Source: an uncultured Oscillospiraceae bacterium
GTDB taxonomy: Bacteria; Bacillota; Clostridia; Oscillospirales; Oscillospiraceae
DNA: 64,000 bases
Assembly: GCA_944385035.1 (NCBI GenBank)
Contig: CALWVV010000006.1
Location: 1 to 64,000, forward strand
Direction: 5' to 3'
Made by a program: the position numbers and the translations under genes. Below the pieces are notes generated by a model. It did not search any database. It was given only the letters and a program-made list of their open reading frames with translations, and was not told the origin of the DNA. Below, piece by piece: positions 1-64,000 of this stretch (the stretch's first letter is position 1; each line of letters starts with the position of its first letter).

Positions 1-51
1 CAAAACAAATACCTAAGTACCAGACCATCCCACACAGATTGCAATATACAT

Positions 52-1041
52 TTATGAGTGATTTCCTTCGTGGAACCTGACTCTTGGCAGCCCCGCCCGT
101 TTCAGCACCCGGTGGAGCATGTGGAGAACGCTGTCCGGGGAGATGGGACCGCCGTTAGGGGATGGGAACACCCAGGGGCTGCTGCCCACTTTTTTCTTCT
201 GTTCTAACAGAACGCTTACCGTATCTTCCGCCAATGGCAGAGTGCGGTAAGCGTTTTTTGTTTTCAGGGGCGCCTCCACCACCTCGCCGTTGATTCTCGC
301 CACTTGCCGTTTAACCCGGAGGTCGCCCCGCTCCAAATCAAGGTCCTCCCACTTAAGGCCCAGCAGTTCTCCTCTTCTCAATCCGGTGACCAGCTCCAGG
401 TAGTAGAGCTCGAACACCCCGCTCTCCCTGGCCTCCCGCAGGAAGGACCGGAGCTGCTCTACCGGCAGGGTCTTCATCTCCCGGTGCTCCACCTTTGGCA
501 GGGCGCAGCCCTCCGTCGGGTTGGTAAGGATGATCCGCTGCTCCTGGGCCAGTTTTAAGGCAGAGGACAGAATTTGATGGATGTTCCGCACTGTCTTGGC
601 ACTGAGCCCCTTGGGCTGTCCCTTGGCCTCCAGTCGGTCTACCCGGCCTTTGGTCAGCAGCTTTTTGTAAAACTTCTGCAAGTCCAGAGCGGTGAGCTTT
701 TCCAGCGGAATGTCTCCGATGTTGGGAACTATGTGATTGTCGATGTAGCCCTGGTAGGTCTGGTGGGAGGAGGGCCGGACTTTGATCTTAGCGTAGTCCT
801 CAAACCATACCTCCATCCACTCTCCCACGGTATACTTCCCAACTTTTGTCTGGTCCAAAGCTTGCGTCTCCTTAATAGCAGACTTCAGTTTCTCCTTGAC
901 CTCTGCCTGGGTTTTACCCAGTACATTCTTGTAGATGGCCTTGCCGGTCTCCGGGTCATGCCCCGCTGTGTACCGACCCTCCCAGCGGCCGTCTTTTCGT
1001 TTCCGGATACTTCCCTCGCCGTTAGCCCGTTTTTTAGCCAT
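52..1041 (-). pseudogene. Tyrosine recombinase/integrase, C-terminally truncated (island A)
   Basis: This is a 329-residue phage/ICE-type tyrosine integrase. The N-terminal arm-type DNA-binding domain (about residues 1-55, RANGEGSIRKRKDGRWEGRY) is followed by a SAM-like core-binding domain (about 65-185) and the start of the catalytic domain, with the first catalytic Arg in TGLRRGE. Compared with the sister copy at 10275-10895, similarity stops at RFH, just where the HDLRH motif should begin, and the reading frame ends after EGNHS. The HxxR, second His and nucleophilic Tyr are therefore missing. Joining of foreign sequence near position 74 explains this. The protein should be inactive as a recombinase. 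It overlaps the upstream small gene by 8 bases, suggesting translational coupling. Confidence 0.85.
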
Positions 1042-1351
1042 CTCTATTCACCTCCCGTTCCATAATCTCACAGGCTCGCCGCTCTTCCTCCTTTTGGAAG
1101 GAGTACAGGCCATCCGCCTCCAGCTCCCTGGCAATCCCCCAGGCCAGCTTAAATCCGGCTGTGAAGCTGGCCAGAGAGGTTTCCTCCCGCAGCAGGTTTT
1201 GCGCGTCCACCAGCTGCATCAATTTGCGCCGCTGCAGCTTGTCCAGGCAGTCCCGCACCTCCTGGCGGGTTTGCTCAATTTCCTCCTCCAGCTCTGAGAA
1301 GTCCGGCTCTCGGCAGAATCGCTGGTGCAGAGCGGTCATGTAGTCATTCAT
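1034..1351 (-). CDS. Small integrase-associated protein (DUF6809-like)
   Basis: A 105-residue acidic, probably helical protein beginning MNDYMTALHQRF, with heptad-like Glu/Leu-rich stretches and the segment DAQNLLREETSLASF. I chose the ATG at 1351 because AAGGAGGCG lies just upstream. Its stop overlaps the integrase start by 8 bases, so the two are probably co-translated. Small proteins of this kind are common directly upstream of integrases in Clostridia elements; my match to DUF6809 is from memory and not certain. The role is unknown; accessory DNA binding or excision control is possible. The sister element at 10.3-10.9 kb has lost this gene. Confidence 0.65.
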   Translation of the reverse strand: MNDYMTALHQRFCREPDFSELEEEIEQTRQEVRDCLDKLQRRKLMQLVDAQNLLREETSLASFTAGFKLAWGIARELEADGLYSFQKEEERRACEIMEREVNRDG

Positions 1352-1390
1352 TGTGTGTCGCCTCCTTGTCAGCAACACACAATACCCCAA

Positions 1391-2147
1391 CCAGCAGACA
1401 ATAGCCAGGGCAAACGAGCAGAGTTATCAGAATCGTAACAAATTTGCTCTCCGTCTTATCATTGTTAACACCGTACTATTTTCTGCGCCCTTTTCTTTTG
1501 TTTTGCGGCGCAATTTTTGAGGTCTCTCCGCCCCAACTCCGGACCAATTCCCCGTGACACTAAGGGTTCAGGGAAACACAACCCCAGAAGAGCAGAATTT
1601 TACCGTTCACAACCCCGCCCCGCAGGGCCTGAAACTGCCCGCACTGCGAGCAGAAGTAGCCGAGCCGGGGTGGTTACGACCCCGGCTCTTTCTCCTGCTT
1701 TTTTTCACACCGGCCCTGCGCCTCATCCTCGCAAGCGCCACATCCCTCGTTCCCGCCCAAACGGGCGAAAACTCGCTCATTCCGCTGCTCCGACTCTTCC
1801 CACCGAACCCGCTTTCGCTGGGCTTCGGCGGGAGCCCTCTTGTCTCCCTCCGCCGGCCCCAATTTGCCTCGAAAACCCTTGTTGGGGCAGCTTACCCTAC
1901 CCAGCCCGCCAAGAGGTCACACAGCGGCAAACAGCGGGGATATATCCGGTACCGTCTTTTTCTTTGTATTGCGTGTTAGTTTTTGGTATGCTTGTCCTCT
2001 ATGGCTTCACTTATCGACCGATCTAATTTTCAATGAAAATGAAATTATAGGTTTTATATTTTCGCCTATGTGACTCTGACCCACACTGTAGCCATAGAAA
2101 ATAATATCACCTCATATTTGTTATCCGGATCACACTCTAAGCTCTGC
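1391..2147. other. Non-coding stretch sharing diverged similarity with 10,915-11,310
   Basis: I see no convincing gene in these 757 bases; open frames here are Pro/Arg-rich and lack ribosome binding sites. Parts match the region upstream of the second integrase: the segment around 1,405-1,435 (ACAATAGCCAGGGCAAACG) matches 10,940-10,975, and about 1,690-1,790 matches 11,060-11,165 in diverged form. This supports common descent of the two integrase ends. A short dyad (TCTAAGC/GCTTAGA) sits at the stop of the next gene but has no T-run. Confidence 0.5.
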
Positions 2148-4100
2148 TTAGATATGCGCTCCCGCATTGTAGCCTTCCCTCATGGCATTAAAAATTTTGC
2201 GTACCTGGAAGCAGTCGCCGATTTTCCAGAAGTCATAGGCCAGTTCCCGGAACGCTTCCGCCTCCTCGTCCAAAGGAGCGAAGCCGGTGGCGGCAATTAC
2301 GGTATCGGCGGGAATCGTCTGCTCCCCGTCCGCCGTCTTGAGAACGGCAGCATTATCCCGGGCGGCGACGCATTCCGCCTCGTTCAAGATGGTGACACCC
2401 ACCTTCTCCAACTCCATCAGCAGGCCCTCCCGATACAGGAACGCCGCATCCCGACATACCTCTTTTTTCCGGCTGGCAATAGTAACTTTTTTCCCCATCT
2501 GTCCCAGCTGAAGGGCCAGTTCACAGCCCACCAGGCCGCCGCCTGCAATGACCACCGTTTCCCCAGTTTGTTCGGGATGCGCAATGGCCTCCAGGGCCAT
2601 CATAACATGGGCCGCTCCCTCCTTGGAAAACGCCGGTTTTTTCGGCTTGGCACCCATGGCGGCTACAATCACATCAGGAGTTTCCTTTTTCACCAGCTCT
2701 GCGGTTGCGGGAGTATTCAGACGAATGTCTGCGCCGCTGCGCTCCAGCCGACGGATCATGACATGCATAAATTGGTCCACCTTCTTTTTAAAGGGGACAT
2801 CCTTAGCATGGCGGAGCGCGCCGCCCAACTCCCCATCCTTTTCACACAGGATAACCCGATGTCCACGTTCTGACAGAACGGTAGCTGCCTCCATACCGGC
2901 AGGTCCGCCGCCGATGACCAGAACCCGTTTGGGCTGCTTGGTTTGGGTCACACGGCTGGCCGGGACCTCTTTATAAGCGGTGGGATTCACCGGGCAGCGC
3001 CTGATTCGGGAGGGATATTTCACATAGGGAACGAAGGATTCACTGATGCAGGCCATACACCGCAGGCAGGGATATACCTCATCTTCTCGTCCGGCCTTCA
3101 GCTTATTTGGTAAATCAGGATCCGCCAGCAGCGGGCGGCCCAGCGCTACCATGTCCGCCCGTCCCTGAGCCAGAATCTCTTCCATCAGCTCAGGGTTGCC
3201 CAGAGCGCCCACTGTCACCACCGGGGTGTGGTTCATAGCCTTTTTCACGGCCTCCGCCAAATAGACATTGCAGCCCTCCGGCAAGAATCCGTTGGGAATC
3301 ATATGCTGATTGGTCGAAGGAACGTGGAAGGTACCGGAGGTCACATGGATGAGGTCCACCTTGCCGTCCAGCAGCTTGGCAAATTCCACCTGGTCCTCCA
3401 GAGTGAGTCCACCCTCTACAATTTCAGTTCCGCTCATGCGCACTTCGATCGGAAAATCCGGACCGCACTTTTTACGGATGTTCTCAATGACCTCCAGCGT
3501 GATCCGGGCCCGGTTCTCCAGGCAGCCGCCATACTTGTCGGTGCGTCGGTTGTTCAGCGGGGAGAGAAATTGATGCAGCAGCCACCCGTGGCCGGCGTGG
3601 ATCATTACCATGTCCACCCCGCCCAGCTTGGCCATCTCCGCTGCGTTGCCGAAGCAGTCCACAATGTAGTCAATCGTCTCCTGATCCAGGGCCACGTAAT
3701 CTTTGCCCAGATGGCCCGGGCCATCACTGGGGCCCCAAATCGGGCCATCGTAATACTCGGGATTGGAGCGGGTTCCGGGATGAATCAACTCCACAGCGGA
3801 GAAAGCGTTATACTTCTTGATGGCATCGCTGGCGGCATGCAGATACGGGAGCACCTCTGGATCATCCAGCGGGATGCACAGCTTATGAGAAATGCCCGTC
3901 TTTAAATCAATTCGGCACTCCCCCATATTTACAATAGCTGCTCCGCCTCTGGCTTTTCCTTCAAAAATCGCAATATTTTCCGGAGTAAGATATCCGTCTT
4001 GGGTCAAATTGGAAATATTGACCGGTGCCGCTTCAATCCGGTTTTTCAGCGTATAAGGTCCAACCTTGATGGGGCTGAACAGATGGGGATACTTTTTCAT
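2148..4100 (-). CDS. Old Yellow Enzyme-family NADH:flavin oxidoreductase (2-enoate/dienoyl-CoA reductase-like) 1
   Basis: A 650-residue flavoprotein of the 2,4-dienoyl-CoA reductase/2-enoate reductase/BaiCD class. The first part (about 1-330) is an FMN TIM barrel (HPGTRSNPEYY, HAGHGWLLHQFLSP, GRPLLADPDLP). Four cysteines follow (CLRCMAC and RRCPVNP), as expected for a [4Fe-4S] cluster. The last part is an FAD/NAD(P)H-binding region with GGGPAGMEAA and GGGLVGCELA. Such enzymes reduce activated C=C bonds with NAD(P)H under anaerobic conditions. The start is the ATG at 4100, preceded by AAGGGAAG. It is the last gene of a four-gene operon shared with a second paralogue (6933-8927). The substrate is unknown. 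Confidence 0.9.
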   Translation of the reverse strand: MKKYPHLFSPIKVGPYTLKNRIEAAPVNISNLTQDGYLTPENIAIFEGKARGGAAIVNMGECRIDLKTGISHKLCIPLDDPEVLPYLHAASDAIKKYNAFSAVELIHPGTRSNPEYYDGPIWGPSDGPGHLGKDYVALDQETIDYIVDCFGNAAEMAKLGGVDMVMIHAGHGWLLHQFLSPLNNRRTDKYGGCLENRARITLEVIENIRKKCGPDFPIEVRMSGTEIVEGGLTLEDQVEFAKLLDGKVDLIHVTSGTFHVPSTNQHMIPNGFLPEGCNVYLAEAVKKAMNHTPVVTVGALGNPELMEEILAQGRADMVALGRPLLADPDLPNKLKAGREDEVYPCLRCMACISESFVPYVKYPSRIRRCPVNPTAYKEVPASRVTQTKQPKRVLVIGGGPAGMEAATVLSERGHRVILCEKDGELGGALRHAKDVPFKKKVDQFMHVMIRRLERSGADIRLNTPATAELVKKETPDVIVAAMGAKPKKPAFSKEGAAHVMMALEAIAHPEQTGETVVIAGGGLVGCELALQLGQMGKKVTIASRKKEVCRDAAFLYREGLLMELEKVGVTILNEAECVAARDNAAVLKTADGEQTIPADTVIAATGFAPLDEEAEAFRELAYDFWKIGDCFQVRKIFNAMREGYNAGAHI

Positions 4101-4169
4101 CGGAATCTTCCCTTCTTTGTCTCTATAAGCAGCAGGCCGGCACAATGCCGGCCTGCCTGGTGGTTTGGT

Positions 4170-5531
4170 TTAAGCAACTGTTTTCTTCTGGGTCAGAAGA
4201 CTGACGACCACATAAGCAATCACCGAGGGAATCAGCGGGGTAAAGCTAATGTAGGGAACAGCGACGAGGCCGGTCATATTTACAATGATAACGGCCATGC
4301 CGCAAAGCGCACTGGCAATAGCGCCTTCCTTGGTACCCTTCTTCCACCAAATACCGCCAAGCACCATGACCAGTGCACCGGCGTTCATCAGGGAATAGGT
4401 AGAGGACAGCAGGGACAGGATGCTGGAGGAAGAGATCGCCAGGCTCAGAGCAATAACGCCGGACACCAGGGTAACAATCGTGGACAGACGGCCCAGGGTT
4501 TTCTCGCTCGCCTTGGGGTTCAGGGTCTTATAGTAAATGTCGTTCACCGTGTTGGCGGTGACATTCAGCAGACCGATATCCATGGTGGACATCACGGCGG
4601 ACAGCACCGCAGAGATCATAAGGCCAGCAATGATGGGATTCATCTCCAGAACCACATCAAACAGGATGGCGGCAGTGGGCGCATCGGGGAAAAGCGCCTT
4701 GCCGTACATGCCGATGATAACGGGAAGAACCACGAAGGGGATCAGGGCAAAGGCGGCAATCAGGGGAGCCCAGAAGGCTACCTTTTCATTCTTACAGGAG
4801 GCTGTACGCTGATAGGCGGCACCGGAGATAAGGCCGTTCAGCGCGCCGGGAACCATCATCATAAACAAGGTCTCTGCATCGAAGGGCACCAGTTCAAAAG
4901 AGCTCTCGGGCAGGGCGGCAGAAATGGCGTCGAAGCCGCCGTTCATGGCAATGGCCACAATGCAGAAAATAGTGCTGAAGAAAATGATTGTGGTCTGGAC
5001 CGAGTCGGTCATCATAACGCCCCACATGCCGGACAGGGCGCAGTAAATAAATACCACGATGGCCATCAGCGCAGCACCCAGCGTGGGGTTAAGCCCCAGG
5101 GCGCTGAACAGAGCGGAGCCAGCCATAATCTGCGCGGCCATAATGCCCAGGGTTGCACAGATGTTCAAGATAGCCATCAATACGGAGGCCACCTTGCTTT
5201 GATAGCGGTCGCGAATCAGATCGGGAATGGTGATGTAGCCCCGGCGATAAAGCAGTCTGGACATCACAACGGCAAACAGCACGTAGGACAAAACCGCGCC
5301 CAGGCCGAACCACATGCCTCCAATACCGTATTCCGCACCATACTGTGCACCGCCTACGATAATGCCGTTGCCCACGTGTGCGCCGATATAGGTACAGATC
5401 ATGACAAACATACCGCCGCTTTTTCCTGCCGTCAGGAACTCCGTCATTGTGGCGCTCTTTTTGCTGCCATAGATGCCAATGGCCAGCATACCGCCCATAT
5501 AGATTACCAGAATCAGAACAATAATAGCCAT
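4170..5531 (-). CDS. Sodium:solute symporter family permease
   Basis: A 453-residue, very hydrophobic protein of the SSS family (PutP/PanF-like), with about 12-13 membrane segments. The N-terminal segment MAIIVLILVIYMGGMLAIGI, the YIGAHVGNGIIVGGAQYGAEYG region and the PDLIRDRYQ motif are typical. AGGAGGTACAT precedes the ATG. It lies between the enolase-superfamily gene and the first flavoprotein gene, so it probably imports the organic acid used by this operon. SSS members carry proline, pantothenate, sugars or monocarboxylates, and the substrate cannot be read from sequence. Confidence 0.88.
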   Translation of the reverse strand: MAIIVLILVIYMGGMLAIGIYGSKKSATMTEFLTAGKSGGMFVMICTYIGAHVGNGIIVGGAQYGAEYGIGGMWFGLGAVLSYVLFAVVMSRLLYRRGYITIPDLIRDRYQSKVASVLMAILNICATLGIMAAQIMAGSALFSALGLNPTLGAALMAIVVFIYCALSGMWGVMMTDSVQTTIIFFSTIFCIVAIAMNGGFDAISAALPESSFELVPFDAETLFMMMVPGALNGLISGAAYQRTASCKNEKVAFWAPLIAAFALIPFVVLPVIIGMYGKALFPDAPTAAILFDVVLEMNPIIAGLMISAVLSAVMSTMDIGLLNVTANTVNDIYYKTLNPKASEKTLGRLSTIVTLVSGVIALSLAISSSSILSLLSSTYSLMNAGALVMVLGGIWWKKGTKEGAIASALCGMAVIIVNMTGLVAVPYISFTPLIPSVIAYVVVSLLTQKKTVA

Positions 5532-5610
5532 ATGTACCTCCTATTTCCTCTCATGATGAATTTATATATAAATAGGGACACTCCCTCTTTATATTTATGA
5601 GCCTTCCGCT

Positions 5611-6759
5611 TTAGTCCTGTACCTGACAGGATTCGTCACAAACCACTGTCTGTTTTGTGTAATAGCGCAGCTTCTCCTCATCAATCTCCACACCGAAGCC
5701 CGGTCCATCCGGCACAATAAAGGAGCCATTGACAATCCGGTTGGATCCCACGGCGATGTCCTCAATTTCATAGGGACCGCTGGCTTCACAAGCGAAGTTA
5801 ATCTGCTTAAGTGTAGCCGCAAACTGCATGGAAGCAAAGGTGCTGATCCCCAACTCCACAGACGACATAACCACACAGGGAATGTTATAAAGCTCCGCCA
5901 AATCCCGGGTAATTCTGGCCTTTGTAATTCCACCCGGCCGATCTGTCTTGATGGTAAAGAGGCTGACCGCCTCCCGGTCCATCAGTTCCTTGACATCGTA
6001 AATACTGGACATGGACTCATGGGGCATAACCGGAATATACGTGGCCGCGTTTATTTGGGCCAGTCCGTCCAGATCGTTCCATACGATAGGCTGCTCGTAA
6101 ATCTCCACATCGTTCTCTTCCAGGACAGGAATCATCTTCAGCGCTTCTTTCACGCTGTAAGCCTGATTGGGGTCTACACGCAGTTTGATATCTGCTCCGA
6201 TTGTTTTTCGGATTTCCCGAACCAGTTGAATATCCTTCTTCAAATCTCCCAGTCCGAGCTTGATCCGCACCGTTTTAAAGCCCTGTTCAATCCACTTGAG
6301 GCTGGCCTTCTTCATGTTCTCCAGTGTATCAATGGTCACAATGGCCTGCAGCGGAATTTCCTTTCGGACCAGTCCACCCATAAAATTGTAGGCAGGCATT
6401 CCGGTCTTCTTTCCCATGATGTCATAGAGCGCCATATCAATTGCGCCCTTGGCCTGCGCCGCATAAGGAGCCGCCCGATCCATCGCTTTCCAGATTGCCT
6501 CTACTTGGAAGGGATCAAGTCCGATGACCGCAGGTGCTACATAATCGGAGAGCATGGACACAATCGGCTTTTGACCCATCTGAGAGGTTCTGGCAAAGGG
6601 GGCCGATTCTCCATATCCCACAATCCCCTCATCAGTATGGACTTTCACTACCACAAACCGGCATAGTTCCCATTTGCCCAGCGCAATTTCGCCCACATTT
6701 TCCTGGTTTCCCTTAAATGGCACATCCGTGGCCATAATTTCAACTTTTGTGATCTTCAC
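5611..6759 (-). CDS. Mandelate racemase/muconate lactonizing enzyme family protein (enolase superfamily)
   Basis: A 382-residue enolase-superfamily enzyme. Visible functional residues are R165-x-K167 (where the muconate cycloisomerase group usually has KxK), metal ligands D196 (VDPNQ), E222 (YEQP) and E248 (PHES), and second base K271 in the IKTDRPGGI strand. The N-terminal capping domain covers about residues 1-125. Enzymes of this group abstract a proton next to a carboxylate, giving racemisation, cycloisomerisation or dehydration. The start is GTG with GGGGAG six bases upstream. It sits between two ene-reductases and a symporter, which suggests a carboxylic-acid pathway. The exact reaction is not predictable. 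Confidence 0.88.
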   Translation of the reverse strand: MKITKVEIMATDVPFKGNQENVGEIALGKWELCRFVVVKVHTDEGIVGYGESAPFARTSQMGQKPIVSMLSDYVAPAVIGLDPFQVEAIWKAMDRAAPYAAQAKGAIDMALYDIMGKKTGMPAYNFMGGLVRKEIPLQAIVTIDTLENMKKASLKWIEQGFKTVRIKLGLGDLKKDIQLVREIRKTIGADIKLRVDPNQAYSVKEALKMIPVLEENDVEIYEQPIVWNDLDGLAQINAATYIPVMPHESMSSIYDVKELMDREAVSLFTIKTDRPGGITKARITRDLAELYNIPCVVMSSVELGISTFASMQFAATLKQINFACEASGPYEIEDIAVGSNRIVNGSFIVPDGPGFGVEIDEEKLRYYTKQTVVCDESCQVQD

Positions 6760-6801
6760 ATGTTTCTCCCCTTTCTTAAGTCATTAATCTAGTGTAATAA
6801 A

Positions 6802-6821
6802 TTGTAAAAGATTTGTTACAA
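6802..6821. promoter_or_regulatory. Inverted repeat TTGTAA-N8-TTACAA in the intergenic gap
   Basis: A 20-bp dyad lies in the 173-base gap between the second flavoprotein gene and the enolase-superfamily gene. It could be an operator for an internal promoter or a minor RNA fold. I see no good -35/-10 pair beside it. Confidence 0.25.
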
Positions 6822-6932
6822 AGAAGCAATGGGTAGATTACCTGTATTTCCCGTCTAGTCTTGCAACAACTTTTGTCGTAATCTGCAATTTATCTCCGCG
6901 CTGCCTTATCTGCTCGTGCTAATTCTCTACGC

Positions 6933-8927
6933 TCAGATGTGGTTGGCCACTTCAAAGGCATCCCAAACTGCATACATGATGTTAGACACTCTTCTGGCAT
7001 CTCCCAGGAGATAGAGCTCTGCTACTTCTCTGCTCAGCTGCCGGTACAGGCTATCCTCCTGGGAAAACCCGATGGCGGAAATTACCGTATCGCAGGGGAT
7101 CTGCTCTACCTTCTCCGGAGTAGACACCTCCAGCCGTCCGTCCTTGTACCCAAGGACCCGGGCGGATGTAAGAATCTCCACTTTGTGGAAGGGAATCAGC
7201 CGCTCCAACATTTCGCTGTTGGCATGGCACAGCGGCTTATTAACCGCCATCAGCTTGTCCATCGCCTCCACAATGGTGACTTTTTTGCCGTTCTGGGCCA
7301 GCCAGAGCGCCGTCTCGCAGCCCACCAGTCCTCCGCCAACCACGATAACCTGCTCCCCACAGTCTTCTTCGCCTAGCAGCACGTCTGAGGCGGTAACTAC
7401 AGGCGCTTCACCGTCCAGCGCAAGATGTTTGGGGACGGAGCCTGTGGCAAGGATAACTGCGTCATAGCCACCCTTTTTCACAAGTTCAGACTCCACCTTA
7501 GTGTGGAAATAAACAGGAACCATAAGTCGTTTCAATTCCTGCTCATACCAAGCAATCAGTGCCCGGTCATCTTCTTTGAAATCGGGAACCCCTGCCGCAT
7601 TCAGGTTCCCGCCCAGGCGGCCGCTCTGTTCATACAGCTCCGGACGGTGTCCTCGCTCTGCCAAAACTCGAGCCGCCTCGCAGCCAGCCACTCCGCCGCC
7701 CACTACAAGAACCCGTTTGGCGCGCAGCACCGGCCGATATTCGGTCACGCGCTCCCTTCCAGCCTGCGGGTTCACCGCACAGTTGATCAAAGAGTACTCC
7801 TGAATACGGCCCATGCACCCCTCCTGACAGGAGATGCAGGGACGGATACATTGTTTCCGGCCAACCCGCAGCTTGTTCACATAGTCTGGATCCGCCAGCA
7901 AGGGCCGCCCCAGGCTGATCAGGTCACAAACTCCATCCCGCAAGGCTCGTTCTGCCCGTTCCGGATCGTCCATCCGCCCGGCGCAGATAATAGGAACTGA
8001 GACCGTCTCCTTCATCAATTTTGCGTAAGGCATATACAATCCCTTTTCCTGGTACATGGGAGGATGGCTCCACCACCAGGAGTCATAGGAGCCCACATCC
8101 ACGTCCAAGGCATCATAGCCGTAGGAGACCAGCAGCTTTGCCGCTTCCACCCCCTCGTCCAGATCCCGTCCCTTTTCCACAAAGTCTTCTCCGGGCAGTG
8201 CCCCCTCACGGAGATCCTTGATAAAGCTCTTGGGGCTATACCGCAGGATTACCGGGAACTGGGCCCCGCAGCAAGCTTTGATCTCCTCCACAATCTCCCG
8301 GGCAAACCGCAGCCGGTTCTCCAGGCTGCCTCCGTACTGGTCGGTACGGTGATTAAACAACGAAAGAGCAAACTGGTCGATGAGGTACCCCTCGTGCACG
8401 GCATGAATCTGGACCCCGTCAAACCCTGCCCGTTTCGCGTTGTAGGCTCCCTTTCCAAACTGCTTGACAATGGTTCGAATCTCCTCCACCGTCAATTCCC
8501 GGCAGGTCTTATCCAACCAACGGTGCTGGATCGGCGACGGAGCCACCGGAGGATATTCCCCCAAATTAGTGGGAATAGTCACACGTCCAAACCCGCCGGA
8601 CATCTGGAGAACAATCTTTGCATTATAGGCGTGTACTCGTTCTGTAAGCTCCCTGGCGGTGCGGATAAACTGCACGCTGTTAAATGTGGGGCTTGGACAA
8701 TTGGGCATACCATGCTCCTCCACCTCATTGTCCACAAATGTAACGCCGGTGAAAATGAGCCCCACACCTCCTCGGGCTCTTGCGGTGTAGTAATCAATTC
8801 CGCGCTGGTTAAAACCACCCTGCTCATCTCCCAGGCCTAGGGGGCCCATGGGAGCCATAGCAAAACGGTTCTTTAATTCCATGTTTCCAATCTGATATGG
8901 CGCAAACATAATTTCACGGTTTTCCAT
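6933..8927 (-). CDS. Old Yellow Enzyme-family NADH:flavin oxidoreductase (2-enoate/dienoyl-CoA reductase-like) 2
   Basis: A 664-residue paralogue of the protein at 2148-4100 with the same layout: an FMN barrel (APMGPLGLGDEQGG, HAVHEGYLIDQFALS, GRPLLADPDYV), a four-Cys cluster site CISCQEGC plus CAVNP with the FadH-like C-x2-C-x3-C-x11-C spacing, and an FAD/NAD domain (GGGVAGCEAARVLAERG, GGGLVGCETALWLAQNG). The start ATG has GGAGGGATGTT upstream. It is the first gene of the leftward operon, reading from a promoter over which a PadR-type operator lies. The likely reaction is NAD(P)H-driven reduction of an alpha,beta-unsaturated acid or ketone. Two copies in one operon suggest two successive double-bond reductions or two isomeric substrates. 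Confidence 0.9.
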   Translation of the reverse strand: MENREIMFAPYQIGNMELKNRFAMAPMGPLGLGDEQGGFNQRGIDYYTARARGGVGLIFTGVTFVDNEVEEHGMPNCPSPTFNSVQFIRTARELTERVHAYNAKIVLQMSGGFGRVTIPTNLGEYPPVAPSPIQHRWLDKTCRELTVEEIRTIVKQFGKGAYNAKRAGFDGVQIHAVHEGYLIDQFALSLFNHRTDQYGGSLENRLRFAREIVEEIKACCGAQFPVILRYSPKSFIKDLREGALPGEDFVEKGRDLDEGVEAAKLLVSYGYDALDVDVGSYDSWWWSHPPMYQEKGLYMPYAKLMKETVSVPIICAGRMDDPERAERALRDGVCDLISLGRPLLADPDYVNKLRVGRKQCIRPCISCQEGCMGRIQEYSLINCAVNPQAGRERVTEYRPVLRAKRVLVVGGGVAGCEAARVLAERGHRPELYEQSGRLGGNLNAAGVPDFKEDDRALIAWYEQELKRLMVPVYFHTKVESELVKKGGYDAVILATGSVPKHLALDGEAPVVTASDVLLGEEDCGEQVIVVGGGLVGCETALWLAQNGKKVTIVEAMDKLMAVNKPLCHANSEMLERLIPFHKVEILTSARVLGYKDGRLEVSTPEKVEQIPCDTVISAIGFSQEDSLYRQLSREVAELYLLGDARRVSNIMYAVWDAFEVANHI

Positions 8928-8963
8928 AACATCCCTCCAGTATTTTGTCTTATTTTTGGTTAA

Positions 8964-8992
8964 ATACTAACATGTAAATATTTACATGTCAA
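8964..8992 (-). promoter_or_regulatory. Sigma-A-like promoter of the flavoprotein/symporter operon
   Basis: Read on the minus strand: TTGACA (8992-8987), 17-base spacer, TAGTAT (8969-8964). Transcription should start near 8957, about 30 bases before the ATG at 8927. The spacer is almost exactly filled by the palindrome described separately, so repressor binding would block RNA polymerase. Confidence 0.7.
8970..8989. promoter_or_regulatory. PadR-type operator palindrome
   Basis: ACATGTAAATATTTACATGT is a perfect 20-bp palindrome. PadR-family repressors are known to bind ATGT-spacer-ACAT dyads. It lies between the divergent padR-like gene (9095) and the flavoprotein operon (8927), inside the spacer of the operon promoter, so it is the expected site for that regulator. 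Confidence 0.75.
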
Positions 8993-9094
8993 TTATATTA
9001 TGTTACGAAGCAGACTTTTCATTTTTAGTGAAAATATCCAAATGATTTTTTCATGAAATTGTGTTATATTAGTAAAAATGGAAGGATGCTATTT

Positions 9095-9667
9095 ATGAGA
9101 ACATTAAAATATTCAATTTTAGGACTGCTGATGCAGGCTCCTACCACCGGTTATGATATCTCCAAAGCGTTTGGCAGTGAACTTGGCTGCTTCTGGAGCG
9201 CAAAGCACAGTCAAATCTACCCGGAGCTAAAGCGCCTTGTTGAAGAAGGCTTGATCCAATACAGCACTGTGATTCAAGGTGAAAAGCTGGAAAAAAAGCT
9301 ATATGAAATTACGGATAAGGGCAGCGCCGATTTTTTGCAGTGGCTGGAGCAGGACCCCCCCCTTGACCCTACGCCCAAAGATGTATTCCGCCTGCGCTCC
9401 TACTATTCCCAGTGGCTTCCGGAAGACACCTATTTGGAATTGATTCAAAAGCAGATTGAAAAACGCACCGTAAAGCTGAATTACCTGTCCGGCTGCTTTG
9501 AGGCAAGCTACGGAAATGTGGATCCCCTTACACTTACTGGAGCGGCCCGCGGCGACTATTTGGTTTTGCTCAGCGCAGTCATGCGTGAGCGGACCTACAT
9601 GGAGTGGCTTGAAAAAAGCTTGGATCTGGTATCCGCTTGGGCCGATCTGAAACAGAAACAGTCTTAA
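9095..9667 (+). CDS. PadR family transcriptional regulator
   Basis: A 190-residue PadR-type regulator. The N-terminal winged helix (MRTLKYSILGLLMQAPTTGY, then YPELKRLVEEGLIQ and KKLYEITDKG) covers about residues 1-85 and carries the family's Tyr-rich wing. A helical C-terminal dimerisation domain follows (PadR_C type). The start at 9095 has GGAAGGA upstream; a longer open frame to 9053 has no such site. It is divergent from the enoate-reductase operon and should repress it through the palindrome at 8970-8989. PadR proteins often respond to phenolic acids or other aromatic ligands; the ligand here is unknown. Confidence 0.9.
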   Translation: MRTLKYSILGLLMQAPTTGYDISKAFGSELGCFWSAKHSQIYPELKRLVEEGLIQYSTVIQGEKLEKKLYEITDKGSADFLQWLEQDPPLDPTPKDVFRLRSYYSQWLPEDTYLELIQKQIEKRTVKLNYLSGCFEASYGNVDPLTLTGAARGDYLVLLSAVMRERTYMEWLEKSLDLVSAWADLKQKQS

Positions 9668-9698
9668 TTACCCGTCTATAGCTCTTTTTACACTAAAA

Positions 9699-9732
9699 AG
9701 GGACACTGCAAAGCCGAAAATGCAGTGTCCCT
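9699..9732 (+). terminator. Rho-independent terminator-like hairpin after padR
   Basis: A 12-bp stem (AGGGACACTGCA / TGCAGTGTCCCT) with a 10-base loop, followed by a T-rich stretch AAATATTATTTTT. It lies 32 bases after the padR-like stop. Confidence 0.7.
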
Positions 9733-10102
9733 AAATATTATTTTTAAGTGGAGTAGGGAAATATAGAAAGTAGAAGGAAAAACTCATAGAGGATATTAGT
9801 ACGGTCAATGGTGAAAAATCTAGTTAACACAAAACTTCTTTTCCAAATAATAATGATCTTTTGGGCTAAATGGAGCGACACGGTCTATATGTAGATGCCG
9901 ATTAACAATTCCCTAATCTTTCGCTATTATCCGCAAGCAAGTGTAATAATATATTTATTATTACTCACTGACCCAAACCGTGACCCATACGGGATTCGAA
10001 CTGGACGGAACCAATGGAGCAAACAGGGGCAAACAGTATACCAACTTCCAACAGAAAGGGTGCAAAAGCTCCCAACGGAGCCGAAACCGCATCCAGACCG
10101 CA

Positions 10103-10148
10103 GCTCATAACCCGGAGGTCGGAGGTTCGAGTCCTCCTCCCGCAACCA
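10103..10148 (+). other. 3' half of an initiator tRNA-Met gene (att core)
   Basis: The sequence from the anticodon loop (CTCATAA, anticodon CAT) through the variable region, T-arm (GGAGG-TTCGAGT-CCTCC), acceptor 3' strand and CCA end is present. The 5' half (acceptor, D-arm and 5' anticodon stem) is absent, so this is not a functional tRNA. The ACCCGGAGGTCGGAGG segment and the CCCGCAACCA end are typical of Firmicutes fMet tRNA. Tyrosine integrases commonly recombine in the anticodon loop and restore the 3' half, leaving exactly this footprint. Confidence 0.75.
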
Positions 10149-10150
10149 AC

Positions 10151-10182
10151 AAGCCGCTGAAATCGTATGATTTCAGCGGCTT
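10151..10182 (+). terminator. Hairpin directly after the tRNA 3' end
   Basis: A perfect 14-bp stem (AAGCCGCTGAAATC / GATTTCAGCGGCTT) with loop GTAT and then TCTTCATTTCC. It probably served as the tRNA terminator and is copied with the attachment site at 18857-18888. Confidence 0.65.
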
Positions 10183-10274
10183 TCTTCATTTCCTACCACT
10201 TTTCTGCCTGGTTTATTTTTGTACATGCTGTTTGACCCAAACCGTGACCCATATGCGGAAATGTCCGGAAAGGT

Positions 10275-10895
10275 CTACACCGCACCGGATAGTACGGCAG
10301 CCATTTTTCCAGCCGCCTGGCGCTGGGCGGCGCTGGTCACATGGGCGTAGGTGTCCAGAGTAAACCCGGCAGAGAAATGACCCAGCATCCCGGAGACTGT
10401 CTTGATGTCCACCTCGTTTTGCAGGGCCAGGGTGGCGAAGGTGTGCCGGAGGTCGTGGAACCGTACCCTGAGCAGCCCCGCTTGCTTCAGCACCCGGTGG
10501 AGCATGTGGAGGACGCTGTCTGGGAAGATTGACCCGCCGTTAGGTGACGGAAACACCCACGGGCTGCTGCCTACTTTTCTTCTCTGCTCTTTCAAAACGC
10601 TTATTGTATCTTCTGCCAAGGGCAGGGTACGGTAGGCGTTTTTTGTTTTCAGGGGTGCCTCCACTACATCACTGTTGATCCGAGAGATCTGCCGCCGAAC
10701 CGGTCGGTTGCCCCGCTCCAAATTAACGTCCTCCCACTTGAGGCCCGGAAGTTCTCCTCTTCTCAACCCGGTAGCCAGCTCCAGATAGACGGCCTTGCCC
10801 ATCTCGGGATCGTGCCCCGCTGTGCACCGTCCCTCCCAGCGGCCGTCCTTTCGTTTTCGAATACTGCCTTCGCCGTTTGCCCGCTTCTTTTTCAT
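10275..10895 (-). CDS. Shortened tyrosine recombinase (internal deletion, catalytic domain kept; island B)
   Basis: A 206-residue sister of the integrase at 52-1041. Residues 1-36 match the arm-binding N-terminus. The next roughly 175 residues, covering the core-binding domain, are missing in frame, and the protein resumes at YLELATGLRRGE. The catalytic residues remain: Arg in TGLRRGE, HDLRH, GH and the Tyr in DTYAHV. The deletion joint is at about 10,790, where a GTAG/ATAG microhomology is seen. The accessory gene is also gone, so the integrase start lies directly behind what was that gene's ribosome binding site. Recombination activity without the core-binding domain is doubtful; it may be a pseudogene with an open frame. 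Confidence 0.75.
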   Translation of the reverse strand: MKKKRANGEGSIRKRKDGRWEGRCTAGHDPEMGKAVYLELATGLRRGELPGLKWEDVNLERGNRPVRRQISRINSDVVEAPLKTKNAYRTLPLAEDTISVLKEQRRKVGSSPWVFPSPNGGSIFPDSVLHMLHRVLKQAGLLRVRFHDLRHTFATLALQNEVDIKTVSGMLGHFSAGFTLDTYAHVTSAAQRQAAGKMAAVLSGAV

Positions 10896-11430
10896 GTGTG
10901 TCGTCTCCTTTTCAGCAACACATAATACTCCTACTCTATGACAATAGCCAGGGCAAACGGGCAGAGTTATCCAAACAGTAACACTTTTCCATCCTCCTTA
11001 TTATTCATACTACTTTCTATAACTCCTTTTATTCTATCCAGGCGCAATAAAACGCCCAGTTTTTCTGCCTGCTTTTCTTTTGTCTCTGTCCCTGCGCTTC
11101 GTTCTCGCAATCATGTCCCTCATTTCCGCACAAATCGCAGAAAACTCACTTATTCCATTGTTCCTCCTCTCCTCGCGCGCCAGCTTACACCTGGTTTCTG
11201 GAAAAATTCAAATTTGCTTTACACTCCTGCTCTCTAAACAGCCACACAGGAATTCACAGAGACAAATAGCGGAATGTTGCTGGTACCACCTTATTGAAGG
11301 ATAAACCTTTTATTTTATCCTTTATAAAAGCCTCATTTATGTCAGGCGACACAAGGACATACCAATATTTTAATTCGTTAAAATTCATAAAGCTTTTTCA
11401 AAATATTTGTCTAGTATTTTAAAGAGTTTT
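10896..11430. other. Non-coding stretch: integrase leader remnant and AT-rich upstream region
   Basis: No gene seen. Bases 10,898-11,310 align in patches with 1,352-1,960, including the leader of the lost accessory gene and the GACAATAGCCAGGGCAAACG block. Beyond 11,310 the sequence becomes AT-rich and leads to the promoter of the LarA-like operon. Confidence 0.5.
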
Positions 11431-11432
11431 GC

Positions 11433-11462
11433 TTGACTTTATGTTATTTTTAAAGTTATAAT
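11433..11462 (+). promoter_or_regulatory. Sigma-A-like promoter of the LarA-like/aconitase X operon
   Basis: TTGACT (11433-11438), 18-base spacer, TATAAT (11457-11462). Predicted transcription start is near 11469, giving a leader of about 128 bases before the ATG at 11597. GTATAC operator-like sites follow immediately downstream. Confidence 0.7.
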
Positions 11463-11475
11463 GTTGCCACAAGAT

Positions 11476-11549
11476 TAGTATACTAGTTGTATACATGTTT
11501 TAAGGCGCGCATAATTAGCGCTTCTTATTTTTGAACATATTGTATACAA
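11476..11549. promoter_or_regulatory. Three GntR/FadR-type operator sites (GTATAC cores)
   Basis: TAGTATACTA (11476-11485, perfect palindrome), TTGTATACAT (11487-11496) and TTGTATACAA (11540-11549, perfect palindrome). The first two cores are 11 bp apart, one helical turn, and the third is 53 bp further, about five turns. FadR/FCD-type GntR proteins are known to bind TNGTATACNA-like dyads. The sites lie just after the predicted transcription start, so binding would repress. Confidence 0.7.
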
Positions 11550-11596
11550 GTAATACACAACCTCGCCTGGGTTAAAAGTTTTAATGGGAGGATATT

Positions 11597-12844
11597 ATGC
11601 CAATCTTATTGCAGGAGGATTTGAATCGACCTCTTCCGCAGATGTTCCGGGTACAGCAAAATTTTAAAGGAGACCATTTAGAAAATGTCCCTGAGGCAGT
11701 TCGAAACGAATTTTCAAAACCGGAGATTTCAGGAAAAATTATTTCGGGAGCGAAAGTTGCCGTAGCAGTCGGTAGCCGAGGCATTAGAGACTTGTTTTCT
11801 GTGGTTTCCACTGTTGTAGAGCAGTTAAAGCTGCTCGGCGCAAAACCATTCATTGTTTCCGCAATGGGAAGCCACGGCGGCGGCACGGAAGAAGGCCAGA
11901 GAGAAGTCCTTGCTGGGTATGACATTACCCCTGAAAAGTTAGGCGTTCCTGTGATTACCACGGTAGATACCGTAAGCCTTGGCAAGAGCAAATCGGGAAA
12001 AGAAGTTTGGTTTGACCGGGCAGCCTACGAAGCAGATTTGATTGTTCCCATCAACCGGATTAAACTTCACACCGATTTTGTCGGTCCGCTTCAGAGCGGG
12101 CTATGCAAAATGATGGTGATCGGGCTTGGCAACCACAAAGGCTGCTCTTCTGTACACGAAGAGTCCCCGGAGTGTTTTGCAGAGGCTATTGAAGAAAGAG
12201 CTGAAGTCATTCTGGAAAAAGCCCCCATCGGATTTGGTGTAGCGATTCTGGAAAATGCCTACGACAAGACCTGTCACATCGAAGCAATCCCTGCTGAAAG
12301 GCTGATCGCCAGAGAAAAAGAACTGGTTCTACAGGCAAAAGACAATATGCCTTATATCATGCTTCCGCAGGCTGATGTAATTGTATGTAAAGAGATTGGA
12401 AAGGACATCTCCGGAGCCGGCTTCGACCCCAATATTTTGGGCCGCAGTTCCGTTTTAAAAACATTTGTACTTCATATTCCCAAATATCAAAAGTTGGTTT
12501 TAACCGATGTATCCCATGCTAGCCATGGAAATGGAATCGGTGTTGGGTTGTTCGATGTTATTACCAAAAAGGTTGCAGACCAGTTGGATTTAGAGTCTAT
12601 GTACGCAAATGCGATCGCATGTAATTGTCTTGGAGATGCTTCCATTCCTTGTACTGTCGAAGACGAGGAAACGGCGATCCGAGTGGCGCTAAAATGCTGC
12701 CGTGGAATTGACCGAAACAACCCTAAAATTATTCGCATTCAGAATACCTTGCATCTGGAATACATTGAGGTGTCTTCGGCTCTTCTGGAAGATGTGAAGG
12801 CAAACCCAAAATTGAAACTAGTCGATGATACAGACATTACCTAG
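11597..12844 (+). CDS. LarA-like (DUF2088) nickel-pincer-dependent racemase/epimerase family protein
   Basis: A 415-residue protein of the lactate racemase (LarA) superfamily. The start MPILLQEDLNRPLP, the segment GAKPFIVSAMGSHGGGTEEG, and KLHTDF...LCKMMVIGLGNHKG are the recognisable parts. H93, H158, K171 and H180 are candidates for the histidines and the lysine that bind the nickel pincer nucleotide in LarA. Related enzymes racemise or epimerise alpha-hydroxy acids. No larB/larC/larE cofactor genes are in this window. GGGAGGATATT precedes the ATG. It is the first gene of a six-gene cassette with aconitase X and a TRAP transporter, so it may epimerise an imported hydroxy acid before dehydration. 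The true substrate is unknown. Confidence 0.8.
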   Translation: MPILLQEDLNRPLPQMFRVQQNFKGDHLENVPEAVRNEFSKPEISGKIISGAKVAVAVGSRGIRDLFSVVSTVVEQLKLLGAKPFIVSAMGSHGGGTEEGQREVLAGYDITPEKLGVPVITTVDTVSLGKSKSGKEVWFDRAAYEADLIVPINRIKLHTDFVGPLQSGLCKMMVIGLGNHKGCSSVHEESPECFAEAIEERAEVILEKAPIGFGVAILENAYDKTCHIEAIPAERLIAREKELVLQAKDNMPYIMLPQADVIVCKEIGKDISGAGFDPNILGRSSVLKTFVLHIPKYQKLVLTDVSHASHGNGIGVGLFDVITKKVADQLDLESMYANAIACNCLGDASIPCTVEDEETAIRVALKCCRGIDRNNPKIIRIQNTLHLEYIEVSSALLEDVKANPKLKLVDDTDIT

Positions 12845-12868
12845 ACAAGTAAAAGGAGGAAATAACAG

Positions 12869-14083
12869 ATGATTCTAAACGAAGAACAGCAAGCCATGCT
12901 GGACGGAAAGTATGGTGAAGGAGCCGCTTACGCCATGAAAATCCAGGTGGGTATTGGCGAGTGTTTTGATGCTCCCCGGATGGTGCCTATTACACGGGCT
13001 CATGTGGCGCTGAGCAACCAGGCAGGCGATTTGTGGTTTGCCGAAAAGCTGCTGAATGCCGGTGCCAAATGCCGCATTCCGCCTACTGTTAACCCCGGCT
13101 TCTGTATCGGCCACTTCACTGGTTCCTGTGCACATCCCGTAAGCGAGGAAGATGCGGAACATATGCGCCGCACCAACGCTGCTTACCGCGGACTGGGCGC
13201 TGTCCTGTCCTATAACTGCACTCCCTACATCGCTTCCAATGTACCTAACTTCGGCGAGGTCTGTGCCTTCTCCGAGTCCAGCGCCACTCCCTATGTGAAC
13301 TCTGTGTGGGGTGCCCGCTCTAACCGCGAAAGTGCCAACAGCGCTTTGTGCGCCGCTGTTACCGGTTATGTCCCCGAATACGGCCTGCTGTTGGATGAGA
13401 ACCGGAAAGGCAACATTCTGGTTCATGTGGAAGCCAACATGAAGAGCGACTATGAGTACCATCTGTTGGGCATGATGGGAGCCAAAATCGGCGAGGGCAT
13501 CCCCGTTTTCACAGGCCTTCCCGCCCACATTAGCCCCGAGGCGCTGCGCAATCTTGGCGCTCAGCTGAACACCTCCGGTGCTTACGGCATGTATCATATT
13601 GTAGGCTTTACGCCTGAAGCTCCCACGCTGGAAGCTGCCTTCGGCGGAAAGAAGCCTCAGCGGGAAGTGGTTATTACAGACAAGGATCTCAAGGAGTTTG
13701 AGGAACTCTTCAGTGACAAAGCGGAAAACGGCAAAGTGGACTTTGCCATGTTCGGCTGCCCCCACTTTACTTTGAAAGAGACGCTCTACATCGCCAAACA
13801 GATCGAAGGCAAGAAGCTGGCCATTCCCATGTACATCCTGGTCTCCAGCGATGCTGCCGAGATGGCCCGCCGCATGGGCGCTTACGACATATTGACCGCG
13901 GCCGGAGCCGAGCTGCTGTCTGACTCCTGTCCCGACCAGCCCTGCTGGCATTATCTGAAAGGCAAAGTAGGTATCACCGAGTCCCCCAAATGTGCCTACT
14001 ATCCCCGCCGCAGAGGGATTAACTTTATGATCCGCGACCTGGACACTTGTATCGAGGCCGCCCTGACTGGAGAGGTGAAATAA
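12869..14083 (+). CDS. Aconitase X large (catalytic) subunit
   Basis: A 404-residue AcnX large-subunit family protein (formerly DUF521), recognised from MILNEEQQAMLDGKYGEGAAYAMKI, the TVNPGFCIGHF region and the C-terminal DSCPDQPCWHYL...SPKCAYYPRRRG segment rich in conserved cysteines, which probably hold an Fe-S cluster. Characterised AcnX enzymes dehydrate cis-3-hydroxy-L-proline in bacteria or mevalonate 5-phosphate in archaea. AAAAGGAGG lies upstream of the ATG, 24 bases after the LarA-like gene. The small subunit gene follows after 1 base, so this is the split, two-subunit form. Pairing with a LarA-like protein rather than a proline racemase argues for a hydroxy-acid substrate other than hydroxyproline. 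Confidence 0.88.
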   Translation: MILNEEQQAMLDGKYGEGAAYAMKIQVGIGECFDAPRMVPITRAHVALSNQAGDLWFAEKLLNAGAKCRIPPTVNPGFCIGHFTGSCAHPVSEEDAEHMRRTNAAYRGLGAVLSYNCTPYIASNVPNFGEVCAFSESSATPYVNSVWGARSNRESANSALCAAVTGYVPEYGLLLDENRKGNILVHVEANMKSDYEYHLLGMMGAKIGEGIPVFTGLPAHISPEALRNLGAQLNTSGAYGMYHIVGFTPEAPTLEAAFGGKKPQREVVITDKDLKEFEELFSDKAENGKVDFAMFGCPHFTLKETLYIAKQIEGKKLAIPMYILVSSDAAEMARRMGAYDILTAAGAELLSDSCPDQPCWHYLKGKVGITESPKCAYYPRRRGINFMIRDLDTCIEAALTGEVK

Positions 14084-14084
14084 C

Positions 14085-14492
14085 ATGGCGAAGAGATTTT
14101 CATGTCATAAAATTTCCGAGGGTAAGGCCGAGGCTGAGGCCATTATTACCAAGGACCGCATTATGTTTTATCAGGTACGTCCCGAAGACGGTGTAATGGA
14201 GGAAAAAAACCACGAGTTAGAGGGGCGCAGCATTGCAAAAAAAATCCTCCTGTTCCCCGGAGGAAAGGGCAGCTCTGTGGTTCAGCAGGATGGACTGTAT
14301 CATCTGGACCGCTTCCACAATATGCCATCTGCCTTAATCATTCAGGATCCCGATCCCGTTCTGGTAGCGGGTGCCATCATTATGGAGCTGCCCATGGTCG
14401 ACAAGGTGGACGCCGCTTTCTATGAGCAAGTAAAAGATGGCGATATCGTGGAAGTGAACGCCGATGAGGGATACGTGGAAATTAAGGACTAA
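14085..14492 (+). CDS. Aconitase X swivel-domain (small) subunit
   Basis: A 135-residue AcnX small subunit (formerly DUF126), matching the aconitase swivel domain. The GGKGSSV loop, which carries the catalytic serine region in this family, is at about residues 64-70. ITKDRI near the start and a C-terminal GDIVEVNADEGYVEI strand are also typical. The ATG lies 1 base after the stop of the large subunit, so the two should be made together as a complex. The TRAP binding-protein gene follows after 92 bases. Confidence 0.88.
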   Translation: MAKRFSCHKISEGKAEAEAIITKDRIMFYQVRPEDGVMEEKNHELEGRSIAKKILLFPGGKGSSVVQQDGLYHLDRFHNMPSALIIQDPDPVLVAGAIIMELPMVDKVDAAFYEQVKDGDIVEVNADEGYVEIKD

Positions 14493-14584
14493 CCGTTTTA
14501 TGTAAGTTGTCGTTTTAAACGTTGTGGGAAATACAAATAGAGAGCTCCAATTTGAATGAAACATTACAATCGGGAGGAATAAAC

Positions 14585-15625
14585 ATGAAGTTCAGAAAAG
14601 TATTGTCTCTTGCTTTGGCTACTGCAATGACCCTGACATTGGTTGCTTGCGGCGGCGGAAACAGCAACTCCGGCAGCCAAGCTTCCTCTGACGGTCAGGC
14701 TTCCGGTGAAAAGATCACCTTGCAGATTGGCCACGTAGAGGCGGAAGATCGTTCCACACACAAGGCTCTCCTTCAGTTTAAGGACGAATTGGAGGAGAAG
14801 TCTGGCGGCCGCTTTGAAGTGACGATTTTCCCCAATTCTGAGCTGGGCGGTGATGAGGAGCTTTGTGAAGCTGTGGCAATGGGCACCATTCAGATGGCAC
14901 TGCCTTCCACCTCCGTGCTGACCGCCTATAACGAACAAATCGGTGTATTGGATATGCCCTATCTCTTTAACGATTCTCAGGCCGCGTTCAACGCCTTAGA
15001 CGGTGAGCTGGGTGATCAGATTAACGAGTGGATCGGCGGCAACGGTTTTATCAACCTGGGCTTCACCTATAATGGTCCTCGCTGCACTACCAATAACATC
15101 CGCCCGATTCATAGCGCTGATGATATGAAGGGCCTGAAGATTCGTGTTATGAGCTCTCCGGTGTTTACCGATATGTACAAGACACTGGGTGCTACTCCTA
15201 CCCCCATGAGCTTCTCTGAACTTTTTACCGGTCTGCAGCAGAATGTTGTTGATGGTCAGGAGAATCCCCCCACTCTGATTTATGCTTCCGGTTTCCAGCA
15301 GGTTCAGAAGTACTTAACTCTGGACAACCACGTACATAACTTCCTGGCTGTTTTGACCAACGAGGCATTCTACGACGGCTTGAGCGAAGAGGATCAGCAG
15401 GTTCTGAATGAATGCGTGGCCAACATGGTGGACAATCAGCGCAGCATCGAGCTGGAGGATAACGAGACCATCGTCGGCAAGCTGGAAGAGGCTGGCATGG
15501 AAATCAATGAACTGACAGATGAGGAGTATGCTGCTTTTGTGGAAGCGGTACAGCCCATGTATCAGGAATATCAGGCGAAGTGGGGCTCCGAGGTATTTGA
15601 ACTGGCAGAGTCCTTCAACCAGTAA
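14585..15625 (+). CDS. TRAP transporter solute-binding lipoprotein (DctP family) 1
   Basis: A 346-residue secreted binding protein. The signal peptide MKFRKVLSLALATAMTLTLV ends in a lipobox VAC, followed by a Gly/Ser/Asn-rich linker, so it should be anchored to the outer face of the membrane. The mature part is a DctP fold, with the LKIRVMSSPVFTDMYKTLGA region containing the conserved Arg that pairs with substrate carboxylates. AATCGGGAGGAATAAAC precedes the ATG at 14585. The gene lies within the AcnX operon and precedes the two permease genes, so it probably captures the organic acid processed by LarA-like protein and AcnX. Confidence 0.9.
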   Translation: MKFRKVLSLALATAMTLTLVACGGGNSNSGSQASSDGQASGEKITLQIGHVEAEDRSTHKALLQFKDELEEKSGGRFEVTIFPNSELGGDEELCEAVAMGTIQMALPSTSVLTAYNEQIGVLDMPYLFNDSQAAFNALDGELGDQINEWIGGNGFINLGFTYNGPRCTTNNIRPIHSADDMKGLKIRVMSSPVFTDMYKTLGATPTPMSFSELFTGLQQNVVDGQENPPTLIYASGFQQVQKYLTLDNHVHNFLAVLTNEAFYDGLSEEDQQVLNECVANMVDNQRSIELEDNETIVGKLEEAGMEINELTDEEYAAFVEAVQPMYQEYQAKWGSEVFELAESFNQ

Positions 15626-15671
15626 CCTGCTCGCTGCTGAGGCTGAACAATTTAAGTATTGACCCCATTTG

Positions 15672-15722
15672 ACAAAATAGACCGGGCGGCGCGATGTACC
15701 TTGCCCGCCCGGTCTATTTTGT
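15672..15722 (+). promoter_or_regulatory. Strong hairpin between dctP and dctQ (operon 1)
   Basis: An 18-bp perfect stem (15672-15689 with 15705-15722) and a 15-base loop, with no T-run after it. It sits 46 bases after the binding-protein stop and ends just before the ribosome binding site of dctQ. It probably protects the binding-protein mRNA or partly terminates, raising binding protein over permease. A matching arrangement occurs at 26113-26150. Confidence 0.6.
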
Positions 15723-15747
15723 AAAAGAGAGAGGAGCTGTTCCCCAT

Positions 15748-16263
15748 ATGAAAAAAGACAGCTTTTTGGAAAAGCTGATATTTGGTTACGATAAATTAGA
15801 AGAGTGGATTCTGTGTGGAAGTCTGGTCTTGACCACACTCATTATTACAACACAGATCATTATGCGTAATATTGGTCAAGCACTTATTTGGAGCGAAGAG
15901 TTGACCCGTTATATTTTTGTCTGGCAGATTTGGCTGGGCGTAAGTATTGCTCAGAAGGACAAAGCTCACATCAATGTGGAAATCATTAAATCCTTTGTGA
16001 AGAACAAAACGGTGCTGGCTATCATCAGCATCATTGCAACTTTGATTTGGATTATTTTTAATATTTTTCTGGTGGGAGCTGGCTTTGAGCTGGTTCAGCA
16101 GATGATTACCCGTGGAAATGTGTCCAGTGCCCTGCGCCTGCCAATGTACCTGGTGTATGTTTCTCTGCCAATCTCTTCCGCAATTTTGACTCTGCGTCTG
16201 CTTGGAAAGTTGAAAAACGATGTTTTGGCCCTGGCTGGTAAAAATAATGAGGAGGTGGAGTAA
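15748..16263 (+). CDS. TRAP transporter small permease subunit (DctQ family) 1
   Basis: A 171-residue protein with four predicted membrane segments (WILCGSLVLTTLIITTQIIM, the YIFVWQIWLGVSIA region, VLAIISIIATLIWIIFNIFLV, YLVYVSLPISSAILTLRLL). The EELTRYIFVWQIWLG motif is typical for DctQ. The start is the ATG at 15748 with GAGAGGAG upstream; an in-frame ATG at 15694 lies inside the hairpin loop and is unlikely. The stop at 16263 directly abuts the dctM ATG at 16264. Confidence 0.9.
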   Translation: MKKDSFLEKLIFGYDKLEEWILCGSLVLTTLIITTQIIMRNIGQALIWSEELTRYIFVWQIWLGVSIAQKDKAHINVEIIKSFVKNKTVLAIISIIATLIWIIFNIFLVGAGFELVQQMITRGNVSSALRLPMYLVYVSLPISSAILTLRLLGKLKNDVLALAGKNNEEVE

Positions 16264-17538
16264 ATGGAAGCAGCAGTTTTATTTATTTCGTTTTTCGTTC
16301 TTTTGCTGTTGACGGTGCCCATTGGTTACTCCATCGGCATTGCTACATTGTTTACGATCGTGGTTTGCGGAGACACGATTCCTCTGACCATGATTACGCA
16401 AAAATGTATTACTGGCGTAGACTCTTTCCCGCTGATGGCAGTTCCCTTTTTTATGCTGGCCGGAAATTTAATGAGTAGCGGCGGCATTGCAAAGCGTATT
16501 TTGGATTTCTTTGATACGTTTATGGGATTTATTGCTGGCGGATTAAGCATGGTGACGACCATTACCTGTATGTTTTTCGCGGCCATTTCCGGATCTGCAA
16601 TTGCAACTACTTCGGCAGTAGGTTCCTTCATGATTCCTGCCATGAAGAACAAAGGCTATGATGAGGGGTTCAGCGCCTCCATCTGTGCTGCTGCAGGTAC
16701 CATCGGTGTAATTATTCCTCCCAGTGTTCCCTTTGTAATTTACGGTGTAGCTACAGGCACTTCTATTACCGACCTGTTTAAGGCCGGCATTGTCCCCGGT
16801 GTTGCCATGGGTGTAGCGCTTATGATCGTCTGCTACATTATGGCGAAAAAATATGGATTCAAGGGTGAGGAAAAGCAGTTTAGCTTGAAGGCCGTTGGCG
16901 TCAGTTTCCTTAAGGCGTTTCCTGCACTGCTTTCTCCTGCCATTATCCTGGGCGGCATTTACTCTGGTAAATTCACTCCCACTGAAGCCGCTGTGATTAG
17001 TGTGGTCTATTCCTTCTTTGTAGGACGGTTTGTGTATCGGGAGCTCGATAACAAAGCGGTATACAAAGCCCTGCGCGACACCATCGTCGTGAATGGTTCT
17101 ACTACCTTCATGGTGGGATTGTCTTCTGCCTTTGCTGCCTACCTGAGCCTGGCCGGAATTCCTCGCACGCTGGCTAATAGCCTGTTGGGCATCACGGACA
17201 ATAAAATCATTCTGTTGATTTTAATCAATGTGTTCCTGCTGGTAGTAGGTTGCTTGATCGATAATATCCCTGCAACCATCATTCTGGCTCCCATTCTGCT
17301 GCCGGTGGTGGAGGCACTGGGCATGAGCCCAATCACCTTCGGAATTATGCTGACCATGAACTTGGCGGTTGGTTTCTGCACGCCTCCGTACGGAATTGAT
17401 TTGTTCGTAGCGTCCGCTATTTCCGGTGTATCCATTGGCAAGATGATGAAGTTCATGACGTGGTTCATTGTGGCCCTGCTCGTTGTTTTGCTGTTGGTTA
17501 CCTACTGGCCCGCCTTTACTCTGTTTATGCTTCCCTGA
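16264..17538 (+). CDS. TRAP transporter large permease subunit (DctM family) 1
   Basis: A 424-residue DctM-family permease with about 12 membrane helices. Recognisable segments are SFPLMAVPFFMLAGNLMSSGGIAKRI, FFAAISGSAIATTSAVGSFM, GTIGVIIPPSVPFVIYGVATG and GFCTPPYGIDLF. It forms the ion-driven channel with DctQ and moves the substrate delivered by the binding protein, usually with sodium. It is the last structural gene of the AcnX cassette. Confidence 0.92.
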   Translation: MEAAVLFISFFVLLLLTVPIGYSIGIATLFTIVVCGDTIPLTMITQKCITGVDSFPLMAVPFFMLAGNLMSSGGIAKRILDFFDTFMGFIAGGLSMVTTITCMFFAAISGSAIATTSAVGSFMIPAMKNKGYDEGFSASICAAAGTIGVIIPPSVPFVIYGVATGTSITDLFKAGIVPGVAMGVALMIVCYIMAKKYGFKGEEKQFSLKAVGVSFLKAFPALLSPAIILGGIYSGKFTPTEAAVISVVYSFFVGRFVYRELDNKAVYKALRDTIVVNGSTTFMVGLSSAFAAYLSLAGIPRTLANSLLGITDNKIILLILINVFLLVVGCLIDNIPATIILAPILLPVVEALGMSPITFGIMLTMNLAVGFCTPPYGIDLFVASAISGVSIGKMMKFMTWFIVALLVVLLLVTYWPAFTLFMLP

Positions 17539-17616
17539 TCTGCGTTGTGCATACAGACTTTATTATGTGGTAATAATCATTTCGTATTTTCATAAAGGCT
17601 TATGCCCCAAAATTTA

Positions 17617-17653
17617 AGTCTGCGGCAGAAGTATCATGCTTCTGCCGCAGACT
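17617..17653 (+). terminator. Rho-independent terminator after the AcnX/TRAP operon
   Basis: A perfect 15-bp stem (AGTCTGCGGCAGAAG / CTTCTGCCGCAGACT) with a 7-base loop, followed by ATTTTC. It lies 79 bases after dctM and before the promoter of the GntR gene. Confidence 0.8.
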
Positions 17654-17679
17654 ATTTTCACAAATTCATTATAAAAGGA

Positions 17680-17707
17680 TTGAAATTTCGTTTAAATCTG
17701 GTAAAAT
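17680..17707 (+). promoter_or_regulatory. Promoter of the GntR-type regulator
   Basis: TTGAAA (17680-17685), 16-base spacer, TAAAAT (17702-17707). It is independent of the AcnX operon, from which it is separated by the terminator at 17617-17653. No GTATAC core is present here, so autoregulation by the same site type is not evident. Confidence 0.5.
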
Positions 17708-17761
17708 ATAGACAAATTACAACACATACTTGAATTATGTAGTAGAAATGATAGGTGTACT

Positions 17762-18418
17762 ATGATGCAAAAAAAACAAAAGGTCAGTTTGTCCGAACTT
17801 GCATATCAACAGATTAAAGATGAAATCTGTCGAGGGCAGATAAGTTTAGGTGATATCATCAGTGAGAATCAGCTGGCCGAACAACTAGGGATGAGCCGCA
17901 CTCCTGTCCGCGAAGCCTTACGGCATTTGGCCGCAGAAGGATTTGTAGAAATTAAAACGGGGATTGGGGCATATGTAACGCCTCTATCCTCAAAGGATAT
18001 GGAGGATCTCTATGAAATTCGATGCTTACTTGAAGTACAAGCAATCAAAACCTCTATTTATAGAATTACCGATGAAGAGATTGATGGATTCGAAGTGAGG
18101 TTTCAGGCATTGTATGATGCTTGCGAGCGTGGGGAACGAACCACACAGGGAGAGTTCTCAGAGTTAGATTGGCAACTACACTGCCTCTTTGTGGAGAGAT
18201 GTACAAATAAGTACATCAAAAGTATCGTAGCCAGTTATGATTCGAAATTACGCAGATGCCAATCAATGTCGGTGGAGGCACTTAATAATGTACAGGAAAG
18301 CGCACGGCAACATCTGCAAATTTTAAAAACTCTGCGTTTAAGAGATCCCGATCAAGCTTCTCAAGTATTAAAAGCGCATTTGGAGTGGTCAGAAAATTTT
18401 CTTCGCGTTTCTGAGTAA
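17762..18418 (+). CDS. GntR family transcriptional regulator (FadR/FCD subfamily)
   Basis: A 218-residue regulator. The N-terminal winged helix (about 8-75) has the GntR signature ENQLAEQLGMSRTPVREALRHLAAEGFVE. The C-terminal all-helical FCD domain (about 80-212) senses ligands and often holds a metal by Asp/His residues; DWQLHCLFVE and the ARQHLQI region fit. The ATG at 17762 has only a weak AGGTG upstream. As the last gene of island B it is the obvious controller of the AcnX cassette through the GTATAC sites at 11476-11549. The ligand is presumably the imported acid or a product. Confidence 0.9.
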   Translation: MMQKKQKVSLSELAYQQIKDEICRGQISLGDIISENQLAEQLGMSRTPVREALRHLAAEGFVEIKTGIGAYVTPLSSKDMEDLYEIRCLLEVQAIKTSIYRITDEEIDGFEVRFQALYDACERGERTTQGEFSELDWQLHCLFVERCTNKYIKSIVASYDSKLRRCQSMSVEALNNVQESARQHLQILKTLRLRDPDQASQVLKAHLEWSENFLRVSE

Positions 18419-18675
18419 TCTATCATACTTCCGCTCCGCATACTTTAAGCTTTTGATCTATGTGAAATAAAAACTTCAAAATAAGCGCCGGCCTCCCTCA
18501 CATCCCATAAAGTCCGTAATAAATATAGGTATCTATCGATCTAATAGAGATGCTGAACTATTGTGGTATATTCGGAAGATACCGGTGTACCTTAGAAAAA
18601 CCTCGGTAATTTTTTTCTAAATCGCATCAGTACTTGGCGGAACTTATTTGATCCGCTGCAAAGGCTCTTTTGTCC
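18419..18675. other. Intergenic stretch between the GntR gene and the island end
   Basis: No gene or clear signal seen; the sequence is AT-rich and leads into the direct repeat. Confidence 0.4.
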
Positions 18676-18893
18676 GACCCCAAACCGTGACCTATACGGG
18701 GTTCGGGCTTTACGGAACCATTGGAGCAGACAGGGACAAACAGTACACCTACTCCCAGCAGAAAGGACACAAACGCTCTCAATGGCGCCACCCCACATCC
18801 AGACCGCAGCTCATAACCGGTCGGTCGGAGGTTCAAGGCCTCCTCCCGCAACCAACAAGCCGCTGAAATCATATGATTTCAGCGGCTTTCTTT
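18676..18893 (+). repeat. Direct repeat copy 2: right end of island B with degenerate tRNA-fMet 3' half
   Basis: Matches 9970-10186: arm-like CAAACCGTGACC, a GGAGCAGACAGGGACAAACAG segment, the tRNA 3' part at 18809-18854 and the hairpin at 18857-18888. The tRNA part is more decayed than copy 1 (for example GTTCAAGGCC in place of GTTCGAGTCC). The two copies have the same orientation and bracket an 8.7-kb unit, as left by an integrative element. Confidence 0.75.
18857..18888 (+). terminator. Hairpin after the second tRNA 3' remnant
   Basis: A perfect 14-bp stem (AAGCCGCTGAAATC / GATTTCAGCGGCTT) with loop ATAT, followed by TCTTTT. It may now serve as a rightward terminator at the island end. 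Confidence 0.6.
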
Positions 18894-18901
18894 TAAACTG
18901 G

Positions 18902-19396
18902 CTATCCTTTTTTACTTACAAAAATTTCCCGGCTGCGCCTGATATCTTCTATATAAGCTTCATTTAATTTTTTCTGTACCATGATGTGAATATACAGATC
19001 ATCATCAGAAAACTCTTCCAGCAAACTAAAGGTATTATTCTGGCACTCCTTATTGAAGGCTTGATGACTTTCCGTCAGTTTTTGTCCTTCTTCGGTCAAG
19101 CACAAATTATACGAGCGTTTGTTCTTTACATTCCGTTTCTGTTCTACAAGCCCTTTATCGCACAGCTTACGTACAATCTGAGAACACGCACTGGGCGTTT
19201 TTTTTAGTATCCCAGCCAACTCTGTAACCGTGATACCGGGATAGCTGGCAATGCAATTGATAACATAGCCCTCAGCCTGAAACAAAACATGCTGACCGTA
19301 TTGGTGTGGAAGAGAATCATATTCTACCATAAGGCTGTATGCAATATTTTGCTCATCCCACAAGCGATTTAAAAGCTTTGTTCGCCTCGTTTCCAT
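18902..19396 (-). CDS. MarR family transcriptional regulator
   Basis: A 164-residue MarR-type repressor. The winged helix (about 50-115) contains YPGITVTELAGILKKTPSACSQIVRKLCDKGLVEQKRN and SYNLCLTEEGQKL, flanked by dimerisation helices. GGAGGAAG precedes the ATG. Its 3' end lies only 9 bases beyond the direct repeat, so it is the first gene after the island. It is divergent from the aminotransferase/aminoacylase operon, which it probably controls through the dyad at 19727-19747. Confidence 0.88.
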   Translation of the reverse strand: METRRTKLLNRLWDEQNIAYSLMVEYDSLPHQYGQHVLFQAEGYVINCIASYPGITVTELAGILKKTPSACSQIVRKLCDKGLVEQKRNVKNKRSYNLCLTEEGQKLTESHQAFNKECQNNTFSLLEEFSDDDLYIHIMVQKKLNEAYIEDIRRSREIFVSKKG

Positions 19397-19685
19397 TACA
19401 TACTTCCTCCAAAAAATATGATTTACAAACTTTAGATTTCATAGCGAAGAGAGCGATTTTGTTATATCTTATGCCGAAAAAGACATAATGTCAACATAAT
19501 TTCATCCGATATTTTTGTATTTTGCATTTCGTTGAAGTGTCCTTTAAAATACCTGTTCTTTCCCTCAATTCAGCCCTTACGCTGGTATGAATTCTATCTC
19601 CCTACCATCTTCTGCGTTTTATCCAATTTCCCTTCCCCTTCCATTGTTTATTATGTATAAAAATTTTATTTTTTCAAAATTGCTA

Positions 19686-19713
19686 TTGACATTTATGTGA
19701 GCAATGCTACTAT
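19686..19713 (+). promoter_or_regulatory. Promoter of the C-S lyase/aminoacylase operon
   Basis: TTGACA (19686-19691) with TACTAT (19708-19713) after 16 bases; TATATT at 19711-19716 is an alternative -10. AAGGAGG stands before the ATG at 19788. Confidence 0.6.
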
Positions 19714-19726
19714 ATTTAATTATTAA

Positions 19727-19747
19727 GTATCTAAAATATAAAGATAC
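19727..19747. promoter_or_regulatory. Putative MarR operator dyad
   Basis: GTATCT-N9-AGATAC, a 21-bp inverted repeat just downstream of the predicted transcription start and between the divergent MarR gene and the operon. This is a suitable position for repression. Confidence 0.45.
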
Positions 19748-19787
19748 ATCACTTTAAAGAAAATTAACTTTTCAAGGAGGCTTTTCG

Positions 19788-20975
19788 ATGAAATACGATT
19801 TCGACCAAAAAATCGATCGGCGCAATACTTACTGCGCCAAACTCAGTTCAGAGCAAGAAGGATTGGACAACCACCTTTATGATAACGACTACATCTATAT
19901 GCAAATCGCTGACATGGACTTTGCATGCTCAGAAGGCATTCGCTCTGAACTAAAAAAGGTCCTTGACCACAATATCTACGGATATACCATTGCCACTCAC
20001 AGCTACGGCTCCGATGTATACGACATGATTGCCCAGTGGCTAAATGCACACCATGGCCTGTCTATCAAGGGCAGTAATATTTTCTATGCCGAGGGTACCC
20101 TAGGTGCTGTTACCTCAGCACTGAAGGCATTTACAAAACCTGGCGAAGGCGTCATCATTAACCGCCCGGTCTACGGTCCGTTTACTATGTGCATCAACAA
20201 TGTGGGGTGCCATGTAGTAAATAGTCAGCTTTTAAAAGATGACAAAGGCCGCTACTCCATCAATTTTGAAGAATTGGAGCAATTGGCCGCTGATCCGAAC
20301 AACACCGCCTATATACTTTGCAGTCCCCATAACCCCGTAGGTCGTGTCTGGAGTGAGGAGGAACTTTTAAAACTGCACGAAATATGTCAGCGAAATCATG
20401 TACTGCTCATTTCAGATGAGGTCCATTGCGACTTTGTCTGGGGCGATCAAAAATTCTTGCCCACAATAAAGGTAACTGGCGGAAAAGGCGTGGTTATGTG
20501 CTCAGCCTTTGCCAAAACATTTAATCTTGCCGGTCTTAAGCCTGGCTTTTCTGTTGTCACCGATCCAGATTTACTTCCGAAGGTGGCACAGTCCAGCGAA
20601 TTCATCTTTCCATCTCCCTTTACCATCGCCAGCATCAAAGGCGCCTGTCTGTACTCTGAGGACTGGTTACAGCAGATGAAAGAATATGTAAGGGGAAATA
20701 TTGAGGCAGCCACCGCATTTTTCAAACAGCGGATGCCAAAAGTAAATTTTTATGAACCGGAAGGCACCTATCTGCTGTGGCTGGATTTCAATAAATATGG
20801 ATTCAGCGACGAAGAGCTGCACCAGCGCATCTACGCCAATGCAAAGGTAATTCTGGAAGACGGCACTTTATTTGACCCGGACCACGGCCATGGATTCCAG
20901 CGCCTGTGCCTTCCTGTCAATCGCAGCCGTATGCTGGAAGGACTGGAACGCATTGCCGTTGAATTGGAAAAATAA
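19788..20975 (+). CDS. MalY/PatB-type aminotransferase (cystathionine beta-lyase/C-S lyase family)
   Basis: A 395-residue PLP enzyme of fold type I, aminotransferase class I/II. The MalY/PatB branch is recognised from IADMDFACSEGIRSELKKVLDH and IYGYT, CSPHNPVGRVW (about 178-188), LISDEVHCDFVW with D210, and the Schiff-base lysine K243 in SAFAKTFNLAGLK. These enzymes usually split the C-S bond of cystathionine or cysteine S-conjugates into pyruvate, ammonia and a thiol. The first gene of an operon with an M20 aminoacylase 39 bases downstream. A true transaminase role cannot be excluded. Confidence 0.87.
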   Translation: MKYDFDQKIDRRNTYCAKLSSEQEGLDNHLYDNDYIYMQIADMDFACSEGIRSELKKVLDHNIYGYTIATHSYGSDVYDMIAQWLNAHHGLSIKGSNIFYAEGTLGAVTSALKAFTKPGEGVIINRPVYGPFTMCINNVGCHVVNSQLLKDDKGRYSINFEELEQLAADPNNTAYILCSPHNPVGRVWSEEELLKLHEICQRNHVLLISDEVHCDFVWGDQKFLPTIKVTGGKGVVMCSAFAKTFNLAGLKPGFSVVTDPDLLPKVAQSSEFIFPSPFTIASIKGACLYSEDWLQQMKEYVRGNIEAATAFFKQRMPKVNFYEPEGTYLLWLDFNKYGFSDEELHQRIYANAKVILEDGTLFDPDHGHGFQRLCLPVNRSRMLEGLERIAVELEK

Positions 20976-21014
20976 AACTATTTGAATGGATGATGTTGAA
21001 AGGAGAACTGTACT

Positions 21015-22199
21015 ATGACCATACCAGAACTCGTTGAAACATATAAAGACGAGTACATTGCCATCCGCCGTGATCTTCATCAACATCCCGAGCTCAGCAA
21101 GCAAGAATTCCGGACTACTGAGGTCGTAAAGCGCGAACTGTCCAAATGCGGAATCGAAATTCTTGATACTGAACTTGAAACCGGCTGCATTGCGGTAATC
21201 CACGGAAAAGGCCCCGGTAAGACCATTGCTTTACGGGCAGATATGGATGCATTACCCGTCACCGAAGAGACCAATCTCCCCTTTTCCTCCCAGACAGAAG
21301 GCGTTTGCCACGCTTGCGGGCACGACATCCATACCGCGTCGTTGCTTTTTACTGCCCGCATTCTGCAGGAAAAGCGTGAAGAATTTAACGGCACTGTAAA
21401 GTTGTTCTTCCAGCCCGCCGAAGAGTGCGGCGCCGGGGCGCTGTCTATTATTAAGGCCGGCGGAATGCAAGATCCTAAGCCAGAGATGATTTTGGGCATG
21501 CATTGTTCCCCGGATATTCCTGCCGGAATGATCGGCCTGAAAAAAGGGCCAGCAATGGCCGACGGCTCGCTCGTCAAAATCAAAGTAATTGGGAAAGGCG
21601 GCCACGGCGCTCATCCTTATCGTGCGGTTGATCCCATCGCCATCGCCTGTTTCCTTTACTGTCAGCTTCAGACCATCATTACCCGTGAAAATAACGCCGC
21701 CTATCCTGCCATTCTTACCTTTGGAAGTATTCACGGCGGCAACGCAGGGAATGTCATTCCTGACACGGTTGAATTGGCAGGCGGTCTGCGTACCTTCAAC
21801 GAGGAAAGCAGAGACAACATTCTAGCTGCTATTGAGCGCATGAGCAAAAGCTGCTGCGAAGCTATGCGTGGTACCTGTGAGGTCACGATTAAAAAAGGTC
21901 CTGGTCCGCTGGTCAATGTTCCATGGGTCATCGACCGGGTGGCAGAAGCGACAAAGAAGGTCCTGGGAGAAGATAAAATCTATAACATTGAAATCCCATC
22001 TCCAGGCGGCGATGATTTTCTGCTTTACCTAAAAGAATGTCCCGGTGCTTATTTTAGAATCGGCACTTGGGATCAAACAAAACCCGAAACCGGTCATGGC
22101 CTGCATAACGCACAGAATGTATTTGATGAACGCGGAATGTGTTCCGGGGTTGCCGCTATGAGCCAAGCGGCATTGGATTTCCTTCAGGACCTGAACTGA
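21015..22199 (+). CDS. M20 family amidohydrolase/aminoacylase
   Basis: A 394-residue zinc-dependent amidohydrolase of the HipO/AgaA type (N-acyl-amino-acid hydrolase). Metal-site motifs are VCHACGHDIHT (C101, H103), PAEECGAGA, GMHCSPDIPAG and GLHNAQNVFDE; the lid domain around GKGGHGAHPYRAVDPI dimerises. GAAAGGAG precedes the ATG. Known members remove acyl groups from N-acetyl-, hippuryl- or glutamine-linked amino acids. Next to a C-S lyase it could deacylate N-acetyl-cysteine conjugates so that the lyase can act; that link is inference. Confidence 0.9.
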   Translation: MTIPELVETYKDEYIAIRRDLHQHPELSKQEFRTTEVVKRELSKCGIEILDTELETGCIAVIHGKGPGKTIALRADMDALPVTEETNLPFSSQTEGVCHACGHDIHTASLLFTARILQEKREEFNGTVKLFFQPAEECGAGALSIIKAGGMQDPKPEMILGMHCSPDIPAGMIGLKKGPAMADGSLVKIKVIGKGGHGAHPYRAVDPIAIACFLYCQLQTIITRENNAAYPAILTFGSIHGGNAGNVIPDTVELAGGLRTFNEESRDNILAAIERMSKSCCEAMRGTCEVTIKKGPGPLVNVPWVIDRVAEATKKVLGEDKIYNIEIPSPGGDDFLLYLKECPGAYFRIGTWDQTKPETGHGLHNAQNVFDERGMCSGVAAMSQAALDFLQDLN

Positions 22200-22293
22200 C
22201 CTCAGCATACTATACCCAGCCTGTTTATGAGTTTTATCTTAAATTATAAAATTAATTTATTTAAAAATTTTATGTGTTAACAGGGGGAGCGTT

Positions 22294-23670
22294 ATGAAAA
22301 CAGTATTAAAAAAGATTTTTCGACTTCCGCCAACTGTCTTGTTGCTGTTCGAGCTGGTCATTATCATGGGTATTCTTACCTGGATTATTCCGGCAGGCGA
22401 ATTTACCCGCGAAGTAGTAAACGGAATTTCTATGGTTGTCCCCGACTCATTCCATCGAGTCGAGCAAGTTGGAATGGGACTCTTTGAAATTTTAAGCTGT
22501 ATCCCAGCAGGTTTTACACAGAACGCAGACATTATTACAATGTTTTTTGCCATGGGCGGTTCCATGGAAATTTTCAACAGCACAAAAACGTTGGAGTCCT
22601 TCACCTCTACTGTAAAAATCACGGAAGGTCGCCGCGGATTGGTTATTGTATTTTTCCTTATGCTGTTTTTCTCCATCTGGGGTGCAATGGGTCAGTCCAT
22701 CCCTCTGATGTTTATGCCCATCGGCTTCTCTCTGGCCAAAGCGCTCCGCCTCGATGCTTTCTGCGCCATGCTGATGATCTACTTGGCCGCATACTCCGGA
22801 TTCTCGGTAGGCTGGCTGGCCTATGGTACCGAAGGTATCGCTCAGACTCTTGCGGGTCTTCCCATGTTCTCCGGCTGGCAGCCCCGTGTTATTCTGCATG
22901 TCATTAACTTCGCTCTGGTATTCGGTTATACATACTACTACATGAAACGCATCAAAAAGGATCCCACTAAGAGTTTGAACTATGGTGTGCCCAACAATGG
23001 CTTTATGGATGGCGACACCAAAATGGATGTTCCTGCGTTTGATTTCAGACACAAATTGGCCCTGCTGGTTTGGGCTGCAACCTACGCTTTTATGTTTATT
23101 AAGGCCATTCTTGGAGGCATGGACACCACATTTATGATTTCTCTGATGTTGCTCCAGGGAATCGCGGTGGCAATTGTTATGGGAATGAGCAGTGAAGAAG
23201 CAACCAAGAAGTTTCTCAAAGGTGCCGGCGGTATGGTTGGTGCCATGTGTGTTCTAGGCCTTGCCGGCACGATGAACGTCGTTATGACGGATGGCAAAAT
23301 TTTGGATACCATGGTCAACTGGATCTCCGCCCCCGTGCGGAGTGTGGGAACCGGCGTGGGCGCAATTGTTATGCTGTGGGTCAATGGTCTGCTGAGCGCA
23401 ATTATTCCTTCCGGTCTGGGACAGTGTGTTACTGTTATGCCCATCATGCTGCCTGTTGCAGATCTTTCTGGAATTTCACGTCAGGTGGCTGTGCTGGCCT
23501 ATCAGTTGGGCGACGGTTTCTGTAACAACATTGTTCCCACCGCTTGGGTGCTGGTGGCTGAACTGGAAATGGTAAAGGTGAACTACGTTAAGCCAGGTCA
23601 TGGAGCCAGCCATCCGCCTGGCGGAGGAGGGCTTTGGGACCAGCTTTACCGGGGCGCTTACCATGGATGA
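22294..23670 (+). CDS. YfcC-family carrier (DcuC/AbgT-like), C-terminus replaced by a deletion joint
   Basis: A membrane carrier of the YfcC/C4-dicarboxylate type with about 11-12 helices, recognised from LPPTVLLLFELVIIMGILTWIIPAGEF and the late motif GLGQCVTVMPIMLPVADLSGISRQVAVLAYQLGDGFCNNI. Family-like sequence runs to VKVNYVK (about position 23,588). The following residues PGHGASHPPGGGGLW are out-of-frame gamma-glutamyltransferase sequence, so the last roughly 35-45 residues (one membrane helix) are missing. The 458-residue product may be impaired. GGGGGAG precedes the ATG. It probably imported the acylated amino acids used by the two preceding enzymes. Confidence 0.8.
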   Translation: MKTVLKKIFRLPPTVLLLFELVIIMGILTWIIPAGEFTREVVNGISMVVPDSFHRVEQVGMGLFEILSCIPAGFTQNADIITMFFAMGGSMEIFNSTKTLESFTSTVKITEGRRGLVIVFFLMLFFSIWGAMGQSIPLMFMPIGFSLAKALRLDAFCAMLMIYLAAYSGFSVGWLAYGTEGIAQTLAGLPMFSGWQPRVILHVINFALVFGYTYYYMKRIKKDPTKSLNYGVPNNGFMDGDTKMDVPAFDFRHKLALLVWAATYAFMFIKAILGGMDTTFMISLMLLQGIAVAIVMGMSSEEATKKFLKGAGGMVGAMCVLGLAGTMNVVMTDGKILDTMVNWISAPVRSVGTGVGAIVMLWVNGLLSAIIPSGLGQCVTVMPIMLPVADLSGISRQVAVLAYQLGDGFCNNIVPTAWVLVAELEMVKVNYVKPGHGASHPPGGGGLWDQLYRGAYHG

Positions 23671-24883
23671 CGACTCGGTCAAGCGGAAACTAAAGCTGTC
23701 GCAGTCCATGCGTAAGCTGTATCTGAAGGAAGATGGCAGCTTCTACCGCTTTGGCGAGCGGCAAAAGAACCCTGAAATGGCCCAGCTGCTCAAGAACATT
23801 GCAGCCAACGGTACCGATTATTTCTATCGGGGCCCGGTGGCAGAGAAGATGGTATCCCTTATCAATGATCGGGGCGGATGCTATACTCTGTCTGATCTGG
23901 CTGACTACCAGCCAAAATTCAGGACTCCCGTGCGCAGTACCTATCGTGACTGTGAAGTGGTGGCCTTCGCGCCCCCCAGCGGTGGATGTACGGTGCTGGA
24001 GATGTTGAATATCCTGGAGCACAGCGATTTGAAGGGAATGGGTCATAATACCGCCCAGAGCATTCACGCTCTGGCAGAAGCTATGAAGCTGGGCTTTGCT
24101 GACCGGAGTATGGCTCTTGGCGATCCGGACTTCGTAGCAGTGGAAACTGACCGGCTGACCTCGAAAGAATTTGCCCATGAGCGCTACAATCTCAGCGGCG
24201 ACCAGGCTGGAGAATATGCAGCGGCAAAGGATATTGAGGCCAAGGATTACCCTGGGAACACCTCCCACTTTGCAGTGATGGACCGGTTTGGAAACGCAGT
24301 ATCCCAGACTCAGACGGTGCGGGATTGGTTCGGCAGCGGCATCGTGGTGGACGGCGAAGGTTTCGTGCTGAACAATGCCATGTCTGATTTTTCCGCGGCA
24401 GTAGGTGCCCTCACCAGCCAAGGACTTACCTATGGCAGCGCAAATGCCATTCAGGGAGGAAAAACTCCTTTGTCCAGTATGTCTCCGTGCATCGTCATGC
24501 GGGACGGAAAGCCTTTCCTGGCCATCGGGGCAGCAGGCGGTCCCCGGATCATTACGGGCACACTTCAAGGAATTGTCAACGCAGTAGACTATGGTATGTT
24601 GCCGGAACGTCTGGTAAATCTGCCTTACATTCATGTTATTACCAACTCACAGGGTGTGGAGGTAGAATACGGCATCTCTGAGGATACACTGGCATTGCTG
24701 GAGGCCAAGGGGCACCATGTTATTCGCAATACCGTGGATCAGGCTATGAGCACCATGCTTAACAGCGTAATGCAGGTGGAAGGAGAGTTTTATGCGGCGG
24801 GTACGGGCCGAGTGGATGGCTGCGGCGGAGCTCTTCTTCCCGATGGCAGCGCCGTGTTGGAAGGGGTAAGTCAGGAGATTTGA
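23600..24883 (+). pseudogene. ggt: Gamma-glutamyltransferase, N-terminally truncated by deletion
   Basis: The sequence encodes about 430 residues of a gamma-glutamyltransferase, beginning inside the conserved VMEPAIRLAEEGF segment. The complete family is usually 530-580 residues, so roughly the first 100-150 are lost, including part of the gamma-glutamyl binding site. The catalytic threonine T221 in NTSHFAV is kept, as are SMSPCIV and GAAGGPRIITGT. No ribosome binding site stands before the ATG, and the carrier frame runs 71 bases into this gene. The reading frame is otherwise intact, which points to a recent deletion. Intact enzymes hydrolyse glutathione and gamma-glutamyl compounds; this one should not be functional. 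Confidence 0.82.
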
Positions 24884-24956
24884 CCAAGCGCGGCAGTGTG
24901 GTTTAATCTCGTGATGATAATGGCATAGAAAAATATTTATTAAGGAGGAAATTATC

Positions 24957-26021
24957 ATGAAAAGATTTGCAGCACTGGTTTTAGCCATGGCAATGGTGGC
25001 TTCTCTGGCAGCCTGCGGCAACGGCAACAGTGCCGGCAGCGCCGGCAGCGCCGCTTCTGGTTCTCAGTCAAGCGGTGGAGACGATCAGACCGTCTATAAG
25101 ATTACCTATGCCAATACTGTGGCTGACTCCAACCCCCAGGCCATCAACGCCAAGTATATGGCGGAGAGAATGGCAGAGCTTAGCGGCGGCCGCATTGAGA
25201 TGACCGTCTTTAACAACAACAAGCTGGGTGCCTTCAGCGATTGTTTCCAGCAGATGCAGCAGCCCAACGGAACCGTCCAGATGGGTGACGTGTCCTCCGC
25301 TTCTATTACTCAGTTCTCTGAGCTGTACACTCCCTTCGCTCTGCCCTTCCTGTTCTCCAGCAAGGAGCAGTCCTTCGAATACTTTGATAACTCCGAGACC
25401 ATCAAGGCCATTGAGGAGCAGTTCCTGGCGGATACCAATGTCCGCGTGCTGGGCTATTTCTACAATGACGCCCGCGCCCTCACCAACTCCAAGCACGCTG
25501 TGGTTACCCCCGCTGACTGTGCTGGTCTGAAGCTGCGCGTGATGACCTCTGACGTTTATCTGAAGACCTTTGAGGCTCTGGATGCGGCCCCCGTTTCCAT
25601 GCAGTTCTCCGAGCTGTTCAGCGCACTGCAGCAGGGCGCTGTGGACGGCCAGGATAACGGTCTGATTCTGTCCATGGACTCCAAGTTCAACGAGGTTCAG
25701 GGCTACTACACCGATCTGGGTCACGTTCAGGACACCTCTGTTATCTTCATCTCTGAGTCCTTCTATCAGAGCCTGCCTGAGGATCTGCAGCAGGTCGTGG
25801 TGCAGGCGGCTCAGGAGGCCGTTGAAAAGGAGCGCCAGGACTATGCCGATAAGCTGGATCAGTACCTGGAAGAGATGAGCAAGACCATGGAGGTTACCAT
25901 CCTCACCGACGAGCAGCGCGCTGCCTTCAAGGAGGCCTGCAGCTCCGTCTATGACTGGTATCGTTCCGAGTATCCTGAGTATGATCTGGATGCCATCATG
26001 GCTGACATTGAGAACTATTAA
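24957..26021 (+). CDS. TRAP transporter solute-binding lipoprotein (DctP family) 2
   Basis: A 354-residue DctP-type lipoprotein. Signal peptide MKRFAALVLAMAMVASLAAC with lipobox LAAC, then a Gly/Ser/Ala-rich linker. The mature part includes MAERMAELSGGRIEMTVF and LKLRVMTSDVYLKTFEALDA with the conserved substrate-binding Arg. AAGGAGGAAATTATC precedes the ATG. It follows the ggt remnant by 73 bases without a clear promoter, so it may be read from upstream. The ligand is unknown; TRAP binding proteins mostly take organic acids. Confidence 0.9.
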   Translation: MKRFAALVLAMAMVASLAACGNGNSAGSAGSAASGSQSSGGDDQTVYKITYANTVADSNPQAINAKYMAERMAELSGGRIEMTVFNNNKLGAFSDCFQQMQQPNGTVQMGDVSSASITQFSELYTPFALPFLFSSKEQSFEYFDNSETIKAIEEQFLADTNVRVLGYFYNDARALTNSKHAVVTPADCAGLKLRVMTSDVYLKTFEALDAAPVSMQFSELFSALQQGAVDGQDNGLILSMDSKFNEVQGYYTDLGHVQDTSVIFISESFYQSLPEDLQQVVVQAAQEAVEKERQDYADKLDQYLEEMSKTMEVTILTDEQRAAFKEACSSVYDWYRSEYPEYDLDAIMADIENY

Positions 26022-26112
26022 GCAGTAAAACTGAAATCGTAGGGAGACAGATCTGGAATTGCCGCAACTTTTTATCCAGGTCTGAATACGAATTAGTTCT
26101 CTTTCACCTTAG

Positions 26113-26150
26113 ACTGTGAATGGCATCCGTTTACGGATGCCATTCACAGT
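26113..26150 (+). promoter_or_regulatory. Strong hairpin between dctP and dctQ (operon 2)
   Basis: A perfect 17-bp stem (26113-26129 with 26134-26150) and a TTTA loop, followed by A residues rather than a T-run. As in operon 1 it lies between the binding protein and the small permease, and probably stabilises the upstream message or lowers read-through. Confidence 0.6.
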
Positions 26151-26206
26151 AAAAAATACCGTGCTGGTGAGTTTGAACTTCCACAGTTGTATGGGGGAAA
26201 CATCGT

Positions 26207-26734
26207 ATGAAATTTCTGAAATTCTTAAATGAGCATCTGGAAGAGGTAATCTGTGTCATAGTTTTAGCTGCTATGACCGTGGTTATCTTTATTCAGATTC
26301 TCTTGCGCGCTACCAGTGCCTTTGTAACCATCCCAATGGCCTGGTCTGAGGAAATTGGCCGATACCTCTTTATTTATGCCGTATATGTAGGCGCAGCCTA
26401 TGCCACCCAAAAGCGCGCCCATCAGAAGGTGGACATTCTGCCCATTCTTTGCGGAGACAGAGGAAAGCTGATCTTCAACCTGATCGGTGATGTCGGAGTC
26501 ATTATCTTTGCCGGTGTTATGACTGTGTTCAGCTGGCAGGTAGTGCAGAATGTAGCCTTTATCTTTGTACAGCAGGCTCCGGCGACTAAGCTGAATATGG
26601 GCTATGCCTATGCCGGTCCCGCTCTGGGCATGCTTTTGTGTACATTCCGTTCGGTACAAAATATCGTGTTCCACATTAAATCGTACGCTGGGAGAAACAA
26701 AGGTCTGGAAAAGACCGAGGGAGGTGAAGGCTAA
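26207..26734 (+). CDS. TRAP transporter small permease subunit (DctQ family) 2
   Basis: A 175-residue four-helix membrane protein with the DctQ features WSEEIGRYLFIYAVYVGAAYA and KVDILP. GGGGGAAACATCGT precedes the ATG. It overlaps dctM by one base at its stop, so the two permease parts are translationally coupled. Confidence 0.9.
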   Translation: MKFLKFLNEHLEEVICVIVLAAMTVVIFIQILLRATSAFVTIPMAWSEEIGRYLFIYAVYVGAAYATQKRAHQKVDILPILCGDRGKLIFNLIGDVGVIIFAGVMTVFSWQVVQNVAFIFVQQAPATKLNMGYAYAGPALGMLLCTFRSVQNIVFHIKSYAGRNKGLEKTEGGEG

Positions 26735-28023
26735 TGGGCTTGGCGGTTATTCTGGCTATCTTTTTGGGGTGTGTGTTTGCATCAGTCCCCATTGGCTTTT
26801 CGATTGGCCTGTCGGTGGTAGGCTACGCATTGGCCACAGGTTCGGTGAATATGGGCTATATTGCCTCCGGCCTGTTTGCTGCTTGTGACTCCTTCCCGCT
26901 GATGGCTATCCCGTTTTTCATTCTGTCCGGTGCCCTGATGGAGGGCGGCGGCCTGTCCAAGCGTCTGGTGCTGTTTTTCGACTCCCTGGTAGGTCATCTG
27001 ACCGGCGGTCTGGCTATCGTTACGGTCATTACCTGTATGTTCTTTGGCGCTATTTCGGGTTCCGGCCCGGCTACTACTGCTGCCGTGGGTGCCATTATGG
27101 TTCCCACTATGGTGGAAAAGGGCTATGACAAAAAGTTTGCTATGGCTCTGGTAGCTGCCTCCGGCTGTCTGGGCGTTATCATTCCGCCCAGCATCCCTAT
27201 GGTATCTTATGGTATCTCGGTTAACGCGTCCATTGCCACCATGTTTATGGGCGGCTTCCTGCCCGGCATCGTTTTGGGCGCACTGCTGATTATCACCGCG
27301 GTAAGAGTTTGTAAGAAAAACGGTTTTACCGGAAATGGTGAGAGCTTTAGCTGGAAGAAAGTAGCGGCCAGCTTTAAGGATGCCTTTTGGGCGATCCTGT
27401 CCCCGGTAATTATTCTGGGCGGTATCTACGGCGGTTGGGCTACGCCCACTGAGGCGGCGGTCCTCTCTGTGGTGTATGCTCTGCTCGTTGGTGTTTTTGC
27501 TTATAAAGAGCTGAATATCCACAACATTTACAAAAAGTTTGCAGAAGCTGCCTGTACGCATGGTACGGTTAACATCATTGTGGGCACCAGCACCATTTTG
27601 GGCCGTGTGCTCACTCTGGAGCAGATCCCCGATGCAGTAGCGGCCTCTATGATCAGCCTGACGGACAACAAGATTCTGATCCTGTTGATCATCAATCTGC
27701 TGCTGTTGGGGTGCGGCTGCCTGCTGGAGACCAACTCTTCCATCCTCATTCTGGCCCCCATCCTCTACCCTGTCGCGGCTTCCTTCGGGGTAGACATTGT
27801 CCACTTCGGTATTATTATGGTAGTCAACCTGGCCATCGGCTTCATCACACCTCCTGTTGGCGTGAACCTGTTTGTGGCCTGTGGTATTGGCAACATTCCT
27901 TTTGCGGCATTGGTCAGAAAGATCGTACCGTTCTTGATCGTGTTAATTTTCGGTCTGATCCTGATCACTTATATTCCCTCTATTACCCTGTTTATCCCCA
28001 GGCTTCTGGGTTATGCCGGTTAA
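26734..28023 (+). CDS. TRAP transporter large permease subunit (DctM family) 2
   Basis: A 429-residue DctM permease paralogous to the one at 16264-17538. Typical segments are SFPLMAIPFFILSGALMEGGGLSKRL, FFGAISGSGPATTAAVGAIM, GCLGVIIPPSIPMVSYGIS and GFITPPVGVNLFVACGIG. It ends the second TRAP operon and is followed after about 40 bases by a terminator. Confidence 0.92.
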   Translation: MGLAVILAIFLGCVFASVPIGFSIGLSVVGYALATGSVNMGYIASGLFAACDSFPLMAIPFFILSGALMEGGGLSKRLVLFFDSLVGHLTGGLAIVTVITCMFFGAISGSGPATTAAVGAIMVPTMVEKGYDKKFAMALVAASGCLGVIIPPSIPMVSYGISVNASIATMFMGGFLPGIVLGALLIITAVRVCKKNGFTGNGESFSWKKVAASFKDAFWAILSPVIILGGIYGGWATPTEAAVLSVVYALLVGVFAYKELNIHNIYKKFAEAACTHGTVNIIVGTSTILGRVLTLEQIPDAVAASMISLTDNKILILLIINLLLLGCGCLLETNSSILILAPILYPVAASFGVDIVHFGIIMVVNLAIGFITPPVGVNLFVACGIGNIPFAALVRKIVPFLIVLIFGLILITYIPSITLFIPRLLGYAG

Positions 28024-28061
28024 GGGTCACATAGAAGCGGAATTTCCCAATGAAACAAGAA

Positions 28062-28099
28062 AAGTTCAGGAGACGCGAAAGCGTCTCCTGGACTTTTTT
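28062..28099 (+). terminator. Rho-independent terminator after TRAP operon 2
   Basis: A 15-bp stem (AAGTTCAGGAGACGC / GCGTCTCCTGGACTT, one T-G pair) with a GAAA tetraloop, followed by TTTTT. Confidence 0.9.
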
Positions 28100-28259
28100 A
28101 TGTCTATAAAAACCGTTCAACCTTAATTGCACGGACAAATTGGTTTCACGCAACGATTTATCTCCCCAGGGGAAATATTAGTTTATCCTCCTGCGCTGAG
28201 CTGGCCGTCATGGTGGACGCTATCATAGGCTGCCAGGTCAAGGGCAGAAATAATAACTC

Positions 28260-28532
28260 GTTGGATGGCCTATGGCAACAGACCTGCCCTCGTCAATGTG
28301 TCGGTTTCCGGCTGGTCCCAAAACCTGACCTTCTTCCCCTGTGAGCCTGCAGATGAAGAGCAGAATGTAACCGATGAGGCTGGATTTCAGACCGCTGTCA
28401 ACGCCGGCGGTACGTGCCCCTGGCCAATGATGTCATGCTCACCAACCCCCGCATCAATCCGAGCGACCCGGTGATGGTAGGCCTAGACGGTCGGCTAGGG
28501 CAGCACTGCCATCTAGACCGATTTGCAAAAAG
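28260..28532 (+). other. Possible decayed coding remnant between accessory and motility regions
   Basis: Two short peptide-like stretches in neighbouring frames, one ending near SGWSQNLTFFPCEPADEEQ..GFQTAVNAGG (about 28,300-28,410) and one reading YVPLANDVMLTNPRINPSDP (about 28,410-28,470), could be one gene broken by a frameshift. I do not recognise the family and there is no ribosome binding site. The remaining bases from 28,100 hold nothing I can name. Confidence 0.25.
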
Positions 28533-28534
28533 AT

Positions 28535-28564
28535 CCGCCGCAGAATTTTTTGATTCTGCGGCGG
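28535..28564 (-). terminator. Terminator of the leftward GGDEF/EAL gene
   Basis: A 12-bp stem (CCGCCGCAGAAT / ATTCTGCGGCGG). On the minus strand it is followed by GATCTTTTTGC. It lies five bases after the stop of the 1021-residue signalling protein. Confidence 0.8.
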
Positions 28565-28568
28565 CCTC

Positions 28569-31500
28569 TTATTGTTTCTCCCCGTCAAGTGGAGTGCTTA
28601 CCAGACGGCAGACATCATTTACCTCCATAGGGCGGTAGTAGTAATAGCCCTGGATCATATCGCAGCCGCACTCTTTGATCAGGTTATCCTGAGAGGTGGT
28701 TTCCACCCCCTCCATACATACCTTTTTCCCAAAGCGGTGGCAGGCGTAGACGATACTGGAAATAAAGTTCATCTTGTCCTCTGACTCTGTTATCTCCTGC
28801 AGAAGGGAGCGGTCCAGCTTAATGATGCTGGATGGATACTGCAGCAGCATCCGCAGCGAGGAATAACCGCTGCCAAAGTCGTCCAGCGCAATACGAATCC
28901 CCATGTCCTTGCAGGCATCCACAAAGTGGAACAGCTTCTCCGGCTGTTCATCCATGCAGCTCTCCGTCATCTCCGCCACCAGATGGGAACCATCCAGATG
29001 GTATTTGGCCATGGTTTTCCCCATAAAGTCGGTAAACAGGACGTCGGAGAGCTGGTGCAGGCTCACATTGAAGGTGAGGTAAATTTCCGGTACGTGCTCC
29101 ACCAGCCGCACGCAGCTGCAGGCGGCCTGCTCAAAGACCCAGCGCCCCACCTTCTGGATCAGGTTTTCCTTCTCCAGCATGGGGACAAAGATCGCCGGCG
29201 ACACGTCCTTGTCCTCAAAACGCCACCGCAGCAGCACCTCACCGCCCACCACCTGGCCGGTCTTTGTGGACACTACCGGCTGGATCATCACCCGGAAATG
29301 TTCCATTCCCTGCAGCACATCCCGGCTCAGGGCCAGGGCCATGTTGGACATAGTCCGGATCGTCTGGATGCTGTCCTGGGAATTTTCCACATAGAGCTTC
29401 CGCTTGTCCTGCTTGGCCACCTTCAGCAGGGCGTTCATGTTTTCCATAAAGTCCTCAGGAGTCCCGCTGTCCTGGGGAAACTCCATCACCGCAAAGGAAC
29501 AGGCATGGGGCACGGCAAGGCCCGCAGCACGATATCCTGCCTCGATTATATTGCGCAGCTGCCATACCAGCGCCTCTCTGCTCTCCCTGCAAACGGGGTC
29601 CACCATGGCCAGGCAGCGCATCCCCTCCAGACGATAGAACGTCATCTTGTCCGCCAGGGTGTTCATCATTTCATCCGAAATGGACTGGAGCAGACGGTCG
29701 CTGAAGGTACGGCCACGGGTGTTGTTGAGCTCCGAAATACTGCCGAACCGAAACCCGATGGCCCGGCAGCTCTGTTTATTCTTCTGCAGCTGCTCCATAT
29801 AGCGGAGCACCGCCGACTCTCTGGGGAAGTTGGTTACCGGATCCACTACAAACTCGTCATCCTGATGGGTCACACGGCTGGCCAGAAACAGGGGGATCTC
29901 CCGTTTGTCATCCCACTTGAGCATGCTGAAGCTGTGGATCCACAGCTTCCTGCCGTCGGCCTTCTGCACCTGGTAACGCAGGTCCAGCACCGACTGCTTT
30001 TTCTCCAGCATATCCTCCATGGCCTGCCGGTACATATCCTGAAAACATGCCGTACTGATGTGGGAGGCCCACTCCTTCAGCAGACCCGGTACCACATTGC
30101 TCTCATAGCCGAAGTCGTCCCGCATGTTGTCTGAAATGTAAAACAGGTCCTTCTGCACATCTCCAAAGCAAAAATAACCTTCGGAATTGTGCTGGGAAAT
30201 GGCCTGAAACAGGAAGTCCAGATCGTGATAGGTCGCCGACAAAAAGCGGTAGAAGGGGCTGTCCGTCCCTCCCAGCTGGCACTCCCCTTCCGGACTGCGC
30301 CGCCGGTCCACCTTGGGGTTGTTCTGGTTAATCAGATAGTAGCCCCGCTTGTCCTGGTACATCACCTTATCTGCCTGGGAGATCAGCCCCTCCAGATGGA
30401 ACGGCTGCTGGTCCGACCAGGCGTAGCCCACTGCCATGTGGCACTTGTCCTGGCTGATCCGCTCCCGCAAAGTCTGGACATTCTGCCGCAGCTTCTCTTG
30501 GGTACAGTCCAGGAAGACCGCCACAAACTCATCGCCGCCGGTGCGGTAGATCCAGGGCGTATCCAGACTTTCGTCCATCAGGCGGCAGCAGTGTCGAATC
30601 AGGTGGTCCCCCTCGCTGTGCCCCTTGGAGTCATTGGTCTGCTTAAGGCCGGTAATATCACAGTAAACCACGCCGATGCTGGAACAGGGCGGGTATTTTA
30701 TTCCATGCTCAAACATTGCATTGCGGTTGAAGATCCCCGTCAGAGGATCCCGGAAGCTCAGCGTATTCAGACGGTCCAGCAGGTCCCGCTGACGCAGCAG
30801 CGCAGAGACAAAATACCCAATCACATTCAAAATGGGGGCAATCAAGTTCAGCATCTCTGTGTTGGGGTTATCCACCCCCACAAACCCCACCACGCGCCCC
30901 TCCACGCTGATGGGACCTGCCGCCAGGCTGGAAATATTTTGGGGCTTAAGAATGGCGTAGGAGTTTGGGTGCTGCTCCCGGATATCCTCCAGATCCTCCA
31001 GCACAAGCACCCGATTTTTCTGAAACACCTTCAACCACCACTCCAAAAAGGAGATGGGGATGTCCTGCAGCGCATCTTTCTGGGGCATAACCCCCTCCCC
31101 ACACCACTCGTAGCTGTTGTAGATTTTCTCCTGGCTGATTTCAAAAACATAGGCACGGTCGCACTCAAAGGTCTGCCCCAAATACTCCAGTACCAGCTCC
31201 ACGCCCTTGCCGGGATTCGTGGTGGAGAAGATTCGCTGCAGGCAGTCATTCAGAATCGTCTCACTACGGGCATAGTAGTAGGGCGTGTTACACACCACTT
31301 CAGAGTCAATATCGATGGCGATTTCGATGCGGCAGCGTCTGCCCTCAATCATCTGCACAGTGTCCTTAATCAGGTAGCGCTTATTGAGTACCGGATTTTT
31401 GTGGGTCCACGAGAGAAACTTTCCCTCCTGCAGCGCCGAGTTGGTGCAAAAGGAACAGGGGCTGTGTCTGCCCTGAAGCACCTCATAGCACTTTTTTCCC

Positions 31501-31634
31501 TCATAGGCATTGCTATCCCCATAGCCCAGCGACTGCCGCAGGCGGCGGTTCATATAGATCAGCTTATGAGTATCCAGGTCGGAAATATAGACTAACTCAT
31601 CCAGTTCTTCAAAAAAGCTTGAACAATATTCCAT
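28569..31634 (-). CDS. PAS-GAF-GGDEF-PAS-GGDEF-EAL cyclic-di-GMP signalling protein
   Basis: A 1021-residue soluble protein. The N-terminal PAS domain (about 1-110) has the three-cysteine pattern KKCYEVLQGRHSPCSFC. A GAF domain (about 125-285) is followed by an intact GGDEF (YRTGGDEF, about 290-440), a second PAS (470-590), a degenerate GGDEF (600-745) and a C-terminal EAL domain (755-1005). The EAL domain has EVLLRW in place of EALLRW but keeps the catalytic residues in NVSLHQL, AEMTESC, DDFGSGYSSL, KLDRS and EGVET. It could therefore both make and break cyclic-di-GMP. AGAGGAAATATC precedes the ATG. It is divergent from a bacteriohemerythrin gene. Confidence 0.9.
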   Translation of the reverse strand: MEYCSSFFEELDELVYISDLDTHKLIYMNRRLRQSLGYGDSNAYEGKKCYEVLQGRHSPCSFCTNSALQEGKFLSWTHKNPVLNKRYLIKDTVQMIEGRRCRIEIAIDIDSEVVCNTPYYYARSETILNDCLQRIFSTTNPGKGVELVLEYLGQTFECDRAYVFEISQEKIYNSYEWCGEGVMPQKDALQDIPISFLEWWLKVFQKNRVLVLEDLEDIREQHPNSYAILKPQNISSLAAGPISVEGRVVGFVGVDNPNTEMLNLIAPILNVIGYFVSALLRQRDLLDRLNTLSFRDPLTGIFNRNAMFEHGIKYPPCSSIGVVYCDITGLKQTNDSKGHSEGDHLIRHCCRLMDESLDTPWIYRTGGDEFVAVFLDCTQEKLRQNVQTLRERISQDKCHMAVGYAWSDQQPFHLEGLISQADKVMYQDKRGYYLINQNNPKVDRRRSPEGECQLGGTDSPFYRFLSATYHDLDFLFQAISQHNSEGYFCFGDVQKDLFYISDNMRDDFGYESNVVPGLLKEWASHISTACFQDMYRQAMEDMLEKKQSVLDLRYQVQKADGRKLWIHSFSMLKWDDKREIPLFLASRVTHQDDEFVVDPVTNFPRESAVLRYMEQLQKNKQSCRAIGFRFGSISELNNTRGRTFSDRLLQSISDEMMNTLADKMTFYRLEGMRCLAMVDPVCRESREALVWQLRNIIEAGYRAAGLAVPHACSFAVMEFPQDSGTPEDFMENMNALLKVAKQDKRKLYVENSQDSIQTIRTMSNMALALSRDVLQGMEHFRVMIQPVVSTKTGQVVGGEVLLRWRFEDKDVSPAIFVPMLEKENLIQKVGRWVFEQAACSCVRLVEHVPEIYLTFNVSLHQLSDVLFTDFMGKTMAKYHLDGSHLVAEMTESCMDEQPEKLFHFVDACKDMGIRIALDDFGSGYSSLRMLLQYPSSIIKLDRSLLQEITESEDKMNFISSIVYACHRFGKKVCMEGVETTSQDNLIKECGCDMIQGYYYYRPMEVNDVCRLVSTPLDGEKQ

Positions 31635-31771
31635 GATATTTCCTCTTTTTTCCTGTTATAAAATAAAAATTATATTGATAATAATTACTATTATTTTTTC
31701 TTCAGTTTGGTCGATAACTAGAATGAGAGAAGGTACTGCCCTTCCAACCTGAAGAAAAAGGAGCTAACCAC

Positions 31772-32170
31772 ATGAAATACGAATTGACCTCAGATCTGAT
31801 GACTGGAAACAAGCTTATTGATTCCCAGCATCAGCAGTTATTTGTCGCTGTGAACCATCTCATGGATGCCTGCGCCCAGGGGAAGGGCCGGGAGCAGATC
31901 CAGAGCACGGTGCAGTTTTTAAGCGACTATGTAACCAAGCATTTTGCCGACGAAGAACGGCTGCAGACCAAAAGCAACTACCCTAACTATACCAGCCACA
32001 AGCAGTTCCATGACGGCTACCGCCAGCAGCTGGCCCAGACGGCCCAGGTGCTCCTCCAGGAGGGCCCCTCCGTAAAAGCTCTGGGGGATCTGAACCGGGC
32101 TGTGGCGGTGCTGGTCTCCCACATCCGCACCGAGGACAAGCGCATGGCACGGTTTGTCCAGGAGCATTGA
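31772..32170 (+). CDS. Bacteriohemerythrin
   Basis: A 132-residue hemerythrin-like protein that binds oxygen at a non-haem di-iron site. The expected ligands are visible: H20 in DSQHQQLF, HFADEERLQ (His and Glu), YPNYTSHKQFHDGY (two His) and HIRTEDKRM (His and Asp). AAAAAGGAG stands before the ATG. In motile anaerobes such proteins store or sense oxygen. Its place between two large cyclic-di-GMP proteins suggests a role in oxygen-controlled motility. A terminator follows. Confidence 0.93.
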   Translation: MKYELTSDLMTGNKLIDSQHQQLFVAVNHLMDACAQGKGREQIQSTVQFLSDYVTKHFADEERLQTKSNYPNYTSHKQFHDGYRQQLAQTAQVLLQEGPSVKALGDLNRAVAVLVSHIRTEDKRMARFVQEH

Positions 32171-32185
32171 TTTTGGTTTCGCACA

Positions 32186-32230
32186 GCCTCGGAACAGGCG
32201 GTCACGCCGTGTTCCGAGGCCGTTTTTTAT
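32186..32230 (+). terminator. Terminator of the bacteriohemerythrin gene
   Basis: An 11-bp stem (GCCTCGGAACA / TGTTCCGAGGC) enclosing a smaller GGCG/CGCC hairpin, followed by CGTTTTTTATT. The T-run reaches the 3' end of the convergent signalling gene. Confidence 0.85.
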
Positions 32231-35200
32231 TCCGGAACCCCGTCGGCATAGGTATAGTGGCTCTTTCCATCCTGCTTGCTGCGGTACAGGGCCATATCCG
32301 CGCGGGAAAGGATCTCCTGGTAGGAAAAGTCTTTGCCCTGTACAAAGGCAATGCCCGCGCTGCAGGTAATGGGAAATTTGGGGTAGGTACCCATGGCCTG
32401 GTAAAACTGCGCCATGCGCTGGTCCAGAATCTCCCGGCTGACTGCCCCCTTTAAAAACACCATAAATTCATCGCCGCCTAAACGGCCCAGTACGTCCTCC
32501 TGCCGGAAGGTCTCTTGGAGCAGCTGAGTAACATAGCGCAAGGCGTCGTCTCCCTCCAAGTGGCCCTGTTTGTCGTTGATCTTCTTGAAGTTGTCAATGT
32601 CCAGCAGGATCAACACCCCTTCCCGCTTCTCCGGTCCTGCCTGCATATACTCCCGCACAGCCTTCTCAAAGGCGTTGCGGTTGTATATTCCGGTAAGGGG
32701 ATCCCGGCTGGCTGCCTCCATCTGGGCATGCTCCCGGCGTACTTGGTCATCAATGTCCTTGAGGTAGAGCAAGGCGTAGGTGTTCTCGGTCAACTGTTCC
32801 TGGAAGCTGTGGGCCACCAACTCTACCCAGTGCCACTTGCCCTGAATCAGCCGCTGATAGCGGAAACGCTGGATGGGCTGCTCCTGAGAAAGGATTTCCG
32901 ACCAGGCGGCGCTTTTCCACAAAAGCTCCATTTTCTGGCTGGGACGGACACTTTCAGACACCTGGCCGCGCATGAATTGCAGCAGCGTGCTCTGGCTGTA
33001 TCCATACTCCCGCTGGTAGTCCGCCCACAGGCCTCCCGCACCCTTCAGCTGTCCGCTCTCCAGGTCCACCTCCGCATAGGCGATGGTGTCCCCCAGACTG
33101 GCCTGGTAGAAATCCCGGATGCGCATATTCTCCAGCTGGAGCACCCGCTCCTGGTCCACTGCATCCAGCAGCACCAAAACGGTATCCCGCTCCTCTGTAT
33201 CCTTACCCAGATGGTGGATACGCATACGGAACCAGTCGTAGGTCCCTCGGGGGGAACGCAGCAGGATCTCCTCCCCCGCCACATCTTCCGAGTGACTTAC
33301 ATCCTGGAACAGGGCGGCAAAGCGCTGGGCAAAATGGGGATGTACCATGTCGGTTTCCAGCCAGCACTGGGGGAATCTCCGCTCCTGTCTGGCCTCCCCC
33401 GCCAACAGCACCCGGTTTGTGTGGAAATAGATGGTTCCCTTGCGCTCGTCAAACTCAAAGACCTCTCCTGTGGGTGTGTCGGGCAAAAACTGAGGCCGGT
33501 CCATGTCGGAAATGATGCGGTGATAGCCCTCCAGGCAGATCATTCCATCGGTGTCCGCGCCCCGGATGCCGATGCAGCGCACCATAACCTCCCCTTGGAT
33601 CGGGTGCTTCCAGAGATATTCCAACTGGACCACCCGCCCGGAGCGGATCATACTCTCCACCGTCAGGTTCACATATTGACGGTACTCCTCATGGATGCGG
33701 CCATACCAGTACTGATAACACTCCTGAGGGGGAAGCTCCCGCTCCAGCCCCATCACCCGGCGCATGGTCTCGTCGGCAAACAGCTCGCGCCGGTCACTTC
33801 GGGGGTCCATCCGGATAAACCACAGGCCAAGATCCGTATCCTTGAGCACATCGTGGTAGTGGAGGTTCAGCAGCTCGCCCAGCCGCTCCTCTGTCTCATT
33901 CTTGTTAAACCGCCTTGCCACAAACAGGCTCAGCATCCGGATCAGGGAGTCATCCGTAATGCAGTGCCGTGGATTGTTGACTCCAAAGAAGCCAACCAAC
34001 CGTCCCTCTTGAAGGATGGGAACCACAATCAGGCGGCGGATCCCATGCTCGCACAGTCTTTCCCACTCTGCGCAATCCTCTTCTCGCATCTCTTCCCGGT
34101 CGGCAACGATTACCGACTCGTTCCGGCCCAGACGCTCTATCCATTGCTGCAGGTTGGAGGCCGGAATCCTCTGCATCTTCTCTTTCCGGGGGGTAAGGCC
34201 CTCCTTGCACCACTCATAGGTGTTGTTCCAGTATCCTTCCTCCACCCCATCGGGCTCGAAGAGATAGGCCCGGTCAGCCTGGTAGAACTCCACCACCGAG
34301 GCCAGCATCCGCCGGAACGCCCGCCCCATGTTCTGCTCCTCGGCCAAGGCCTTGATACAAGCTAGGGTACTCTCAGCAAAGCCCAGCTTCTCCCGCACGG
34401 ACTGGCTGAGGATCTCCCGCTCGGAGATGTCCACTGCCACCTCCAGTCTGGCCTGCTTCCCATGCCATGGAATCAGCTTATCCTTGACAATGAAGTGGCG
34501 CTTGAGCATTTTGTTGGTCCACTCCCAGATGTAGAACTGGTCTCTCTGGAGTCGGTTATTGGTGCAGAACTCGCAGGGGCTGTCCTTCCCCTGGAGCACT
34601 TTGTAGCACTTGCGCCCCTTGTAGTCATAGGCGCCAGTCAGACGGCGGCCAGCGGAATTGAGGTAGTAGAGCTCATGGGTCACGGGGTCGCTGACATACA
34701 CCAGTTCATCCAGCGCCTCTACAATATTCTCCAGTGTCTCTGAAGTAAGGGACATGTTCTGGGGCAGCTGCTCCTTGCTCCATTCCAGATGGCGAAGCTG
34801 CTGCAGCTGCTCTGTCCGGGCCTGATATTCCGGCGCAGTCTGCCGGATGTAGCTGTTTTCAAATTCCTGCTCGGTCAGCGGCTGGTGAAACAAAAAGCCC
34901 TGGAGCAGATCCGGCCCCAGCTCCTCCAGCGCCGCCAGCTCGTCCTTGGTCTCCACTCCCTCGCAGCATACCCGGATCTGGGAGGAACGGGCCAGCTCGA
35001 TCATGTTCTTCATCAGGCAATAATTGTAGGCGCTGTACTGAATGCCGCTGACAAAACAGCGGTCGATCTTGATTTCATCAATGTCTAAATTTTTCAGGTA
35101 AGCCAAGCTGGAATATCCAGTACCGAAGTCATCCACCGAGATTTCGATGCCAGCCTGCTTCCACTGGTAGAACAGGCGGTTAAAGCGGGCGTAGTCTTGC

Positions 35201-36453
35201 AGCTGCATACTCTCGGTGACTTCCAGGGTCAGGGCGTCCCCCGGCAGGCCGCTCTGCTCCAGCCGCTCCAGCACCTGGCTGGCAATCTCCTTCTGACTGA
35301 GCTGCGTATAGGAAATATTGACGCTGATGTGCATTTGGGGCAGATGCTCCCGCCACGTCTGACACTGCGCCATGGCCTTCTCCAGCACCCACAGCCCTAC
35401 CGGACAGATCATCCCCGTCTGCTCCAGCGCGGGGATAAATTCCGCCGGGCTCACCATCCCACGGGTGGGAGAATGGTACCGCAGCAGGGCTTCCACCCCG
35501 AACAAGTCGTAGCTTTCCCGCCGGAGCTGGGGCTGATAGCGCAGGGAAAAGCCGGAGAAGCCATCCTGGATGCTCTGGTACAGCTCCTCCTGCAGCTCCA
35601 CCGTGGACAGCTTCTCCTCATAGTCCTTCTGGGAGAAAAAGGCCAGGGTATTTTTCCCCACCCGCTTAGCCTTGTCCAGCGTCTCCTCCGCATACTGGTA
35701 CATGGCATTGCTGTCCAAATCCTTGTGTCCGTGGTACGAGACTACGCCGGCAGAGATGGTACACCAGTCCGCCATGCGGGCACGGATCTGCTGATAGACC
35801 TTCTCCACTTCCTCCTGCTGGGTCACCGGCAGGTTGATTGCAAAGCAGTCCCCGTTCACCCGGTAGACCCGCAGGCCGGCACCCACCAGCTCCTCCAACG
35901 TATCCGCCATGGTACATAGGATCTGGTTCCCATACTCCCGGCCGTGACGCAGGTTGATATGCTTAAGATTGTCTACGCCGATCAGCAGCAGATAACAAGG
36001 AAGCTTGGCTTCCAGGATCCGCTTCATGTCATCGGCCAGCTTGTTTCCGTTAAAGGCTCCGGTCATGGGATCCACTTTCTGCTCTAAAACGGTATCGGAC
36101 ATCCGTCCTACCATAATAACCGGTTCGCCTGTCTCATCACTGCTGCACTGGCCCTGGCAGTTGACCCATACCCGGTTCCCTGCCCGGTCCACCAGACGAA
36201 AGTCTGTGTTATACTGCGTCATCTTCCCCTGCCGTACCTGTTCCATAGCCCGGCTGAGGGCGGGGCGGTCCTTCTCATAGACGATCCTGCACCACTCTTC
36301 CACGGTGCACTGCTCCGTCCCATCCTCCAGGATGGGGTAACGCTTGTTAAGGTGGCCAAAAAAGTGAAGACACCCTGTTTTTAGCTCCCATAAAAATAGG
36401 TAGTCGTTCCCGCTCTCCCCCAGGGCACGCAGGGTGTTCAGCTGGGCCTTCAT
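32227..36453 (-). CDS. GGDEF-EAL-PAS-GAF-PAS-GGDEF cyclic-di-GMP signalling protein
   Basis: A 1408-residue soluble protein. An N-terminal sensor-like part is followed by a degenerate GGDEF (VNGDCF, about 130-285) and a full EAL domain (FGVEALLRYHSP, NISYTQL, EVTESMQ, DDFGTGYSSL, EGVET; about 295-535). Next come a PAS domain with RKCYKVLQGKDSPCEFC (about 580-690), a GAF domain (700-850), further PAS-like sequence and an intact C-terminal GGDEF (RLGGDEF, about 1250-1400). The start ATG at 36453 has AGAGGA upstream; an in-frame GTG at 36477 is less likely. PAS and GAF parts resemble those of the 1021-residue protein, so the two are related. Confidence 0.9.
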   Translation of the reverse strand: MKAQLNTLRALGESGNDYLFLWELKTGCLHFFGHLNKRYPILEDGTEQCTVEEWCRIVYEKDRPALSRAMEQVRQGKMTQYNTDFRLVDRAGNRVWVNCQGQCSSDETGEPVIMVGRMSDTVLEQKVDPMTGAFNGNKLADDMKRILEAKLPCYLLLIGVDNLKHINLRHGREYGNQILCTMADTLEELVGAGLRVYRVNGDCFAINLPVTQQEEVEKVYQQIRARMADWCTISAGVVSYHGHKDLDSNAMYQYAEETLDKAKRVGKNTLAFFSQKDYEEKLSTVELQEELYQSIQDGFSGFSLRYQPQLRRESYDLFGVEALLRYHSPTRGMVSPAEFIPALEQTGMICPVGLWVLEKAMAQCQTWREHLPQMHISVNISYTQLSQKEIASQVLERLEQSGLPGDALTLEVTESMQLQDYARFNRLFYQWKQAGIEISVDDFGTGYSSLAYLKNLDIDEIKIDRCFVSGIQYSAYNYCLMKNMIELARSSQIRVCCEGVETKDELAALEELGPDLLQGFLFHQPLTEQEFENSYIRQTAPEYQARTEQLQQLRHLEWSKEQLPQNMSLTSETLENIVEALDELVYVSDPVTHELYYLNSAGRRLTGAYDYKGRKCYKVLQGKDSPCEFCTNNRLQRDQFYIWEWTNKMLKRHFIVKDKLIPWHGKQARLEVAVDISEREILSQSVREKLGFAESTLACIKALAEEQNMGRAFRRMLASVVEFYQADRAYLFEPDGVEEGYWNNTYEWCKEGLTPRKEKMQRIPASNLQQWIERLGRNESVIVADREEMREEDCAEWERLCEHGIRRLIVVPILQEGRLVGFFGVNNPRHCITDDSLIRMLSLFVARRFNKNETEERLGELLNLHYHDVLKDTDLGLWFIRMDPRSDRRELFADETMRRVMGLERELPPQECYQYWYGRIHEEYRQYVNLTVESMIRSGRVVQLEYLWKHPIQGEVMVRCIGIRGADTDGMICLEGYHRIISDMDRPQFLPDTPTGEVFEFDERKGTIYFHTNRVLLAGEARQERRFPQCWLETDMVHPHFAQRFAALFQDVSHSEDVAGEEILLRSPRGTYDWFRMRIHHLGKDTEERDTVLVLLDAVDQERVLQLENMRIRDFYQASLGDTIAYAEVDLESGQLKGAGGLWADYQREYGYSQSTLLQFMRGQVSESVRPSQKMELLWKSAAWSEILSQEQPIQRFRYQRLIQGKWHWVELVAHSFQEQLTENTYALLYLKDIDDQVRREHAQMEAASRDPLTGIYNRNAFEKAVREYMQAGPEKREGVLILLDIDNFKKINDKQGHLEGDDALRYVTQLLQETFRQEDVLGRLGGDEFMVFLKGAVSREILDQRMAQFYQAMGTYPKFPITCSAGIAFVQGKDFSYQEILSRADMALYRSKQDGKSHYTYADGVPE

Positions 36454-36545
36454 CACTTCGTTTTCCTCTGTTCTCACAGGCTCTCATTCCTTCTGCACTG
36501 TGTGGGCGTTGCTCACAAACGCAGACTGATCTGCGCTCCTTCTTT

Positions 36546-36615
36546 AAAAAAGAGATACTCCCTCATATCAGATTCCAGTGACGCGGTTCACGGTTCCTAA
36601 CAGAGGGAGCATCTC
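36546..36615 (-). terminator. Long terminator with a nested hairpin ending the flagellar/chemotaxis operon
   Basis: On the minus strand GAGATGCTCCCTC (36615-36603) pairs with GAGGGAGTATCTC (36564-36552), 13 bp with one G-U pair, followed by six T. The 38-base loop holds a second hairpin around CCGTGA/TCAC. It begins 37 bases after the stop of the EAL-HDOD gene. The long loop is unusual for a plain terminator, so attenuation control of the next signalling gene is possible. Confidence 0.6.
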
Positions 36616-36651
36616 AGCTATCCTATATCTCAGATACCCACTGCGATTTTG

Positions 36652-37929
36652 TTATTGCTCGGATGCTTCCGCAGGCTTCTGGCTGCTGGCCGCCTGGGTG
36701 ATCTCCGCCCAGATCCGGTTTACATCCTCCATACAGCTGAAGTACAAGCTGGTAAGCAAGTTGGTCTGAATTCCCAGCTCCTCTGCGAATTGGTCGATCT
36801 GCGCCCAATCTGCCCGCTCGTAGCTCAAGGTCAGATCGTAGAGCATGCCGCACCGGCCCTTATGCTGCAGCAGGGCATCCTTGACCTCCTGACACAGGGG
36901 GATCTGCTGCAAAATCTCCTCCAGAGGGGCGTCGATCAAATAGTTCAAAGTGGAAAACATACCCATCAAATAGGCATCCGACTTGTTGATGGGCATATTC
37001 TTGGCGTAGTTCATCAGGCTGCTGCAAAAGTTGGCCCGCATGAGGGACAGACGCAGGAACTCCTCCGCCCCCTCATCCATGTGGTTTTCCGCATTGCTGG
37101 CGCTGAGCAGATAGATCCACTGTTTCAGCTCATTGAGGCCGATGGTCATAATGGCCTGACGCACGGTGGTCACCTTGCTGCGCAGCGAGAAATAGCGGGA
37201 GTTGGCAATGCGCAGCAGACCGTAGGTGAGGGTGGCATCCACCGAGATGATACGCTCAATTTCCTCAATGTCCGGCTCGTCCTTGATCACCGCCACCATC
37301 AGGCGGAAGAAATTGCTCTGCATGTAGCCGCTGTTGTGGGTCTTTTGGGTCATCTTCTCCGCCACAAAGGTGCCTTCCATGGCGTCCACCAGGAGCTTCT
37401 GGGCCCGCTGATAGAGCTCCTCCTTGTCGATTCCCACAGCAATGCACTTTTTATTCATACTGTGGGCGATCTCGATGATGTTCTTTAAGGTCAGCTCCTG
37501 CATGGTCTGGAAATTTACCTTGATGTAGTCGATATTATCCAGCATGGCCAGGTACCGGGGGGCAAACTGGAATTCATTGACGGCAATCTTATACCCCTCT
37601 CGGGCATACTGCTGAATCATATGCATAGCCAGGGGATGAATGATAACACTGTCATCGATTTGGATAACCAGCTCACTTTTATCAAACAGCCGGGGCGTTT
37701 TTTTCATCAGCAACGTGGTGGTAAAAGTCATAAAGTTGAGAGTACCCCGCAGCAGCTTGTCAGTATTCAGAGTCAGAAAATTATAGATGGTATCCGCCGC
37801 CGCAAAGTCGTTTTCCACCCCGTTATCCACTCCGAAGGCGCTGTTCTCCCCATAGTACTGGATTTCATAACCCACAATGCGGTTATCCCGGTCCTTAATG
37901 GGCTGGCGTACAATGTATTTGCTGCTCAT
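36652..37929 (-). CDS. EAL-HDOD signalling protein (YuxH type)
   Basis: A 425-residue protein. The N-terminal half is a degenerate EAL-like domain (YIVRQPIKDRDNRIVGYEIQY, residues 1-200) without the usual catalytic residues. The C-terminal HDOD domain (about 205-400) contains FRLMVAVIKDEPDIEEIERIISVDATLTYGLLRIANS and VRQAIMTIGLNELKQWIYLLS. Proteins of this layout act by protein contacts rather than enzymatic turnover. It is the last gene of the flagellar operon, 16 bases after cheV, followed by a terminator. GGGAGAGCGG precedes the ATG. Confidence 0.85.
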   Translation of the reverse strand: MSSKYIVRQPIKDRDNRIVGYEIQYYGENSAFGVDNGVENDFAAADTIYNFLTLNTDKLLRGTLNFMTFTTTLLMKKTPRLFDKSELVIQIDDSVIIHPLAMHMIQQYAREGYKIAVNEFQFAPRYLAMLDNIDYIKVNFQTMQELTLKNIIEIAHSMNKKCIAVGIDKEELYQRAQKLLVDAMEGTFVAEKMTQKTHNSGYMQSNFFRLMVAVIKDEPDIEEIERIISVDATLTYGLLRIANSRYFSLRSKVTTVRQAIMTIGLNELKQWIYLLSASNAENHMDEGAEEFLRLSLMRANFCSSLMNYAKNMPINKSDAYLMGMFSTLNYLIDAPLEEILQQIPLCQEVKDALLQHKGRCGMLYDLTLSYERADWAQIDQFAEELGIQTNLLTSLYFSCMEDVNRIWAEITQAASSQKPAEASEQ

Positions 37930-37945
37930 AAAGCCGCTCTCCCTT

Positions 37946-38872
37946 CTACTTTTTCTGCTTGCGTTCCAGAAGTTCGTCCAAAATGCCGATCAGATGGCCG
38001 ATCTCCGGCTTGCTCAGCTGCTCGTCGGCTCCTACCTCCTGACCCTTGCGGCGCATTTCCTCCGTAATCAAGGAGGAGAAGATGACCACTGGAATGTGCT
38101 GGAGCTCCCTGCTGCTCTTAATGAGCTTGGTCAGACGGTGTCCGTCCATCTGGGGCATCTCCAGGTCGGTAATAATGATGGCTACCTGACTGTCCACATC
38201 TCCCTGCTTTTCACAGGTCTGAAGGGCATCCCACAGCTCGGCTCCGTTGGGGAACATCCGCAGGTTGACGTAGCCCGCCCGCTCCAGGGATTCCCGAATC
38301 ATCCGGGACAGGAGAATGGAATCCTCTGCCACCCAGACGGGGTTGGTGTTCCGGCCGCGGTTGCCCATGGCCTCCACCTCACTGATCTGGATGCTGGTCT
38401 CCGGGGCGATCTCCGCCACAATACGCTCAAAGTCCAGAATGTTCACCAGGTCCTCGCCGCACTGGGCAATGCCGGTGGCCACGCCGTCTGCGCCGCCGGA
38501 GATGGTGCTGTCCGGCTTCTGAATATCCTTCCAGGAGATGCGGCTGATCCCCACCACCGTGTCCACCCGGAAGGCCACATGCATCTGGTTGAAGTTGGTG
38601 ACGATGAACAGGTCCTTCTCCTTGTGCTCGTGCTCCCGCCTGGTGAGATACTTGGGCAGGTCCACCACGGTGATCACTGTATCTCTGGGCTTAAAGATGC
38701 CCTCCACCGCCTGATGTGTATGGGGCATAGGCTTTACCGGCGCGGACATCATGATCTCCCGCACCTTGGCCACATTGATCCCATAGAGATTTCCGTCAAT
38801 GGTAAATTCCATGATCTCGATCTCGTTGGTGCCTGTCTCCAGCAAAATTCCGCTTCTACTTTCCTCCGCCAT
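37946..38872 (-). CDS. cheV: Chemotaxis protein CheV (CheW-REC)
   Basis: A 308-residue coupling protein. The N-terminal CheW domain (about 10-165, NEIEIMEFTIDGNLYGINVAKVREIM) would link receptors to CheA. The C-terminal receiver domain (about 175-300) has the phospho-acceptor Asp in TDLEMPQMDG and a C-terminal SKP Lys. CheV is known to assist adaptation. The ATG at 38872 was preferred to an upstream in-frame GTG. cheA and cheW are not found in this window, so they must lie elsewhere. Confidence 0.93.
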   Translation of the reverse strand: MAEESRSGILLETGTNEIEIMEFTIDGNLYGINVAKVREIMMSAPVKPMPHTHQAVEGIFKPRDTVITVVDLPKYLTRREHEHKEKDLFIVTNFNQMHVAFRVDTVVGISRISWKDIQKPDSTISGGADGVATGIAQCGEDLVNILDFERIVAEIAPETSIQISEVEAMGNRGRNTNPVWVAEDSILLSRMIRESLERAGYVNLRMFPNGAELWDALQTCEKQGDVDSQVAIIITDLEMPQMDGHRLTKLIKSSRELQHIPVVIFSSLITEEMRRKGQEVGADEQLSKPEIGHLIGILDELLERKQKK

Positions 38873-38900
38873 GCCGTTCCCCACTTTCTGAAAATTCTTT

Positions 38901-39383
38901 TTAAAAAATCAGTTCCGGCTTCCCGTAGCTGCGCACACAGGCCTGACCGGAAGCCGCGTCAAACAGCAGCGTTCTGGCCACTGTTCCTCCCACGTCCTCC
39001 CGCAGCAGGCGGATGCCCTCCCGCCGCAGGACCATGTGGGTGCTTTCAATATTGCGTTGGCCGATGTTTCCTAAGTTGCCGCCGCCGGGGGTTTCAAACA
39101 TCCGAGCCCCTCCGGCAATCTTGGCCACAATGCGGGTACGTGACCCGCCTTGGGCCTCCATACGCCGCAGGGTCTCACATATGCCGGTATCGGCATACTT
39201 CAAAGGAGATTTCCGACCGGTCTCCATATTCAGCGGCAGCATGATGTGGACCAGCGCCGCCAGCTGAATCAGCGGATCATACAGACAGATGCCGATACAG
39301 GAGCCCAGTGCGTAAGTCACGAGCATCCCATTTTGTCGGGCCATCTTCATATCCGCAATCCCAACTACCAGCTTATCATTCAT
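38901..39383 (-). CDS. cheD: Chemoreceptor glutamine deamidase CheD
   Basis: A 160-residue CheD. The catalytic triad is visible as T23, C29 (in ALGSC) and H46 (LVHIMLP), close to the spacing in characterised CheD. It deamidates receptor glutamines and binds CheC. The start overlaps the cheC stop by 8 bases, consistent with the CheC-CheD partnership. Confidence 0.93.
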   Translation of the reverse strand: MNDKLVVGIADMKMARQNGMLVTYALGSCIGICLYDPLIQLAALVHIMLPLNMETGRKSPLKYADTGICETLRRMEAQGGSRTRIVAKIAGGARMFETPGGGNLGNIGQRNIESTHMVLRREGIRLLREDVGGTVARTLLFDAASGQACVRSYGKPELIF

Positions 39384-40002
39384 CCAAAACCCCCAGCTTT
39401 TTCAGCAAAAAATTCAGCGACCGAATATCGGGCGACAGGAGCAACTGGCAAGGTACCGCCTTTCCGGCGCAGATGAAGTTGGCCCCGATGGTCATGATAT
39501 AGTCCGACTGTCCGCCAAACTCCGCCATCGGCACGGTGAGGATGGCCCCCTGCATGTCTACAGCAAAGGCGGGCACGGTCAGGCGGGTGGTGATCTCCGC
39601 CAAGCTGGACAGGGCGTTGATGAAGGTGGAAATCATGATGTTGCCCACCTCCACCAGGGCCGAGCGGTCCAGATCATCCAGCTGCTCATACTCCTGCACG
39701 GTCCGGCCCACCATGCGCTGGAGTACCAGATTGACAAACTCCATCTGCTGCACCGAGAGCATGATGCCATTGAGCTCCCCTGACATGTGGACCAGCACGC
39801 CGGCGGTAATGACCTCCGGGCCGCCGATCCAGTCGATGGCCTCGTTGTACCCCATGATGCGCACCTCCGGCATGTCGATGCGCACCTCACAGCCCAGCAT
39901 ACTGGACAGGGCGGTGGCAGCATTGCCTGTACCGATGCTGCCGATCTCCCGGATGGTATCCAGTTCCAGGACATTCAGATCTTCATAGTTTTTCATACCC
40001 AT
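39376..40002 (-). CDS. cheC: CheY-P phosphatase CheC
   Basis: A 208-residue CheC with two pseudo-symmetric halves. The second active-site pair is intact (E118 and N121 in LVEVGNI). In the first, the usual EIGN is EIGS (E19, S22), so only one site should be active. The family removes phosphate from CheY-P and is stimulated by CheD. The start may be 39996 instead, as two ATG codons lie after GGGGG. Confidence 0.92.
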   Translation of the reverse strand: MGMKNYEDLNVLELDTIREIGSIGTGNAATALSSMLGCEVRIDMPEVRIMGYNEAIDWIGGPEVITAGVLVHMSGELNGIMLSVQQMEFVNLVLQRMVGRTVQEYEQLDDLDRSALVEVGNIMISTFINALSSLAEITTRLTVPAFAVDMQGAILTVPMAEFGGQSDYIMTIGANFICAGKAVPCQLLLSPDIRSLNFLLKKLGVLDE

Positions 40003-40010
40003 CCCCCAGC

Positions 40011-40760
40011 TTATCCATTGGTCAGACCGTTGATGGTGGTCTCCACCTCGTCGGCGGTCTGCATCATTTTCAGTACATAGCTATAGGAACGCTGGGCCTC
40101 AATGACCTGGCTGAGCTCGGTGGCCAGGTCGGTATTGGAGGTCTCCAACACACCGCGCTCCACTTTGGAGTCCCCTACCCACACCATACCGTTCTTATCG
40201 CCCATGAGGAAGCGGCTGCTGTCTTCCCGCTCCAGGCCGTCCCTATATTGGATGGCAAACACGCCCACCGTAATCTCGCCGTCCGGGTCACTGACCTGGA
40301 TGGGGTAGCCGTCCTGGCCCAGCACCTGCCGGCCCTCGCCGTCGGAAAGGTAGTAGACGGTATCTAGCACCGGCTGTCCGTTCTCATCCACCTGACCGGT
40401 GGCCTCCTGGAAGCCGGCCAGCGTGAAGGCCCCGTCTCGGGTAAAAGACACCTCACCGGTGCCCGGATTATACAAGGCAAAGTAGCCCTCCCCCAGAATG
40501 GCAAAATCCAGGTTCCGGTCGGTCCGCTGGATGCTCCCTTCCTGCCAGTTGGTGGTGGTACTGGACAGATAGGCACCGCTGCCTCGGGGCAGCTGGGAAT
40601 TGTCGATGCCATCCAGCATCCCATACATCAGCGTCTGAAAGGCGGGGACCTGGGCCTTAAAGCCGTTGGTGTTCACGTTGGAGATATTATTGGCCTGTAC
40701 GTCCATGCGCAGCATCTGCTGCTGAGCGCCTACTGTGGCGCTGTAAAAAGCTTGAAGCAT
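40011..40760 (-). CDS. flgG: Flagellar rod/hook-basal body protein, FlgG-like
   Basis: A 249-residue rod protein of the FlgF/FlgG family. The N-terminus MLQAFYSATVGAQQQMLRMDVQANNISNVNTNGFKA and the C-terminal DLATELSQVIEAQRSYSYVLKMMQTADEV are the paired helices of axial proteins. It is next to a second family member, as in Bacillus flhO-flhP. GAAAGGGGAAACGGGTT precedes the ATG. Which of the pair is the distal rod protein is not certain. Confidence 0.82.
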   Translation of the reverse strand: MLQAFYSATVGAQQQMLRMDVQANNISNVNTNGFKAQVPAFQTLMYGMLDGIDNSQLPRGSGAYLSSTTTNWQEGSIQRTDRNLDFAILGEGYFALYNPGTGEVSFTRDGAFTLAGFQEATGQVDENGQPVLDTVYYLSDGEGRQVLGQDGYPIQVSDPDGEITVGVFAIQYRDGLEREDSSRFLMGDKNGMVWVGDSKVERGVLETSNTDLATELSQVIEAQRSYSYVLKMMQTADEVETTINGLTNG

Positions 40761-40782
40761 AACCCGTTTCCCCTTTCCCGCA

Positions 40783-41538
40783 TTACAGCTGGCCGATCTG
40801 GTTTGTGGCCTTGGTCAGCACTTCATCGTAGAGCTTGAGCACCTGGGCCCCGCTCTGGAGGGAGCGCTGGGCGGTAAGCATCCGGCTCATTTCCTGGAGC
40901 ATATCCACATTGGACTCCTCCACGTATTTCCACATGACCTGGGGCTGTTCCTGCAGCTGGGCCTGCTGTCCGCCAGCCTGGAACAGGCCGCTCTCCCCCT
41001 TGACGAGCTGGACGTTGTCCTCAAAGGTGTAGACCCCCAGCTGGCCCAGATAGCCCCCCTCCTGGGCATAGAGCCGCCCCGCGCCATCGGCCCGGATCTG
41101 GTCAATGCCCAGGGTAATGGGCTGTCCGTCCGTTCCCAGCACGGTCCCGTGGCCGACCAGGGTCAGCTGGCCCTGGTCGTTGAGGCAGAAGCTGCCAGAA
41201 CGGGTATACTCCACGCCGTCGTCAGTCTGGATGGCAAAGAAGCCGTCCCCCTGGATGGCAAAGTCCAGCGTCAGCCCGGTATCCTTCATGATTCCCTGGC
41301 TATAGTTCACATAGAGCTGGTCAGGGGCCAGGATGTAGCTCTCCTCTCCGATCACGGTGGCGCCGCTCTTATCCTTGTTGCCCACCCGGCTGATCAGTAC
41401 CTCCTGAAACGTGCGGTCGGTATAGGTCTCCGCCTTATAGCCCGCCGTATTCAGGTTGGTCATGTTGTTGCCGATCACATCCAGCCGTCTCCCCTGAGAC
41501 AAGATGCCGGAGGTCAGCTGATAAAATCCCTTGGTCAT
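40783..41538 (-). CDS. flgF: Flagellar rod/hook-basal body protein, FlgF-like
   Basis: A 251-residue paralogue of the preceding product: MTKGFYQLTSGILSQGRRLDVIGNNMTNLNTAGYKA at the N-terminus and the axial helix VDMLQEMSRMLTAQRSLQSGAQVLKLYDEVL at the C-terminus. AGAAGGAAT precedes the ATG. It lies directly downstream of the sigma-28 gene. These proteins are secreted by the flagellar type III system without a signal peptide. Confidence 0.82.
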   Translation of the reverse strand: MTKGFYQLTSGILSQGRRLDVIGNNMTNLNTAGYKAETYTDRTFQEVLISRVGNKDKSGATVIGEESYILAPDQLYVNYSQGIMKDTGLTLDFAIQGDGFFAIQTDDGVEYTRSGSFCLNDQGQLTLVGHGTVLGTDGQPITLGIDQIRADGAGRLYAQEGGYLGQLGVYTFEDNVQLVKGESGLFQAGGQQAQLQEQPQVMWKYVEESNVDMLQEMSRMLTAQRSLQSGAQVLKLYDEVLTKATNQIGQL

Positions 41539-41562
41539 AGATGATTCCTTCTTTCTAGACCC

Positions 41563-42390
41563 TCAGGCCTGCATATATTGCTTCATATGGACCCGCAGGT
41601 GCTGCAGCGCCCGGCTGTGGATCTGGGAGACCCGTGCCGCACTTACACCCAGCACCTGGGCGATCTCTTTCATGTTGAGTTCTTTCTCGTAGTAGAGGGA
41701 GAGCACCATGCGCTCATTTTCCCGCAGGGAGGCAATTCCCTGCTCCAGCACCTGGTGGAGCTCCTGGTCCTGATACTCCTCCTCCGTGGGGTTGCTCTGT
41801 TCTCCCAGGTTGAGGAATTTCTCGGTTGCGTTTCCACAGCTGTCCAGCACCGCCTCAAAGGAGACCATACTGGACACCGCTGTCTCGGAAAGCAGTGCAT
41901 CATACTGCTCCCGAGTCAGCCCCATATATTGAGCCACCTCATCACTGGTGGGCACCCGGCCCAGATTTCCAGCCAACTCGTCGGTAGCCCGGTTGAGCTT
42001 GACCGCCTTCTGCCGCACCTGGCGGGGCAGCCAGTCCTGCCGCCGGGCCAGATCTACGATCATGCCCCGCAGGCGGGTGGAGACGTAGGTCTCAAATTTG
42101 ACATTTTTGGACAGGTCAAATTTGTCCACCGCGTTGAGCAGTACCAGCAGCCCCTCCTGGATGATGTCATCCAACTGGGCAAAGCTGCTGTATAGGCCGC
42201 TGGCCTGCAGAGCGATACGGCGCACCAGCTGGGTGTAGCGCAGTACCAGCATCCATTTAAGCTCCTGGTCTCCGGTGCGCTGATAGAGCTCCAGAAGGCT
42301 CCGGTCGTCCAGCTGCTGAGCTTCCTCTTGGGATACGGAGGCCGGGAGGTAAGTCTCCTCTGGCGTTGCCACGCCTGTCGTCTGTTCCAT
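41563..42390 (-). CDS. fliA: Flagellar RNA polymerase sigma factor SigD/FliA (sigma-28)
   Basis: A 275-residue sigma factor. Region 2 (LVRRIALQASGLYSSFAQLDDIIQEGLLVLLNAVDKFD..FETYVSTRLRGMIVDLARRQDWLPR), region 3 (TDELAGNLGRVPTSDEVAQYMGL) and region 4 (LREN..LSLYYEKELNMKEIAQVLGVSAARVSQIHSRAL) are all present. It would drive late motility genes such as flagellin, which are outside the window. AAAGGAGGCGGG precedes the ATG. It follows flhA directly, without the flhF and flhG genes that usually lie between. Confidence 0.92.
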   Translation of the reverse strand: MEQTTGVATPEETYLPASVSQEEAQQLDDRSLLELYQRTGDQELKWMLVLRYTQLVRRIALQASGLYSSFAQLDDIIQEGLLVLLNAVDKFDLSKNVKFETYVSTRLRGMIVDLARRQDWLPRQVRQKAVKLNRATDELAGNLGRVPTSDEVAQYMGLTREQYDALLSETAVSSMVSFEAVLDSCGNATEKFLNLGEQSNPTEEEYQDQELHQVLEQGIASLRENERMVLSLYYEKELNMKEIAQVLGVSAARVSQIHSRALQHLRVHMKQYMQA

Positions 42391-42423
42391 TTCTCTCCCG
42401 CCTCCTTTCTTGGTGGTTTGCTG

Positions 42424-44517
42424 TTACACCGCGGCTGCCTGGGCCTGCAAGGTGATGTTGCCGATGGCCTGGATCTGGACGTTGCTGGTGATCTCATGGA
42501 AAGAGAGCACGTACACATCGGGGTAGAACTGGGCGATCAGGCGGCTGAGGTAGACCCGGATCACCTGGCTGGTGAGCACCACCGGGGTCTGGGACAGCTC
42601 CTGGAACTTCTTGCGCATCTCGCCCAGCTGAGCCATGATCTGCTGCATAACATCCGGGGTGAGGGCCAGGTAGACCCCCTGCTCGTTTTTGGTAAGGGCA
42701 GAGAGGATCTTCTTTTCCACCTCGGCGTCCAGCGTGACCACCCGGAGCTGTCCGTTTTCACAGAAGCGGCGGGTAATCGTGCGGCTGAGCCGGGTGCGGA
42801 CCTGCTCGGTGACCGCATCGGCGTCCCGGTTGGGACCTGCGTCAATGATCGCCTCCAGAATAAGGCCAAGGTCCCGGATGGGGATGCTCTCCTTAAGAAG
42901 GTTGCGCAGGATCTTCTCCAGTCCTGCGTAGGTAATCACATTGGGGATGGCATCTGCCACCAGGTCTGGGTCGGTTTTCTTGAGATGCTCCACCAGCTGC
43001 ATGACCTCGGTACGGCCCAACAGTTCGAAGGCGTGACGCTTGATGGTCTCAGACAGATGGGTGAGCATGACCGTAAGAGGCGTAATGACGGTGTAGCCAT
43101 AGATCTCCGCCATCTCCTTGTTCTCCGGCAGAATCCACCGGGAGGGAATACCGTAGGCGGGCTCGATGGCCTCGATGCCGTCGATCTCACCGCCGGGATT
43201 GGGGGGCTCCAGGGCCAGATAATAGTCCACCAGAACCTCGCCTCGGGCTACTTCCTCACCCCGTATGCGGATAATGTATTGGTTAGTCCCCAGCCCCGCT
43301 CCGTCATGCAGACGGATGGAAGGGATGACAAAGCCCATATCCTGGGCGTATTGGCGGCGGAAGATGACGATACGGCTGATGAGCTTGCCCCCGCTGCCCT
43401 CATCCACCAGAGGGATCAGGCTGTAGCCAAATTCCATCTCAATAGGCTCCACAGTGAGCAGGGAGTAGACATTGTTGATGTCCTTGTAGTAGTCCGCCTC
43501 GCTGGCCGCCGCTGCCTCGGGGGCTGGCTGTTCCGCCTGGGCTGCGGCCTGCTGCGCCTGGAGCGCTTTTTCCTTGTTCATGCTCCGCTCGCCTATAATG
43601 CCTCCCGCGGTCAGACAGCCGCCCACCAGCAGCAGAGGCAGGGTGGGGGTGCCGGGGACAATGCCCAGCAGCACCAGAATGACACCGGTGGCCAGGATGG
43701 CCCGTGGCTGGGCCTTGAACTGTCCGATCACATCGGTGTTCAGGCTGCCGTCGGACACAGAGCGGGTGACGATCATGCCGGTAGCGGTGGAAATCATCAG
43801 GGCGGGCAGCTGGGAAACCAGGCCGTCGCCGATGGTGGCGATGGAGTAGACATTCATCACCGTCTGAATGTCACTGCCGCCCTGAACGATGCCGATGATC
43901 AGGCCGGCCACAAAGTTGATGACCGTGATGATCAGGGACATGACGGCGTCGCCCTTGACAATCTTGGTGGCACCGTCCATAGCGCCATAGAAGTCCGCTT
44001 CCTTCTGGATCTTGTAGCGGCGCATCCGGGCCTCCTTCTCGTCAATGAGGCCGGAGCTCAAATCGGCGTCGATGGCCATCTGCTTACCCGGCATAGCGTC
44101 CAGGGTGAAGCGGGCGGCCACCTCAGAGACACGCTCAGCGCCCTTGGTGATCACGATAAACTGCACCAGTACAATGATTAAGAAGATCAAAATACCGATA
44201 ACAATATTACCCTGCGTAATCAAATTACCGAAGGATTTGATGACCACACCGGCATAACCGCCGTCCCGGAGGATCAGACGGGTGGAGGACACGTTCAGGC
44301 CCAGCCGGAACAGGGTCGTCACCAGCAGCAGGGAGGGAAAGATGGAAAACTCCAGTGCCTCCGAAATGCTCATGGTGATCATCAAAATCATGATGGACAG
44401 GGAGATGTTGATCACGATCAGTACATCCAGCGCCGGTGCGGGCAGGGGGAGCACCAGGAACAGGACGATGACCACCACCATCAGCGATATGGCATTGTCG
44501 AAAATTCGTCTCATCAT
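42424..44517 (-). CDS. flhA: Flagellar export protein FlhA
   Basis: A 697-residue core component of the flagellar type III export gate. The N-terminal part has about eight membrane helices with the FHIPEP-like region ([47 protein letters not shown]). The C-terminal cytoplasmic domain (from about 330) docks export substrates and chaperones. The length is normal. The ribosome binding site is weak and the start may be either of two adjacent ATG codons. Confidence 0.95.
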   Translation of the reverse strand: [697 protein letters not shown]

Positions 44518-44543
44518 AACGTTCTAAAATGGCTCGCTTTCTG

Positions 44544-45608
44544 TTAAGTGCCTTTTTGGTCCAACCGATAGAGGTACACCAGCACCTCAGCCACCGCACC
44601 GTACAGCTCAGGGGGAATCTCCTGGTTGAGGTCGGTGGAGCTGTACAGGGCCCGTGCCAGAGGGACGTTCTCCACCACGGCCACATGGTGCTCCTCTGCC
44701 ACCTGGACAATGCGCAGGGCCAGGGAATCCTGTCCTTTGGCCAGCACCACGGGGGCCCTATCCCGATCCTCCTTGTAGCGCAGAGCCACGGCAAAGTGGG
44801 TGGGGTTTCGGATGACCACATCGGCCTGAGGCACCTTCTGCATCATGCGGGACTGGGCCATCTTTCGCTGCTGTTCCTTGATCCGGCTCTTGATCTGAGG
44901 ATCGCCCTCGGTCTGTTTGAATTCCTCTTTGATCTCCTGCTTGGTCATGCGGATCTGCCGCTCGTAGTCCCACCACTGGTAGAACACATCGGCGCCAGCC
45001 AGCACCACATAGGCCACAGCGATCTGCATAGACATTTGAAACGCCATGTCCAGCAGGTGGGAACAGGCCGCAGTCAGGTCGGTGAAGAAGTACTTGGTAA
45101 ATACATTGACGATCCCGGCCAAAAAATGATAAATGATGTAGAGCAGGATGACGATCTTCAAAAGGCCCTTCATGGCCTCGATGACGCTGCGCAGAGAGAA
45201 CAGCCGCATAAAGCCCTGAATGGGGTTAATCCGGCTGAATTTGGGCCGCAGGGACTCCCCAGACACCAACATCCGGGTCTGAAAGAAGGTGGCTGCCACC
45301 CCCGCCACCGCCGTGGCGACCATCAAAGGGCCCACCGCCCGGACAAAGGCCCACAGCAGTTGGACCAGCAGCTTGCTCAGGTCCCCCGCCGTAGGCGTGC
45401 CTGTCTGGGTCAAGGTCAGGGAAAAGCACAGGCGGAAAAATTCCTCAATCGCGGAGGCGGACCCCACCGCAGTGAGAAAAAATACCACCATCCCCACCAG
45501 GAGTACAACCACCGATACCGCGTCGTTGCTGAAGAAGATGTTGCCCTTCTTCCGTTCGTCCCGCCGTCGTTTCGGGGTTGCCTTTTCGGTTTTCTGTCCG
45601 TCCGCCAT
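44544..45608 (-). CDS. flhB: Flagellar export protein FlhB
   Basis: A 354-residue export-gate protein with four N-terminal membrane helices and the C-terminal autocleavage motif NPTH (in VVIRNPTHFAVALRY), which cuts itself to switch from hook to filament export in concert with FliK. A Lys/Arg-rich N-terminus (EKATPKRRRDERKKGN) is typical. GGGAGGTGACGC precedes the ATG. Confidence 0.95.
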   Translation of the reverse strand: MADGQKTEKATPKRRRDERKKGNIFFSNDAVSVVVLLVGMVVFFLTAVGSASAIEEFFRLCFSLTLTQTGTPTAGDLSKLLVQLLWAFVRAVGPLMVATAVAGVAATFFQTRMLVSGESLRPKFSRINPIQGFMRLFSLRSVIEAMKGLLKIVILLYIIYHFLAGIVNVFTKYFFTDLTAACSHLLDMAFQMSMQIAVAYVVLAGADVFYQWWDYERQIRMTKQEIKEEFKQTEGDPQIKSRIKEQQRKMAQSRMMQKVPQADVVIRNPTHFAVALRYKEDRDRAPVVLAKGQDSLALRIVQVAEEHHVAVVENVPLARALYSSTDLNQEIPPELYGAVAEVLVYLYRLDQKGT

Positions 45609-45628
45609 GCCGCGTCACCTCCCGTGGA

Positions 45629-46399
45629 CTATCCCGGCGCGGCGATGATCTGCAGCATCCGGCCCATGCTGTCCAGCATCTCCGACTCTGCCCCCAGCAA
45701 AAACTCACTGATGGGGTTCAAAAATAGGAACAACAGCACCAAGCCAATAATCACTTTCAGCTCGATGTTGATGACAAATGCGTTGATTTGGGGAATGGCC
45801 TTCATCAGAATTCCCATGCCCAGCTCACCCAACAGTTCGGCGGCCAGGATGGGGAAGGCCAGCTTAATGGCCAGCACCATGCAGGAGAGAAACAGCTCCA
45901 CTACCCCTGAGGCCACCGCCTGCCCAAAGCTGGCCTGGCCAAAGGGGACCACCTGCTGAGAGGTGAGAAAAATGCGCAGCATGGTGTAGTGTCCGTTCTC
46001 TGCAAAAAAGTTCAGAACGAACAGCACGTTGAGCAGCGAGGCCGTCACCGTCATGTTGATCTGGCTGCTGGCGTCGTAGACCTGGGCCATGGTCAGACCC
46101 ATCTGAGCGTCAATGACTTCGCCGCCCACTTGAATAATCATAAAGAACAGCTGCATTACAAAGCCCATCACAAAGCCCACCCCCAGCTCCAACAAAAGCC
46201 GAAGGGCAAATTCTACAATGGACCCCGGCACCGGGGAGGCATCCACCGTCATACTCATGACAAAGACGGAGAATACCATGATGATCCCAGCTTTGGCCAG
46301 GTTGGGCAGGCTGTTTCTGCCCAAAATAGGGTTGAACAGCACAAAGCCGGTCACCCGCATAAAAATCAGCGTAAACAGGTACAGTTCTGACCAATCCAT
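45629..46399 (-). CDS. fliR: Flagellar export protein FliR
   Basis: A 256-residue hydrophobic protein with about six membrane segments; ELYLFTLIFMRVTGFVLFNPILG and GGEVIDAQMGLTMAQVYD are characteristic. With FliP and FliQ it forms the export pore. GAGGGCAGGACG precedes the ATG. Confidence 0.94.
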   Translation of the reverse strand: MDWSELYLFTLIFMRVTGFVLFNPILGRNSLPNLAKAGIIMVFSVFVMSMTVDASPVPGSIVEFALRLLLELGVGFVMGFVMQLFFMIIQVGGEVIDAQMGLTMAQVYDASSQINMTVTASLLNVLFVLNFFAENGHYTMLRIFLTSQQVVPFGQASFGQAVASGVVELFLSCMVLAIKLAFPILAAELLGELGMGILMKAIPQINAFVINIELKVIIGLVLLFLFLNPISEFLLGAESEMLDSMGRMLQIIAAPG

Positions 46400-46409
46400 C
46401 GTCCTGCCC

Positions 46410-46655
46410 TCACATCAGGGAAAACAGATAGCGGGTGTAGTCCTGCAGGACCTCCAGCATCCAGCCTCCACCCACCAGCAAAATGGCCACAACCACAATG
46501 AGCTTGAGGATAAAGGACAGGGATTGTTCATGGATCTGGGTCACCGCCTGAAAGATGGCCACCAGAATGCCCACCACCATACTCAGCAGCAGCATGGGCG
46601 CGCCGATTTTCAGCGCCACCCCCACGCCTTCCCGGAGAATATCCACCGGCTCCAT
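46410..46655 (-). CDS. fliQ: Flagellar export protein FliQ
   Basis: An 81-residue protein with two membrane helices: VALKIGAPMLLLSMVVGILVAIFQ, ATQIHEQSLSFI and a second helix IVVVAILLVGGGWML. Length and position between fliP and fliR are standard. Confidence 0.94.
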   Translation of the reverse strand: MEPVDILREGVGVALKIGAPMLLLSMVVGILVAIFQAVTQIHEQSLSFILKLIVVVAILLVGGGWMLEVLQDYTRYLFSLM

Positions 46656-46679
46656 ATCGTAACCCCCTATGTATCACAT

Positions 46680-47342
46680 CTAATTGAATCCCTGCACCAG
46701 TGTGGAAAACAGCAGCTGCCACCCATCCAGGGAGATAAACAGCAGCAGCTTGAAGGGCATGGAGATCATAGACGGCGGCAGCATGATCATGCCCATGGAC
46801 ATCAGGGCCGAGGATACCACCACATCAATGAGCAGGAAGGGGATGTAGAGATAAAAGCCGATGAGAAATGCCCGTTTGAGCTCCGTGGTCATAAAGGAGG
46901 GAACCAGGATGTGCAGGGGCAGGTCCTGGGCGTTTTGCGTGTCCTCCGGGGTCTGGACCCCGGCCATATTGCAGAACAGGTTCATAGCGCTCTGCTCCGT
47001 ATTTTTGGCCATAAACTCCTTAAGGGGAATCTTGGCCCGCTCAAAAAACTCGTCCTGGGTGATTTGCTGGTCCACGTACGGCTCATAGGCCGTAGTCTGG
47101 ATCTCGCTGACCACCGGGGACATGGTAAACAGGGTCAGAAACAGGGCTATGCCCACCAACACCATATTGGGAGGATTCTGCTGCAGTCCCATGGCGGAAC
47201 GCAGAAAGGAAAAGGAGATGATGTACCGCGTAAAAGAGGTCATCATCACCACCATGGAGGGCAGCAGGGTCACCATGGTGGTCATAAAGAGAATTTGGAG
47301 GGTCTGGACATTCTCTCCGTTTACATTGATCAGTGCGTCCAA
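46680..47342 (-). CDS. fliP: Flagellar export protein FliP
   Basis: A 220-residue pore component. SMVVMMTSFTRYIISFSFLR, GLQQNPPNMVLVGIALFLT and the C-terminal SFMTTELKRAFLIGFYLYIPFLLIDVVVSSAL are family hallmarks. Translation begins at TTG with AGGAGG seven bases upstream. No long cleavable signal peptide is seen, unlike many proteobacterial FliP proteins. Confidence 0.94.
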   Translation of the reverse strand: MDALINVNGENVQTLQILFMTTMVTLLPSMVVMMTSFTRYIISFSFLRSAMGLQQNPPNMVLVGIALFLTLFTMSPVVSEIQTTAYEPYVDQQITQDEFFERAKIPLKEFMAKNTEQSAMNLFCNMAGVQTPEDTQNAQDLPLHILVPSFMTTELKRAFLIGFYLYIPFLLIDVVVSSALMSMGMIMLPPSMISMPFKLLLFISLDGWQLLFSTLVQGFN

Positions 47343-47353
47343 GTTCGCGCCTC

Positions 47354-47713
47354 CTATCTCTTTCGCTGCTCCAGTACCCGGCGCAGGGCCTGGGCAAAGT
47401 TTTCCGATATGGCTGCATTGGATTTGCTGCCCGGTGTGCTTTCTTCGTCATCCAGCAGCTCCTGAGGGACCTCCCCCAGGTTGGTGAACCCGCCGGGGGC
47501 GGCTCCATACAGATACAGCCGCTCCCCTACCTTCACCAGCAGCAGGCGCTGGTCCTTGCCAACGGGGATCTGCTCCAGTACGGTGATGTACCTGCCCCGG
47601 CCCAGTCTGCCCCCCGCCATGCTCCCTACCCCATACCGGGTAAACCAGTAGGCCAGTGCCAGGATCAGGCAGGTAACAAAGAGCGCCCAGAGTAAGGGCC
47701 CCAGTTCCTTCAT
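47354..47713 (-). CDS. fliO: Flagellar biosynthetic protein FliO
   Basis: A 119-residue protein with one N-terminal membrane helix (PLLWALFVTCLILALAYWF) and a cytoplasmic FliO/FliZ domain (RYITVLEQIPVGKDQRLLLVKVGERLYLYGAAPGGFTNLGEV). It helps assemble the FliP ring. It lies between cheY and fliP as in Bacillus. Confidence 0.88.
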   Translation of the reverse strand: MKELGPLLWALFVTCLILALAYWFTRYGVGSMAGGRLGRGRYITVLEQIPVGKDQRLLLVKVGERLYLYGAAPGGFTNLGEVPQELLDDEESTPGSKSNAAISENFAQALRRVLEQRKR

Positions 47714-47719
47714 CTCAGG

Positions 47720-48085
47720 TTAGGGTGCGCCCACAATGGAACTGACTGTCTTAAGCAGACGGTCGCTCTTAAAGGGCTTGACGATAAAGTCTTTGATGCC
47801 GGCCTGCACGGCCTCCACCACCATGGCCTCCTGGCCCATGGCAGAGCACATGACCACATTGGCATTGCCGTCCTTGGCGCGGATGGCCTTCAGGGCTTCC
47901 AGACCGTCCATGTTGGGCATGGTGATGTCCATGAGCACCAGGTCGGGCTTGAGCTCAAAATACTTTTCCACTGCGTCCTGACCGTCCACAGCCTCATGGA
48001 TGTCGGTATAGCCCTCTTTGGTGAGGGTGTCACGGATCACTTTTCGCATAAATGCTGCATCGTCTACAATCAGAATCTTAGCCAT
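47720..48085 (-). CDS. cheY: Chemotaxis response regulator CheY
   Basis: A 121-residue single receiver domain. Acidic pocket at DD (residues 8-9), phospho-acceptor D53 (LMDITMPNMDG), Ser in CSAMGQ and Lys in VKPFK are present. The ATG at 48085 was preferred over one nine bases upstream because AAAAGGA is better spaced. Phosphorylated CheY binds FliM and FliY to bias flagellar rotation; these two genes are directly upstream. Confidence 0.93.
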   Translation of the reverse strand: MAKILIVDDAAFMRKVIRDTLTKEGYTDIHEAVDGQDAVEKYFELKPDLVLMDITMPNMDGLEALKAIRAKDGNANVVMCSAMGQEAMVVEAVQAGIKDFIVKPFKSDRLLKTVSSIVGAP

Positions 48086-48139
48086 GATATTCATCCTTTT
48101 CTTTTATTTTTCCCGTACCGGATCTTTGCACCGGCCGGG

Positions 48140-49414
48140 TCAGGGCTGCTGCTTTAACAGCTCGCTTTGCTTGAGGACCTCTGTGATGCGTACGCCGAAG
48201 TTGTCATCAATGACCACCACGTCGCCCCGCGCCACACAAAGGCCGTTGACAAACAGGTCGACCTGATCTCCGGCCAGCTTATCCAGCACCACCAGAGATC
48301 CCTTGGAGAAGGAAAGAATATCCTCCACCTTCCGCCGGGTCCGGCCAATTTCCACCGAAATCTCCAGCGGGACGGACATAATAAGCTCGAGGTTGTCCGC
48401 CTGCTCTTTGCCCAGTCGCTCCTCCGCATCCAGGACCGGGAGCTGAATGGGGTTGGCATTGATTCGTTTGGGTTCCTGCATCCCCCAGCCGGGCTGCATG
48501 GGCTGCTGCATAGGCTGTTGGGCCCACCCATACTGGGGTGCCTGCATGGGCTGCATGGGCTGTACAGGGGGCTGCATGGGTTGTGCAGGGGGCTGCATGG
48601 GCTGTGCGGACTGCTGAGGCGCCGCTGGCTGCTCAGGCTGCGCAGCGGGCTGATTGATCAGTCCGTTGAGCATCTGCTCGATCTCCTCCTGGCTCATGAC
48701 CCCGCCGTTATAGCCGTCAGAGCTGCCGGCCACCGGCTGAGCAGCCGGGGGCTGAGGCTCGGGCTGAGGCGCCGGCTTGGGCTCAGGCTGGGCCGGCTCA
48801 TCCGAAGAGACGCTGCCGAAGTTCATCTCGAAGCCGGCCAGCAGTTCCCGTGCCAGGTGGACTGGCATCACATTGACAAACTCGCTTTTGAGCATATCTT
48901 CAATGCTCAGCATAAAGCGAACCACAACCAGGGTGCCGTCCTCGGAGTTGATGTGTTCCTGTTTAAACTGCTCCACATCGTCCAAGGCAAAGGACGAGGG
49001 GGTGGAGATGTTCACCGGGTGACCCAGGAAGTCGGACAGGGCTGTGGAGGCTGCCCCCATCATCTGGTTCATTACCTCACACACAGCGCTGATGGTAAGA
49101 TCGTTGAGTTCAAACTCATCATCCGGGGTCTCGCTGCCCATCAGGATGTCAACAATCACCTTCACATCCCGCTTGCGCAGCAGCATGATGTTGCTGCCCT
49201 CCAGGCCGGAGACATATTTGATCTCAATGCCGATGGCCGGCTCCAGATCACCGATGCTGAAGTCCTCCACCGCGACCACACTCACCGAGGGAGTGGTGAT
49301 ATCCACCCGGTGGTCCAGCATGTTGGATACTGCGGTAGCCGAGGACCCCAGGCTGATATTCATAATTTCGCCGATGGCATCCAGCTCCATCGAATTAAAG
49401 ATATTCTGAGCCAT
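48140..49414 (-). CDS. fliY: Flagellar motor switch phosphatase FliY
   Basis: A 424-residue switch protein. The N-terminal CheC-like domain (about 1-205) keeps two phosphatase pairs, E16/N19 and E113/N116. A long Pro/Gln/Met-rich linker (about 205-325, with repeated QPMQPP units) follows. The C-terminal SpoA/FliN domain (about 340-420, PLEISVEIGRTRRKVEDILSF, LDKLAGDQVDLFVNG) builds the C-ring. The start is the ATG at 49414 with AGGAGG upstream, rather than a GTG overlapping fliM. Confidence 0.93.
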   Translation of the reverse strand: MAQNIFNSMELDAIGEIMNISLGSSATAVSNMLDHRVDITTPSVSVVAVEDFSIGDLEPAIGIEIKYVSGLEGSNIMLLRKRDVKVIVDILMGSETPDDEFELNDLTISAVCEVMNQMMGAASTALSDFLGHPVNISTPSSFALDDVEQFKQEHINSEDGTLVVVRFMLSIEDMLKSEFVNVMPVHLARELLAGFEMNFGSVSSDEPAQPEPKPAPQPEPQPPAAQPVAGSSDGYNGGVMSQEEIEQMLNGLINQPAAQPEQPAAPQQSAQPMQPPAQPMQPPVQPMQPMQAPQYGWAQQPMQQPMQPGWGMQEPKRINANPIQLPVLDAEERLGKEQADNLELIMSVPLEISVEIGRTRRKVEDILSFSKGSLVVLDKLAGDQVDLFVNGLCVARGDVVVIDDNFGVRITEVLKQSELLKQQP

Positions 49415-49419
49415 GTTCC

Positions 49420-50430
49420 TCACTCCTCCTCTCTTGACTGGACGTGACAGGTCTCCCAGATCTTCACGGCCATGCTGCCGTTCTGCGTGCCCAGCTTACC
49501 GCTGAACCAGGGCTGTCCGCCGATGAACAAATTCACCGGCTCTTTGGTCGGGTGTCCCAAATCGATCACGTCTCCCACATTTAAGCTGTAAATATCCCGC
49601 AACGTGAGCTGAGTGCGGCCCAGCTCCGCTGTGACCTCCAGCTGAGAATCCCGCAGGATATCCATAATCTCCTGGGAGTTGTTCTCCCCGGTTCCCCGTC
49701 CCACCTGATTCATGGCAGAGATCTTGGTAAAGATGTTGGTCAGCATCATGCCGGGCAGGCAGATGTTCATCCGCCCGGAGGCGTTGGGGAATTTGATGCT
49801 GATACCGATGATGACCACGGTTTCGTCCAGTCCGATCAGCTGCACCAGGGTTGGGTTGGATTCTACCCGCCGGACGGAAAAGTTCAGGTCGATGTAGTTC
49901 TCCCAGCTGCCCCCCAGAATGGAGATCAGATCCTTGACGATGCTCTCATAAAGCTTAAGCTCCAGGGGGGTAAAGCTGTATCCAGCCGGGATCTTGGCCG
50001 AGTCATCCCCCTCGCCGCCCATCAGGCGGTCCATCATATTCAGCACCAGGCCGGTGCTGAGATGGATCAAAACCGGGGTATCCTCACTTTCCCGCACCCC
50101 CTCCACGTCCACATCCGCTAAGGTCAGCACATCACCATCGGAAAGGGCGTTGGAAAACTCATAGTAGCGCTGCTCCTCTACCGACTCCACCGAAATGTCG
50201 CTGGTGGTGTGCAGCAGACCGTTGAGTCTGGAGTTGATAATCCGGGTGTAGTTTTCAAAGATACCGCTGATCATTTTCAGCCGGTCTTTGGTAAACTTTC
50301 TCGGACTGTAAAAGTCATATTTTCTGTATTTCTTTTCCGCATCCTGGTCGGAACGGTTCAGATCCATCTCGCCGCTGCGTGCTGCGTTGAGCAGTGCGTC
50401 GATCTGGCTTTGTGATAATACTTCCGCCAT
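49420..50430 (-). CDS. fliM: Flagellar motor switch protein FliM
   Basis: A 336-residue C-ring protein. The N-terminal CheY-P-binding peptide LSQSQIDALL is at residues 5-14, the middle domain has GEGDDSAK and the C-terminal SpoA-like domain has LEVTAELGRTQLTLRDIYSLNVGDVIDL. The ATG at 50430 has AGGAGGG upstream, with the motB stop one base away. fliL, usually just before fliM, is absent. Confidence 0.95.
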   Translation of the reverse strand: MAEVLSQSQIDALLNAARSGEMDLNRSDQDAEKKYRKYDFYSPRKFTKDRLKMISGIFENYTRIINSRLNGLLHTTSDISVESVEEQRYYEFSNALSDGDVLTLADVDVEGVRESEDTPVLIHLSTGLVLNMMDRLMGGEGDDSAKIPAGYSFTPLELKLYESIVKDLISILGGSWENYIDLNFSVRRVESNPTLVQLIGLDETVVIIGISIKFPNASGRMNICLPGMMLTNIFTKISAMNQVGRGTGENNSQEIMDILRDSQLEVTAELGRTQLTLRDIYSLNVGDVIDLGHPTKEPVNLFIGGQPWFSGKLGTQNGSMAVKIWETCHVQSREEE

Positions 50431-50431
50431 G

Positions 50432-51262
50432 CTATCCCTCCTGGCTGGAACCGGTTTGCGTTTGAGCCTGCTTCCCGGAGGTTCCGGCGTTTTCCTCCGT
50501 CTCGGCTGAGGTTCCGTCCTGCCCGGAACGTATGGTGTAGTACTGGGCGATGTCGTCCCCCATATCGTTCTCCACATCCAGACCCGTCACCAGCAGCTCC
50601 ACCCGCCGGTTCTGCGCACGGCCCGCCGCGTCGTCGTTTTCCGCCACGGGGCGCCACTGGCCGTAACCCACACTGACCAGGCGGGAAGGATCGATGATGT
50701 CCTTTTCCTGAAGATAGACCGTTACCACTGCCGCCCGGTTGGTAGCAAGGAAGCGGTCCACGGCAGGATCGTTGGGAGAGTCGGGTACCTCCTGGGCGGT
50801 GTGTCCCAGCACACGAATCTCATCGATGGATTCGCTGACTTGCGCAATGGCAGTGGCCACATGATCCAGCACTTCCTTGCCGTCGTCCCGCAGGGTGTAG
50901 CTGTCACCATCGAAAAAGACTGTGTTGTCAAAGGACACAAAGACATAGCCGCTGCCTTTGGTGATCGAGATTTCCGCGGCCAGGTTCTCCGACTCCACAT
51001 ATTCCCTCATGGCCTGATAGAGCTTCTCAATATCCGCGTCCACCTGCTCCTGGGTCACATTGCTGATCTCATGGCCGCCGGGGTTTTGTTCGGTCACCGC
51101 GTCGGGATTAAAGGACTCCACCAGGGCGATCCATTTCTCCTTATCCATGGTGGACATGGAATAGAGCATGACAAAAAAGCACAGCAGCAGCGTCACCATA
51201 TCGCCATATGTATCCATCCAGTTGGCACCGCCGCCTCCGCCGCGTTTTTTTCGCATATCCAA
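50432..51262 (-). CDS. motB: Flagellar motor stator protein MotB
   Basis: A 276-residue stator protein. A short basic N-terminus is followed by a single membrane helix (TYGDMVTLLLCFFVMLYSM) carrying the ion-binding D21. The C-terminal OmpA-like peptidoglycan-binding domain (about 110-245) includes VLGHTAQEVPDSPNDPAVDRFLATNRAA and GYGQWRPVAENDDAAGRAQNRRVEL. It works with MotA. Confidence 0.94.
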   Translation of the reverse strand: MDMRKKRGGGGGANWMDTYGDMVTLLLCFFVMLYSMSTMDKEKWIALVESFNPDAVTEQNPGGHEISNVTQEQVDADIEKLYQAMREYVESENLAAEISITKGSGYVFVSFDNTVFFDGDSYTLRDDGKEVLDHVATAIAQVSESIDEIRVLGHTAQEVPDSPNDPAVDRFLATNRAAVVTVYLQEKDIIDPSRLVSVGYGQWRPVAENDDAAGRAQNRRVELLVTGLDVENDMGDDIAQYYTIRSGQDGTSAETEENAGTSGKQAQTQTGSSQEG

Positions 51263-51290
51263 ACCTCCTCTCCCCTATGACACCGGGAGA

Positions 51291-52130
51291 TTATTTCCCT
51301 TTTCTGCGGCCCTTCTTTTCCTTGGGGGCGCCGCCGCCCTCTCCCTCTTCACCGCGCTGGTTCTGCTTCATGAAGGTGAGCAGCCGCTCCCGCAGAAACT
51401 TGGGGTTCTCGCCCGACTGGATGGCCATGATCCCCTCCACCACGATCTGCCGGCAGAGGATCTCTTCCTCATCCCGTGCAGTAAGGTTGGCGGCAATGGG
51501 GTTGAAGATCACGTGGGCCAGGAAGGAACCGTAAAAGGTGGTAACCAGAGCCACCGACATGTTGGGGCCCAGGGCGTCCATGTCCGCACCGTCCAGCCCT
51601 TTCAGCATGTTGATCAGACCGATCAGGGTACCGATCATACCGAAGGCGGGGGCGGCGTTGGAGCCCCGTTCATACATGGCCACCACCTCTTGGTGGCGGG
51701 CGGAGGTCTGTTCAATGTCGTTTTCCAGGATGCTCCGGACCCGATCCGGGTCATTGGCATCTACAATGAGCATAATGGCCTGCTTGAAGAAGGGATCGGT
51801 CTGTTCGTTGGCCTTCTCCTCCAGGGCCAGAAGGCCGTTTTTCCGGGCGATCTGCGCCAGCTCCACCAGCTGCTCCACATAGGTGGTGGGGTCAAAGGCT
51901 TTCGCCCGCAGCATGATTTTGATGTGCGCGGGAAAAGACTTGGCCAGCTTGGGGTAGCAGGCGATCACCACGGCCAGGGTACCGCCCACCACAATGAGGA
52001 TACTGGAGACATCCACAAAGTTGCCCAGCTTATCAAAGTCAATGGGTGGAGTTCCGCCCGCGTCAAAGGCAATGCCGAACAGAGTAAAGAATACAGCCAG
52101 CACAATGCCGATCAAATACACTACATTCAT
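51291..52130 (-). CDS. motA: Flagellar motor stator protein MotA
   Basis: A 279-residue protein with four membrane helices: VVYLIGIVLAVFFTLFGIA, VSSILIVVGGTLAVVIA, AAPAFGMIGTLIGLINML and VALVTTFYGSFLAHVIFNPIA. The cytoplasmic loop between helices 2 and 3 interacts with FliG. The C-terminal tail is Lys/Gly-rich. It lies between flbD and motB. Confidence 0.95.
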   Translation of the reverse strand: MNVVYLIGIVLAVFFTLFGIAFDAGGTPPIDFDKLGNFVDVSSILIVVGGTLAVVIACYPKLAKSFPAHIKIMLRAKAFDPTTYVEQLVELAQIARKNGLLALEEKANEQTDPFFKQAIMLIVDANDPDRVRSILENDIEQTSARHQEVVAMYERGSNAAPAFGMIGTLIGLINMLKGLDGADMDALGPNMSVALVTTFYGSFLAHVIFNPIAANLTARDEEEILCRQIVVEGIMAIQSGENPKFLRERLLTFMKQNQRGEEGEGGGAPKEKKGRRKGK

Positions 52131-52181
52131 AACGTCGATCCCTTCTGTTTATATCCCGCCGATGTACGGAAAAGCGCAAGG

Positions 52182-52397
52182 TCAGCGCCGGTCGATCACA
52201 GAAATTTCCCGGTGGATATCCTGAACCTTCGCGTTATAGTCCGCGATTTTTTGGATGATCTCCTCCACGGTGTCCCGCACCAGATAGTAGTCGTGGTTCA
52301 TCATCACGACCTTACACTCTGGGATCAGCTCGATGCACTCAATCTGGTTGTGGTTGAGCAGGAACCGCTCCTTGTTCATTTTCTGCAATTCGATCAC
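52182..52397 (-). CDS. flbD: Flagellar FlbD/SwrD family protein
   Basis: A 71-residue protein with the family core RFLLNHNQIECIELIPECKVVMMNHDYYLVRDTVEEIIQKI. Small proteins of this family lie between flgE and motA in Clostridia and raise motor torque in Bacillus (SwrD). The start may be an internal ATG (MNKERF), as the family usually begins near there. Confidence 0.88.
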   Translation of the reverse strand: MIELQKMNKERFLLNHNQIECIELIPECKVVMMNHDYYLVRDTVEEIIQKIADYNAKVQDIHREISVIDRR

Positions 52398-52490
52398 AAA
52401 ACTCGCCCTCTTTTCTCGTCTGCCGCCGCCTGGAGCGGATGCCCCAGGCGGCGGAGTGTGCTCAATCCGGTGGATCTTACTTATCAGCTA

Positions 52491-53603
52491 TCAGCGCTTC
52501 ATGTTGACCAGCTCTTCCAGCATGGTATCGGTAACGGTGACAATCCGGGTGTTGGCCTGATAGCCCCGCTGGTAGAGGATCATGTTGGTGAATTCGGTGG
52601 CCAAATCAGTGCTGGAGCCCTCCAGGAAGGAGGTCATGATGCCCACGGTGCTGCCGCCCAGCAGTTGGGAAGCGGGATCGACCGTGGTACCATCTTCCAA
52701 GAAAATATTTCCGTTTCTCAGGGAGCCGGTCACCGCGCTGTTGGGGGTGCTGACGGTAATGCTGCCTGCAGCATCACCGGCCGAATAGTAGGGGCCGTCC
52801 GTGTGGAGCACGCCGTTGGGATTTTCCACCGTGCCCAAGGCGATATAGCCTACTACCACGACTTCCTTGGTGTCGGAATTGGTACAGGTAATTTTGCCGT
52901 TTTCATCGATCTTCATGTTGGTATAGTTAATGTAGCCGTCCACATTGGCATCATCGGCATCTTCCGGAGCCACATTCTTTCCCGTATCCGCGATGCCGGG
53001 ATATGTCGTTCCACCCGCGGCAACATAGCCAGGATCGTCAGGGGCAAGGCCATTGCCCTTATCTCTCATGGGCAGACGAATCGGCACCAGATCGGTGCTG
53101 ATCTTTCCTTCATTATTGGGGTCAAGCATCCCCGGAGTGTCTGTGCCTGTACTATTCACAAAGCCATAGACCACATTGCCCTGTCCGTCGGTGAGGTAGC
53201 CGTCCCGGAACTCAAAGTCACCCACGCGGGTCAGGGTCAATTTTTTCACCGCATCCGCGCTGTTGACATCAATGTCCTTCGGACCCACCAGGAAGAATCC
53301 ATCACCGCCGATGGTGCAGTCCAGGTCCCGGCCAGTAGCCACCAGGTCACCGCTGCTCATGTCCAGATCGATGGTGCCCACCGTACAGCCATAGCCGGTC
53401 TGCCGGGGGTTGGTGCTGCCGGTGGTGAGGGTACCCTCAGAACCAGCGCTCAGGGTGCTATAAATGCTATCCTTGAAGGTAAAGCGCTGGGTCTTGTAGC
53501 CATAGGTGTTAACGTTGGCGATGTTGTTACCCACCACGTTCAGGGCCTGCATATGTGTTTTCAAACCAGAAATTGCCGCGCTCATAGCGCCTGACATAGA
53601 CAT
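52491..53603 (-). CDS. flgE: Flagellar hook protein FlgE
   Basis: A 370-residue hook protein. Axial N-terminus MSMSGAMSAAISGLKTHMQALNVVGNNIANVNTYGYK and C-terminus GSSTDLATEFTNMILYQRGYQANTRIVTVTDTMLEELVNMKR are typical, with a variable middle. The start at 53603 has AAGGAG upstream. It is secreted by the flagellar export system. Confidence 0.93.
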   Translation of the reverse strand: MSMSGAMSAAISGLKTHMQALNVVGNNIANVNTYGYKTQRFTFKDSIYSTLSAGSEGTLTTGSTNPRQTGYGCTVGTIDLDMSSGDLVATGRDLDCTIGGDGFFLVGPKDIDVNSADAVKKLTLTRVGDFEFRDGYLTDGQGNVVYGFVNSTGTDTPGMLDPNNEGKISTDLVPIRLPMRDKGNGLAPDDPGYVAAGGTTYPGIADTGKNVAPEDADDANVDGYINYTNMKIDENGKITCTNSDTKEVVVVGYIALGTVENPNGVLHTDGPYYSAGDAAGSITVSTPNSAVTGSLRNGNIFLEDGTTVDPASQLLGGSTVGIMTSFLEGSSTDLATEFTNMILYQRGYQANTRIVTVTDTMLEELVNMKR

Positions 53604-53699
53604 ATTGTTCTTGCTCCTTCTTCCGAAATTTGTGCGCCGCCGGGAAACCGTCATTCACACGGTCCCCAGAGCCCCCTTTCGGTCCTGCCCTCTGTAATC

Positions 53700-54089
53700 T
53701 TACAGGAACACGGCGCCGTCAATGTTCGTAAAAATATTTTCCTTCATCTCCGACTGGGACATTGCGGTAATGACCCGGTTGTTGGGGACGTTGACGATAA
53801 AGGCCGCCAAGGTCTGGTCTAGTGCCAGAATATTGGTAGCTCCTTTGGCCTGCGCCCGCTCAACGGAATCACCCAGTCGTTCCAGCAGCGTGGGAGTGAC
53901 TTCGATGCCCCGTTCCTCCGCACGGCTCAGCGCGTGCTTGGAAAAGGCCACCTGACGGGTTTGGGTACACGCCATCTGCTGCTGCAGGACAGAGTCAAAG
54001 CTGTCACTGCTTTGGGTTGTTTGGCGAGTGCGGGGTTCTGTCTGCCCAAGTCCGCCGGATCCACCCACACGATAGATCGGTCCGACCAC
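53700..54089 (-). CDS. Flagellar operon protein, TIGR02530 family
   Basis: A 129-residue protein with the family core FSKHALSRAEERGIEVTPTLLERLGDSVERAQAKGATNILALDQTLAAFIVNVPNNRVITAM. It is commonly found between flgD and flgE in Firmicutes; its role is not established. It begins at GTG with AAAGGAGGTG upstream. Confidence 0.85.
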   Translation of the reverse strand: MVGPIYRVGGSGGLGQTEPRTRQTTQSSDSFDSVLQQQMACTQTRQVAFSKHALSRAEERGIEVTPTLLERLGDSVERAQAKGATNILALDQTLAAFIVNVPNNRVITAMSQSEMKENIFTNIDGAVFL

Positions 54090-54121
54090 GGGAACACCTC
54101 CTTTATCTGCCGTTCAGCGGC

Positions 54122-54700
54122 TTATACGTTTGGGGTCTGGTTGTTTTCGCCGTCACTGTCACCGTCGCCGCTTTCGCCTTCTCCACCCTCCTCGGGTTCC
54201 TCAGGCAGCGTACCAACGGCCATAATACTGTTCAGAGGATACATCTCATCGTTGACAAAGATAACGGGGACACCCTCATAGGTGCCGGTACCAGTGACCT
54301 CGCCCACGATCTCCTGGAGATTGCCCTCCTCATCATAGGAGCCTACTGTGACCGTCTTTCCCACCAGAGAGGCGGCATAGGTCAGAGTATTGGCGGCAGT
54401 AATCTCTTCCAGGCTGGTCTGAACCTTTGTCAGCATCTGTACCGTGGACATCTGCACCATTTGATTGAGCATATCAGAGGTATCTGCCGTGTTGTCGATG
54501 GTCTGGTTTTGCAATTGCCGGACCATAAGCTGAAGAAAGTCCTCAAAGTTCAAACCAAAGGCGTCATCGTCCTCAGCTACCGTAAACCCTAACTTCTCAA
54601 TTTCTTCGGGGGTCAGCGTGCTCCTGCTCTGATTGACAGAATAGGCGTTGTTTTTCTGGAGTGTATCCAGAGAAATCGGCATAAAATCGCTGCTTGTCAT
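54122..54700 (-). CDS. flgD: Flagellar hook assembly protein FlgD
   Basis: A 192-residue hook-capping protein. The conserved N-terminal segment (LNFEDFLQLMVRQLQNQTIDNTADTSDMLNQMVQMSTVQMLTKVQTSL) is present, with an acidic, Gly/Glu-rich tail (EPEEGGEGESGDGDSDGE) at the C-terminus. GAGGTGAAATAGC precedes the ATG. Confidence 0.92.
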   Translation of the reverse strand: MTSSDFMPISLDTLQKNNAYSVNQSRSTLTPEEIEKLGFTVAEDDDAFGLNFEDFLQLMVRQLQNQTIDNTADTSDMLNQMVQMSTVQMLTKVQTSLEEITAANTLTYAASLVGKTVTVGSYDEEGNLQEIVGEVTGTGTYEGVPVIFVNDEMYPLNSIMAVGTLPEEPEEGGEGESGDGDSDGENNQTPNV

Positions 54701-54727
54701 GCTATTTCACCTCTGCTTCTTCACCGT

Positions 54728-55897
54728 TTACACGGCGTCTGTCTCCATCTCCAGCAGTCCAAGCCGGAGCTGATGGAGGAAGTTCTCCGCCTCCTGGCGG
54801 GGTGTGTTGCGCTGCTGCTGTTGATGGGATTGCTGCTGTTGCTGGCCGCCATCCTGATCGGGGTGCTGCCAGGCGGACTGGTTCTCCTGGGGCTGGGCCA
54901 CCTGCACCCGCACCTCACTGTGGGTATTGTCCTGCAGGATCAGGCCCAGGGTAGAGGCATGGTCGCTGAGCAGCCGGGCAGTCTGCTCGGTCTCGGCGTG
55001 GAGCACCACATGGAGGACTCCCTCCGGCGTACGGGTAAATTCCGCGGTTACGGTACCCAGATTGGCCGGATTAAGCTTGATCTCCACACGCTGATCTCCC
55101 TGATCCAACGCACCCTTCAGGATGTTGCTCAGGGACTTCTCCACCTCCTGGGCGGGGGCAGTCATATCTACGCTCTCCCCCTCGCCTACCCGCACCGGAG
55201 TGGCCTCCACATTCTGGAACAGGGGAGTTTGGAAACTCTCCACCGTCACGTCCTTGCCCTCGTCGCTTCCGGTCTGGGCCGCAGCGGACTGGGTCATGTC
55301 CTGAGTCAGATTCTCCTGGGCTGTGCTCTGGGTGTCGGCGCTTTGGGATACCGTCTCACTGCTTTGCAGGACAGAAACCGGGGCGGCCTGCACATCAGAT
55401 GTGGTCTCGGGCTGGACGGTCTGCTGGGGCTGAGCAGTCTCCTGCTGGACCTGAGGCAGTACGGTCCCGGCCTGAACCTGGGACTGGGCAGTCAGAACCG
55501 TCTGTGTGTCAGCCACGGCCGCCTCAATCGTTACCACCTGGGCCACAGGGGACTCTGCCGAGCCGACTGCCTCCACGAAGTTGGCCTGGACAGCCATCAG
55601 ATCGCTGTACACCGCGGGCGCGGCCGCAGCGGCCACCACCTCCAGGTTGGCGTTTGGGGAATCCTTGTCGGGCTTTTCGGAGGTCCCCACATTCTGGTCA
55701 CCCTGGGGATCTTTCAGGTTGGTGTCCTCCTTCCCGGCCTGGGTCGTATCTTCCCGGCGCTGTTCCAGCAAGTCCTGGAAGGATGTACCGCCCTGGTGGT
55801 CCTGGGTGTTGGCTGTCTGACCGGCTCCCTGGGTCGTCTGGGACATCTGCCATACACTCTGCAATGTCATCTGCAGCAGCATGTCTGTCATGTTCAT
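54728..55897 (-). CDS. fliK: Flagellar hook-length control protein FliK
   Basis: A 389-residue protein. The long Gln/Thr/Val-rich middle (QVQAGTVLPQVQQETAQPQQ) is low in complexity, as expected for the molecular ruler. The C-terminal domain (about 280-370, VEIKLNPANLGTVTAEFTRT and VVLHAETEQTARLLSDH) is the FlhB-contacting part. The ATG at 55897 has AAGGAGG eight bases upstream; a GTG at 55906 is too close to it. Confidence 0.9.
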   Translation of the reverse strand: MNMTDMLLQMTLQSVWQMSQTTQGAGQTANTQDHQGGTSFQDLLEQRREDTTQAGKEDTNLKDPQGDQNVGTSEKPDKDSPNANLEVVAAAAAPAVYSDLMAVQANFVEAVGSAESPVAQVVTIEAAVADTQTVLTAQSQVQAGTVLPQVQQETAQPQQTVQPETTSDVQAAPVSVLQSSETVSQSADTQSTAQENLTQDMTQSAAAQTGSDEGKDVTVESFQTPLFQNVEATPVRVGEGESVDMTAPAQEVEKSLSNILKGALDQGDQRVEIKLNPANLGTVTAEFTRTPEGVLHVVLHAETEQTARLLSDHASTLGLILQDNTHSEVRVQVAQPQENQSAWQHPDQDGGQQQQQSHQQQQRNTPRQEAENFLHQLRLGLLEMETDAV

Positions 55898-55930
55898 CGT
55901 TCTCACCTCCTTTCAATGGGGTAATTTTCT

Positions 55931-56374
55931 TCAACTCCGCTCGGCACGTACGGCGGAGACCAATTCATCAATGAAATGCTCGTCCTGCTTTTGCAGCTCT
56001 TTCTGGTAGGCGTCCTTCTGCTTCTCCTTCAGGCGCTCCAAAATGGCGGCATCCTGATGGGCCTGGAGCACCTTGGCACGCTGCTGCTCTGCTTCGGCCT
56101 GCAGCTCCTGCAGGCGGTTGGTCTCTCGGGTGATCTCCATCTCCAGCACCCGCAGGCCCATTTCAAACCCCAGTGCCTCGGAGACCGCGATTCCCTGGGC
56201 TGCCTCTTCCCGGAAGCGGCGGTTCAGCTCCTGGTAACGGGCCTTGGCGTCATCCACCCGGTCCTGCTGCTGGGCCACTTTCTGAAGGGTTCGGGCATAT
56301 TCGTTCTGCCGCCCCTCCAGTACCTGCTGGCGGTAGCCCAGCACGCTGTCCAGGCCGAACTGAAACTTCTTCAT
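55931..56374 (-). CDS. fliJ: Flagellar export protein FliJ
   Basis: A 147-residue, almost wholly helical coiled-coil protein (MKKFQFGLDSVLGYRQQVLEGRQNEYA, then long Gln/Glu/Arg heptads). It is the central stalk of the export ATPase FliI. Position after fliI is standard. Confidence 0.92.
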   Translation of the reverse strand: MKKFQFGLDSVLGYRQQVLEGRQNEYARTLQKVAQQQDRVDDAKARYQELNRRFREEAAQGIAVSEALGFEMGLRVLEMEITRETNRLQELQAEAEQQRAKVLQAHQDAAILERLKEKQKDAYQKELQKQDEHFIDELVSAVRAERS

Positions 56375-56385
56375 GGGAGCTCACC

Positions 56386-57687
56386 TCACAGTAATTTCCG
56401 CATCATGTCCAGGTCCTCCTCATAGGAGAACCCCTCCTGGGTCCCCTGCATCAAAAACTGCTGGATGCCGTCGATTTTGCTCAGGGCGTAGTCCAGCTTA
56501 GGGTTGGTCCCCGCCTTATATGCACCAATCGACACCAGGTCCAGGTTCTTCTCATACACACCCATCACATCCCGAATCCGGGCCGCCATCTGGCGGTGCT
56601 CCGGGGAGACGATATCGGTCATAAGACGGGAGATGCTCGCCCCCACGTCAATGGCGGGGAAGTGGTTGCTGTTGGCCAGGCGGCGGGACAAAACGATGTG
56701 TCCGTCCAGGATACCACGCACGGTGTCGGCAATGGGCTCGTTGGTATCGTCGCCCTCCACAAGCACGGTGTACACTCCGGTGATGGAGCCCTTCTGGAAA
56801 TTTCCGCTGCGCTCCAGCAGCTTGGGCAGCTCGGCATAAATGGAAGGGGTGTAGCCCCGAGCCACCGGGGGCTCTCCTACCGCCAGGCCAATCTCACGCT
56901 GGGCCATGGCAAATCGGGTGAGGGAGTCCATCATCAACAGCACATCGTACCCCTGGTCCCGGAAGTACTCCGCCACGCCCGTGGCCACCGATGGGCAGCG
57001 TTTCCGCAGCATGGCAGGCTGGTCTGATGTTGCCACTACCAGCACCGAACGGCTCATGCCTTCCGGCCCCAAGTCTTTCTCCATGAATTCCAGCACCTCG
57101 CGGCCACGTTCGCCCACCAGAGCGATCACGTTGATGTCCGCCTTCACGTGCTTGGCGATCATGCCCATCAGAGTACTTTTCCCCACGCCGGAACCGGCAA
57201 AGATTCCGATTCTCTGCCCCTTACCCACAGTGAGCATGCCGTCGATGGCTTTGACGCCGAACTCCAGCCGCTCCCGAATGGGGGGACGGGCCATGGGATT
57301 GATGTAGTTGGCTCCGTCTACACAGAAGGAGGTGCCGCCGCGGAAGGGGCCCTTGCCGTCAATGGGCTGTCCCAGGGCGTTGATGACCCGCCCCTTAAGA
57401 AAGGGGCCCATATTGAGACTCAGCCGCCGGCCGGTATTGCGCACAAAGTTCCCCGCCGAAATGCCGCTCATGTCTGAGTAGGGCATGAGCAGAATGCGGT
57501 CATTTTTGAAGCCAACTACCTCAGCCATCACCTGGCCGCCTGACTCTCCGTTGTAGATCCGGCAGATGTCACCTACGGCGGCCCGGCCGCCGGAGGCCTC
57601 AATGGACATGCCCACAATATTTTCGATTTTTCCCGTGTAGCTGACGGTCTGGGCCGACTGCACACGCTGTATCATCTCTTCAAACAA
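56386..57687 (-). CDS. fliI: Flagellum-specific ATPase FliI
   Basis: A 433-residue ATPase related to F1-beta. The Walker A is GIFAGSGVGKST (about 165-176) and the Walker B strand DVLLMMDSLTRFA. RGYTPSIYAELPKLLERSG and SRRLANSNHFPAIDV are also typical. It begins at TTG with GAGGAG seven bases upstream; an ATG 12 bases later is an alternative start. It powers flagellar export with FliH and FliJ. Confidence 0.95.
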   Translation of the reverse strand: MFEEMIQRVQSAQTVSYTGKIENIVGMSIEASGGRAAVGDICRIYNGESGGQVMAEVVGFKNDRILLMPYSDMSGISAGNFVRNTGRRLSLNMGPFLKGRVINALGQPIDGKGPFRGGTSFCVDGANYINPMARPPIRERLEFGVKAIDGMLTVGKGQRIGIFAGSGVGKSTLMGMIAKHVKADINVIALVGERGREVLEFMEKDLGPEGMSRSVLVVATSDQPAMLRKRCPSVATGVAEYFRDQGYDVLLMMDSLTRFAMAQREIGLAVGEPPVARGYTPSIYAELPKLLERSGNFQKGSITGVYTVLVEGDDTNEPIADTVRGILDGHIVLSRRLANSNHFPAIDVGASISRLMTDIVSPEHRQMAARIRDVMGVYEKNLDLVSIGAYKAGTNPKLDYALSKIDGIQQFLMQGTQEGFSYEEDLDMMRKLL

Positions 57688-57700
57688 GGCCTGTCTCCTC

Positions 57701-58540
57701 TTATCCGCCTCGCAGAATATCCTTCAAATTATCAAGCTGGGTGGAGGCGCTGGCGTCGATAATCTCATCAGGCATCTCGATAATGCAAGTGCCCGACTCG
57801 TCATCAGCCATGGGGATCAGCTTGATATGATCGGACAGTCCCGCCAGAGAGGCGGTAAGCTCCGGGGCGATCTGGGCCAGCTCCCGTGCGTCGCAGCCCC
57901 CGATATAGATACGCACCCACTCCCGCCGCCGCAGACGCTCGGTGGCCATCTGCACCATGCGCAAAATGACCTCGCGGCTGCTTTTAAGGCTGATGTGGAT
58001 CACTTTTTCCGCTACCGCGATACTCAGGTCCCGCAGCTCGTCCTGGGTCTGGGACATCAGATCCTCTTTGGCCTGTGTGGCCTGATCCAGGAATTTCTTA
58101 AGCTCTTCTGCCTGCTGCTGCCGCTGCTCTTCCAGCTTGACCTGGCCTTCGGCCTGGGCCTTGGCCATCCCGTCGGCGTACCCCTGGCGGTACCCCTCCT
58201 CCTGTGCCTCCTCCCGCAGGCGCTGGGCCTGCTCTTCGCCCTGCTGGCGGTACTGCTCCAGCAGCTGCTCGCCCTCCCGCTTGGCCTGGGCCATGATGGC
58301 CTCGGCCTGAATCCGGGCGTAGGAGAACATGGCCGCCGCCCCCTGTCCGGGGTCGGGGCCGGGCTGCTCCTCCGCTTCCTGGACCGGTTCGGGCACCTTC
58401 TCCTCGGGCGCTTCCGGCTCCGGCTGGGGAGGCGGCTCCGGCTCTACTACAATATCGTCCACCTGGGGGAACTGGAACTGCTCCACCTGGGGGCGAAGAA
58501 AATGCTTAAAAATATTAGGCAATGATATCGTCCTTTCCAC
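57701..58540 (-). CDS. fliH: Flagellar assembly protein FliH
   Basis: A 279-residue regulator of FliI. A Pro/Glu-rich N-terminal section (EPEPPPQPEPEAPEEKVPEP) and a long Gln/Glu/Ala coiled coil (about 75-170) precede a C-terminal FliI-binding domain (IAVAEKVIHISLKSSREVILRMVQMATERL). The GTG start at 58540 overlaps fliG by 26 bases; a TTG at 58522 with AAAGGA upstream is an equally good choice. Confidence 0.88.
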   Translation of the reverse strand: MERTISLPNIFKHFLRPQVEQFQFPQVDDIVVEPEPPPQPEPEAPEEKVPEPVQEAEEQPGPDPGQGAAAMFSYARIQAEAIMAQAKREGEQLLEQYRQQGEEQAQRLREEAQEEGYRQGYADGMAKAQAEGQVKLEEQRQQQAEELKKFLDQATQAKEDLMSQTQDELRDLSIAVAEKVIHISLKSSREVILRMVQMATERLRRREWVRIYIGGCDARELAQIAPELTASLAGLSDHIKLIPMADDESGTCIIEMPDEIIDASASTQLDNLKDILRGG

Positions 58541-59585
58541 CCTTGAGGATGATCAGCTCGTTCTTCTCCTCCAGGTCGCGGATCACGCCCACAATACGCT
58601 GCTGAGCGGCCTCCACGTCCCGAATCCGCACGTTGACCGTGACCTCCAGGTCGTCCCGGATGCTCTGGGCCATACGGGCGGAGACGTTGGTGAAGATCTT
58701 GTTGGCCACCTCGCTGTTGGCACCCTTGAGGGCCAGAACCAGATCCTTGGGATCGCAATCCCGCAGGAAGCGCTGTACAGAACGGTCGTCCATGGTGACA
58801 ATATCTTCGAAGACGAACATCCGCTTGCGGATCTCGTCGGCCAGCTCGGAGTTGTGCGTGGACAGGCGGTCGAAGATGCTCTTCTCGCTGGCCCGGTCCA
58901 GATTGTTCATCACGTCGGCCACGAAGTCCACGCCGCCTACCTTCACGTTGTTGGTGGTCATGATGCTGGAGAAGCGCTTCTCCATCTCTGCCTCAATGGT
59001 CTTTACCGCCGCAGGAGAGGCGCTCTCCATGTTGGCGATGTTCTCCACTACCTTCACCTGGCGTTCCGGGTCAAGCTCGTCAATGACGGCCGCCGACTTC
59101 TCCGGGTCCACATAGGACAGCACCAGGGCGATGGTCTGGGGCCGCTCATGCTGCAGGGCTGCGTACAGGGATTTCTCATCCGCCTTGTTCAGGAAGGAGA
59201 ACTCCCGGTTCTTCAGGGACTTGGTTACCTTGTCCAGCAGCATACTTGCCGTCTGACTTCCGAAGGCACGCTCCAAGACGGCCCTGGCATACTCCAGTCC
59301 GCCCTCGGTCACAGCCTTGTTGGTCATGCACATCTGGTAGTACTCATTGAGTACATCCTCGGTAGTGGCCGCATCCACATAGCCCAGCTTGGCGACCTCC
59401 AGGGTGATCTGCTCCACATCCTCCGGTTCCATGTACTGGTAGAGCTGGGAAGCCTTTTCGGTTCCCAGGGAGATGATCACCGCAGCTGCCTTCTGCTGGC
59501 GGGTCAGTTCATTTTTCAGTGGGGTGGATGCTGGTTTGAACGGGGTGGCTGTTCCCTGAGCCGGAGGCGCTGTCATTTCACTCAT
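58515..59585 (-). CDS. fliG: Flagellar motor switch protein FliG
   Basis: A 356-residue switch protein. An Ala/Pro/Thr-rich N-terminal extension of about 25 residues is followed by the FliG N, middle (EHPQ-like motif LQHERPQTIALVLSYV) and C domains. The C-terminal domain has the charged torque helix around LSTHNSELADEIRKRMFVFEDIVTMDDRSVQRFLRD. The ATG at 59585 overlaps the fliF stop (ATGA). Confidence 0.94.
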   Translation of the reverse strand: MSEMTAPPAQGTATPFKPASTPLKNELTRQQKAAAVIISLGTEKASQLYQYMEPEDVEQITLEVAKLGYVDAATTEDVLNEYYQMCMTNKAVTEGGLEYARAVLERAFGSQTASMLLDKVTKSLKNREFSFLNKADEKSLYAALQHERPQTIALVLSYVDPEKSAAVIDELDPERQVKVVENIANMESASPAAVKTIEAEMEKRFSSIMTTNNVKVGGVDFVADVMNNLDRASEKSIFDRLSTHNSELADEIRKRMFVFEDIVTMDDRSVQRFLRDCDPKDLVLALKGANSEVANKIFTNVSARMAQSIRDDLEVTVNVRIRDVEAAQQRIVGVIRDLEEKNELIILKGGKDDIIA

Positions 59586-61183
59586 TTTGCACCTTCCCCT
59601 TCCCGCAGCCAATTCTTCACCATCTGAGCCGCGATCTCCGGATTTTCTTCTGCAAACTTACGCACATCCTGCCGCAGCTCCAGGCTCTTTTCCGTCTGCA
59701 TCTCCATAATATCGGGCTTGGCCTCAACAACCGGCGCCGCCTGCAGCGCACCGGTGGCCATGGCTTCCTCTTGTGCCAGCTTGCGGCGCTTCTTCGCGCG
59801 GATGCGATGGACGATCAGGATCACTGCCAGCAGCACCAGGAACAGGACCCCGCCGCCAATGGCGGCATAGACTGCCCAGCCAGGCAGATCTCCCGCTGCA
59901 GCAATGGGCGCGTTATCCTCTGTGGGCTGATAGAAGGGGGCCACCAGAATGGAGATCTTTTCCGCCTGATCGGCCTGGGAGATCCCCGCGGCCCGGCCCA
60001 CATGGTCATATAGGTCGGCGGTATTGGTACTTCCGGCCACCTTCTCGTTGATGGTCACTGAGACCATCACGTCCCGGATATAACCGGCAGTCCGCTCCAC
60101 CTGCTGCTTCTGCGTATCTACCAGATAGTCGTTCTGCCCAGAGCTGGAGAGTACCTGTTCCGTACCGTCGGGCTGCATCTGCTCGGTAACATAGGTGTTC
60201 AGGTCGGCATTGGACTGCGTTCCCGCCACGCCGCCGGTGGCGTTATCTTCGCCCCGTATCACCTGGTTCTCCCAGATCTGAGAGCCAATGATGCTGTCAT
60301 CATTTCCCTCAGCATTTTCTTCCTGGGTGTAGTCGGTGGAATCGGTATAAGTACGGTCCACATCTACCACGGTGTTCACGCCGACCTGGACATTGCCTTC
60401 TCCGTAAAGGGGAAGCAGGGTCTGCATGACCCGTGTACGGATGTTGTTGTTCCACTGTTCTTCCAGCTTCAGCTTCAGTTCAGAGGTGTCCTGCAGGTCA
60501 TCAAAGCCATCTGCCACAGTGTAAGGGTTGCCGTAGGTATCTTCAATGGATACATTTTCCACATTCAGCCCCGCAAGGCCGTTGCTGACCAGATTACGGA
60601 TGGCCTTCACCTGATTGTCGGTGAGCGTCTTTCCATCCTCCATAGTCACGGTTACCGTAGCAGTAGCCTCCACCTTGTTGCTGCTGTCCAGCACATAGGT
60701 GTGGTCCTCTCCCGGTGTCAGGAATACCGCCGCATCCTTCACCCCGTCAAAGTTGCAGATGACTGCCTGCATACGGTCCTGCAGGGCATAGAGAGTCACC
60801 TGGTTGCGCTCTGACTCGGTGGTCAGGCTCCCCACATGATCGAAATATGTATCATAGCTATAGCCTGAGGAGGGATAACCCGCCTGGAGCACCTGGGCCT
60901 TTAAGGCGGCCTCCTGGCTCTCCGGCACCAGAATGGTGTCGTCCTCTACCTTATATTGTGTGATCCCATTGTCAGACAGGTAAGCCAGAATGGCAGACAT
61001 ATCCGTCTGACTCAGACCGCTAAACAACGTGGCATAAGGCTGGTTGCTCACCACCGCAAACAGGATGGCCAGGACAACCACAACCGTCACAACACCGGCT
61101 CCCAAAAGGGTCTTTATCTTTCGGGAGGTGGATTTCCACCGCTGCTTGGCTGCAGCGGCGATTTTCTTTGCTTTCTCGCCCAT
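59582..61183 (-). CDS. fliF: Flagellar MS-ring protein FliF
   Basis: A 533-residue MS-ring protein. Membrane helix 1 is GVVTVVVVLAILFAVVSNQ (about 30-48); the YscJ-like ring-building domain has LFSGLSQTDMSAILAYLSDNGI. A second membrane helix (WAVYAAIGGGVLFLVLLAVILIV) precedes the C-terminal FliG-binding tail ending FAEENPEIAAQMVKNWLREG. GAGGGAG precedes the ATG. Confidence 0.95.
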   Translation of the reverse strand: MGEKAKKIAAAAKQRWKSTSRKIKTLLGAGVVTVVVVLAILFAVVSNQPYATLFSGLSQTDMSAILAYLSDNGITQYKVEDDTILVPESQEAALKAQVLQAGYPSSGYSYDTYFDHVGSLTTESERNQVTLYALQDRMQAVICNFDGVKDAAVFLTPGEDHTYVLDSSNKVEATATVTVTMEDGKTLTDNQVKAIRNLVSNGLAGLNVENVSIEDTYGNPYTVADGFDDLQDTSELKLKLEEQWNNNIRTRVMQTLLPLYGEGNVQVGVNTVVDVDRTYTDSTDYTQEENAEGNDDSIIGSQIWENQVIRGEDNATGGVAGTQSNADLNTYVTEQMQPDGTEQVLSSSGQNDYLVDTQKQQVERTAGYIRDVMVSVTINEKVAGSTNTADLYDHVGRAAGISQADQAEKISILVAPFYQPTEDNAPIAAAGDLPGWAVYAAIGGGVLFLVLLAVILIVHRIRAKKRRKLAQEEAMATGALQAAPVVEAKPDIMEMQTEKSLELRQDVRKFAEENPEIAAQMVKNWLREGEGAK

Positions 61184-61216
61184 ATTAACTCCCTCGGATC
61201 AGATATCTTTCCTTCT

Positions 61217-61528
61217 TTACAAGCTGATCCGCATTAACTCACTGTAAGCATCCAAAGCCCGATCCCGCATCTGAACCAGCAATTCAGTGGCCACCGCCGC
61301 CTGGGTGGCAGCAATCGTAGCCTCAGCCGGATTGTCCAGCTGGCCGGTGACCAAGGCGTAGTATTTCTCGTTTCGAGTCGCGTCGGTCTGCTTTACATTA
61401 TCAATCATCGACTGAAAGACCTGCGAAAACATAGAAGGCTCCGAGCTGCCTGTGCCCATGTTTGCCGCCGTCGGTGTAACAGCGGACGAAATCGGCTGGA
61501 TCTGAGCGATCGTCTGAATATTTGCCAT
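61217..61528 (-). CDS. fliE: Flagellar hook-basal body protein FliE
   Basis: A 103-residue protein linking MS ring and rod. The C-terminal half (SQVFQSMIDNVKQTDA, LVTGQLDNPAEATIAATQAAVATELLVQMRDRALDAYSELMRISL) is typical. The ATG at 61528 has AAAGGGAG upstream; the open frame reaching 61597 has no such site. Confidence 0.93.
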   Translation of the reverse strand: MANIQTIAQIQPISSAVTPTAANMGTGSSEPSMFSQVFQSMIDNVKQTDATRNEKYYALVTGQLDNPAEATIAATQAAVATELLVQMRDRALDAYSELMRISL

Positions 61529-61607
61529 GGTTTGTTCTCCCTTTCCTGCCGGATTCCTTGCTTCGTTTCTATATAAAAGGTTGCTCCGGCTATACACACT
61601 TGCCTGC

Positions 61608-62057
61608 TTACTTTCCGATCTCCAGGCCCTTGGCCGTCACCTGCTTGAGCACATTGAAGGCAGTCACATCAGCGGAATAGGCCTGGGAAGCGGACATAGC
61701 GTCGGCAATCTCCTTGATCAGATCCACATTGGGCATCTCCACGTAGCCGTCAGCATTGGCGTCGGGATTCGTGGGGTCGTAGACTAACTTAAAATCAGAG
61801 GGGTCCTCAGCAATCTCGGCCACCTGTACGCCGCCCTGGCTGGATACGGTCTCTCCCCTGGCCTGCGCCAGGGCCTGCTGGAAGGGGGTCATACGGTCCT
61901 GGGACTGCAGAACTACAACCTTCCGGCGGTAGGGTCCGTCACCTCCTTCGGTGCGGGTGGTATTCTGATTGGTGATATTTTCTGAAATCACATCCAAACG
62001 CAGCTGCTGAGCGGTCAAGCCGGAACCAACCACGTTCATGGAGCTTAAAAATGCCAT
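61608..62057 (-). CDS. flgC: Flagellar basal-body rod protein FlgC
   Basis: A 149-residue proximal rod protein. MNVVGSGLTAQQLRLDVISENITNQNTTRTEGG at the N-terminus and VEMPNVDLIKEIADAMSASQAYSADVTAFNVLKQV at the C-terminus are hallmarks. AAGGAGG precedes the ATG. Confidence 0.95.
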   Translation of the reverse strand: MAFLSSMNVVGSGLTAQQLRLDVISENITNQNTTRTEGGDGPYRRKVVVLQSQDRMTPFQQALAQARGETVSSQGGVQVAEIAEDPSDFKLVYDPTNPDANADGYVEMPNVDLIKEIADAMSASQAYSADVTAFNVLKQVTAKGLEIGK

Positions 62058-62070
62058 GATCTATGCCTCC

Positions 62071-62454
62071 TTACCCCCGAATGGCCGTGCGCAATAAAGA
62101 GAAGTCACTGCTGATGGCATCCATTACATACTGCATCTGGTAGCCGTTTCGTGCCAGCTCTACCATCTGCTCGGTAACGTTTACGCCGTTTCCATCCAAT
62201 CGGGTAGTCTCCTGTGCCTGGTGCACCTGTACCGGTGTGTCCTCAATGGCGCTTCGGATCTTCTCCGCCGAACCGTTCTGCACGGATGCCGCTTGGATGG
62301 CTTGATGCAATGACTCCTCAAATGTAGCGTATTTGGGTTGGTACCCTGGGGTTTCTGCATTGGCAATGTTGTCTAAAAGACAGCTCTGTTTCGTCCACAA
62401 AAAATCCATTGACTTTTGCAGCATCAGCGCTGTGTTGCTTGATAGAAAATCCAT
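62071..62454 (-). CDS. flgB: Flagellar basal-body rod protein FlgB
   Basis: A 127-residue proximal rod protein and first gene of the large leftward flagellar operon. LDNIANAETPGYQPKYATFEESL and GNGVNVTEQMVELARNGYQMQYVMDAI are characteristic. AGGGAGG precedes the ATG. The preceding 157-base leader holds phased repeats. Confidence 0.95.
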   Translation of the reverse strand: MDFLSSNTALMLQKSMDFLWTKQSCLLDNIANAETPGYQPKYATFEESLHQAIQAASVQNGSAEKIRSAIEDTPVQVHQAQETTRLDGNGVNVTEQMVELARNGYQMQYVMDAISSDFSLLRTAIRG

Positions 62455-62524
62455 TTTTCTCAGCCTCCCTGTATCAAGCCTTGAAATTTAAAATTTCCCC
62501 GTGTATACCTTCAATGAAATATTG

Positions 62525-62577
62525 GATGTTATTTCGATAATGTTCAGATAATGTTTTATCAATGTTAAGATAGTGTT
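62525..62577. repeat. Phased AATGTT repeats in the flgB leader
   Basis: AATGTT occurs at 62539, 62550 and 62561, and AGTGTT at 62572, with exact 11-bp spacing; GATGTT at 62525 is a possible fifth. Copies recur on the same face of the helix, as in a cooperative protein-binding array. They lie after the predicted transcription start of the flagellar operon. Confidence 0.6.
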
Positions 62578-62617
62578 AAGTTTTTCTCGAGAATCTCGAT
62601 TATTACGAACATTATTC

Positions 62618-62646
62618 ATTGTAATACAGTCATACTATTTTTTCAA
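62618..62646 (-). promoter_or_regulatory. Sigma-A-like promoter of the flagellar operon
   Basis: On the minus strand TTGAAA (62646-62641), 17-base spacer, TACAAT (62623-62618). The predicted start is near 62611, giving a leader of about 157 bases before the flgB ATG at 62454. Confidence 0.55.
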
Positions 62647-62681
62647 GTACGCAATTATCAATCAAAAAAGAAATATATTTT

Positions 62682-62688
62682 TGTCGAA
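62682..62688 (+). promoter_or_regulatory. Spo0A-box-like site upstream of flgB
   Basis: TGTCGAA within TTTTTGTCGAACA matches the Spo0A box consensus exactly. It lies about 75 bases upstream of the predicted flgB operon start. A 7-base match can occur by chance, but the flanks also fit and sporulation-motility control by Spo0A is known in Clostridia. Confidence 0.4.
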
Positions 62689-62708
62689 CATTTTGTAGTT
62701 TTGTCATA

Positions 62709-62840
62709 TTATCTAAATTCCACTTCCAACGTTTTCTTTTTTGCCCATTTATCGTTGCTTTTGTCATGGATTTTTTTACCAGAAGTGAAGGCCTCTCCTT
62801 TATTTTTATTGGTTCTCTGACCACGGGACTTCAGATACAT
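62709..62840 (-). CDS. Possible small basic protein (43 residues)
   Basis: A Lys-rich 43-residue frame starting MYLKSRGQRTNKNKGEA, with GGAAGGAAG before the ATG at 62840. It lies between the cheY-like gene's terminator and the flgB promoter. I do not recognise it, and the short length makes chance possible. Confidence 0.25.
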   Translation of the reverse strand: MYLKSRGQRTNKNKGEAFTSGKKIHDKSNDKWAKKKTLEVEFR

Positions 62841-62872
62841 GTTCTTCCTTCCAAACAAACTGCACACAGAAA

Positions 62873-62902
62873 ATTGGCCGGCAGCTAAAGCCACCGGCCA
62901 AT
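62873..62902 (-). terminator. Terminator after the receiver-domain gene
   Basis: A 9-bp stem (ATTGGCCGG / CCGGCCAAT) with a 12-base loop. On the minus strand TTTTCTGTG follows. It separates the two chemotaxis genes at the window end from the flgB operon. Confidence 0.7.
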
Positions 62903-62953
62903 CCTGATTTATAATTTACAGTCGGGCAGACCGCCTCTGCTCCGGTTTCTGTG

Positions 62954-63337
62954 TTAACAATTGGCAGAAGGAGCGTCCTCAAAGGCCTTCGTCACAGCCG
63001 CAAGAATCTGGTCGTGGTCAAAAGGCTTGTACACAAATCCTTTGGCGCCGATCTTGCTTGCCTCGTTGATGGTGTCATCATAGGCCAAGGAAGAGACGAT
63101 CAGCACACGGGCAGAAGGATGGTCTTTCAGGAGCAACCGGGCAGTATCCAGCCCGTCTATCCCCGGCATCACAATATCCATTGTCACCAGATCCGGCTGG
63201 ATCTGATCATACTTCTTGATAGCCTCCTCCCCGCTTTGACAGCAGGCGACCACCTCATACTCTGTCCCGGCCAAAATCTCCTGCAGCTGAAGCTGTGCAA
63301 TTCTGGAGTCATCGACCACCATGATTTTCTTTGCCAT
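62954..63337 (-). CDS. CheY-like single-domain response regulator
   Basis: A 127-residue receiver protein: acidic pair DD (9-10), phospho-acceptor D54 (TMDIVMPGIDG), SS in VSSLAYDD and Lys in YKPFDHDQ. It is a second CheY-type regulator beside the one at 47720. The ATG at 63337 has AAAGGAGCGAGC upstream. It follows a CheX-like phosphatase gene, so the pair may act together. Confidence 0.9.
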   Translation of the reverse strand: MAKKIMVVDDSRIAQLQLQEILAGTEYEVVACCQSGEEAIKKYDQIQPDLVTMDIVMPGIDGLDTARLLLKDHPSARVLIVSSLAYDDTINEASKIGAKGFVYKPFDHDQILAAVTKAFEDAPSANC

Positions 63338-63441
63338 ATCGCTCGCTCCTTTTCTAAACTTCCATTCTGATTGGTGCGCCGGGGCCTGCCCGGCTTGAGT
63401 CACAGCGTGACGCTGTATCACTTCACTTATTTGAACTATTC

Positions 63442-63930
63442 TTACGCTGACTGGGACCGCTCCGGAATAAAGGGCCCCATACAGATCAGACGGATTTTTC
63501 CATGCTCACCGCTATCATAGTTCAGCACACACTGGCCGTCGGCCTTTTCTTCCGGCAGGTAGAGCCCTGTGCGGAAGTTGGGGATCTGGAACCGGGATGT
63601 GATGCGGGCAATCTGAAACAGTCCGGCAACCACCTGGCCGCAGATAATATTTAAATACTCCTTGGCTACATCCTCCACATCCTGGGAGGTAACCTGGGGC
63701 GTGTGCAGAATATTCTGGGCCAGCCGCTTCAGCAGGGCGGTATCCGCACACAAAAGCAGGGCCGCACGGCGGTTGCCTTCCAAAATGGTATGAACTGTGC
63801 AAATATCATCGGAAAGCTCCGCGTTCTGCTCAACCAGCTGGATCCCCGCAAAACGGCTGGTGGTATCCTGAATGGAACGATTCAAAACGTCTTTCAGCTC
63901 TTGGTGAACAAACTCTTTCAAAGTATGCAC
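63442..63930 (-). CDS. Chemotaxis phosphatase CheX-like protein
   Basis: A 162-residue CheX-family protein with one phosphatase pair, E91 and N94, in QDVEDVAKEYLNIICGQV. The rest fits the alpha/beta fold of CheX (TILEGNRRAALLLCAD, CVLNYDSGEHGKIRLICMG). It should dephosphorylate a CheY-type partner, most likely the downstream receiver protein. It begins at GTG with GGAGAGAAGAGG upstream; the frame stays open to the window end, so a longer form cannot be excluded. Confidence 0.82.
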   Translation of the reverse strand: MHTLKEFVHQELKDVLNRSIQDTTSRFAGIQLVEQNAELSDDICTVHTILEGNRRAALLLCADTALLKRLAQNILHTPQVTSQDVEDVAKEYLNIICGQVVAGLFQIARITSRFQIPNFRTGLYLPEEKADGQCVLNYDSGEHGKIRLICMGPFIPERSQSA

Positions 63931-63947
63931 CCTCTTCTCTCCCCATG

Positions 63948-64000
63948 CTACTGTCTTTCCAAAAAACCGTTGGAAAACCGGATCACGCAGCTGTGCTCCT
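63948..64000 (-). CDS. Possible C-terminal end of an upstream gene (partial)
   Basis: A short open frame entering from the window edge reads EHSCVIRFSNGFLERQ and stops at TAG (63950-63948), 17 bases before the CheX-like start. The spacing suits an operon neighbour, but too little is visible to name it. Confidence 0.3.
   Translation of the reverse strand, partial: EHSCVIRFSNGFLERQ

Follow-up and report, generated by a model that had tools for sequence, protein, structure and literature searches.

The 64,000-nt window analysed here, from an uncultured Oscillospiraceae bacterium, most likely begins inside a tandem array of integrase islands lined up at an initiator tRNA gene's 3' end (we put the probability at about 0.8). 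The islands would derive from mobilizable elements, have accreted in tandem, and have recombined via the conserved ends of a shared vehicle. As we read them, each island consists of this vehicle plus one cargo operon. At one end the vehicle would comprise a 45-nt tRNA core, a terminator, arm boxes, a tyrosine integrase, in some units only a gene for a DUF6809-like protein, and a conserved shoulder; at the opposite end it would comprise an arm region and the core. Such islands would offer gut Oscillospiraceae a sequence-defined route to gain or lose single catabolic abilities, with one transporter, its enzymes, and its regulator in each unit.

Two islands with incomplete integrases at tRNA-fMet ends

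The first-pass annotation had placed direct repeats at the unit boundaries, and these align well: 9972-10186 and 18679-18892 share 86% identity across 215 nt (82% and 93% by block). Each ~217-bp repeat does contain a tRNA-fMet 3' half as claimed, but the tRNA accounts for only 45 nt, the remainder being a ~130-nt arm region and a terminator. The distal half (~18810-18854) is 89% identical to the first copy. We identified the core as tRNA-fMet because the final 45 nt (52801-52845) of an intact tRNA-Leu(TAA)-tRNA-Met(CAT) pair on another contig of the same genome (G000:C16) equal the copy at ~10104-10148; that pair likewise precedes an integrase of the same family. The genome is in 53 contigs and 89.5% complete, and since the intact tRNA and the window sit on separate contigs, the order of the array is inferred. 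A tRNA-targeted island is marked by an integrase beside the tDNA together with a displaced 3' piece of that tDNA at the opposite end, and both were found. The second repeat is decayed; a motif search found no intact arm box in it.

Table 1. Features of the two islands in the window
Positions	Strand	Feature	Remark
1-67		Contig-edge sequence	No integrase homology; in the own-genome search, matches other than the place itself begin at 68
52-1041	-	Unit 1 tyrosine integrase	Phage_int_SAM_3 + Phage_integrase; C-terminal catalytic end missing
1034-1390	-	DUF6809-like small protein of the vehicle	Relatives match PF20648
1391-1990		Left shoulder	Vehicle sequence conserved between units; 31-nt box 1398-1428, hairpin ~1662-1688
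2148-4145	-	OYE/BaiCD-like Fe-S flavoenzyme	Unit 1 cargo; under curated cut-off
4170-5531	-	Sodium/solute symporter (SSF)	Unit 1 cargo
5611-6759	-	Enolase-superfamily enzyme, muconate cycloisomerase-like	Unit 1 cargo; under curated cut-off
6933-8927	-	Second OYE-like Fe-S flavoenzyme	Unit 1 cargo; under curated cut-off
8970-8989		Perfect 20-bp palindrome between operon and padR	Putative PadR operator
9053-9667	+	PadR family regulator	Unit 1
9969-9987	+	Right arm, paired TGACCCA boxes (9969-9975, 9981-9987)	Putative integrase arm sites
~10104-10148	+	att core, 45-nt tRNA-fMet 3' half	Unit 1/unit 2 junction
10151-10182	+	Terminator-like inverted repeat	After core
10233-10251	+	Left arm of unit 2	Paired TGACCCA boxes
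10275-10895	-	Unit 2 tyrosine integrase remnant	Large in-frame internal deletion
10941-10971	+	31-nt vehicle box	Unit 2 copy
11487-11549	+	Two TTGTATACAA-type boxes upstream of unit 2 operon	Putative GntR operator
11597-12844	+	Nickel-pincer-nucleotide isomerase, group 22	Unit 2 cargo; above curated cut-off
12869-14492	+	AcnX-type dehydratase, large and small subunits	Unit 2 cargo; under curated cut-off
14522-17538	+	TRAP transporter DctP, small permease, DctM	Unit 2 cargo
17762-18418	+	FCD-type GntR regulator	Unit 2
18679-18888	+	Decayed distal att of unit 2	Mutated right arm, tRNA-fMet 3' half, terminator-like repeat 18857-18888

Each unit starts, as had been noted, with a related tyrosine integrase remnant, and both copies are incomplete. 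The unit 1 enzyme, 91% identical to an intact 385-aa copy in genome G011, lacks about its last 55-60 residues at the contig start; the unit 2 enzyme lacks residues ~38-213. Complete integrases are absent from both window units and occur in relatives. Because both copies are incomplete, the window units are probably no longer self-excising. Neither is an integron-type integrase: the unit 2 copy scored 32 bits against a cut-off of 265, and unit 1 had no match among those listed. The protein at 1034-1390 has no Pfam match of its own, and no Rfam RNA reached gathering score in window positions 1-25000. The integrase of locus L107 is interrupted, about a dozen bases from the position of the window's break, by an insertion that by eye holds serine-recombinase-like genes. 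We rejected a group II intron or a different Rfam RNA at the break, the only matches at gathering score in L107, L089, and L001 being two tRNAs in L089.

The further claim of one transport-plus-enzyme operon with its own regulator and operator per unit stands for operon and regulator; for the operators, only putative, operator-like sites were located. Those of unit 2 (TTGTATACAT/TTGTATACAA) lie at 11487-11496 and 11540-11549. With one mismatch allowed, this box has 3 matches in the window, and at least 3 were obtained in 7 of 100 shuffles.

The same vehicle with other cargo in related genomes

In Pseudoflavonifractor, Flavonifractor, and Flintibacter genomes this vehicle recurs at the same tRNA but with different cargo, including other transporter-plus-enzyme operons. 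Within the genus, 13 of 64 genomes encode an integrase of at least 72% identity. Paired TGACCCA boxes flank the tRNA core on both sides at fixed distances: at least two boxes are present in the left arm at 34 of 36 core-plus-integrase junctions and in the right arm at 11 of 13 distal cores. Such operons could be detected automatically by means of the fixed core and arms. Tandem units, i.e. at least two islands per site, every one of them bearing an integrase and a displaced tDNA end of its own, occur in the window, L088, L091, G022C59, and G027C136; the two window units form such an accretion array albeit with incomplete integrases.

Are the two cassettes really neighbours? Contig C6, which holds the window, might be a chimera joined at the repeated att, such that the cassettes adjoin in no cell; contig C183 of G031 indeed ends at window position 9979, resembling an assembly branch point. 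However, isolates also have tandem units (L088, L089, L090), and the two window junctions differ enough to aid assembly across them, making such an artefact very unlikely.

Filled and empty tRNA-fMet sites, the check proposed by the first-pass annotation, were found in two genome pairs, G003 versus G007 (96.4% identity over 5.75 kb of flank) and G034 versus G022 (98.2% over 2.98 kb), the units concerned (in G007 and G022) being of the same vehicle family as window units 1 and 2 and not these units themselves. In relatives, presence or absence is exact and concerns entire units; the tRNA stays intact, and the far boundary has a second 3' end. Independent presence of the cassettes was also checked: among 60 other genomes of the genus, a near-identical unit 1 occurs in two (G001, G031) and a near-identical unit 2 in none, G001 and G031 matching unit 2 over only ~80-115 nt. 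The differing operons at the same tRNA in relatives and the filled/empty pairs together support the original proposal of a site that collects small catabolic modules in tandem. A right-hand chromosomal boundary conserved genus-wide was considered and rejected; the compared flanks differ, filled/empty pairs excepted.

Within the core, the crossover would fall in the anticodon-arm portion. Displaced tRNA ends in G031C178 and L094 differ only 3' of GCTCATAACCCGGAGGTCG, as do those of G001C8 and G031C39; as a counter-observation, L091 and L105 each have two cores with a one-base difference inside the stretch common to G031C178 and L094.

The islands could instead be decayed prophages or phage satellites, leftovers in tRNA-fMet that gained their cargo as extra genes. 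The Phage_int_SAM_3 and Phage_integrase domains of the tyrosine integrase and the integration at a tRNA would fit, as would some PHROGs matches: in the best 25 of 61 families, two of the 90 cargo proteins match a family named major tail protein, and two match one named endolysin. Three observations make a phage origin very unlikely. The 14 loci queried have no close integrase relative in IMG/VR (best identity 32%), transporters and regulators are the most frequent cargo (best 25 of 122 families), and a sibling element carries relaxase and NikA-like genes. The unit common to G007, G022, and G034 encodes a single 1479-aa surface-type protein, which counts against an exclusively catabolic interpretation.

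Cargo and vehicle histories

For at least two cargos, the copies in different species are near-identical, yet the vehicles that carry them and one core gene are ~10% diverged (core divergence being that of one gene and one flank, not genome-wide). By this comparison of sequences, near-identical cargo beside diverged vehicles implies that cargo and integrase have separate histories. The identity of unit 1 cargo with G001 and G031 stops at 9979, within the right arm, and a sharp end at vehicle features is seen in two cargo families, unit 1 and the surface protein; in a third pair (L090/L107) identity is patchy throughout. Part of the sharing of unit 1 could be due to misbinning, since G001 and G031 are metagenome bins. 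Safer than these bins are G007 (one contig) and G022, but there the cargo is the surface-type protein. Diverged relatives of both window operons, in 12 stretches from other species, have neither the core nor such an integrase, which shows that the operons can exist independently of the islands.

Discordance could also arise at an ordinary tRNA hotspot, if cargo and integrase were transferred as whole units and the repeated vehicle parts later diverged or underwent gene conversion. Unrelated integrases (24-33% identity) do occupy the same core in G022C59, G031C178, and G006C40, and part of the integrase end of G007 and G034 is 98-100% identical, as after gene conversion. Yet one integrase family, a fixed arm spacing, and a conserved shoulder recur with different cargo, and cargo identity ends abruptly at vehicle features in both families mentioned; we consider the hotspot account unlikely. 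Under the preferred reading of a recombining array, vehicles would swap cargo through homologous recombination, for which the conserved sequences of integrase, shoulder, and arm would provide the sites. A broader version is a tentative proposal that we hold to be somewhat short of an even chance: a genus-wide exchange library in which relaxase-less islands, part of them with oriT-like sites, dock single catabolic operons at tRNA-fMet, the vehicle ends serve as homology handles for swapping operons captured from chromosomes of the same genus, and cargo crosses species independently of the integrase. The near-identical gene sets in different species suggest that these gut bacteria trade ready-made metabolic abilities.

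Mobilization and related systems

A sibling element at another tRNA has relaxase and NikA-like genes and a DUF6809-like protein just under the PF20648 cut-off. Its oriT-like sequence, whose function is predicted, recurs in 17 of 49 integrase-bearing loci (in some of these in or beyond the cargo, not in the shoulder) and lies upstream of 9 of the 19 relaxase domains fetched; it turned up neither in the two window units nor in the other 32 loci with the integrase. With an oriT-like element common to relaxase-bearing elements, the movement of islands without transfer genes becomes directly testable. In the hairpin of this element, one of 19 predicted pairs has changed at both positions, and the alignment is therefore hardly informative about the hairpin. 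A search with PF03432 alone gave no relaxase among the matches listed for the fMet arrays of 12 genomes, i.e. not the own relaxase of a canonical IME.

Two other candidates for transfer sites were discarded. The dispersed repeat at 1723-1838 has a relaxase close by in G000:C12, yet it also occurs at many positions with no relaxase in view, and was therefore taken as a general intergenic repeat. The 31-nt box, considered as a nic site, precedes both the mobilization genes and the DUF6809 gene in the sibling, and so is at least as likely to be a regulatory leader.

The first-pass annotation had seen neither a phage nor a conjugative element. For the window units the conjugative part of this holds, but the family includes a relaxase-bearing mobilizable sibling, and for that reason the units may ride on conjugation. 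They would descend from IMEs after loss of the relaxase and NikA genes and would move in trans with relaxases of relatives.

The kind of element is already known from Dehalococcoides ssrA islands and oriT-only IMEs; the fMet integrase-island family itself was not found in the literature searched. As PMC3146451 describes them, the Dehalococcoides islands too are arranged in tandem downstream of a single small-RNA gene, have direct copies of that gene's 3' end as their boundaries, and combine an integration module beside the gene with catabolic cargo; some are without the module, and transfer is not encoded. They differ in having serine recombinases (DsiB/DsiA) at tmRNA and reductive dehalogenases. 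No such serine recombinase module at ssrA is involved here: the Oscillospiraceae islands have a tyrosine integrase at tRNA-fMet, their transporter-plus-enzyme operons vary, and the family includes a relaxase-bearing sibling. The same account gives 99.4% likeness for vcrABC cargo against 75.0% for the integration module. That the split between cargo and integrase histories recurs in another phylum with an unrelated recombinase suggests a general way in which such arrays evolve.

PMC11389934 and PMC5704250 describe relaxase-less IMEs (iOriT) that resemble the present family in having their own integrase, an oriT-like sequence (here in a subset), no relaxase found, and a relaxase-bearing relative, which fits a model of reductive evolution. 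Here the oriT-like role is putative, the window units have no detectable oriT-like element, and the units form arrays between which cargo would be exchanged. Tandem accretion of ICEs, IMEs, and CIMEs, as outlined in PMC5704250, likewise sets elements of the same att specificity side by side, decayed ones included; the fMet arrays, by contrast, have no identified conjugative element (PF03432 and the families listed), are dominated by one vehicle family, and carry mostly catabolic operons. Tycheposons, compared by description only (PMC10872708 and PMC11389934), are also cargo elements at tRNA genes, including tRNA-Met, with a tyrosine recombinase and nutrient-related cargo. They are reported there from marine and freshwater bacteria, whereas in the fMet arrays the arms, the shoulder, and the sibling's relaxase point to conjugative mobilization.

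The initiator tRNA site and the islands behind it

As the first-pass annotation had claimed, both repeats of the window carry the 3' half of tRNA-fMet: in each, 45 nt (the core) equal or resemble that half of the initiator tRNA. The genome (G000; 2.52 Mb in 53 contigs, 89.5% complete), whose contig C6 begins with the 64-kb window, has an intact initiator tRNA gene near the end of contig C16, beside tRNA-Leu(TAA). An integrase of the window's family directly follows this tRNA and runs off the contig, and contig C33 terminates in one more right arm and core copy. A whole-genome pattern search placed the core at three positions (see table); a further, more decayed copy lies elsewhere on C6. There the decayed core and a terminator adjoin an octopine-dehydrogenase-like gene, 90% identical to one in an fMet unit of G022, and a LysR gene is also present; this locus, some 105 kb away from the array in the window, may be a stranded unit. 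Unrelated tyrosine integrases also occur at the fMet core, and those of G022 and G031 use it from the opposite side.

Coordinates of features in the window and in related loci
Feature	Location	Observation
Window repeats	9972-10186; 18679-18892	86% identity (sequence comparison)
Core pattern, G000	C6 10104; C16 52801; C33 6-45	
Decayed core	C6 124309	
Possible stranded unit (L011)	G000:C6:122007-124399	
Unrelated integrases at fMet core	G022:C59:9225-10547; G031:C178:7204-8484; G006:C40:12107-13501	24-33% identity
Insert in fMet integrase gene	L107:10972-16351	two serine-recombinase-like genes, ParA-like gene (by eye)
C-terminal integrase fragment	L089 near 7302	same start point as L107 split
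Dispersed repeat, about 115 nt	window 1723-1838	many places across genus
Unit 1 cargo	window 1695-9979	100% to G031:C183 over 8285 nt
G007/G022/G034 cargo	about 1611200 to distal core	99.3-100% identity
382-aa protein copies	G011:C1:760034-761182, 767067-768215	flank unit cargo
Catabolic cluster	window 18902-28023	MarR-like, PatB-like C-S lyase, M20 hydrolase, DcuC, gamma-glutamyltranspeptidase, likely TRAP genes
Flagellar and chemotaxis genes	window 28569 to at least C6:78797	FlhA, FliF, FliM/N-like, CheA, EAL/GGDEF
tRNA-Pro(agg) call (ARAGORN)	window 40964-41054	within open reading frame of flagellar region

The mobile part of a unit (the vehicle) is built to a common plan. We compared 36 junctions, each with a core no more than 400 nt from an integrase of at least 58% identity that has its C-terminal end. 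Paired GACCC[AG] boxes stand about 86 and 98 nt 3' of the core, with at least two boxes in 34 of the 36 (L098 and L114 have one each). A displaced, distal core at the other end is present in 13 units, and in 11 of them box pairs precede it by about 132 and 120 nt; the other two are L108, with a single box, and window unit 2, where this end is decayed. The box positions resemble those expected of arm-binding sites for a two-domain tyrosine integrase, and we regard the boxes as putative sites. The intact integrase combines a SAM-like domain at its N-terminus with a phage-integrase catalytic domain; among solved structures it best matches 6en0/6emy, 'Int protein', which we take to be the Tn1549 integrase. 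Between integrase and cargo many units have a DUF6809-like gene and a shoulder, the latter conserved within the window's lineage. Across 1.7 Mb of fetched loci, a 31-nt box of the shoulder occurs 39 times (at most 8 mismatches) and its reverse not once, a count that applies to loci chosen for such integrases or relaxases and not genome-wide. In L107 an insert splits the integrase gene at the HDLRHT active-site motif, a spot that, judging from this locus and L089, seems to be a target of another mobile element.

Precise insertion, crossover and a relaxase-bearing sibling

Empty sites, which the first pass had proposed looking for, were found as filled/empty pairs. In G003 the 5.75 kb directly after the intact tRNA matches the sequence after the distal core of a 7.4-kb unit in G007, a single-contig genome (96.4% identity). 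Likewise, what follows the tRNA on G034 C20 is found in G022 beyond the distal core of a catabolic unit of 9.5 kb (98.2% over 2.98 kb), and G005 has the same flank, also empty, at 77.5%. Since another contig of G034 (C30) carries the 7.4-kb unit, this bin may mix strains or have another site for that unit.

The two core copies are identical in 7 of 13 two-core units. In G031C178 and L094 they match throughout GCTCATAACCCGGAGGTCG and diverge beyond it; L090, L091 and L105 show a one-base difference, in the last two within or at the end of the GCTCATAACCCGGAGGTCG stretch, and window unit 2 has several. G001C8 and G031C39, which have cargo and right arm in common, diverge at the same core position as G031C178 and L094. 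From these points of divergence we infer that crossover falls within the anticodon-arm half of the core.

PF03432 relaxases were found in nine of the 12 genomes searched; among the matches listed, none lay inside an fMet array of this integrase family, and on G022:C12 more than 20 kb separate the relaxases from a core that has an unrelated integrase. In G079 a sibling element occurs as two tandem copies at a different tRNA, read as tRNA-Thr from sequence, with genes for a NikA-like protein, a relaxase, a DUF6809-like protein and an integrase in a row, together with TGACCCA arms and a terminator. By gene content, the fMet vehicles look like this sibling minus its NikA-like and relaxase genes. 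Of the 19 relaxase domains fetched, nine are preceded at some 410-600 nt, on the same strand, by a conserved GC-rich element, roughly 100 nt long and containing inverted repeats, which is read as a putative oriT. Four of the nine copies belonged to the model-building alignment, and the matches in L267, L268, L269 and L263 are weak (E 0.0008-0.013). The element is also present at E <0.001 in 17 of the 49 loci whose integrase is at least 58% identical (nine of the 17 were in that alignment), and in L250 and L251. In G007, G022C59 and G034C30 it is weak and at the distal end, in L094 it is within the cargo, and in window units 1 and 2 it was not found.

Cargo operons and their history

Alongside a sodium/solute symporter and PadR, unit 1 encodes an enolase-superfamily enzyme and two long flavoenzymes of the OYE family, which are related to BaiCD and bilirubin reductase and score under the curated cut-offs; the set most likely serves import and reduction of an unsaturated or aromatic acid. 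Unit 2 combines a TRAP transporter and an FCD-GntR regulator with AcnX-type subunits and a group 22 nickel-pincer isomerase (499 bits, cut-off 400); import and isomerisation or dehydration of a hydroxyacid is its most likely role. That the cassettes occur independently, a point which the first-pass annotation had proposed to test, is borne out. Near-identical unit 1 cargo is found in G031 and G001 (99% in G001:C8), and no near-identical unit 2 in 60 other genomes. Nearly full-length relatives of unit 1 at 72-75% are present in G036, G023 and G081, the remaining genomes of the 61 searched giving partial or weaker matches only, mostly to the dispersed repeat at the unit's edge. Partial relatives of unit 2 (69-81%) occur in G008, G034, G066, G023, G020, G061, G081, G064 and G035, and G023 and G081 have diverged relatives of both units on separate contigs. 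Because these distributions differ, the units do not travel as a fixed pair. Similar operons also exist outside these arrays, since no core and no such integrase was found in 12 stretches around diverged relatives (L234-L245).

The cargo survey covered 21 units, some with a core on one side only; L091 yielded no protein and the rest gave 90, two of them from G027:C138, a near-identical copy of C33. Several units are covered by the family tally only, in which (best 25 of 122 Pfam families) DctM (6) and GntR (5) are commonest, followed by DctP, DctQ, SSF, sigma-54 activator and LysR domains (3 each). Identification protein by protein found a transporter in 11 of the 21 units (window units 1 and 2, C33, G022C8, G027C136, G027C145, G027C156, L092, L090, L182 and L180). 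Examples of cargo are TRAP with HpcH aldolase and LacI; DctM with HMGL-like, 2-hydroxyacid dehydrogenase and LysR; DcuC with M20, arginase and a sigma-54 regulator; SSF with an aromatic amino acid lyase and a sigma-54 regulator; and TctA with sulfatase and radical SAM. As a counter-example, the G007/G022/G034 unit holds a single 1479-aa SLH/GLUG protein; the L108 cargo is a GH3 protein and a kinase, with no transporter found. Among PHROGs, the families named major tail protein and endolysin are each matched by two of the 90 proteins. The 382-aa protein of G011 is transposase-like by eye, its two copies being identical over the first 60 residues, the part seen.

Do cargo and vehicle share a history? 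As a core-genome yardstick we used a conserved 373-aa gene, which in G000 adjoins the tRNA; G000 is 90.0% identical to G001 and 88.3% to G031 in this gene, and G000 and G001 are 90.3% identical over a 7.3-kb stretch beside the site. For the unit 1 cargo, identity among the three is 99-100% (lowest 200-nt window about 96%, against G001); from 9980 on, inside the right arm, it falls to 83%, and it also drops to the left of about 1600-1695. In G007, G022 and G034 the yardstick gene is 90.3-92.0% identical, and the integrase end of their unit is a mosaic, mostly 80-92% with windows of 98-100% in places. Sharing of cargo between L090 and L107 is patchier (76-100%). C33 and G027:C138 are 99.8% identical over 8.95 kb, against 86.1% for the 373-aa gene; C33, which ends at the core without an integrase and could be misbinned, informs on the cargo side only. 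These comparisons indicate that cargo and vehicle have different histories. The discordance is consistent with homologous recombination within vehicle sequence, and gene conversion among tandem copies may be an alternative.

Precedents, hosts and neighboring sequence

Dehalococcoides ssrA islands show the same architecture and cargo/vehicle discordance, with a different type of recombinase (PMC3146451). Long arrays are uncommon in Islander, since among its 3919 islands 125 tandems have at least two members and 4 have at least three (PMC4383910). In addition to its tRNA-Leu/fMet copy, G027 holds six copies of the core, spread over contigs, part of them checked as displaced ends. Reviews of IMEs describe oriT-only elements and accretion (PMC5704250, PMC11389934). 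With these precedents, the fMet islands are a variation on a kind already known.

Integrase relatives number 73 loci, 37 of them at 61% identity or above, and named hosts of close relatives are Clostridiales bacterium CCNA10, Pseudoflavonifractor, Flavonifractor, Flintibacter, Oscillibacter and other Oscillospiraceae. Eighteen of 64 genomes of the genus pass E 1e-120, a threshold that can miss fragments: in 13 the integrase reaches 72% identity or more, and the other five have only 50-52% paralogs. Among 14 IMG/VR loci there was no near relative (best, 32% identity). Three loci of G007 (L247, L248 and L249) have paralogous integrases (about 51%) close to other tRNA genes, tRNA-Pro for L248 and a cluster with tRNA-Thr for L249, and L247 has TGACCCA arms of the same kind, twice; these are probably further arrays of the same design, located at different sites.

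Right after the second repeat of the window is another catabolic cluster, without an integrase, which may be an older, decayed unit. The tRNA-Pro(agg) in the flagellar region beyond it is probably a false call. FlhA is patchy in the genus, being present in 34 of 64 genomes.
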